Shown here piece after piece: positions 1 to 44,482 of a stretch of DNA of 44,482 nt. The position numbers were made by a program, and so were the translations under genes. Position 1 is the stretch's first letter; each line of letters starts with the position of its first letter. The stretch covers positions 259,360 through 303,841 of the forward strand of contig WELB01000176.1 of NCBI GenBank assembly GCA_009602725.1. Reading direction: 5' to 3'. Below the pieces are notes generated by a model. The model ran no database searches and had not been told where the DNA came from. It was given only the letters and a program-made list of their open reading frames with translations. Origin of the DNA: Spirogloea muscicola. Lineage: Eukaryota > Streptophyta > Zygnematophyceae > Spirogloeales > Spirogloeaceae.

Positions 1-2304
1 ATCTTCTTGGAGGGGGACGCTGCCGACTTCGCGGCGCTCCACCAGGTGTGCCAGCTCCTCGCCCGCGACCACGTCCCAGCCAGCATTCGGGACGTCCTGT
101 GCGCCAGTACACTGTTGGCGCTCAGCAAGGCCGGCGGAGGGGTCCGGCCCATCGCCATGGGGAGGTACTCTACCGTCTGGTGGGGCGCGTCCTCTGGCAA
201 CAGCACGCGGGGCAGGCCCAAGCACACCTGGCGCCCCAGCAGTTTGGCGCGGGGCTGCGGAGCGGCGGCGAGACGGTCGTGCACGGCGTACGGGCCACCC
301 TGGACCTGCACCCCGAGTGGGTGGCTATGGCAGTCGATGTCCGCAATGCTTTCAATAGCGTTGATTGGGACGTCATTGCGGAGGAGCTGAGAGAGGCCTT
401 CCCCAGCCTTCTACCCTTCTTCAGGCTGGGGTACGGTCAGCCAAGTGACCTGCTGTGGCGGACGGAGGGGGGAGCGGTGGAGACCCTCCACTCCACCAGG
501 GGTGCACGTCAAGGGGATCCCTCGCTGGATTCTACTACGCGCTGGCACACCATCGCGCGCTCCAGGCCACGGTCGCGGCTCACCCTGGCGTGCTGGTGCC
601 GACGTACGCAGATGATACCACTCTGGTGGGACCGCCTGCAGACGTCGTGGCAGCCTTTGCTACCCTTCGGGTGCAGCTGGGCGCGATCGGCCTCGACATC
701 AGGGCGGACAAGTGCAGTGCCTGGTCCCCCGCAGGTCCCCTGCCAGCCCACCTGGGCCTGCCCGTGGGCTGTCAGACACCGGCCGAGGGCCTCACTCTCC
801 TCGGCGTCCCCCTGGGCGCACCTGCCTTCGTGGCGGAGCAGCTGCAGGGGCGGCTGCAGGACCACCTCCGGCCGGCAGCCCGCCTGCACACGCTGAACGA
901 CATGCAGCTGGCAACCGCCCTGCTGACCCGGTGCATCGCGCAGCGGCCCCACTACCTGGCCCGCACCGTCCTTCCCTCACCGGCGGTGACGGCAGCGTAT
1001 GAGGCCTTCGACACCGGCATCATGGCAGCCGCAGCCTCCCTCGTGCAGCACCCGGCGTTCCTCACCACCCAAGCTGCGCAGCTGCAGGCCAGCCTGCCGA
1101 TCAGTCGTGGCGGCTTGGGATGCCGCTCAGTTGCCCGCGTCTGTGAGGCGGCCTTCCTGGGAAGCTGGGCGCAGGTGGCCGCCCCCATGTGTCAGAGGTT
1201 CCTCGTGCACGGACAACGCGCCCTGGAGCGGGCGGCAGCCGATGTGGAGACAGGCCAACTCCCCTTCCAAGTCGCCCTCCGCACTGCCCGCGACAGACTC
1301 CTGCAGGTCCACCCCAACATGTCCGAGCAGACTGTTCCTTTCCGACACCTCGCCCACACTCCAGACCTGCGTGCCCAGGCGTCACGGCGTTGGTCGAGAA
1401 GGCGGCCTCTGACCAGGCGGTGGAGCTTCTCCCTCCGTCTGACGTTCGCGGGCGTGCTCGGCTTCTCTCCGCCTCTTCCCCTGGGGCGGCGGCGTGGCTC
1501 CAAGCGCTCCCACTCTATGCAGCACTTACCATGCCCGATGAGGTCTACCGGACGGCGGTGCATCGGCTCTTGGGGCTCCTCCCTCCCTGCCTTACAGGGG
1601 TCACACAGTGCGAGTGCGGCGCCCGGCACGCCGACCCTGCGGAGCTGGCCGCGCACATGCTCCGTTGCGCCCACGGAGGCGAGCGGACCGCTTCCCATGA
1701 TCTTTTGCGCGATGGTATGCAGGGGGTGTTCATAGAGGCGGGCTTCGAGGTGGCGGTGGAGTGCTCCTCAGTCATGCCCATCCTGCGGGGCGAGGACGGC
1801 CGGTCGCACACCCGCCGCGCCAACCTGGTCGCTATCCTGCCCGGCGGCGGTCCCCGCATCATCGCTGATGTGGTGACAACGGACAGCTACGACTCCGGCA
1901 ACCCCACCAGGTCGGCGTCATTTGCAGGGCATGCGGTAGGCCTGGCAGCCCGGGCAAAAGAGAAAAAGTATGCCGATGACATGGTCGGTGATGAGTTCGC
2001 GGCCCTGGCGATAGATGTTCACGGGGCCTTCGGCAGCCGCTGGCTGGATCTCCTCCAGCGGCTTGCTCGTCAGGCTATTGATCGGCGGTCGGGTCCGCCC
2101 GGGGCGCTGCCCGGCTTCAACGCCGCCGGGTCGCTCGCCCAGGTCTTTCGCATGCGCTTGGCGGTATCGTTTAAGCGATCCATTGCCCACGCTGTCCACA
2201 CGCGCGCAGGACGCGCTCTGGCCGCCGCCTCCGTGTCTCGGCGGAGTGCCTCCTTCCCTGCCTCTAGCTACTCGGACCTGATGTTGCTCACTCGCGGGTA
2301 CTGA
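1..2304 (+). pseudogene. LINE reverse transcriptase with zinc knuckle and restriction-like endonuclease, 5' end outside window, frameshifted
   Basis: This is the 3' part of a non-LTR retrotransposon polyprotein. Reverse-transcriptase motifs are read in order: a GGGVRPIAMG block near 135-160, the motif-A segment AVDVRNAFNSVDW (about 328-366), the GARQGDP block (about 502-522) and YADDT (about 604-618). After a thumb-like region come a CxC-x13-H-x4-C knuckle starting at 1609 and an endonuclease-like core with RRANLVAILP and ADVVTTD (about 1813-1890). The ORF ends SYSDLMLLTRGY-stop at 2304. The frame changes three times, near 155-180, 515-525 and about 1385. Every change is in the same direction and equals loss of one base, so this copy cannot make the protein as written. 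RT plus CCHC plus restriction-like endonuclease is the layout of RLE-type LINEs; which clade it belongs to is not certain. The C-terminal 100 residues recur through the window as truncated copies. Confidence 0.85.
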
Positions 2305-3130
2305 GCTTCCCTAGTATGTTGTCGTGATTGGTAGAGGAGAGGAGTCCTTCCTCGGCATCTCATTCTTCGGCTTTGGACACTGTCCATTCTTTTTGGGCTG
2401 GCTTTGCCAGCCCCTCTTTCTCTATGGGCGAGCCTTCTTTCTCCTCTGTATGGGCGAGCTCTTCCTTTTTTGGGCTGGTTTTTTCAGCCCCTCTCCTCAA
2501 TGGGCGAGCCCTTTCGTCAACGCTGCTGGGTCGCTTGCCCAGGTATTCCACAGCGGCTGTCTGTCTCCTTCCAAAATTTTCCTGGCTCACGCAGTGCACT
2601 TGCGGGCAGGCCACGCTATGACTTCTGCTTCTGGGTCTCGTGGGGTGCCTCTTTTCCATTGTCCATTGTTTTTTGGCTGGCTTTGCCAGCCCCTCTTCTC
2701 TATGGGCGCGCACTTTCTTCTTCTTTTCCAGCTGCGACTTGCTGCTGCTAACTCGGAGTTACTAAGCTCCCCTCCGCTGTAGTCTCTTGCATAGCTGTGT
2801 GGTTTAGGCACCTTTCGGCCCTTTGGACCTTGTCAATTCTTTCTGAGCTGGCTTTTGACAGCCCCTGCCTTGAACTGAAAGAGCTGTTGTGATTAGACGC
2901 AGGCGCGGGTGGGCGCATGGGCGTGCAAGAGGGTGAAGCTTGCGAAGCGGACTGCTTGGCAGGCTACTAAGTAGAGGTTACTATAACTTTCTGGTAGTCC
3001 TTGCTGAATTCTGTCTTTCAGCAATTTTCGGCCCCTTCGGACCTTCTCAACTCCTTTCAGGCTGGCTTTTCACAGCCTTCGCCCCCCTTCGGGCGATCCA
3101 TCCTATTCTGGCGGAGCGGTAGTCCAAAGA
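2305..3130 (+). mobile_element. Concatenated LINE 3' ends (3'UTR, hairpins and ORF stubs in series)
   Basis: After the stop at 2304 the 3'UTR runs into a hairpin at 2395-2413, a second at 2472-2490, and a decayed C-terminal stub at about 2510-2650 still readable as NAAGSLAQVF, LAHAVHLRAG and SGSRG. A third hairpin follows at 2675-2691, then a minimal stub DLLLLTRSY-stop at 2736-2765. Another 3'UTR carries hairpins near 2845-2864 and 3060-3077. Downstream of the first three hairpins lies a form of the same sequence, TATGGGCGAGC or close variants, and the next copy starts there at a different 5' truncation point. The three joined copies are therefore separate events or template switches and not a simple tandem duplication. 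No intact gene is present. Confidence 0.8.
2395..2413 (+). repeat. Perfect LINE 3'UTR hairpin, type A
   Basis: GGGCTGGC-TTT-GCCAGCCC, an exact 8-bp stem with a 3-nt loop. It follows TGTCCATTCTTTTT and precedes CTCTTTCTCTATGGGCGAGC. Identical hairpins lie at 32716-32734 (minus strand) and 43413-43431. Confidence 0.9.
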
Positions 3131-3187
3131 CTGGGGCAAAATTCACATAAAGCAAAGCCCTCGACTGAGAAGAAAGAATGCGGGTGT

Positions 3188-3660
3188 TGATTTTAAATGA
3201 GCGGCTGTGAAAGCCAAAAAAGAAGCAGCTCTTCTAAAGGGGCGGAGGGCTGTGATGATCCAGCCCACAGAGTAATTAACAAGAGCAGTAGAGAGGCTAA
3301 GGTAAGGGTGAAAGCACAGCTGAAGACAAAATGAAACCGCTCTTCCAGTAACAGGCAAAGGCTGTGAGAGGCCAGCCCATTGAAATTGAACGAAGTCCGA
3401 ATTTCGTGTATGCGAAACAAACGAAGGCCAAATGGCCAAGTACAAAGGCAAGCACATCTAAGACCTACATAACCTACAGCAGAATGACCCGAAAGGGCCG
3501 GAAGGAACAAAACTTTGAGACTTCTGTTTGTGGCATCTGCGTGAGTACTAAAGGGGGACTTCAGTATCCACGAGTGAGCACGTACAACTTTGACAAACCT
3601 GGGGAAGAAGAAGCATCTGTGCAAAATGGGGCGAGGACTGTCAAGGGCCAGCCACAAGAC
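3188..3660 (-). mobile_element. LINE 3' remnants, antisense
   Basis: Read on the minus strand, a terminal stub KLYVLTRGY-stop ends at 3561. It is followed by a 3'UTR with a block around 3409-3490 that pairs GGCCATTTGGCC with TTCGTTTG. Hairpins of the GGGCTGGC type lie near 3358-3378 and about 3188-3205, with a related one at 3631-3655. The 3409-3490 block is nearly identical to 5838-5920, so the two are copies of one 3'UTR. No coding gene is seen here. Confidence 0.7.
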
Positions 3661-4259
3661 AATGACTAGGTTTCTTAGGAGGGGCAAATGACACAAGCAG
3701 AAAGAGCTCATAGCAGCATGGCTGTGATCCACAAGCCCCATAGATGAGCGAAGGTACGCAGTGCGCACGAAATGAATGGGATGCCAAATTGAGCCAATAC
3801 ACTATTACATGGAGAACTGCCAGAAGTATTTCGATTGTGGAGCTACCCTGAGTACTGTGCCTTTGCAGGGGCAGGACGGCGGCGGCAGAAGAGGACCCCG
3901 CAGCAAGCTAGCAAGCCGCTGTCAATAGACCAATACAAGAGAAGTTCCTCCTACGGGGATACTGCTGTTGCAGTAGACACGAGGAAGCAGCCTGAGGTCA
4001 GGCAGACAGGTCCAGGAAAAGGAAGAAAGCTCCCACTTGATAAAGAGGGACCAAGGCTCTGGATTGCCCTGCCCCAGGATCAGAGGAACTCCAGGACGCA
4101 AACGTCAAGGCCTCGCCCAAGCGGACTAGATGGAGGTCGCATATCTTGTGCAGCTTCATGCGGCTGATTTGAGCCGCCATTGTCGCATGAGTAGTTGTAG
4201 ACCCAGCCGCCGGCAACAGTGGGATGCGCCGGGCCTGAGCGATGCGGGCTTGAGCTGCT
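3661..4259. other. Intergenic, no recognised gene
   Basis: A 110-codon open frame at 3835-4167 (+) is rich in Arg, Gln and Ser. It has no recognisable domain, no splice context and no repeat support. I see no other structure in this stretch. Confidence 0.4.
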
Positions 4260-4292
4260 CAAATTCCTCTGAGGAAACCTCAGAGGAATTTG
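4260..4292. repeat. Perfect 15-bp inverted repeat, 3-nt loop
   Basis: CAAATTCCTCTGAGG-AAA-CCTCAGAGGAATTTG reads as an exact stem. It resembles neither the LINE hairpin nor a transposon end found elsewhere in the window. It could be a regulatory hairpin or a chance or replication-generated palindrome; no adjacent gene assigns it a role. Confidence 0.8.
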
Positions 4293-5729
4293 TCACTTCC
4301 TGTTGCAGCCATGTTTTTGCACTGACTGAGCAGTCTCACACAATCTTAAGCAAGGGGTTGGCGTAACGTCGTTGTGCAGTGACATAGAGTCCATTCAGTT
4401 TAGTAAAGCAAGCCATTGTGAAGCAAGACACACAAACAAACAGTATGTTACCAATCAAGATTGGCCCTGGATCACAAGACATCTTCAAGAAAGTCGAGAC
4501 CAAGAACGCCCGTTGGAAGGGACTTGTGACAAGAAAGAACAGTATTGCGCCCTGAAGACGGTTCTTTGTCACAACAACAGTATCCATTGCGCGGTTTATT
4601 ATCAGTGATTATATCAATGGCAGAATACAATATGCCAACATTGACAGATTCCACTGAATGCTGCCACAACGTGCACCAATGCACCCTCACAACCATGCAC
4701 GCGGCGACCAGATTGAGCCTCAGGGCTAGAGCCTCCGGAGACAATGATTGCGAGATGCTAATTAAAGCTAAAGCACGAGCTTGTCTTGCACATGCGCCGG
4801 TCTATGTGCCGGTAAAGGATGCCTATCCAGGAGAGGCTTACTGGCATTCGATCAGCCTTGTGCCAAGAGGGCACAAGGCGGACTAAGCGCTAGAGGACTT
4901 AATCCCAAAACCTCACCGCGGTAAGACTTCGTGCCTCACTGCGATGAACTTCATGCCTCACCGCGCGAAATTCGTGCCTGACCACGGTAGGACTTCGTGG
5001 ACCGGGACGAAGACGGGCGCATGCATGAGACAAGCTCGTGCTCTTCACTGGAGTAGCATAATCCGCCAACCACTGTCTTCAAACCTCACGGTTGGACTCC
5101 GTTCACTTGGACCTCTCCTGACATTCTGAACGTGCAATACTTGAGCTGCTTTTAAAACACAGCGAAACCCTAGGCCCTCCATGCTCATACACACTCCGCA
5201 GTGGACCACTTGGCCTATAAACCTCGGCCGTTCTATCTGCCCTTTTTCTTCTTCATCTTTCCATATATCTGCTTTAGGACCTTGCACAGTTTCTCTGGCC
5301 TGGACTTCTCGCCCCTTGTTGGACTTGTACATGCCATTCCATTTGGGCTGGGCATTCACAGCCATCGCCCCCTTTGAAGCTTCTTCTCCTTGGGAGCGCG
5401 CTCAAAAAGCACTTGATCTGCGTATGCCGCTCGTTGAGCAGCGCAGGTGGTGGAATGACTCAGTCACAAAACGCTATCATGGGAGGCGAATAGTGTGCTC
5501 AGACCCGACCGGCCTTGTTATCTGGAAGTATTTGTGCTCGCAGCTATCTTGACACGACCGAGTACGAGTTTGATCAGTAGAGTACGAATACGAGTTCGAG
5601 TAAAGCCACCTCTGCACATGAGAGACCAATGAGCCAAACAACCATGTACATAGCACAACAGCCGGCAGTTGCTGCGGCTCGCAGTGTCGAGAGCTGTGTG
5701 GAAATGTAAGCGCGGCCTGATTGACTGGT
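4293..5729. other. Intergenic with degenerate repeats
   Basis: No convincing exon was found. A four-unit minisatellite lies at 4911-4999. A type-B LINE hairpin (GGGCTGGGCATTCACAGCC) lies at about 5345-5364, followed by GCCCCC and a CTTCTTCTCC tract as in other type-B copies. Confidence 0.5.
4911..4999 (+). repeat. Degenerate minisatellite, four units of 21-23 bp
   Basis: Units start at 4911, 4934, 4956 and 4977. Each begins CCTCAC or CCTGAC and ends TTCGTG or TTCATG (consensus CCTCACCGCGGTARAACTTCGTG up to indels). The units are diverged, so the array is old. No coding role is seen. Confidence 0.75.
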
Positions 5730-6260
5730 GGCTGGGAGAGGCCAGCCCAAAGGAATGGACAAGACAAGTGGAAAGGGGCAGTTGGGCAGGCATTCGCACT
5801 GCCTTGTGACACTTATTCCATTCTTGTAGGATTTTCGTGTATTTGAAACAAACGAAGGCCAAATGGCCGAGTACAAATGCAAGAACATCTAAAGACCTAC
5901 ATACTCTACAGCAGTTGACCCGCTCAGTAACCACGGTTCAAAACATAAAGGTCGGTAATCGATGCCTGAATACTAGATGTCAGATACGAAGCCCTTCTGC
6001 CACCAACTAGAGCTCGGCCAGCTTTCTGGTGCAAGGCATTAGTCTGAGCACGCTGCAAACAGGCCGTAACACGCCGTCGCAAGAAAGACAGATATGCAGC
6101 TGGCAAGCCCAACTCAGCCGGAAACACATCTGCACGACGTGTGTAGCCTAGATTGGCAATGTTTTGGAGGAGGGTGTGGAAACGAGGACCCAGACAACCA
6201 AAGACGTCGATTGCCGCTGGCAGGAGCTGATAAATTCTTGTAGGTTCCGTTCACGACCCG
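5730..6260 (-). mobile_element. Diverged LINE 3' end (C-terminal stub plus 3'UTR)
   Basis: The minus strand is open from about 6260 to a stop at 5924. It encodes AAIDVFGCLGPRF, LRRRVTACLQRAQTNALH, KAGRAL and a terminal TDLYVLNRGY. This aligns along its length with the C-terminus of the LINE ending at 2304 (LAIDVHGAFGSRW, AGRAL, LTRGY) but is strongly diverged, so it belongs to another lineage. An in-frame stop lies just upstream, so the copy is 5' truncated or decayed. Its 3'UTR carries the GGCCATTTGGCC block (5838-5900) and a hairpin at 5730-5748, both shared with other lineages in the window. Confidence 0.75.
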
Positions 6261-6299
6261 GCAGGTAACAGACAGCTCAGAATTGGGAAAGATATACAA

Positions 6300-6683
6300 A
6301 TGCCGAAAGGGCGCCTTCGCACTGGCTTCATATGTCTCGTATTTTAGGGACGTCGGTCCCAGTCAGCAATCCGAGCACGTGGGAGCCGCACGAGGGAGGG
6401 CGAGACGCCCACGTGCGCCGTCAAGCCGCCGTCAAGCTGCCGTCGGCGGGCAGGCGCGCAGACGGCGCCGCGAGGGTGAGTAGGTGGGGGGCGGCCGTCC
6501 GACGCTTTCGGTGTCGTAGCGTCGGGCGGCCTGTATAAAGCATCGGGCGCTCGCGGTCATACCACCATGTGAGCCGGGCCGCATTGTCGGCGACAGACGT
6601 CTGGGGGGCGCTACCCGTAATACCCGACGCGCGCTGCTAGCGTCGGGCGGCACTGATGGGCGGGTCACGGGGCCTCGGGCGTC
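6300..6683 (+). promoter_or_regulatory. GC-rich, promoter-like stretch with a TATA-box-like motif
   Basis: TATAAAG at 6534-6540 sits in otherwise very GC-rich DNA. The 12-mer AGCGTCGGGCGG occurs twice, just before the TATA-like motif and again near 6640. The first ATG downstream is followed directly by a stop. If this is a promoter it may drive a long 5' leader of the LRR gene that starts at 7745, or a non-coding RNA. The assignment rests on base composition and motif only. Confidence 0.3.
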
Positions 6684-6929
6684 GGCGAGAGAGAGAGGGA
6701 GAGGGTGAGAGGGGGGGAGAGAGGGGGCGAGAGAGTGGAGAGAGTGAGAAAGAGGGAGGGAGGGAGGGAGGGAGATAGAGAAAGAGTGAGAAGAGAGAGG
6801 GGGAAAGAGTGAGAGAAGAGAGAGAGAGAGAGGGAGGGGAAGAGAGAGAGAGAGTGTGAGGGGGAGGGAGGGAGGGAGAGAGGGGGAGAGGGAGAGAGGG
6901 TGAGAGGGAGAGGGGGAAGAGGGGGAGAA
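6684..6929 (+). repeat. Polypurine tract, (GA)n/(GGGA)n microsatellite
   Basis: About 246 bp of nearly uninterrupted purines on the plus strand, with only scattered T and C. It mixes GAGAGA, GGGAGGGAGGGA and GGGGAGAG blocks. Apparent minus-strand frames rich in Ser, Leu and Pro are translations of the repeat. Mirror-symmetric purine runs of this length can form triplex DNA in principle. Confidence 0.9.
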
Positions 6930-7744
6930 CCCCCCCCACATCCAGACGGATGAAACTTGAAGGCTAAACCACGAGTGAGTGGAAGGAAGTGGGTCTTGCA
7001 GCCCCGCGGGCCGAGGAGGGACGAGCGGAAGGAGACGGGAAGGCGCCCCCCAAACCCCCCCAACCAGCACAGGCTGAGCCGATCGGCAGCCCCAGCAAAG
7101 CCCTCGCCAGCCCAGCAGCAAAGCAATGCCGAGCTAGGGCCTCCCTCCTTCATCCTCCGTCCTCTCGATCAGCCTGCCGCCGTCGGACGAGCCTGCTGCT
7201 TCACAACGCAGCTGGAGGAGGCTCCTCCTCTGTCCGCCGCCGCCTGCGTCCAAGCTTGCCGAGAGGACCACCCGCGCTGGCACCAGCCGAGGTCAGCTCC
7301 CAATGTCGAACTCCAGGAGCCGCGGCCGACGTTGTGGTCTGCCCAGTCGAGTTGCCAATGCCGCTTGTGCCGTTTGCTAGCACTGCGTGCTGGAAGCGAC
7401 CCACATGCAAGCATCAGACACATTTGTGGTACCAGTCATCCCTGCCTACGCCATTCGCACAGCATCAGTGAGATGGTAGAGGCAGCGGGCGTTAATGTTG
7501 CCTAAGTACTCCAGAGGCAGGTCCACAGTCTGACCGAGCAAGTCATGGAGGAGCAGCTGAGGTCCAAACATGCGCCTTGGTCTGCCGCTTCTGGCGACAC
7601 TACTGTCCTGTTACTTGCACTGGCAATGTAGCATTTACATGAGCGTCCAAGCTCTACGGTGCAGCAGAGGTCGCACACGACTCATTGCCACCTTCATATT
7701 AAACCTGGGGCTTGCATCCGTACAGGTGGAGCAGGAAGCCTGCC
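6930..7744 (+). other. Probable 5' leader or intergenic region of the LRR-GPI gene
   Basis: GC-rich near 6950-7300 and mixed after that. A 182-codon open frame at 6957-7505 is rich in Pro, Arg, Ser and Ala, matches no family I know and overlaps other open frames of similar quality. I treat it as non-coding. A 5'UTR exon cannot be ruled out. Confidence 0.35.
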
Positions 7745-10700
7745 ATGGGTGGCGCAAGGGCAGCGCTTTTCCTCCTTGTGGCGGCGGTGCTGTGCATTCA
7801 AGCGGCCGCCGTGACCGACCCTACGCAGCGTGAGTGTTGGGACAGCAGGGACCCTCACAATCTCGTCTTCGGGCCACGGTGGTCTCGCTGCTCCATCTGC
7901 TGCACACGACGGCCTTGCTGACCCTGAGCTGGCCGCTACACAGCTCCCGGGCCTGACGAGTCTGTTGCATCTGAGAGTCTGCAGAGCAAGCGCTGATTGA
8001 CTTCAAGAACAAGGTGGTGAACAAGACCCGGATAGAGAGCTGGAACAAGACGGGCGACGCGTGCGCTGACAAATGGGTCGGCATCACATGTGACGCAGCC
8101 AAGAGGAACATAATCGAAATGTTTGTCCCACGTTCTTTGCTCCCACTTTGTGCATTGCTAGCAGTAAGCACTACAGCTGGGTGGCCTAGCAAAGTAGCTC
8201 ACTTATCCTAGCTGGTGTTTTATCTCTCTAATTTGATGTGCCTGTGCAAACCCTGAGTACAATATGACAAGGCAGTACAGGACTTTCGTGTCAAAATACA
8301 ACTTCAGGCTTGATGCTCGTGGTGGTTCTCTGCAGAAACTTGACATTTTTCAACCTGACGGTGAACGGCATCCCAGCAACCTTGAATAACCTGATCAAAT
8401 GTCAGAACTTGTAAGTTTTCTATCTTGCAGTTGTCCACAGCACAACTGACCTTTTGTTACTACAATTTCGGACTGCCTCAGAGCTCCTCATGAGAGTTTC
8501 CAGCTTTCAAGTTGCTAATATTCGTTGCAGTTAGCGTATGCATGAAGCTGTGTATTTACGAGAAGTTTGTCTATGCCCCCAGCATGCTCAACGGAAACAT
8601 CATCAAGGGGCATCTGCCATTGCTCAACAAATGTGTCGCACTTAAGATCTTGTAAGATCAGCCCTTGTCATATACCGTGTCCATGTTACCTTGAGACGGT
8701 TTAGTCACAAGTTGTGTCAAAAAATAGGACAGATGACATTGTCTCTCAGACTGGAGGAGAAAGTGATGACGGAGAGCTGCCAGAGCAGGAGTCGTGTTGC
8801 CTTATCCTGGGTATTGCATCTGCCTAAAGCTCACTGTTCCACTTGTGATCACAGGGTCCAACACCTCTAAGCACCTGCAGATTCTGTGTTCTGACTGTGC
8901 ATGTGTAATACCAGCCGAGTAAGGGGAGGCCAACTCTCGGGCGCAATACCTGCTAACTTCCTTGCTTCAAATAGCAAGCCTGAGGTGATGTGAGTACATA
9001 TCTGCTTTACCTTTGGTACTGTCACAGGGAGCATGCTTCTGTGCTACATTCCATCCTTTGATTGGTTGTGCATTGTACCGTTCTTGTATCACTGGAGCAG
9101 TGCACCGGTCTTATTGCAGAGGAGCAGGTCTTGACTTGCTTAAGCATCTGGTGACACTGTTGTGTCCACAGAAATTTATCAAATAACCGTCTAAGCAGCC
9201 TTATCCCGAAGTCGCTCTTTCAGTTCCCCAGCCTCATGACAATGTGAGTGTACACACATAGAGCCCTCTGATGTCTGTTTGAATAGTTAGGCAGCAAAGC
9301 AGAATATAGCACATTGCAGACAAGCTACCTATTTGCAGCTCCAGACCACTGGCTTTGCTCATGCCTTCCTAATATCTCCTCTTAATACTTATGCATCCTC
9401 TAGAAGGACAATGGGGAGTCGATGTAGGTAGCCAGGTGGTCATATAAATCAAGCTTGTAAGATTGGAGACTAACAGCTTGACGATTTTGCACCAGGGACC
9501 TGTCTGGCAATCGCCTCAACGGCCAGCTCCCATCCATGAGCAAGCTGACCAAGATCACCCTCTTGTACGACGTCTGGTCTTTCTTATCTCTACATCCATA
9601 GAACTATAACATGCTCGAAGATTTTTGACTAGACTGGTGATAGTTCTCATTAGAGGGCATGACTGGCCATCTTCTGCTTTTTTCCCCAACCATCTCCGGA
9701 CAATCTTTGACAAACCATCTCTTGCTCAGTCTTGTTGGGGACAACCAGATCTCTGGCAATCTTCTGAATGATGTCAAGACTGCCAACTTGGTGAACTTGT
9801 GAGTGTCACAGATAGCATGTTTCCTGGACTAGCAGCTCATACCATCACACATGCAAATGCTTAGATCTTGTTCAAGGTACCGCTTTTGACTTATTAATGC
9901 TAGCCCAACTTTGTTGTGCAGCAATGCAAGCTACAATAGGCTCTCTGGCCAGATCCCCCTAGTGTTGACAACCAACACCCCCAATCTCGTCACACTGTGA
10001 GTCTGCTCAGAAGACTTGCCAACATACAAGCCTCTTCTGTCTTCTGCCTGACTTGGGCACACCCACTGCTCATTCTCTGGATTCGTAAACATGGCGGCCA
10101 AGAAACTGGCATGACCTAGATCGAAGCAGCACATGAGTATGACACAATCAGGCTTTTTAGCACCTGTGTTGTCAGGAACTGATATCTTGCCATACTGGTT
10201 AAATTTATCTTTGTATGTCCTGAAGGGATTTGAGCCACAACAGGCTGTCAGGAAATATCCCGCAAAATCTGTTTAAGAGCTCGAAGGTGCAGGTGCCTAT
10301 TATGATGTGAGCATTCAACACAATTGCGTCCTTCCATGATAATACAGCTCATATGTTTGAATGTGTTGGACGTCAGAACTGGAAATCGAATTTTGGTCCC
10401 TGGACAGTTATTATCAGCGACACTTTGGTCTGCGTCAATGCTTTCTGCAGGCTAGCTACTGACGATTGAGATTCTTCCATCAGATTAAGGTCTGAGTGCG
10501 CTTGGTGGCACTCCTTGCAGAGTGCTGGCAAACAACTCCCTAACAGGGAAGCTGCCAGACATCTTTGTCGCCACAATTCAAGCCCTAGACTCCGATCAAA
10601 ATCGCGTCAACAGCCTCATGTGAGAATACTTCTGTATGCAAAAAAGAACGCTTAGACCCATTTACCAAAGTTTTGGATATATACTGCAAGGATAATTTCC

Positions 10701-11747
10701 ATGAAGCCACGCAGGAAGGCAATGTATGTCGCACCATGTCTCGGGGCTTTAGCTCGCATGCAAGCAAACATGACAGGGTCACAGTATTCTCATACAATCT
10801 TACTTTGTCTGACTCCAGCCCATAGCTCCACTTTGACTGTGCAGTGACCTGTCAGGCAACAATCTCGGAGGGGTCGTGCCAAAAGCCCTGCTTGGCTCCC
10901 ACTCCTACGTCCTGTTGTACGTATCGTTGTCCGCAACAGCTGTGAAGCCGTTGCTTTTATTCTGCTTACATCACTTGGGAGTGACCTGAGGGGCTGCCTG
11001 GATCCTGGCACAGTGCGTCAGATACGGCTGCATCAGGACTCATGTAGCCAATCCTGGTCATCTATCTTCACCTTGATCCAGCTTATATGTAAGACATGGT
11101 AATTAACAGTTATGGTCATACCCTGGTCTCCACCTTGATGCAGTCTTGATGGCAACCCAAAGCTGGTCATTCCGGCCGTACCAATGGGGCCCCCACCCGG
11201 AGCCCCAAGCGAGGCCCCCATAGCGGCACCTCAGCCGCCCTCTCCTACACTGCCGCCAGCAGAACCTCCAGCAGGACTGCCGAGCCCCGTCGCGAGCCCC
11301 ACAGCGCTGCCATCGCCCCCGCCGCCGGCCTTTGCTGGGCCCACGCCTGCGCCGCTCGGTGCGCCCACCACAACGGCGAGCGCGCCCAGTCCAGCAGCGC
11401 CCCCAGTAGGTGCGGCTGCTCCCCCGCCCCTTGTGGTCGGCACCCCAACTTCGTCCCCAGCGGCTGCGCCAGTGACATCGTTCCCGCCGCCGCCGCCGCC
11501 GCTCCTCATCGCACTGCCACCTGCACGGGCACCGACGGTCACACCGTTCCCCCCTCCTCTGGCATCGGGCCCTGCTGTTGCGCCGGCGACAAGCCCATCC
11601 ACGGGAGGTGCGCTGCCGCCTCCGCCGCGCCTTCGCTTCGAGCCGCCTGCCCCACCTCCTACCGGTGGAGACGCTGCCGCCTTCCCTGCACAGTTCTGCC
11701 TCATGTTAGCGGTTGCAGTGCTTTCCAGCACTATGATACTTCTTTAG
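7745..11747 (+). CDS. Secreted leucine-rich-repeat protein with Pro-rich stalk and GPI-anchor-like C-terminus
   Basis: Thirteen exons: 7745-7829, 7985-8120, 8336-8410, 8583-8651, 8915-8989, 9172-9243, 9496-9564, 9730-9798, 9922-9996, 10226-10306, 10521-10619, 10845-10916 and 11144-11747. They total 1581 nt (526 aa) with every phase consistent. Residues 1-23 are a signal peptide (MGGARAALFLLVAAVLCIQA). Residues 29-73 resemble the plant LRR N-terminal cap (ALIDFKNK, then CADKWVGITC). Exons 3-12 each carry one LRR (e.g. DLSGNRLNGQLP, YNRLSGQIP) with phase-2 borders. Residues 326-503 are Pro/Ala/Ser/Thr-rich, extensin- or AGP-like. The last 20 residues are hydrophobic and end at the stop, as in GPI signals. 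There is no kinase domain. The expected role is cell-surface recognition or wall attachment, an inference. The exon 2 donor GTTTGT is weak, and an extra exon near 8750 is possible but breaks phase. Confidence 0.8.
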
Positions 11748-13741
11748 AGGGCACCCTGCAGCTGTGCAGTGGTGCAACAGCGGCTTAACTCTTAGCATTA
11801 TAGTTGATTTCCTATGGTAATTGTTGCAGATATTGTTGACACCTCTTAGGATTTGATACTTGTGATTCTGCAGAACAGTGTGCGCAACAGTCAGGTCTAT
11901 AATTCAGTCATCGTAGTTGCGTTTCCATGTCGAGCTGCCACCGAAAACACTTTATTGGCTCGACTCTCAGATGCAACCTAGCATGTGAATGCTTCCACTA
12001 CTTGCAGTGCTTGCAACTGAGCCTGGTGCAGCCGCTCTTTGAGCTTGCCAACCAGCAACTCATCTCCGCACGCTTGACATGGCCCTGTACTACGCTTTCT
12101 TCCTGCTGCCCTTACTGGCTGCTTATTTTCTCCAGCCTGTGTATGAAACACCGCAGTCTCTCTCCAGTTGTTGGCCGCACAACTGCCAGTGTGGCCTCTA
12201 TGAGCAGGACCGCTGGCGGGCCTTCTGCCTGCCCAGTGTGCAGCTGTCTCCAGCAGCCAGCCGGCCGCTACCAAGCATTGGTGTCACGGGCTTAGCTACT
12301 TGCAACCAGGAAGGGCCAGGTATTTAGGGCTCGGCTGCGCTCCTGAGCACCACGTCCTCTTCTTCAAGCAGCATCAGTAGGGCTGAGCATGAACACTTAG
12401 TCCTGACGCAAGTATATCACGATGTTCAGGAAGAGTAGATCTACAAGGACTGTGTGCAGTACTCAACCCTGTGCACCACAAAACCATGGCGACGCTGGTG
12501 TAGCCCTCCAGCAAACGAGGCTCCGGGCTGTTGACCTGTCTCCGAGGCAGTGGCCCTCTTGTACACGTGGCCCTTTCAAGTACCAGCTGCATGATTGCTC
12601 TGTGCAGCTTCAGGAGGCTATATGGACGTACATGCCTCATTGCTAACTGCTGCCGGTGTGGCCTTCCTATGCTAGCTGTGTGGCAATGCTAACGTCCTCG
12701 AAGAGGCAAAGTGGTCCTGCAGCAACCTCCTCATCCTCTAGACTTATCTGAAGAAACAGTGTTGTATCCCATCTAGCAAGTAAGACCAGCTAGACCAGCT
12801 AGACCACCTACTCTGACTAGAACTCCTCAGGCCGCCAAATGTCACCACATAAAAGTGAACACCATGGCTCAGCAAGTCGCATGTCACAATAGTATGCATC
12901 CTTGAGCGCCAGCCACGGCTTGCTTTTGAATCCAGTGGAGATGATGTAGAGCTTCGGTAGGCATGACCCTTGTGAAGACGACCCAACCTAAGTTTGCAAG
13001 TTTGATTTTTCTCTTGCATAACAAGCCATTCCTCCTTTGACCGCATAGCATACTGCAGTTGGTGAAATGTACGTGCTGCCGGCCCAACATGGATGCGCTT
13101 GTCGGCGGCCAGACGCTCGCCTAGGCATCGTCATGCGTCAGTCTCAGAGAGAAGTGGCACTCCCAATGAGGGCAAGGGCTGCGAAAAGCCAGCCCAAAAA
13201 GATTGACAAAGGTTTGGAGGGGCCTACAAGCGAACAGTCTCTAGTGTTGAGCACATCAAGGAAGTCTCCTATACAATAGAATCAGGAGAAGAGTTGGCTC
13301 GTAACGAAAGCAGACAATGCCACAGCGGCCAAGCACAGAAGCGACAGCCCCACCTGCACCACTAGCAGCAGAAGAGACTGCGAGCTCCTGCACCGGATGG
13401 GCAAATGTCGGTGAGTGGCCAGCCGGAGGAGCAGGAGAATTGACGTCCATTTGAAACGAACAAACGAAGGAGAAGAAGTGGCACTCCCAATGGAGAGGAA
13501 CTGCGCGTGTATTCAGAGATGGCGCCCTGTCTGCCTAGCCTTTGGCTCCGTCATGAAGACCTGTATGCATCTGGCTGGCATTTCACAGCCGATTCTTTAA
13601 TACCAGCATTCAACTTTCTCACGGGCTGGCTTCTCACTTTGGGAGAGCCACTTACCTCACAGCCATTGCCTTGGATTGTTGGGTAAAGCTGCTCCGCAGT
13701 AGAAGCTTCGTCTCCCCGACGCTGGCCTCGTCGCGACCGCC
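11748..13741. other. Intergenic region between the LRR-GPI and aldo-keto reductase genes
   Basis: No gene recognised. It probably includes the 3'UTR of the upstream gene. Contents seen: three near-identical 9-bp units (AGACCAGCT) at 12783-12809, an antisense LINE-type hairpin at about 13177-13195, and plus-strand hairpin halves at 13573-13590 and 13624-13635. Open frames at 11927-12295 and in 12744-13046 have no domain features. Confidence 0.5.
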
Positions 13742-13891
13742 GTGGCGTGGCCACCATCGCGCCGACGGCGGCAGCGCCGCGACGGCGGCGACAACAGGCG
13801 TGGCCCTCGACGTCAAGCTGGAGAAGCTGAAGCCCTGAAGCCTGAAGCCCCCACCCGCGGCGTGCCGGGCGCCATTGCCGCGGCAGCGGCG

Positions 13892-16588
13892 ATGGCGTCC
13901 AGCGCCGCGGGCGCCGACGGCAGCTTCACGCTGCGCACGGGCGCCAGGATCCCCGCCGTCGGGCTCGGGACATGGCAGGCCACCGACGGGCAGGGCAAGA
14001 CCGCCGTCGCTGCCGGTGCGCCAGACCCCTTTCTTCTGTCTGCCATAAGAATGCGGCTGCTGATGTCGATAGAGCGGCTGTAAACGCCAGCCAAGTGCAT
14101 ACATAAGGTGTTCATGACTACACTAGCGGAGCCACAGGTTAGGCAGATAGGGCGCTCTTAGAACCCCCGTGTCAGCAGTAGGAAGTCAGCATTCGGCTGC
14201 TGATACTGAAAGCTGTATGTATAGCTGAAAGCTGTGAAGGCCAGCCAGGTAAAGGCCTGCCACTGGGCCCCTCTCTCGCCTTCCTCCTCCTTCCCCACAG
14301 CCTCCCGCCTCCTTGGGCGCCCTCAGCGGCCCTTAGGTGCTAGCAAGAGGACGCGCCCCCACCGGCTCTCAGCAACTTGAGCTCTCAGTGGCAAGGCCGC
14401 CGTGGTGCTGCTGCGAGGCAAAGCCATGCCTAGGATAGAGCTACTCACCAGCAGCTGCTCGAGCTTTCATAAGCCGCCCTGCCAAGACTTGCCCATTACC
14501 GCATATGTAAGCCTGGTGCCGAGACTTCTGCTGTGCCAACTTTGGCAGTGACAGCCCCCACAGAACGCCCCCAGAAGAGAAGTCCGCTGTCTGTGGGCGC
14601 CCACACAGCTGCTGCGTTTCGTGGGATTGTGGACGCCACTGTGCTCCGTGGCCGCGTTGCAGCACTTGTTGCGTCTACTGACTGGTTGTTGCTCCTGGCC
14701 TCCTCCTTGCCATGCCTCGGCACCTGGGCGAGCAGCGCTGGCATGCGGGTACCGCCACCTGGACTGCGCGCACCTGTACGGCAACGAGCGGGAGGTCGGG
14801 GAGGCGCTGGCCGAGGCGCTGCAGCCGCAGGGGGGCGGCGGCGACGGCGCGGGCCTGCGCCGCGAGGACGTTTTCGTGTCCTCCAAGCTCTGGTGCACCA
14901 GCACTGCCCACAAGCACGTCCTGCAGGTGCGCTGCAGGCATGGCTCTGCTCTCCGTCTATTCGCGCTTCGCGCCCTGTGCCGGTTGTCCTGCCTCCTTCC
15001 CGTTCCTCTGCCCTCAGCCCTCAACTGCGCTCCTCCCACTACACTTAATTGCACCCCTTTACTTCAACACTAGCTTTCAAGTTTCTCTGCTTGCCTTCTG
15101 TATCTTCCACCCGACCTGGCTTGCAAGGGGCGCCGCCCCTGCGCCGCCTTCTGCGCTACGACGCCAGCTCATGGCTCTCGATGTCGTTGACCGGCGCGGC
15201 CTTCCCTCATGCCACATACGGCACCCATGTTACCGGCACAGGCTTGCGAGCGGTCGCTCAACAGCCTGGGGCTGGAGTACCTGGACCTCTACCTCGTGCA
15301 CTGGCCCGTGACGAGCCCTGTCGGCGACCTCACCGACCCGCCGCGCAAGCCCCCGCCACTCGAGGGCTCCAAGTCCAATCTCAACATGCAGGCGAGCATC
15401 TGGCCTTCAGTCGCACTGCAGCTGCCTGTCGGCGCAGCCTCCCAGTGAGCACTCAAAACGCCGGTCCTGATTTCGGAAGGCTGTGCCGGCTGGTGGCACC
15501 AGGCGACGTGGCTGGCGATGGAGAACCTCGTGCAGCGGGGCTTGGTGCGCGCCATCGGCACGAGCAACTTTGGCATCCAGCAGCTCGAGGACGTACTCGG
15601 CTACGCCACCATCCCGCCTGCCGTGAATCAGGTCAGTTGGGCTGCCATGGCTGCAGTAGACTCCTTCAGCCAGCAGCCAGTTGCAGGCCACTGACAGAGC
15701 ACTAGGAGTGCCGGGCCTGAGCGATGGGGAGCGGGGGCACTGTGGTGCAGGTGGAGCTGCACCCATACTGGAAGCAGGACGATCTGCTGCACTTCTGCCG
15801 GCAGCATGACATCCACGTGTCGGCGCACACGCCGCTTGGGATACCTGGTGCTGCAGGCCTCACGGTGCCTGCAGACGAGCGGCCCGGCCCAGCCGCTAGC
15901 AGCTCTGGTGGCAGCGACACTGAGCCTCAGTCATTGCCAGGCCGCTCAGATGGCACTGCAGCCGCAGGGGGCAGCGGTGGTGGCAGCGGCGTGCATAAGT
16001 CGCGGAGCGTGCATGCGCCGATGCTCAAGGACCGCGTCATCCTGCAGATTGCCGAGCGGCTCGGCAAGACGCCAGCACAGGTGCAGTGACGCTCTGCCCA
16101 CTGGCCACCCTTCATTTCATCTCACAAAATATTGTTTTAGGGATAAGATTCCGCTTCAGGATGTCACTCCGTTCTCCTCTTCCTGGTGTATATAGTGGGC
16201 GTGGCGGCATGAATGAGTGCCTAGCTAACAGACATGCAACTTGACACGCGGCAGGCGCAAGCCCACAACTCAGCAATCCTCGTGGAATGCTAGCCCTCAC
16301 GTACAACATCTAAATGCTGCAACAACTGCGCAGGTTATTCTACGGTGGGGCATCCAGCGTGGCACAAGTGTGCTGCCAAAAAGCGTGCGGCCGGAGCGCA
16401 TATCATCCAACCTGCGCGTGCTGGACTGGGAGCTGTCGCCGGCTGACTTTGCAGCCGTTGACAGCCTGGGGCCGCAGGTGCGGCTTGTCGATGGTGCACA
16501 CTCATCGTTTCTTGCTGAGCCACTGCAGTCGAGCCTATGCGAGATTGATGAGGAAGATGAGGGCATAGCAATTGGTGACGGCTTGTAG
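13892..16588 (+). CDS. Aldo-keto reductase (AKR superfamily, plant aldose-reductase-like)
   Basis: Six exons: 13892-14015, 14736-14926, 15242-15391, 15503-15631, 15751-16080 and 16334-16588. They total 1179 nt (392 aa) with phases closing. This is a NADPH-dependent carbonyl reductase of the (beta/alpha)8-barrel type. The whole catalytic tetrad is visible: D51 and Y56 ([14 protein letters not shown]), K92 (VSSKLW) and H125 (LVHWP). Further family blocks are [38 protein letters not shown] and [14 protein letters not shown]. Residues about 231-288 form a Gly/Ser/Pro-rich insertion in the loop after HTPLG, where plant relatives are short. The tail is acidic. Intron 3 uses a GC donor. An in-frame upstream ATG at 13742 would add 50 basic residues, possibly a targeting peptide, so the start is uncertain. 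Physiological substrate cannot be read from sequence. Confidence 0.9.
15392..15502 (+). other. GC-AG intron (aldo-keto reductase intron 3)
   Basis: The donor reads CAG|GCGAGC and the acceptor CCAG|GCGACG. Joining at these points gives the family-typical [11 protein letters not shown]. Reading through reaches a stop at 15448, and no GT donor nearby preserves frame and homology. Confidence 0.7.
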
Positions 16589-17421
16589 GCCAGCCCCAAA
16601 AGCCGGCTGCCCTTGTGAGGAGGCGCAGCATTGGCATAATGACGTCTGCTAATGGTAGTGGCTAGCCGACTTTCGGGCCAAAGTGAGGTTCAGTGGTAAG
16701 GTTGGCTTTGCACTGGTCATGGTCATGCCAGCATGTTTGTGACCTCAGTCACGCGGTACGTCACTGCAGCTCTTGCAGCTTGACTTGCCGGCCATCTAGC
16801 TCAGTGATGCTCAAGATGGAGGTTGTTGAGGGATGGCAATACTGGTATGTGAGCCAGTTTCAAAGAGCATGTGTTTAGAGGGGAGAAGAGCAGGTTGTCA
16901 GTGAAGCATGCTGGGCAAGAGGGAGAGTGCAAGCAAAGTTTGAGTAAGGTTTGCGCTATGCGGTCAATAGCAAGGAAGCAACAGCTTGGACAGAAGAGCA
17001 TGAGAAAGCGGAGGGTGAGGCGGAGACTGACAATGATATAGGTGGCCAGAATGATGATTGTGCCTATTGTGCCCAGTGTGTGACCAAATTGATTTTGCAA
17101 ATTACCGTCTGCCGGACAGAAGTAGAAAGTGTGCCCCAAGAGTCTGCACAAAAGGGCCCCCCCGAACTGCGCGTGTCAGCCGAAAAGCTTTCAGAGGAAG
17201 GGGATGGCTGTGAAAGGCCAGCCCAATATGTGTTGGACAATTGCCGGAGGAGGGAGGGCCTATCTTACTATGGCCGATGAGGATATCATCAGTGCAAGGA
17301 CAAAATTAAAGAACAGGTCAGGGCGTGGTACATGGAAAGAAAGAAAGGGAGGCCAAATCAAGCCAATACGTTGTCCGAGAAAGAGCTAGTTGACAGTGCG
17401 AGAGCTGGTTGAAGGGGGCCG
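16589..17421. other. Intergenic region downstream of the aldo-keto reductase
   Basis: No gene recognised. An antisense LINE-type hairpin (GGCTGTGAAAGGCCAGCCC) lies at about 17206-17224. Open frames of 60-116 codons on both strands (16801-17151 minus, 16951-17280 plus) show no domain or splice support. Confidence 0.45.
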
Positions 17422-18281
17422 TCAGTACCCTCAAGTGAGTACTGACAGGCTTACTGCAGATGCCGAAAGACCGGCATGGAAGCCAGCAGACTGCTTAAAA
17501 GCGCGCCCAGCACGCTACTGTACAGCCATGGCTTGGGAGCATTGCTAAATATAAAAGGCCGCCATCATATGCATGCAACTAAGTTGAAGAAGAAGTAGAA
17601 GAAGCAGCTCCTCGAGGGAAACAGCTCTAACAATCTAAGGCAGTGGCCATCAGAGGCAGCCCTAAGAAGCAGCAGCAGCAGCTCTCTCAGATAATGTTTT
17701 GAGGGCTGGCTAATGACAGCCATCGCCGTTTACTGGAAGTGTCTTACCTTTCCGTGGAAAATTGGATGCCAAGTGGGTCCTGGCTGGCCTAAAGTTGAGG
17801 GGCACGACACGGTGGCCGTCCGATCGCTCATCGGATGGTCAAGTATACAGCACGCGCATCTGCCCTTCTGGAGCGTTCCCCGTCGCCGCGGCAAGGGCGG
17901 GGAGGGCGGAGGAGGTCTGGACAAGAGGCTGTCCCTCCCTCCGATCCTCCGTGGCAGTTTTCTTCCGTGGCATGGCATTATAACGGCCATGGCTTTTTGT
18001 CATGCAAAGCAAGAACGAGAGGAAAAGCTATGCAAAAGCTGTTGCACTCCCTCAAAGCTATGACTAGCTTCTCAGATCTGGGGCTGCTTAACAGGCAATG
18101 TTGAGCACCGGTGGCACTATGTGTCGTTGTGTGCTATAGCGCTTTCTGGCCCCTTTTCGAACTCTGTTCGTTGTTATGCTGGGCTGGCCGATCACAGCCA
18201 CTGCCGGTCCACTGGAAGCGTCCTTGCCTATTTCGATAAAGCTGCAAAGAAAGTTGCTCTCCCAAAGGAGGCGAGGAGGCT
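17422..18281. mobile_element. Degenerate LINE 3' remnants and type-B hairpins
   Basis: On the minus strand a stub VLT-stop-GY-stop ends at 17422; it is the LTRGY ending with an internal stop. Plus-strand type-B hairpins lie at 17703-17721 (GGGCTGGCTAATGACAGCC) and 18181-18199 (GGGCTGGCCGATCACAGCC). Each is followed by a short spacer and ACTGGAAG. The second lies about 80 bp before the ORF stub at 18282. A 116-codon open frame at 17713-18063 has no domain features. Confidence 0.55.
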
Positions 18282-18735
18282 ATGAGAATGGCCATCGACA
18301 CACATGGGGCGCTGGGCGCTCGGTGGCTCGAGCTGCTCACCCAGCTCGCCCGCCACACCATCGCCCGGCGCTTCCATGGGGAGCCGGTTGACTTCCCTGC
18401 AGCCGGGTCGCTGGCGCAAGTGTATCGAATGCGCCTGGCCGTCTCGCTGCAGAGGTCCATGGCCCGGGCGCTGCACCTTCGTGCCGGCAGAGCCCTCGCT
18501 GCTGCCTCTGGCTCTGGCCAGGGGACCCACTTCCAGGAGCCCAGCATCTCTGATCTGCGGCTGCTTAGCAGGGGTTACTGAGTGTCTCGTAGCAGCTTTG
18601 TTTCTGTTACTTAGCGCTTCCCCTGGCCCCCTTCTCGTACTCTGTTCATTCTTTTTCGGGCTGGTTGTTCCAGCCCCTTTTCTCAATGGGCGAGCACTTT
18701 CTTCTATGAGAAGGGGCCGACAAGCGTTAGCCCCG
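18282..18735 (+). mobile_element. LINE 3' end: 99-aa ORF stub plus 3'UTR hairpin
   Basis: An open frame from ATG 18282 to a stop at 18581 encodes the C-terminal segment of the LINE protein: MAIDTHGALGARW, AAGSLAQVYRMRLAVSLQRS, LHLRAGRALAAAS and SDLRLLSRGY. The same segment ends the long copy at 2304. The stub at 34370-34636 on the minus strand differs by only a handful of residues, so the two belong to a young subfamily. The 3'UTR has GTTCATTCTTTTT, a hairpin at 18658-18675 and AATGGGCGAGC. The stub has its own ATG, but whether it is translated is unknown. Confidence 0.8.
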
Positions 18736-19182
18736 TCCACTTCAACATTCCTGTCAGTCGTGGTGTAGCTTCAGCTCGAGCTCGTCCTGCGGCAGCGGCA
18801 GCGGCGGTGGCGAGGGCCGAGCGGCGCGCGCGCGGCGCTGAGCTCTGCGGGACCGCCGGAGCCGCGCATCAGTTGCGGCGAGCGCAGGACCGCCAGCCGT
18901 TCGGAGGAGCGGCAGTTTGACGAGCCAGCCGAGGCGGTCGGCGCTGCCAAGGCTGCGCCCGCTCTACGAAGCTCCTGACTGGCCTCGCAAGCCTCGGATT
19001 TGGCTGACCAATCGATAGACTGAGTTTCAATTCTCCGATAAACGGCTGCTTCGCTTGCCGGAGCCAAGCCCGGGGCTGTAGCCGGACTGCCGCTGGGCTA
19101 GCGCCTCCATAAGAACCACCTGAAGTCCCATCAGTTCACGTCTCAAACGACGTCTCAAGCGACGGTGTGCGCCCACGTCAAG
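18736..19182 (+). promoter_or_regulatory. Upstream region of the GET3 gene
   Basis: GC-rich and without a recognisable exon. It lies between a LINE 3' end and the GET3 start, so the promoter and 5'UTR should be here. No clear TATA box was found. Confidence 0.3.
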
Positions 19183-23339
<4,157 letters not shown>

Positions 23340-24696
23340 GTCAGCATGTTGCTAGTGTGTTCTCTGAAACCTTCATACAGTCAACTTGTAACGATTGTGT
23401 ATTTCTAGCTCTGGCACATTGTTTCTGCACTCATCGTCCTGCAATGTAAAGTTGGCTCTCATGCACATCTCCTCTGCGAAGCTCCTTGGCCCTTGGCAAG
23501 GAGTAGAACGACTTTGGATATCAGCGCTGCTGTTTCTGTATGTATACGATATTTTCAAGATGCACACTTGAAGGAATGATCATCCAGCTGGTTCCAGATT
23601 TATGTTAGGGTTATCATACAGACTCCTGTTTACAAGTATTCATGAAGATACCGCTGTCCATGTTGGACATCACTATCCATCTTGCGCAAATGCGTATGTT
23701 CTTGTTGATCATATTGGTTGCTTTGGACTGTATCAGTCCCTTAGTGGCAGTTGGTTTCCAAGATCCTAGGCCCTACACAGGCTCAAGCAGCACATTGAAA
23801 CAAGCACCTGCAATTGAGCAGAGGTCAGCCTTGTGCTCAGCATAAATCATGATACTAACTGGACGTGTATGTCGAGATAAGTGGATCAAGCAAGACCACT
23901 GATACTCATTGTGACCAGTGCAGACGGTACTTTGTCATCATTAACTAGGTGCCCAGGCAGAACAAGGCAAATGGCCATCTGCAACTCAACATACTCCCTC
24001 CTTATGCAGTCAGTAGGCCTCCATAGTCGTCCACTTTAGCTGGCCCTTCCAAAAGCTACTGGAAGGCGGTGCCCTCCTCATACCGGCTATGTCAGCTGGC
24101 TACGCCAGTAGCTTTCAAAAATTGCAAACAGTTGGGCCTCAACATCTCGAGAGGTGTGCACTTGCCGCATACTACTGCCACTGTAGTCCGGCAGTCAGCT
24201 TCTGGTCTAGCCATTGTTAATAACTGTAGAAGTTTCAGATCTGGTGACTCTTGATGTTGGCCTGGTGGCTGCATTGAAATTCCAACACTTCCCGTCTTCC
24301 TTCAGCCAACTCTCGCACTGTTTCCTTAGCCCCTTTTGGCATCGAGCTTGGCGTTTACGTAGCCCCACTTGTGCATTAGCTTTTGCCTGAACAACGTATT
24401 GGCTTGGGTTGGCCTCCCTTTCATTCAGTGCGCACTGTGCGCCTTCTCTCTTGTTCACTCCGTCCTTGTGGGAAGGGGCTTCTGCCGCTCACCATGGATC
24501 TTGCCGAATGCTCCTCTCTCAGCAGCACATGGTCTGGAGCACAGGGTAGCATATATATAGATGAGACTAGCACAAGCTCAGCCTGGCAGCAGACATAAAT
24601 TTCACCAGCATAGGCCCGCCCGAACCCGAGGTGGGTGCCAGCCATAGCTAGGGATCAGCGGAGCAGCGCTGCCGCCCCAGTTTCAGATACAGATGA
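23340..24696. other. Intergenic region downstream of GET3
   Basis: No gene or repeat recognised. Open frames of 60-83 codons on either strand lack domain features. The first part must contain the GET3 3'UTR. Confidence 0.45.
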
Positions 24697-24942
24697 TGTG
24701 ACGTCCTGATCCCTATACACGCAGTTGGGGGTTAGTACGTCCTGATTGGGTTTGGTCATTGGGGGTTGAGAAGCAAACCCCCTACAGTGAAGCACTACTA
24801 CAGTACACAGCTGAAGTCGTACCCTGAGGCACCGCCGGAAGGCGGCAACTCAACTGAGGGTCTGGCTTCTCAACCTCCATTGACCGAACCCAATCAGGAC
24901 GTACTAACCTCTAACTGTGTGTATAGGGATCAGGACGTCACA
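24697..24942. repeat. Fold-back element with 78-bp inverted terminal repeats
   Basis: The arms are 24697-24774 and 24865-24942, starting TGTGACGTCCTGATCCCTAT on one side and the complement on the other, with roughly 90% identity by eye. The loop is 90 bp. The size and shape suit a MITE or fold-back transposon. No transposase is present, and I see no clear target-site duplication at the edges, so a local inverted duplication is the alternative. Confidence 0.75.
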
Positions 24943-25204
24943 GTTAAAGCTCGAATTGCCAGCATAAGTCCTTTCACAGGGAGCGCTCCTGCAGCCGCCC
25001 ATCAGGCCGAGGCAGATGGTAACCGGCCACATCTGCTGGACAGACTTACTACAGCTTTTGACAGATTGAATACTGGCCCAAACAGCTGTTTCACCATACT
25101 ACGTTCAAGACATGCATATCTAAACGGCCTTCGAGTTGAGGCTCGTCCATCAACCCTGGTGGCACATGTGACAAGCAGCCTTTCGTAATGTGACATGATG
25201 GCCA
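24943..25204. other. Short intergenic stretch
   Basis: Lies between the fold-back element and the outer edge of the inverted duplication. An open frame from 24766 runs out of the fold-back element to 25188 but has no domain features. Confidence 0.35.
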
Positions 25205-25234
25205 GATAGAGTTTCTAAACTTGTCACCCCCACT

Positions 25235-25310
25235 CTTAATTACCTCTGTACTTGGCCATACTGGCCTTCGATTGTTTCAAATACACGAAATTCTTCTATC
25301 CTTAATTACC
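25235..25310 (+). mobile_element. 56-bp LINE-3'UTR-like insertion with 10-bp target-site duplication
   Basis: CTTAATTACC occurs at 25235-25244 and again at 25301-25310. The 56 bp between them contain GTACTTGGCCATACTGGCC and GTTTCAAATACACGAAAT, which match the LINE 3'UTR blocks at 3409-3480 and 5838-5900 (antisense there). The other arm, at about 42034-42050, has a single diverged target sequence and no insert. The element is too short to encode anything. Confidence 0.8.
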
Positions 25311-25474
25311 AGGACCGAAGTCTGCAAGGAAGTAGGGGTGATTGCCTAGAGGGGCTCAGCTTGGCGGGCATGCTCCTTTTACTTTTATTGTGCTCCAACT
25401 ATTTCTTGATATCATTCATTGCCTCGCCGGTGACTGGTTTAGTTGGATGTCATGATAGTGTATCAAAATTGAGC

Positions 25475-28400
25475 TTATGAGGAAGAAGATAATATGCCAG
25501 AATTGGAAGTGCTAGTCTGCAGGACATCCTCAAGAATGGGAGAAGGATATATGCCACAAAGGTGTTGAACAACGGCACGCATGGTTGGCCTACTTTCAGG
25601 ATCATCTGCCAAACCTAGTGCCACAAGGAGAAAACTTCTTGCTTCTGCAAAATTTACCGTGCTTCTGATCCTCCGGTCCAACACGTTCTCAACCTCATTG
25701 CTTGCCAACGCTTCTCTGACCTGCATTGCGTGCATCATCATGACATGCCGAAAAGAGCATACGAAGCAGAACATCAGCATACCGTGAGCTACAAATGTTG
25801 CCAATCCCTGTCACCAGTAACGGGGTTAGTGGACTTCGTCAGACCGAGCTAGCGCGGATGCCAGCTTGGGTGAAGACGAAGCATACCTGCTTCAGTAGTC
25901 CTTGGTGACCCGCAGACCGCAGGCCGCAGACCAGCTCCAAGAGGACAACCCCAAAACTCCAGATGTCTACCTTGTCTCCCACTTTGCCGGATTCTACCTC
26001 TGGCGCAATGTAGCCAGGTGTACCAAACATCTGCGACAATGTACTGCTCCTGTAAGCAGACTGAGCAATGCATTCCCTGTCGATGCTAAGAATCTCATGA
26101 CACCAACATCTCATCAAGCTCATCAGGAAGCAAGGCAAGGCAAAGATGCAGACCTTTGTTGAAATGTTGATCACATCTTCTGGCACCAGCTTTGCAAGAC
26201 CGAAGTCAGCAATTGCTGGTTCAAAATTTGCATTCAAAAGTATATTGGCCGGCTTTATGTCACGATGTATTATACGGGGTGAACAACCTTCATGCAGGTA
26301 CGTGCAGGTCTTCCTGTCAAGGGAGTGCAAAGAGCAATAGCTTGGCCCATCATCCTGTGGGCCATAAGCTGCATAATTCCTGAATGACGACTGCTCTACA
26401 AGATGCCTCAATGAAGTGAGTCCCATGCTCATTGACATTTCTGACAACCTCCACTTTGTCAAGTAGCACATTGCCAAGAGTATAGGCATTGCTCATTGTG
26501 AGAATATATGAGTCCCTTTGCGGCTCCATGGGCTATCCTGACCCACGTGAGGTGAGGCGCACTACCTGAACAGTGTAAACACCAGTTAGGCAGCAAAAAT
26601 GCCTAGTGTTGGATAAATGTCTTGCCGTCTAAGCTTCAGACTCACAGATAGCATCATACTACCAAAACACGGTCGCTGCAGTAAGGCAATATAGGGTTCG
26701 ATTTGACCAACCCTGCAATCGGTCGAGCAAGCTGCCCTGCTCCTTGAACTCATATACAAGTAACCTCTGACGATCATAGGCACAGTGACCCACAATTTTG
26801 ACGAGATTGCGGTGATTTATTTGGCTGATGATTGCCACCTCTGCCTCAAATGCTACATGTGCCTGTGCATAGTCTTCCATTGGGTGCAAGACCTTCACAG
26901 CGATCTGGTCACCATTTGGGAGAACTCCAAGGTACACATCTCCAAAGCCACCTCTCCCGATCTTTCTGTCTATAGCAAAGTTATTGGTTGCTCTTTGCAG
27001 AGCTTCATAAGGCATTTGACCTTCTTGCTGTTCAAGGGGTACTCCTGGCATCCAAAACAGAAGAATGAGATGTCTGCAATGCTGTCCTCAAAGCAGTTGC
27101 CTAATTGCTTGCCAGTAAAAGTCATAAACACTCCGTGCAAGACATCATCCATATATGAGACACTGACTGATTATCCACGACAGCTTGAACAAGGACAAGA
27201 CCAAATAAGAACTTCACTGAGTAAGAGATTTTCCAACAGGGCCTTTTGCAAGCTCTGATCTTGACTGCTTCGCTTCCTTGGCCCATACTTAGCCCAAGTG
27301 GTCGTGTGGGTCATCTTTCACCTTGACTAAGGTGTTGATCAATGGGCTCTTGCTCTTGCCTCCACCTCCGAGCTAGATTCTTGAGCAGAATGCCAGCAGG
27401 TATCAAAGTGACAATGATTGTGCTGATTATAATAGCTGCAATAGCCAGAGCTGATAGTGGAGCAGCTTCACCCACTGTACCATGTTGCACAGTGATTGGT
27501 GAAGTAGCAGGAGCATGCAGAGGAGATCTCAATGTCCGTACTGGTGGGCTTCGCCTGGTTGGACTATCAGTATGAGTTACATTTGGTGGTGGACAAGAAG
27601 GTAAGCCAGCAGCGCCGCAGAGAGCTCCATTCTGACCATAGCTGCAAAATGAGAGATGTTCTGGCAGGTTATGGTCACTTCGATAACACAGGGAGTCAAT
27701 GTCGATAGGCTAGTGTCTACATAGTAACGTCCAAAGCAGATCACAGCATCCCGCATTGTGGATGATCAATCTGGCCCTTACACATAGAAGCTCTTAAGCA
27801 ATCTAAGAAGCTTGACCTGACACAGAAGACAAAGGAGAGGGTGAGTAGCCCCGTGCTTGACTGACAACTTGCACACTTTAGTCCAAGAAGGACTTCACAA
27901 GTAAGACAGTTCTTCTTGGGCATCCAATGTCTATCCAACGTCTGATGACGTAGCACAAGGGATAAGAGTAGCATTGCTTACTATATCTTCACACGCTTGT
28001 TGGTGCAAGAAGGGATGGGTCCGGTGAGCTTGTTAGCACGTATGTCCCTGCACGAATAGACAAACCCATCAGTTGGTTGTCCTACTACCTGATTACAAGG
28101 ACCAAGCATTGTCCTGTGCAGCAGTGCTAGCATTCTCAGGTTCCTGGTCCTGCAAGCAACTGCACCTCAAGCACTTCCTGAAGCTGATGAGCATCTGCTT
28201 TCTGCTTCTTCTTTGCAGCATGCTAGAGGCTTGAAGCAGAGCAACATGGTGCACAGTGTCAGATACATGACAATGCTTGTGTATCAGATGTCAAAGGCAT
28301 GTCTCACAAGGTGGGAAATATGGCTGCTTGAATGTCAAGGCCACTTTCACCAGCAGCATTGATACATAAATCCTGGACGATTTGTGCTGGTATGTTTCCA

Positions 28401-31310
28401 GTGAAAGTATTGTGTGCAATACTTCTGATGTGGAGTGCACTCACAGTGATACAAAAACACATGTACGATGTTATACTATGCAATTTCATGTAGCTGGTAG
28501 CAGGCATGTTAACCAGGGAACATGCAATGGATTTGCGGCTACCACAACTCTCTCAAAAACCATTTCCAAAATTTGAATGTGCAATTCACAATCAAGTAGC
28601 TGGTAAGAGTGCAGATGAATCTCACAGATATAAGGGATACTGTACACTGTACAGTATGACCAATTCAAAGACATTGCTCGGACATTCGCCAGAGAAATTT
28701 ATTAGCATGGAGGTCACTGGACAGCCCACAGAGGATGACAGTGAGCAATTGAGCACTCTTTCTGCACATTTTAGAACGAGACGTGAGAAGCAATGACTTC
28801 TTATTGCTAGCAAGAAGCAGAGATACACGTGTAATCATCAATAGCCCTTCACAATAAGGAGTAGCAGGATTTACATAGATAATATGAAGGGGAGCCCAAC
28901 CAGTGATCGTGGAAAGCCTCCTTCCAAGAGGTTATTGCTAACATTTCTGCAAACGCACGGTACAAATTGGTTGACAAGCAGCTCATGAAAGAGACACCAC
29001 AACACATAAACAACTATCGAAAAGCATGATTTGCTTGGTATAGCATAGCTTGCTACCCATATTGCTGACTCCGCTAAGACCCTATTAGCAAGCCAAAGTG
29101 CGATAGCATTGACCAAGCTTGAACAGACAGTCATGCCAAGTGTGAGACTATGTGCAGAACAATGACCCTGACGATTTCTTGTGTCCACGTGTTCCAGCTA
29201 TCATAAACACAATCCTCACTACACTGCCAGCAAAGGCAGCAAGACTCACATGAAGGTCAGGACCCCACCATACAAGTCAACAGGAAATGTTCCTGCGAAT
29301 GCATTATGAGAAAGGTCGCTGCAAGCACACAGTTCAGATCGTCCTCACGCACTTACTTACTGCAAGATCCTCATACTGAACAAATGTAGCCAGCGCTTCC
29401 ATAAGACAGAATTCACTAATCCTTCTTTCAGCATATTGTTAAGGGCCCCAGGCAAATATCACTTATCACAACAAACATAATATAAACATAACAGGCCATT
29501 ATCCAGCTTCCGACTCAGCAATGACATCTTGAAATACACATAGGCAAGACCACCAGTAGAGACTCTTACTAAATTTTACAGGTATTCCAATCTTGCCTCT
29601 GCGACTGTCTATGCAATGGACTGTGCTCTCAACCAACACCAGGACGATAGGTGCAGAGGTCTATCTTACAGAGCGCCCAAATTCCTGAGCATTCTGAAGG
29701 ATGGCAGTGGTCCTCCAAAGCGGTTGAAGGAGACATTGCTGCAGCAACACACTCAAATCTTCGTGACACAACTCCACAGAAGCATTAGGACGATGTCTGT
29801 TGGAATTGGCAAAATTTGCAGGTGTGCTATTTGCCTATTGTCTGTCATCTTTGCAAGCTGAATGGCAGCATTCCTGTGCTTACAGCACACGAAGAGATGG
29901 CACAAAAAGCCCTGCTGGAAGCAAACCATCCAATTTATTGGATGAACAATCGCTGCAAGTAGCATGAACAGTATCAGTGTATGCTTGAACAAATCTCTGA
30001 GCGAGGTTACAAACATGGCCGCTTGTGTTGCATACTAATACATCGTAGGGCAAGTCAAACTTCAATTGCGATTGAGCCTGCTTGCCATGAAGATGTACGA
30101 GAGATGAGCTGAATCTACTGTCAGTCAACTCACAGGACTTGCAGCCCATCACGTGGCTGATCAGGAATGGACCCAGTGAAACGGTTCCTGTTCAAGTATC
30201 TGATAAAAGATTGTGGACAATAAGGTACAGTAGCAATATCAGTCTTTTCTTTGTCTTCAGCAACTACCACGGTATGAATATACCACATACTCCATATGGT
30301 ACAAGTCCGCCCAACATCAAGGGCACCACATGATGTAAACAAGGGGGTAAAGTGATGTAGCAGGAAGCCTTACATTTGCTGGTCTGAACCATTTCGAGGG
30401 ACAGGTAAGAAGGGCAGTGGTCCTGTCAGTCGATTATTGCTAACATCTCTGCAAGTGACAATATTCTACGGGTCAAAGTTCAAAAGAAGCGCTCATCACT
30501 CCTCAACTGCATATTCTACGGCAGGCATGGCTGAGACATGGGATGGGGGGTCGAGAGTTTCAAATGATGCTGCATGCAGCATTGACTTCCTTCATTTGGT
30601 CATAAGCTGCAAGAGCCAAGTACGCAAGTGATCGAGATATCTTACAGAACTGAAAGCCACTCCAATTTAGCCAGATCGCTAGGCAGCATTCCCTCCAACT
30701 TCAGATCTAGGAAGCCATTTTGAGACTGGTTTCCTAGGTGCCTGCAGAGGCAGAAATTCTGTCAAGTCTAAAAAGCCACTTTCCAGAGGACTGGCAAGCG
30801 GTGGCGCAAGAGGTCACCCTCCTCAACAATAGACGGAACTTTGTGATTCGATTTATTTACGTAAGGGAGGTGAGGCTCACAAGGCCTCAACCCGAAGGCG
30901 ACCGCCTGCTTGACCCCGCCAGCTGTCACACGTAGAATTACGCTCGATGCAACATGTCACGCCGGTCCAAGAATCAAGGCAGGGGTCTGTTGTGCCATTC
31001 CAGCCACTTAGGTAACCACTGGGATCCTTAACAATGTGCCTTCGGAGCTCCAGAAGAACAGCAACTGCGAGCAGGCCGGCGCTTGCAATGTTCACAATGT
31101 ACCTCCAGACAGCAACAAGGCTAAGTGGCCAACCTTTGGCCTAAGGATGGGCTCACAATACGAGGACCCCAGAGAGAAAAAGACATTGAGGCACAACGTT
31201 GAAGATTGTCATGAAGGGTGAGTGGCAGTACGATCAGCAGCCAGTATTCGTCCATCAGAGACCCACAGAGTGCTTGCCAGGAGCAATGCCTTCAAAAGTG
31301 CGTGTGCAAT
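25475..31310 (-). pseudogene. LRR receptor-like kinase, copy A, start codon lost and frameshifted
   Basis: Exons, 5' to 3' on the minus strand: 31310-31232, 31064-30881, 30741-30646, 30448-30374, 30199-30134, 29952-29884, 29738-29670, 29318-29250, 28946-28875, 28716-28626, 28424-28308, 28047-27982, 27641-27322, 27044-26712, a short exon from 26565, 26313-26154, 26030-25887 and 25720-25475. Copy B has the same design. It shows an LRR cap, LRR exons, a TM segment, a kinase with [38 protein letters not shown] and GTPGYIAPE, and a C-terminal tail. Defects: the start ATG of copy B is ATT here (31308-31310), with a stop two codons upstream and no other Met in exon 1. Exon 10 is 7 bp longer than in copy B, including an extra base at about 28698-28701, so the frame breaks. 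In the short exon nine bases are missing. The kinase half is open and might survive as a separate product. Confidence 0.85.
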
Positions 31311-32385
31311 TGCCTATGTGTGGAAATTTCAAGGTGTCAGCAATTCAAGGCACTGCAACATCAAAACAGCATCAGTTGCATCAGTTGCTGATGCAGGCGA
31401 CCCAATGACACATTTCATAGTGTTGCAGAGACTATGGACCACTCTCTAGCTCCCTTCCAGCCAATACAAGAAGCATGTGCCCGAATAAAGGTGCAATTTA
31501 TCGACTCCCTTCTTACATTTGCAAGACCTGAACCCTCCCTGTATCTGTTACTGACATTTGCAGTATACTCCATAGCGGTAGCAACCACTCTCTAGATCAC
31601 AGGCAGCAAAATGATTACTAATCAGATTACAAATGCAAAAAGGCATGTCAAGGCATATGTGCACAAATATGTGCATAGCAAGCGCTAGTAGCAGCAGCAG
31701 ATCGGGGAAAGCTTGCTGACTTCATGACGACTCAGACCAGCGAAAACCAGCCATCAGTTCATTGCTCTGCAACTATGAAATTACGATCATCTGTGATGCC
31801 TCTTGAAGACGATCAAGTTCGACAGCCTCTTCCCTCTGTAGCTTACGGTCTGTGCGAAGTGGTACAAGATCATGGAAGACAGGAAGCAGCAAAGCGGCAC
31901 AGTGTGGCATAGGGAGCAATGTCAATGTAAAAGAACGAAGAATCAAGGCCTTCGCTGACACGAGCTGCGCTGAGCCAACACAGGAAGAGCGCATACAGAA
32001 GTGGCTGGGGCTGAGGCTAAGTTCTTGCCGCTTGCTAACTACATACCTGACCAACAAGTCAGCACGTCTGCTTTGTAGGGAGAATGACGAGCTCCACGGG
32101 AATAAGCAATCACTGTGTCGAGGAGAGAGGCCACCTCGGCCGATTGTTTCGGAGAGGCTAACCAAGGCCGCAGCGGCCGACAGCAGAGGAGAACATCGGC
32201 CCTGATGAGACTTGCAGCATGTCGCCTGCCCGTCTCCTTCGTGGCACAAGGCTGCCGGCAGCACCCTGCGCGACCAGTGCCGCCGTCGCGGCGCCTTGAC
32301 CGAGCTGCCGTTGCCGCCGTGCCCGGGAGGACTGGCGGGCCAAGGGGAGCTGCGGGTGCTCGCCGCCGTCGTTGTACCGCTCACT
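31311..32385. other. Upstream region of kinase copy A, inside the left arm
   Basis: This is the divergent promoter side. It matches 34845-35968 in inverted orientation. Between 31800 and 32300 both arms keep open frames on both strands: plus-strand GTRSWKTGSSKAA and LTNKSARLLC, minus-strand MPHCAALLLPVFHDLVPLRTD. None matches a family I know. They could be a 5' exon, part of an older element, or chance in GC-rich DNA. Confidence 0.4.
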
Positions 32386-32715
32386 GCTCCTCTGGAAGAA
32401 AGAATGTGCTCGCCCATAGAGAGAAGGCGCGCGGGGCGCATGAAATGAAAGGGAGGCCAATTCAAGCCAGTACAGTGTTCAGGGGAAGGCTACTGCAGAC
32501 TAAACAAGGCTATATATACCTAAAGTAAGGTGCCTAAGGTGACATCAATACCCACGGGTGAGCACAAACAAATCTGACAAGCTAACTTGGGCAGCTGGAG
32601 CGCCGCCACAAAGAGAGAGAGTGGCTGGCAGAGCCAGCCCAAAAGTATGGACAAGATCCCAAGCCAAAGAAAGAGGAGCCGAAAAAAGAAGAAAGGGCTC
32701 GCCCATAGAGAAGAG

Positions 32716-32734
32716 GGGCTGGCAAAGCCAGCCC
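32716..32734 (-). repeat. Perfect LINE 3'UTR hairpin, type A
   Basis: Reads GGGCTGGCTTTGCCAGCCC on the minus strand, identical to 2395-2413. It is followed on that strand by CTCTTCTCTATGGGCGAGC. Confidence 0.9.
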
Positions 32735-34369
32735 AAAAAGAATGGACAATGTCCAAAGCCAAAGAAAGAGTTGCCAAAGAAGGACTACTCTACCAAACAC
32801 AACATCACACTAAAGAAGCTCAATACCCACGAGTGAGCAACAGCAGGTCAGAATAGCTCGATGCGGGGAAGGAGGCCCTCCGCCGAGACCCGGAGGCGGC
32901 GGCCAGAGCGCGTCCTGCACTACAGGAAGAAAGGGCTCGCCCATTGAGGAGAGGGGCTGGACAAGCCAGCCCGAAAAAGAATGAACAAAGTACGAGTAGG
33001 GGGCCAGGGGAAGGGGAAGGAAGAAGGCTCGCCCATGGAGAAAGAGGGGCTGGCAAGGAGCCAGAGGAAGCGCTAAGAAAACAAAGCACACAAAGAAAGA
33101 AAGCAGCTGCAAATCACTCAGTAACCCCTGCTAAGCAGCCGCAAATCAGAGAGGCTAGGGTCCTGAAAGTGGGTCCCCTGGCCAGGCAAGAGCCCGGCCG
33201 GCACAAAGGTGCAGCGCACGGGCCATCGACCGCTGCAGCGGAACGGCCAGGGGAAGCGCTAAGGAAAGCAAGCACAAAACGAAGCATAGCTGCTACGAAT
33301 CACTCAGTAACCCCTGCTGAGCAGCCGCAGATCAGAGATGCTAGGCGCCTGGAAGGGGGTCCCCTGGCCAAAACGCTATCTCAGAACTGGGTTAGGACGA
33401 ACCACTCAATAACTACGAGTGAGGAGCAGCAAATCCGAAAGGCTAGCTGCTGGACACAATCCCCCTGACGAAAGCCAGAGGCTGCAGCGAGAGCACGGCC
33501 AGCCTGCAGGTGCAAGGCGTGGGCATGGCCTGCTGAAGGGAAATAGTCAAGCGCATGCGGTAGACCTGGGCCACGAGCCAGCGGCGTTGAAGTCAGCCTG
33601 CTCACCTCGCCTGCAGGACACAGCGTGCCGAAAGGCCAGCCCTCTCTCTCTCGCGCTAGTTGAGGCACTGTGTGCGTCAGCGCTTTTGTGGCCTTTTCGA
33701 ACTTTCTTCACTCTAGTATCTGGGCTGGCCACTCACAGCCAGGGCCCTCTATTGGAAGAGTCTTTCTCTCTTTGGAGAGGAGACTCTTCTGCGAGTCCTT
33801 CTTTCTTTGTACATGATTGCTCTGACCTGCGGCTACTCACTAGGTGGTAATGAGCACCCAGTGACCACTTGAGTCGCTGTGCACTCAAACGCCTTCTGGC
33901 CCCTTCAAACTCTGTACATTTTTCTGGGCGGGTCAACCACAGCCATTGCCCTGGAGGAGAGTTTCTTCTTTGGGAGCGCTGTTGTTCGTTTGTTGCTGGC
34001 CCCCTTTCTCTATGGGCGCGCACTTTCTTTGTGGGCTGGCTTTTCCCAGCCAAGGACAGCTGGAGGAAAATTGGAAGGTGCATACGAAACACCTGCCATG
34101 TGAGCCTGCGGCATTGAAGTCAGCTCGCCGTGCGGCCGGCTGTGAGAGAAAGACGCTTCCAGGAGAGGGCGGTGGCTGTGAGAGGCCATCCAAAGAGATG
34201 AACTGGAAGGCGCTTCCTGAGAAGTGGCACTACTAAAGAAAGAGCTCGCCCATTGAGGATAGGGGCTGGAACAGCCAGCCCAAAAAAGAATGGACAAAGT
34301 ACGAGAAGGGAGCCAGGGGAAGCGCTAAGAAAAACAAGCACGAGAAGAAACAAAGCAACTACGAATGAC

Positions 34370-34640
34370 TCAGTAATTCCTGCTGAACAGCCGCAGATCA
34401 GAGATGCTAGGGTCCTGGAAGTGGGTCCCCTGGACAGAGCCAGAGGCAGCAGCTAGGGCTCTTCCGGCACGAAGGTGCAGCGCACGGGCCATGGACCTCT
34501 GCAGCGAGACGGCCAAGCGCATGCGATACACTTGCGCCAGCGACCCGGCTGCAGGAAAGTCTACCGGTTCACCATGGAAGCGACGGGCGATTGCGTGGCG
34601 GGCGAGCTGGTTAAAGGCCAAATGGCCTCCCGGCAAAGGG
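34370..34640 (-). mobile_element. LINE C-terminal ORF stub, young subfamily
   Basis: Encodes NQLARHAIARRFHGEPVDF, AAGSLAQVYRMRLAVSLQRS, LHLRAGRALAAAS and SDLRLFSRNY-stop. It is almost identical to the stub at 18282-18581 on the other strand but starts at a different truncation point. The terminal RGY has become RNY. Confidence 0.8.
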
Positions 34641-34845
34641 CCGAGGGCTGTGAAAACCAGCCCTAAGAGCGCTGGAGAGAAAGTCAGAGAAAGTCATGCT
34701 CTCAAAATCGGATCCACTCCCAAAAAGAAGAACAGCTCTTCCAGTTTACGGCAATGGCTGTTAAAGCCAGCCCAAAGCAATGTACAAAGGAGGCGGAAGA
34801 TGGGACAAGGTCCGAAGGAGCCTAGGAAATGTAGAGAAGTGGCCG

Positions 34846-35968
34846 GCACAACGACGGCCACGAGCACCCGCAGCTCCCCTGGCCCGCGAGTCCTTCCGTG
34901 GCACGGCGGCAGCGGCAGCGCGGTCAAGTGCCGCGGCGGAAGAGGCCGCGGAGGTGGAGGCTCCTGCATTGCTCGCACAGCCGTGCTGCCGGCAGCCTTG
35001 TGCTACAGAGAAGACGGGCAGGCGACATGCTGCAAGTCTCATCGGGGCTGATGTTCTCCTCTGCTGTCGGCCACTGCGGCCTTGGTTAGCCTCTCTGAAA
35101 CAGTCGGCCGGGGTGGCCTCTCTCCTCGACACAGTGGTTACTTATACCCGTGTATGGAGCTCGTGACTCTCCGTGCAAAGCAGACCTGCTGACTTGTTGG
35201 TCAGGTAGGTCATCAGCACGCGGCGATATCTGAGCCTCAGCCCCAGCCCACTCCTGTATGCGCTCTCTGTGCGTTGGCTTAGCCCAGCTCGTGTCATTGG
35301 AGGCCTTGATCTTCGACGTTCGTCTACATTGACATTGCTCCCTATGCCACACCGTGCCGCTTTGCTGCTTCCTGTCTTCCATGATCTTGTACCTCTTCGC
35401 ACAGACTGTAAGCTACAGAGTCAACATGCTGTTGAGCTTGATCAATATCAAGAGGCATCACCGAATGGTCGTTAAAGTCATAATTGCAGCGTGATATTTT
35501 GATGGCTGGCTTTCACTGGACAGAGTCGTCATGAAGTCCAGAAAGCTTTTCCCGATCAGCTGCTGCTACTAGAACATACGATGCTAAGTTAACAATTTGT
35601 GCACAGCTATTGAATTGCCTATTCTCGATGCTTATCTGATAAGTGATCGTTTTGCTGCCTGTGATCTAGAGAGTGGTTACCACTATTGAGTACACTGCAA
35701 GTGTGAGTAACAGATACAGGGAGGATTCAGGTCTTGCGAATGTGAGAAGGGAGTCGTGAAAGGCTGAATCTTCTCACAGTGATGGCTCATGTATACGGGC
35801 ACGTGCTTCTTGCATTGGCTGAAAGGTAGCTGGACAGTTGTCCATAGACCTTGCAACAATATGAGATGTGTTATTGGATTGCCTGCATCAGCAGCTGATG
35901 ATACTGATGCTGTGTTGATGTTGCAGTGCCTTGTATTGCTGACACCTTGCAATTTCCACACATAGGCA
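34846..35968. other. Upstream region of kinase copy B, inside the right arm
   Basis: Counterpart of 31311-32385. A minus-strand frame starting at 35402 begins GTRSWKTGSSKAARCGIGSN, nearly as in the other arm. The plus strand reads MPHRAALLLPVFHDLVPLRTD. No domain recognised. The promoter and 5'UTR of copy B should lie here. Confidence 0.4.
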
Positions 35969-38900
35969 ATGGCACACGCACTTTTAAAGGCATTGCTCCT
36001 GGCAGGCACTCTGTGGGTCTCTGATGGACTACTACTGGCTGCTGATCGTACTGCCACTCACCCTACATCACAATCTTCACCGTTGTGCCTCAATGTCTCT
36101 TCATTTTGGAATCCTCATATTGTGGGCCCATCCTTAGGCCAAAGCTTGGCCTAAGGATTAGGCCAAAGCTTGGCCTACTTTAGCCTTGTCGCTGTCTGGA
36201 GTTACATTGTGAATATTGCAAGTGCTGGCCTGCTCGCAGTTGCTGTTCTTCTGGAGCTCCGAAGGCACATTGTTAAGGATCCCAGTGGTTACCTACGTGG
36301 CTGGAATGGCATAACAGACCCCTGCATTGATTCTTGGAAGGGCGTGACATGTTGCATCGAGCAAGATTCCACATGTGACAGCTGGCGAGGTCAAGCAGGC
36401 GGTCGCCTTCGGGTTGAGGCCTTGTGAGCCTCCCCTCCCCTACGTGTAAATGACTTGAGTCACAAAGTTCCGTCTATTGTTGAGGAGGGTGACCTCTTGC
36501 GCCATCGCTTGCCAGTCCTCTGGAATGTGGCTATTAAGACTTGGCAGATTTCCTGCCTCTCCAGGTACCTAGGAAGCCAATATCGAGCACTTGATCTGAA
36601 ATTGGAGGGAACGCTTCCTCGCAATCTGGATAGATTGGAGTGGCTTTCAGTTCTGTAAGATATCTCGATCACTTGCGCATTTGGCTCTTGCAGCTTATGA
36701 CCGAATGAAGGAAGGCAATGCTGCATCCAGCATCATATGCAACTTTCGTCCCCCCATGCCATGTCTCAGCCATGCCTGCCATAGGATATGCAGTGAAGAA
36801 TTACTGAGAACTTTCTTGAACTATGACCTGTTGGAAATTGTCAACTGCAGAGATGTTAGCAACAACCGACTGACCGGACCACTGCCCTTGTTACCAGTCC
36901 CTCGGAAAGGTTTGGACCAGTACATGTAAGGCTTCCTGCTGAATAGTTCCCCCCTTGTTGAAATCATGTGGTGCCCTTGATGTTGGGCGGAGTAGTAACA
37001 TATGAACAGTGTAGTATAACTGCACTCATATTCCATGGTGGATGCTGAAGACGAAGAAAAGACTGAAACTGCTAGTATGCCTTATTGTCCACCTTATTGT
37101 CCACAATATATTATCAGATACTTGAATATGAATCAGTTTACTGGGTCCATTCCTGATCAGCTGCGGGATGGGCTGCAACTTCTGTGAGTTGACTGACAGT
37201 ATAATTAGCTCATCCCTCGTACTTCGTCATAGCAAGCAGGCTCAATCGCAATTGAATTGTGCTTTTGTGACCTACAATGTATTTAGGATGCAACACAAGT
37301 GGCTCTATTTGTAACCTCGCTCAGCGAATTGTGCAAGCATACACTTATATCGTTCATGCTACTTGCAGAGATTGTTCATCCAATAACTTGGATGGGCTGC
37401 TTCCAGCAGGGCTCTTCGTGCAATCTCTTAGTGTCCTGTAAGCACAGGAATAGTTGCAATGTCATCTCTGCTTACAAAGACGAAAGAGGAAATACAAATT
37501 ATCGCAGTTTTGTGCCAATTTGAATGAACGTCTCTCAATGCTACTGTGGAGGTGTGTCACAAACATTTGAGTATGTTGCTGCAGCAACGTCTCTTTCAAC
37601 CTCTTTGGAGGACCACTGCCATCCTTCAAATTGCTCAAAACCATGGGCATTCTGTAAGATAGACCATTGCGCCTATCATCCTGGTATTGGTTGAGAGTAC
37701 AGACCATTGCATGAACGAAGCAGTCACAAAGGCAAGAGGGCTACCTGTATGATATAGTGAGACTCTACTGGTGGTCTTGCCCATGTGTCTAATCAGATGT
37801 CATTTTGACTTGGAAGCTGGATGATGGCCTAGTATCATGTTTGTTGTGATTAGTGGTATTTGCCTGGGGCCCTTAAATTCTGCTGAAAGAAGGAATAGTG
37901 ATTTGTGTCATAACGACGCGCTGGCTACATTTGTTCAGTATGAGAGGAGCTTGTAGCAAGTAAGTGCGTGAGGACGATCTGAACTGTGTGCTTGCAGCGA
38001 CCTTTCTCATAATGTGCTGGTAGGAACATTTCCTGGGGACTTGTCTGGTGAGGTCTTGACCGCCATGTAAGTCTTGCTACCTTTGCTGGTAGCGTAGGAA
38101 TATTTGTGTTGTGATAAGCTGGAACACTTGGACACAAGGAATTGTCAGGGGCGTTGTTCTGCACACAATCTCACACTTGGCTTGACTGTCTGTTCGTGCT
38201 TGAGACAATGCTACCGCACTTTGGTTTGTTCATAGAATTGTAGCAGAGTCAACAGTATGGGTAGCAAGCTATGCTATGTGAAGCAAAGCAGAGCATGCAT
38301 TTTGTTAGTTGTTTGATTGTTTTTGTGCTGTCGCTTTCATGAGCTGCATGTCAAGTAAAAAGTGCCATGCCTTTGCAGAAATGTAAGCAATAACCTCTTG
38401 GAAGGAGGCTTTCCAGATTCACTAGTTGGGCTCCCAAACTTATTATCTATGTAAGCCCTGCTACTCCTTACTGTGAAGAGCTACAGATGCATATACGTAT
38501 ATCTGCTTCTTGCTGTAAGAAGTCAGTGTTTCTCACGTCTCGTTCTAAGAAGGTGCAGAAAGAGTGCTCAGTGTCGTCCTCTGTGGGTTGTCTAGTGACC
38601 TACATGCCAACAATTTCTCTGGCGAAATTCCGAGCAATGTATTTGAATTAGTCAGAGAAATACAATATCCCTTATATCTGTGAGATTCATCTGCACTCTT
38701 ACCAGCTCCTTGAATGTTAACTGCACATTCCAAGTGGTTTGATGTGAAGGTTGTGATAGCAGCAAACTCCTTTGTATAATTCCCTGGTTGACGTGCCTGC
38801 TATCAGCTACATAGAAGAATATGTCATAACATGGTGCATGTTTTCTTGTATCACTATGAGGGCAATCTACATCAGAAGTATTGCACACAATACTTTCACT

Positions 38901-41862
38901 GGAAATATACCAGCACAAATTGTCCAGGATTTATGTATCAATGCTGCTAGCGAAAGTCAGCTTGACATTAAAGCGGCCATGTTTCCAACTTTGTAAGACA
39001 TGCCTTTTGACATCTGATGCAAAAGCTTTGTCATGTATCTAACCTTGTGTACCATATTGCTCTGCTTCAAGCCTCTAGGCAAGCTGCAAAGGAAGAAGCA
39101 GAAGCAGAGGCTCATCAGCTTTGTGTGAAGTGCTGGAAGTGCAGTTGCTTGCAGTACTAGGATCCTGAGAATACTAGCACTGCTACACTGGAGAATGCTT
39201 GGTCCTTGTAGCAGGTAGTAGGACACACAACTGATGGATTCGTGTGTTCATGCAGGGACATGTATGCGAACAATCTCACAGGACCCATACCTTCTTGCAG
39301 CAGCAAGCGTGTGAAGATATAGTAAGGAGAGCTACTCCTACCCTGGTGCTACATCATCAGACATTGATGATATAGCTGCTCAAGAGGAACTTGTCTTGCT
39401 TTCTTGTGAAGTCCGTCTCGGACTTGAATGTGCACATTGTCTGTCAAGCACGGGGCTGCTCACCCTCTCCTTTGTCTACTGTGTCAGTCTAACCTTCTCA
39501 GATTGCTTGGAAGCTTCTATGTGTAAGGGCCAATCTGGTCAACCAACATGCGGGATGCTGTGATATGGTTTAGACAGTACTATGTAGACACAAGCCTATC
39601 AACATTGGCTCCCTGTATTATCGAAGTGACAAAGAACTGCCAAAATATCTCTTGTTTTGCAGCTATGGTCAGAATAAAGCTCTCTGCGGTGCTGATGGTT
39701 TACCTCCTTGTCCACCACCAAATGCAACTCATACTAGTAGTCCAACTAGGAGAAGCCCACCAGTACAGTCATTGAGATCTCCTCCGCATGCTCCTGCTAC
39801 TTCACCAATCACTATGCAACATGGTACAGTGGGTGAAGCTGCTCCATTATCAGCTCTGGCTATTGCAGCTATAATCATCAGCACAATTATTGTCATTTTG
39901 GTACCTGCTGGCATTCTGCTCAAGATTAGAGCTCGGAGGCGGAGGCAAGAGCAAGAGCCCATTGATCAACATCTTGGTCAAGGTGAAAGAGGGCCACGCG
40001 ACCACTTGGGCTAAGTATAGGTTAAGGATGCAAAGCACTCAAGATCAGAGCTTGCAAAAGGCCCTGTTGGAGATCTTTGACTCAGTGACGTTCTTATTTA
40101 GTCTTGTCCTTTCTCAGATTATTGTGGATAATCAATGAGTGTCTCACATTTGGATCGTGTCTTGCTCGGAGTGGTTATAACTTTCACTGACAAGCAATTA
40201 GGCAACTGCTTTGAGGACAGCATAGCAGACATCTAATTCTTCTGTTTCTGGATGCCAGGACTACCCCTTGTACAGCAAGATGGTCAGATGCCTTATGAAG
40301 CTCTGCAAAGAGCAACCAACAACTTTGCTATAGATAGAAAGATTGGGAGAGGTGGCTTTGGCGATGTGTACCTCGGAGTTCTCGCAAATGGCGACCAGGT
40401 CGCTGTGAAGGTCTTGCACCCGATGGAAGATCATGCACAGGCACATGTATCATTTGAGGCAGAGGTGGCCATTGTCAGCCAAATAAATCACCGCAATCTC
40501 GTCAAGATCGTGGGTCACTGTGCCTTCGCTCGTCAGCGATTACTTGTATATGAATTCAAGGAGCAGGGCAGCTTGCTCGACCGATTGCAGGGTTGGTCAA
40601 ATCGAACCCTGTAGCTAACGATTTCCGTACTGCAGCAAGCTTGTTTTGGTAAAGAGCTGCTCCCTTTGAGCCTCCATTCTGAAGCTTAGACTTCAAGACA
40701 TTCATCCAACCCTAGGTATCATTGCTGCCTGACTGGTGTTCATAATGTTCAGGGAGTGCGCCTCACCTCACCTGGCAAGTACGGGTCAGGATAGCCCAAG
40801 GAGCCGCAAAGGGACTCATATATCCTCAGATTGAGCAATGCCTATCTCTTGGCAATGTGCTACTTGCAAGGAGGACATTATCAGATACGTAGATGAGCAT
40901 GGACTTACTTTGTCGAGGCATCTTGAAGAGCAGTCGTCATTCATGATTTATGCAGTTCACGGCTCATAACACGATGGGCCAAGCAATTGCTCTTTGCACT
41001 CCCTTGACAGGAAGTCCTGCACGTACTTGCATGAAGGTTGTTCGCCCCGTATAATACATCGTGACATAAAACCGGCCAATATCCTTTTGAATGCAAAATT
41101 TGAACCAGCAATTGCTGACTTCGGCCTTGCAAAGCTGGTGCCAGAAGATGTGATCAACATCTCAACAAAGGTGTGCATCTTTGCCTTGCCTAGCTTTCTA
41201 ATGAGCTTGATGTGATGTTGGTTTCATGAGATTTTTTCCATTGTCAGGGAATGCTTTGCTCAGTGTGCTCACAGGAGAAGTACATTGTTGCAGATGTTTG
41301 GTACACCTGGCTACATTGCGCCAGAGGTAGAATCCGGCAAAGTGGGAGACCAAGTAGACGTTTGGAGTTTTGGAGTTGTCCTCTTGGAGCTCGTCTGTGG
41401 CCTTCGGTCTGCTGGTCACCAAGGATTACTAAAGCAGGTGTGCTTACTCTTGACCAAGCTGGCTTCCACGCTAGGTCTGTCTGACAAAGTCCATTAAGCC
41501 CGTTACTGGTGACAAGGGTTTGAAAATGTGTAGCTCACAGTATGCTGATGTTCTGCTTCATTCTCTCAGCTTCATTCTCTCATTTCGGCATGTCAATGAT
41601 GCACGCGTTGCAGGTCAGAGAAGCGTTGGCAAGCAACGAGGTGGAGAACGTGTTGGATCGGAGGATCAGGAGCACGGTAAATATTGCAGAAGCAAGATCC
41701 TTCCTCCTTGTGGGACTACTGTGTTTGGCAGATAATCCTGACTTTAGGCCAACCATGCGTGCAGTGGTTCAACACCTTTCTGGCATATATCCTTCTCCCA
41801 TTCTTGAGGATGTCCTGCAGACTAGCACTTCCATTTCTGGCCTAGAATCTTCTTCCTCATAG
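35969..41862 (+). CDS. LRR receptor-like serine/threonine kinase, copy B (RLK/Pelle family)
   Basis: Exons: 35969-36047, 36240-36423, 36565-36654, 36851-36925, 37118-37183, 37369-37437, 37585-37653, 37998-38066, 38379-38450, 38596-38679, 38876-38992, 39256-39321, 39663-39982, 40259-40591, a short exon from 40753, about 41011-41170, 41294-41437 and 41614-41862; about 780 aa. A signal peptide ([16 protein letters not shown]) leads to an LRR cap ([16 protein letters not shown]), ten one-LRR exons with phase-2 borders, a Pro/Ser/Thr-rich stalk, a TM helix (about 410-432) and a kinase: [30 protein letters not shown] (RD type), [28 protein letters not shown]. Such receptors sense extracellular ligands and phosphorylate cytoplasmic targets. 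The short exon holds the W-x5[10 protein letters not shown] helix, but its 3' border and the junction to YLHEGCSPR are unresolved. Copy B looks intact otherwise. Confidence 0.85.
36132..36177 (+). repeat. 24-bp tandem duplication forming a palindrome in intron 1 of copy B
   Basis: TTAGGCCAAAGCTTGGCCTA occurs at 36134-36153 and 36158-36177. The first unit sits in a perfect 11-bp inverted repeat, CCTTAGGCCAA-AGC-TTGGCCTAAGG (36132-36156). Copy A has a single, slightly different unit at 31127-31146. Confidence 0.8.
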
Positions 41863-42075
41863 ACATCAATATATGTGATACTCAATTATGACGATCGACT
41901 GAAGCAGTTACCCCGAGGCAATGGATGATCAAGAAATAACTGGAGCACGGTAAACACTAGAAGCATAAGGAGCAATGCCCGCCAAGCTGAGCCCCGACAG
42001 ACAAACCACCCTTCTCTTTGAGGACTTCGGTCCTGGTCATTGGATTGGGGGTGACATGTCTTTAGTAGCTCTAGG

Positions 42076-43323
42076 TCGTGCAATATCCTATCGGTGGCTT
42101 ATGTTTGTCAAGGATGGTGAGGCGGTGGCACACGTGGACACATGAGGTGGACTCACTTTAGTCTGGTACTCTCAAGGAGACGAATCTTGCTTAATCGCCG
42201 CCTCGGATACCGCGTTGTCCACCAGCACGTCTGCAAGGGCGCTACAGCTGGGTGCTGTCCAGCATAGCAAACAGGAGCAAACGCTATGGAGTGCGTTGAG
42301 AGTCTGGTACGAAAAGGACTCGCATTGTCACGTTCGGACCTAAACAGGCAGGTTAGAGCCGAATGTGTCCTTATTGGATTGAGTGCTTGGGAGTTTAGGG
42401 ACAACCACCCGCCACGAGGAAGCACTCCGGCACAGCGGAAGACTTGCCCTGTGGTGATGCCGCTAAACAGCGGCTCCACCCACGGGCACACGCTGTAGCC
42501 TTACCTCCCGCAGGACGCCGCCAAGGTCTCCACAGCAGAGCCGGCAACGAGCCGAGCGGGGCAGCGGTCTACAGCAGCAGGCAGCCGCAAGGCTGCGCCT
42601 CTCCGAGCTTCACTGAGTCCCCAGCCCCCAAGGTCGGGTCTCTCTCGGCTCGTGCAATAGTCAGTGCTTCTCCGTGCCACCCCCCCTCAAGGGTGTATGG
42701 GGGTCGCCCCAAGGCTCGCCCACGAGGAGCGTGCCTGACGAGGGAATCATGAGCTGTCTCCAGCAAGCGCCATGGCGCCGAGCATGGCCGCGGCGGGCAT
42801 GGCGCCGAGCATGGCCGCGGGCGGCCATGCCGCCGGGGCGTCCGGGCCCACGCATGTCGCCGAGCATGTCTGGGCCGAGCATGACGGGAGCATGCGAGGC
42901 CACCCGGACGAACCTGGACGGAACGACAACGGCACGAGTGCCAGGGCGGTGCGTGCCGTCCGGCACAAACGGCCAAATGAACACCAGGTAAGCGTTAACA
43001 ACACTATTAGGCGCTCACAGACCTGGGAACGTTATACGCATACACGGTACCTCCACCTCAGCTCCGGTCAGGAGTTTAGATGCGCACCTGCCCCCGAGCC
43101 GCGATCTGGCATCGGCGCGCAACCCTGTCCTGCCACCCGAATCGCTCAAAGAGGAGCCCTAAAGCCCGCTTCGATGGGTGTGATCCACCTTGACGAGTGT
43201 TGGCGGGTACTGGCCAGGCTAGCAGCGGGTAAAGATAGGTAGTGGTGGAAGTGACTGTCCCAGGCTTTACTGGCCGTGGGACCAGGGGTGCCAAATGGAC
43301 AAAATCGCTTCCGTTTTGGGTAC
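42076..43323. other. Outer flank of the right arm, no confident gene
   Basis: GC-rich from about 42480 to 43000, with overlapping open frames on several strands. The most gene-like is 42674-42991 (+), Ala/Pro/Met-rich with PSM repeats and a possible donor CAG|GTAAGC after 42988. It reads through a tandem repeat and has no known domain. I cannot support a product. Confidence 0.35.
42772..42825 (+). repeat. Two-unit 27-bp tandem repeat
   Basis: ATGGCGCCGAGCATGGCCGC starts both 42772-42798 and 42799-42825. Degenerate CCGAGCATG units continue to about 42890. Confidence 0.8.
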
Positions 43324-43460
43324 TGAGCTTCCTTCTGCATCGTCTCGTGTCTAGTTGTGTAGTTTTTCTTTTCGGCTCCTTCTTTGGCTTTTTGATATTG
43401 TCCATTCTTTTTGGGCTGGCTTTGCCAGCCCCTCTTCTCTATGGGCGAGCAATTTTCTAA
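43318..43460 (+). mobile_element. LINE 3' end remnant (GY-stop, 3'UTR, hairpin)
   Basis: GGGTACTGAGCTTCC at 43318-43332 corresponds to the GY-stop and first 3'UTR bases of the LINE ending at 2304. A 3'UTR with TTGTCCATTCTTTTT follows, then the perfect hairpin 43413-43431 and CTATGGGCGAGC. Confidence 0.8.
43413..43431 (+). repeat. Perfect LINE 3'UTR hairpin, type A
   Basis: GGGCTGGCTTTGCCAGCCC, identical to 2395-2413. The flanking CTCTTCTCTATGGGCGAGC also matches the 32716 copy. Confidence 0.9.
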
Positions 43461-44164
43461 AATGGCCTGCCCCCCGTCGATGTGACTAATTGCCTGACCA
43501 AGCATAAGGGTTGGGAGGGCCGAGGCCCAGCAGTCTTCTCGGCCCAGTTCTTACCTTGCCAGAACTGCCCCACAGCTACCGCCGCCGCCTCTTTGTCATC
43601 GGGCGTCTTTGCTGCATTCGTGACACGCCAAGAAGGCGTGGGCTCATAGGAAGGGCAGCCGCGCAGCTAGAGAGCCTTTAACCCGTGAAGCTCGGCATCC
43701 GGTTGCGTGAGACCGGCTCACACTTGATAAGCCACGAAGATAGTGGCACCTTGTGTTTCTTTTGCTTCAGCAATCACCATGTACGGCAATCCTTTCCTTC
43801 TGGACTGCGGTCCTAAGCATGTGACGTGTCTCCCAACCCCTTTGACTAGAGAGTCAACAAACATCCTGCACACTTTGCTCCATGTCACCTGTTCCTACTT
43901 CTAATGATTATTGCTGCGCTATTTCATTTTGATTTGTTGCTTCTGCCCGCCACGTAAGCCCTGACACGTCCCTCTTTGGTCTCAACCTGACCTGTCGACG
44001 TAGTAAGGCAATCGACACTTTGTGACACGGCAGGAGTGCCTCCTGAACCCCCTACAGCCGAACCCAACAAGGAAGAACAGAGCTTCCAAATTATTTGGTG
44101 GCTGTGAGAGGCCAGCCCAAATGAATGAGCAAGGACAACTCACGTCTAATTGTATAGGTACATT
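43461..44164. other. Intergenic, possible minus-strand exon near 43550-43640
   Basis: On the minus strand, about 43640-43555, an open stretch encodes TPDDKEAAAVAVGQFWQ followed by a possible donor GTAAGAAC. It is short, has no recognised domain and lacks a partner exon. An antisense LINE-type hairpin (GGCTGTGAGAGGCCAGCCC) sits at about 44100-44118. Confidence 0.25.
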
Positions 44165-44176
44165 TGGTATCAGAGG
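44165..44176 (+). other. Primer-binding-site-like motif (initiator tRNA-Met type)
   Basis: TGGTATCAGAGG matches 11 of 12 bases of the LTR-retrotransposon primer site complementary to plant initiator tRNA-Met (TGGTATCAGAGC). It is preceded by GTACATT, which would suit an LTR end in CA. No gag or pol coding sequence follows before the window ends, so this may be chance. Confidence 0.25.
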
Positions 44177-44482
44177 CGTTCTTGCATCAATCTGGCCTGT
44201 TCTTTTTATTGCGGCAGATGATGCAAGGATCTTTCTGATGCTCTGGCCTGACTTCTTCTCTTGACTGACGTACCTAGTGGTGGGGATTGAGACCTGCAAC
44301 CGTTGAAACGTAAACGGTGGTCGTGCGGGCAAGTGGTCCGGGTATCTCGTAGGGTGTGAGACCCGTCCAATTCTGGTAGTCATGGTCGTCGACCATTACA
44401 TGTCCGCTAATCGCTAACTACAAATTATTGGTTAGCCCGATCCCTTGCCCCCTTTGCGAGAGCCACTTCTCGCTACAATCCT

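Follow-up and report, generated by a model that had tools for sequence, protein, structure and literature searches.

The window and its hairpins

The window, i.e., the whole stretch of 44,482 nucleotides of the Spirogloea muscicola contig WELB01000176.1 analysed here, opens on a truncated and frame-shifted LINE, whose tblastn pieces are 93-99% to the uninterrupted ORF of the copy L045, and carries a crowd of short repeats on both strands. The features are the following, with scores in bits for the covariance model R1 (see below):

1-2304, plus: 5'-truncated LINE body that spans the RT and the C-terminal region, with frame shifts (ORFs 449-1735 and 1147-2304)
2305-2444, plus: 3' UTR and type A 3' end of this LINE (hairpin 2395-2413; R1 match 2375-2444, 73.2 bits)
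2451-2520, plus: type A 3' end (57.8 bits)
2654-2722, plus: type A 3' end (74.7 bits)
2825-2895, plus: degenerate 3' end (46.2 bits)
3039-3109, plus: type B (B2-like) 3' end (44.4 bits)
3217-3287, minus: type B (B2-like) 3' end (55.9 bits)
3328-3398, minus: old type B 3' end (44.0 bits)
3605-3673, minus: degenerate 3' end (30.3 bits)
5326-5391, plus: old type B 3' end, first noticed at 5345 (38.0 bits)
5699-5767, minus: type B1 3' end, its form matching the LINE copies L035-L044 (60.4 bits)
5927-6214, minus: diverged fragment of LINE C-terminal coding sequence (37% identity in tblastn, E 5e-4), lying 160 nt ahead of the B1 end and in the same orientation
13146-13214, minus: type B2 3' end, its form matching B2 LINE ends (68.5 bits)
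17176-17245, minus: old type B 3' end (30.6 bits)
17689-17753, plus: old type B 3' end, first noticed at 17703 (25.1 bits)
18159-18232, plus: old type B 3' end, first noticed at 18181 (38.8 bits)
18270-18578, plus: LINE C-terminal coding fragment (tblastn E 2e-18)
18637-18706, plus: type A 3' end belonging to the fragment just listed (70.7 bits)
32592-32659, minus: type A 3' end (50.1 bits)
32686-32754, minus: type A 3' end, first noticed at 32716 (87.1 bits), with a 21-aa LINE coding match upstream at 32823-32885 (tblastn E 0.008)
32924-32993, minus: type A 3' end (77.1 bits)
33699-33772, plus: old type B 3' end, first noticed at 33722 (49.0 bits)
33907-33973, plus: degenerate 3' end (25.5 bits)
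33977-34032, plus: degenerate type A-like 3' end (27.0 bits)
34142-34210, minus: degenerate 3' end (29.5 bits)
34233-34302, minus: type A 3' end (82.4 bits), with a LINE coding fragment upstream at 34373-34615 (tblastn E 6e-9)
34724-34792, minus: old type B 3' end, first noticed at 34755 (55.0 bits)
43393-43461, plus: type A 3' end, first noticed at 43413 and used as the query for the short-copy search (78.6 bits)
44069-44137, minus: old type B 3' end (60.0 bits)

The hairpins of the window are real. The motif GGGCTGGC occurs 26 times on its two strands, a perfect hairpin being counted twice as both strands were scored, whereas 100 dinucleotide shuffles gave a mean of 3.21 and a maximum of 8, and the type A flank is found 11 times with up to three mismatches (0.02 expected). 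R1, which models the last ~70 nt and was built from 48 sequences, 17 of them copies of the window itself, recovered 26 copies at E<=0.001 and 30 at E<=0.1. The two dozen or more hairpins that a first-pass annotation had announced in 44 kb are thus borne out, as are its three type A examples, the one at 2395 with three mismatches in the flank and the one at 32716 within a minus-strand element. Its type B examples fared unevenly: those at 18181, 33722 and 17703 (the latter with GACAGCC) hold, the one at 34755 is a minus-strand copy, and the one at 5345 carries GGGCTGGGC. Moreover, type B can be refined into three forms, namely B1 (CCCAGCCACCAGTCAATCTGGCCGCGC), B2 (CACAGCCCTTGCCCCCATTGGGAG) and a set of older mixed copies. 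The large inverted pair at 25476-32264 and 34983-41861, which was also considered as a candidate for LINEs, was rejected and is a duplicated gene pair; in its left arm, two of the four ORFs tested encode a protein kinase and the other two had no Pfam match. An LHC exon gave its best score with a multi-domain LHCI chain (9vfj, 417 bits over two stretches), followed by the LHCII chains 8htu and 7xqp, these entries coming from Euglena and moss, and the host was accordingly taken as an alga whose plastid is of the green type.

Hairpins at the 3' ends of LINE copies

The regular expression employed to collect hairpins presumes most of the stem, a bias inherited by alignment A1 (48 rows picked by hand out of 99 regex candidates), R1, the pair counts, the outer-helix comparison and the count of core-stem changes given below, and therefore conservation was argued from copies chosen by their protein. 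When LINE copies were selected by coding sequence alone, the tag was found to close the 3' UTR in 39 of 41 with R1, among whose 48 source rows are the ends of 15 of these same copies, and in 37 of 41 with the regular expression. Homology between siblings ended 42-48 nt past the start of GGCTGG in 30 of the 37 ORF-linked copies measured, the seven others lying at 27 (L008), 37 (L031), 40.5 (L039), 48.5 (L018), 50 (L028), 56 (L020) and 61.5 nt (L017); in L038 and L042, masked bases begin right after the end of the element. Among 20 B2 copies picked through a 43-aa C-terminal peptide, the hairpin was in place in 14 by the regular expression and in 2 more by R1, and 13 of those 14 showed the boundary 44-51 nt further on. 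The proposal that the hairpin marks LINE 3' ends therefore holds for the sampled A, B1 and B2 subfamilies, all with a near-fixed distance to the end, and the CACAGCC type is likewise a LINE end in the B1 and B2 copies inspected.

A similar picture was obtained with short copies, 35 of which were measured out of 40, the remaining five having stem substitutions that hid them from the regular expression but the same ending by eye. Their 3' ends are nearly fixed (interquartile range of 42-47 nt), whereas their 5' extents are ragged, from 35 to 712 nt per copy; the 71-nt query imposes conservation only up to offset +42, and not the subsequent drop. Mapping of 3' ends relative to the hairpin, as had been suggested, thus gave concordant results in short and ORF-linked copies, which share a 3' end and differ in 5' truncation (35 of 40 and 37 of 41 measured, respectively). 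In this line, a conserved stem-loop lies near the 3' end of the copies, as in LINEs of the stringent type. No poly(A) closes the sampled copies, whose tails are CTTCTT-like or (TTC)n. Hairpins lacking any LINE nearby had been regarded as the observation that would speak against all this, and taken literally this is partly the case, since LINE coding sequence is detectable just upstream on the same strand for only five of the 26 window copies, one of them weakly (E 0.008); the sampled short copies, however, share a common 3' end and carry variable lengths of upstream sequence. The frequent short repeat of this genome consists of LINE tails rather than of independent hairpin elements, and 3' ends alone are common because of 5' truncation.

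As for the sites of insertion, three of eight interrupted or odd copies examined gave clean overlaps, these being nested insertions with known empty sites (about 8 nt in L110, 5-6 nt in L105 and 1-4 nt in L102), and L014 lacks 16-17 nt relative to distant siblings. No excess of target duplications was detected in the short copies (3 of 35 had one, compared with 4.8% of controls), whose 35 3' flanks have nothing in common past the pyrimidine-rich tail. The flanks of ORF-linked copies also differ by eye, and the sampled 3' flanks, when compared with one another, were mutually unrelated and did not point to a single 28S rRNA site as in R2 proper.

Conservation of the tag and affinity of the protein

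Eleven representatives, chosen by hand and every one with a hairpin, were compared in 55 pairs. Identity reached 74% in the tag (terminal ~70 nt), 82% in the hairpin and 74% in the last 31 codons, whereas the rest of the 3' UTR fell to 52%, near the level of shuffled sequence (48%), and the tag exceeded it in 54 of the 55 pairs. This pattern supports the view that the terminal block of ~70 nt is under constraint.

Whether it is the fold that is conserved appears less evident. Covariation of stem bases, which the first-pass annotation had advanced, was not recovered: no compensatory double change occurred in the five core pairs across 48 sequences, a test of little power, given how nearly invariant these pairs are and that a stem had already been required of the rows. 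When six ends were folded against shuffles, only type A was clearly better (z -3.9), with B2 at -1.2 and both B1 and old type B around 0, so what is conserved may be the sequence no less than the structure. Type A also suggested a possible outer helix, TTGTCCAT/ATGGGCGA, which was rejected, as cognate flanks (-8.2 kcal/mol) did no better than swapped ones (-8.4 kcal/mol) in 117 representatives. Changes in the core stem kept pairing in the sense RNA only in 20 cells and in the antisense only in 5, a count that includes shared ancestry and becomes ~13 to 4 once collapsed by eye, and 22 more cells were mismatches, 14 of which are the same stems one base out of register. In a looser count of 144 type A stems, wobbles kept pairing in 32 sense-only and 7 antisense-only cases, next to 156 mismatches. 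Of the eight pairs, the outermost and the two nearest the loop account for almost all of these mismatches, and outside type A these three pairs are not maintained.

The protein itself is that of a LINE, with an RVT_1 domain in the three long ORFs scanned with Pfam, which reported no APE domain in any of them. Finger-like Cys/His motifs can be seen by eye at the N-terminus of the single long ORF. A profile search of the PDB gave two R2 proteins as sole hits below E 0.001, whereas phmmer with one full ORF against the PDB found nothing and a sequence profile of the C-terminal region found no R2. Structural comparisons of a C-terminal model (pLDDT 53) placed R2 entries at ranks 1-5 in Foldseek (E 0.018-0.054, none below 0.001) and at ranks 1-7 in VIA-align (Z 6.3-7.7, values below 8 not being decisive). 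With moderate confidence, the predicted protein resembles that of R2 and not that of L2/UnaL2. The initially drawn parallel with the L2/UnaL2 group would consequently stand for the mechanism, which fits, but not for the protein, which looks R2-like in the PDB profile hits and in the C-terminal comparisons. The C-terminal proteins of coexisting subfamilies go down to 68-70% identity among the matches listed.

A probable recognition tag and its known counterparts

Altogether, we consider it quite likely that several R2-like LINE subfamilies have in common a ~70-nt 3' recognition tag, with the hairpin as its core, which serves target-primed reverse transcription, and that 5' truncation yields the short 3' ends. 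The LINE protein would bind the tag through the conserved stem together with a subfamily-specific loop and flank, which would position the RNA 3' end, ~42-48 nt after the hairpin start, in the active site of the RT. Reverse transcription would then begin at the end of the tag on nicked DNA, and its early stops would leave many short 3' ends, sometimes nested.

The alternative that survives best, albeit improbable in our opinion, is that the conserved block is a transcript-end signal read by the host machinery, the hairpin being presumably akin to the histone mRNA stem-loop, while the protein reads another feature, for instance the CTTCTTC tail. Such a signal would agree with the non-poly(A) tails and with the near-fixed distance from hairpin to end, but a loop and a downstream block that vary among protein subfamilies are not what one host factor would favour, and the extra TTC units of some copy ends fit slippage of the RT. 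Both roles are in any case compatible, not exclusive. It is very unlikely that the tag is conserved without selection, merely through recent divergence of the subfamilies or recombination of 3' ends: subfamilies do coexist and insert into one another, and at least one chimeric 3' end exists (L033), yet in the same representatives the tag equals coding sequence in conservation next to a nearly random 3' UTR, and by eye the type of loop and flank tracks the protein subfamily. Least credible of all are short elements in their own right, such as SINEs or MITE-like palindromes independent of LINEs, whose repeat was merely picked up by LINEs: 21 of the 26 window copies do lack detectable coding just upstream, but 5' extents vary widely and several reach the LINE 3' UTR and coding sequence, the palindrome is internal and not terminal, and the copies selected by protein have the tag in place in 39 of 41 cases and, for B2, in 16 of 20.

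Beyond the recognition tag as such, a bolder and rather doubtful idea is that a single compact 3' tag with a near-invariant GGCTG/CAGCC stem serves as the common currency of many R2-like subfamilies, whose proteins may each read the ends of the others; the tagged short copies of the genome would then be a pool for mobilisation in common, within an R2-type element that had lost its site specificity. The principle of 3' recognition is already known from other LINEs, of which this tagged family seems to be a new and abundant case; none of the titles and abstract openings listed in the literature searches describes this tag, which is weak evidence of novelty, as sequence is not searchable there. 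For genome annotation, LINE tails account for a frequent short repeat of this genome. In a broader context, R2-type proteins are described as under development for writing DNA into genomes, a use that depends both on how the site is chosen and on a short 3' RNA tag, and an abundant, apparently non-site-specific R2 relative with a simple ~70-nt tag and many natural variants would help to separate tag recognition from target choice.

R2 elements insert at one 28S site, whereas the flanks of the copies sampled here are unrelated. Like R2 (R2Bm, R2Tg), the present elements have a single long ORF, finger-like motifs at the N-terminus, an RT and a C-terminal region that, as modelled, finds its best structural matches among R2 entries; unlike the 3' UTR recognised in R2, the present tag consists of a simple hairpin with conserved flanks. 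L2 LINEs carry an APE-type endonuclease, in contrast to the seemingly R2-like C terminus of these copies. In the L2-clade elements UnaL2, ZfL2-1 and ZfL2-2, a 3' stem-loop is read by the element's own protein, and the passages cited propose that one protein part reads the stem generally and another the loop specifically (PMC4176376). A monocot L1 lineage is described as sharing a 3' hairpin with SINEs, with its last ~45 nt conserved and the remainder diverging, CGAG in the 3' flank and compensatory stem changes (PMC3747384). The conserved terminal hairpin is a likeness, as is perhaps by coincidence the GGGCGAGC that follows the type A hairpin; the L1 clade and the compensatory changes, none of which appeared here in five pairs of 48 sequences, are differences. 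The RandI/Dualen LINEs of Chlamydomonas are reported to share 3' ends with SINEX partners and to end mostly in non-poly(A) repeats, (ATT)n or (CTATTT)n in RandI (PMC3747384), and Dualen to encode both endonuclease types (PMC4640811). These green algal LINEs, with 3' ends common to short elements and mostly free of poly(A), are thus alike, but with other 3' repeats and, in Dualen, both endonucleases, where Pfam reported no APE in our three ORFs. Finally, the HERO clade, placed by its RT tree, comprises RLE LINEs that in many cases are described as lacking target specificity (PMC4640811).

Hairpins and LINE remains in the window

The GGCTG/CAGCC hairpin family proposed in the first-pass annotation was confirmed. 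GGGCTGGC occurs 26 times in the window, against a mean of 3.2 in shuffled sequences; allowing up to 3 mismatches, 11 instances of the type A flank were counted, where 0.02 would be expected. A scan of the window for GGCTG...CAGCC stems revealed that the sense strand around them also recurs, with a pyrimidine-rich tract (e.g., TTGTCCATTCTTTT) 5' of the hairpin and a conserved block 3' of it; hairpin and flanks together form a terminal block, or tag, of ~70 nt. A covariance model of this block (R1, E ≤ 0.001) detected 26 ends in the window, and for 5 of them a LINE coding match lies at most 160 nt upstream, on the strand that carries the end.

LINE remains in the window (upstream coding matches are to three query proteins)
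1-2304: the single LINE body in the window, frame-shifted, its pieces 93-99% identical to an unbroken genomic ORF located outside the window
2395: type A hairpin in which the 3' UTR of LINE body 1-2304 terminates
2375: start of the R1 match to the end with hairpin 2395, with upstream LINE coding match
5699: end with upstream LINE coding match
18637: end with upstream LINE coding match
32686: end with upstream LINE coding match, weak (E 0.008)
34233: end with upstream LINE coding match

The long inverted pair flanking the densest hairpin cluster was considered as a LINE and rejected, as it is a duplicated protein kinase gene (25476-32264 and 34983-41861, head-to-head, 83-93% identical in the listed pieces), and LINE 3' ends are densely clustered between the two copies. 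A separate repeat with the palindrome GGCCAAATGGCC is found at 3399-3461 and 5830-5892 (90% identical), and a 400-nt relative of the latter copy is present, at 88%, in the sampled sequence L002. A long purine-rich tract with imperfect repeats occupies 6683-6937.

Tagged ends across the genome

A search of the host genome with the 285 C-terminal residues of the LINE yielded at least 141 matches (a lower bound, with 136 of 20,733 candidates scored), from which 40 loci were fetched across subfamilies (68-97% amino acid identity), the hairpin not being a criterion. Together with the window copy, 37 of these 41 copies showed the hairpin by regular expression and 39 had the 3' end in place by R1, although 15 of their own ends were among the 48 rows used to build that model; the exceptions were L014, broken up by another copy, and the chimeric L033, with a 26-bit match. 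In 30 of the 37, homology to siblings ended 42-48 nt from the first base of GGCTGG, type A and B1 ends alike.

Type B ends fall into B1, B2 and older mixed copies. Those with CACAGCC belong to another subfamily of, apparently, one and the same LINE. With a C-terminal peptide of 43 aa as query, at least 150 matches were obtained (150 of 12,138 candidates scored), and the hairpin was in place by regular expression in 14 of the 20 B2 copies fetched, bearing out the proposal that this type is also a LINE end. The boundary lay 44-51 nt on in 13 of those 14, and the sequence of L118 stops 20 nt past the hairpin start. In L103 and L109 the stem is altered by substitutions and the end was recovered by R1; the remaining four are interrupted (L102, L105, L110) or truncated (L114). 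B2 copies (L100-L118) differ in how many TTC units follow the end, a pattern that slippage during initiation of reverse transcription would be expected to produce. The partly masked L099 contains, by eye, a peptide similar to the window LINE's C-terminal region beside B2-linked sequence.

A sample of forty short copies that match a 71-nt type A query was aligned on the hairpin, 35 being used. Between the hairpin start and offset +38, column identity was at least 0.89 at every position but +18, and it was 0.29-0.46 from +46 on; the drop after +42 is not made by selection, because the query itself ends at +42. In 559 pairs, the shared segment reached a median of 43 nt at its 3' limit (IQR 42-47) and extended 5' over an IQR of 35 to 100 nt, and individual copies matched their best partner over 35 to 712 nt. 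Such near-fixed 3' and ragged 5' ends are the signature of reverse transcription that starts from a fixed RNA 3' end and stops early.

The 3' ends cluster: 17 of the 20 R1 ends (E ≤ 0.001) in a 96-kb sample (12 stretches of 8 kb at round coordinates) were confined to two stretches, with ends in 5 of the 12. Clean insertion into a sibling 3' UTR with a known empty site was seen in 3 of the 8 interrupted or odd copies examined, with overlaps of ~8 nt (L110), 5-6 nt (L105) and 1-4 nt (L102); L014 showed a deficit of 16-17 nt against distant siblings. L110 and L105 hold two distinct insertions, in opposite orientation, at a near-identical spot of the B2 UTR (TTTGTAG or CTGTAG before CTGC), which may hint at a target preference.

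Constraint on the tag and its stem

Among 11 representatives (55 pairs), pairwise identity was 74% for the terminal block, 82% for the 18-nt hairpin and 74% for the last 31 codons, whereas the rest of the 3' UTR was 52% identical, against 48% when shuffled; the block exceeded the remaining UTR in 54 of the 55 pairs. The stem covariation initially claimed was not confirmed: compensatory double changes were found in none of 5 stem pairs across 48 sequences, a test of little power because these pairs hardly vary and the rows were preselected for the stem. When six ends were folded against shuffles, type A was strong (z -3.9) and B2 weak (-1.2), and the B1 and old type B ends folded no better than shuffles. 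Across 157 ends, single core-stem changes leaving a G-U pair in the sense RNA only filled 20 cells and those in the antisense only 5; allowing by eye for shared ancestry, this becomes ~13 to 4, a modest sign that pairing at the RNA level is important. Folding of the type A end (e.g., 32691-32754, minus strand) predicts an extra outer helix, TTGTCCAT pairing with ATGGGCGA, and the CAAT/ATTG seen by eye at that position in B2 is possibly a compensatory pair; a general test for an outer helix lent it no support.

The element and its relatives

The LINE has a single frame, uninterrupted from stop to stop over 1,406 and 1,521 aa in two copies and 1,130 aa in a third, with finger-like Cys/His motifs at the N terminus (by eye), an RVT_1 domain and a C-terminal region of ~306 aa. 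A profile from the RT to the C terminus hit only two R2 proteins in PDB below E 0.001; phmmer with one full ORF gave no match at E ≤ 0.1, nor did R2 appear among the hits when the profile was confined to the C-terminal region. For a low-confidence model of this region (pLDDT 53), R2 entries took ranks 1-5 in Foldseek (E 0.018-0.054) and 1-7 in VIA-align (Z 6.3-7.7), with nucleases and spliceosome entries among the mixed hits below them. No single signal is decisive, and we rely on the agreement of RT sequence and C-terminal fold, both of which point to R2. The LINE therefore appears R2-like and not of the L2 clade, with which the first-pass annotation compared its hairpin, and it probably encodes a restriction-like endonuclease. 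The RLE clades and their target habits are treated in PMC4640811. Unlike R2, the sampled copies of the window LINE have no shared target.

Among the titles and abstract openings listed in our literature search, none describes this 3' tag. PMC3747384 describes conserved 3' hairpins both for L1 LINEs of plants and for LINE/SINE pairs of green algae. In R2Bm, a ~40-nt core of the 3' UTR is bound, and a 43-nt tag is enough for full activity in vitro (PMC10499050). For zebrafish L2 LINEs, the authors of PMC4176376 propose that recognition is general for the stem and specific for the loop. With its near-invariant stem, subfamily-specific loop and flank and near-fixed distance from the end, the S. 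muscicola tag has an anatomy that would fit recognition of this kind by the LINE protein.
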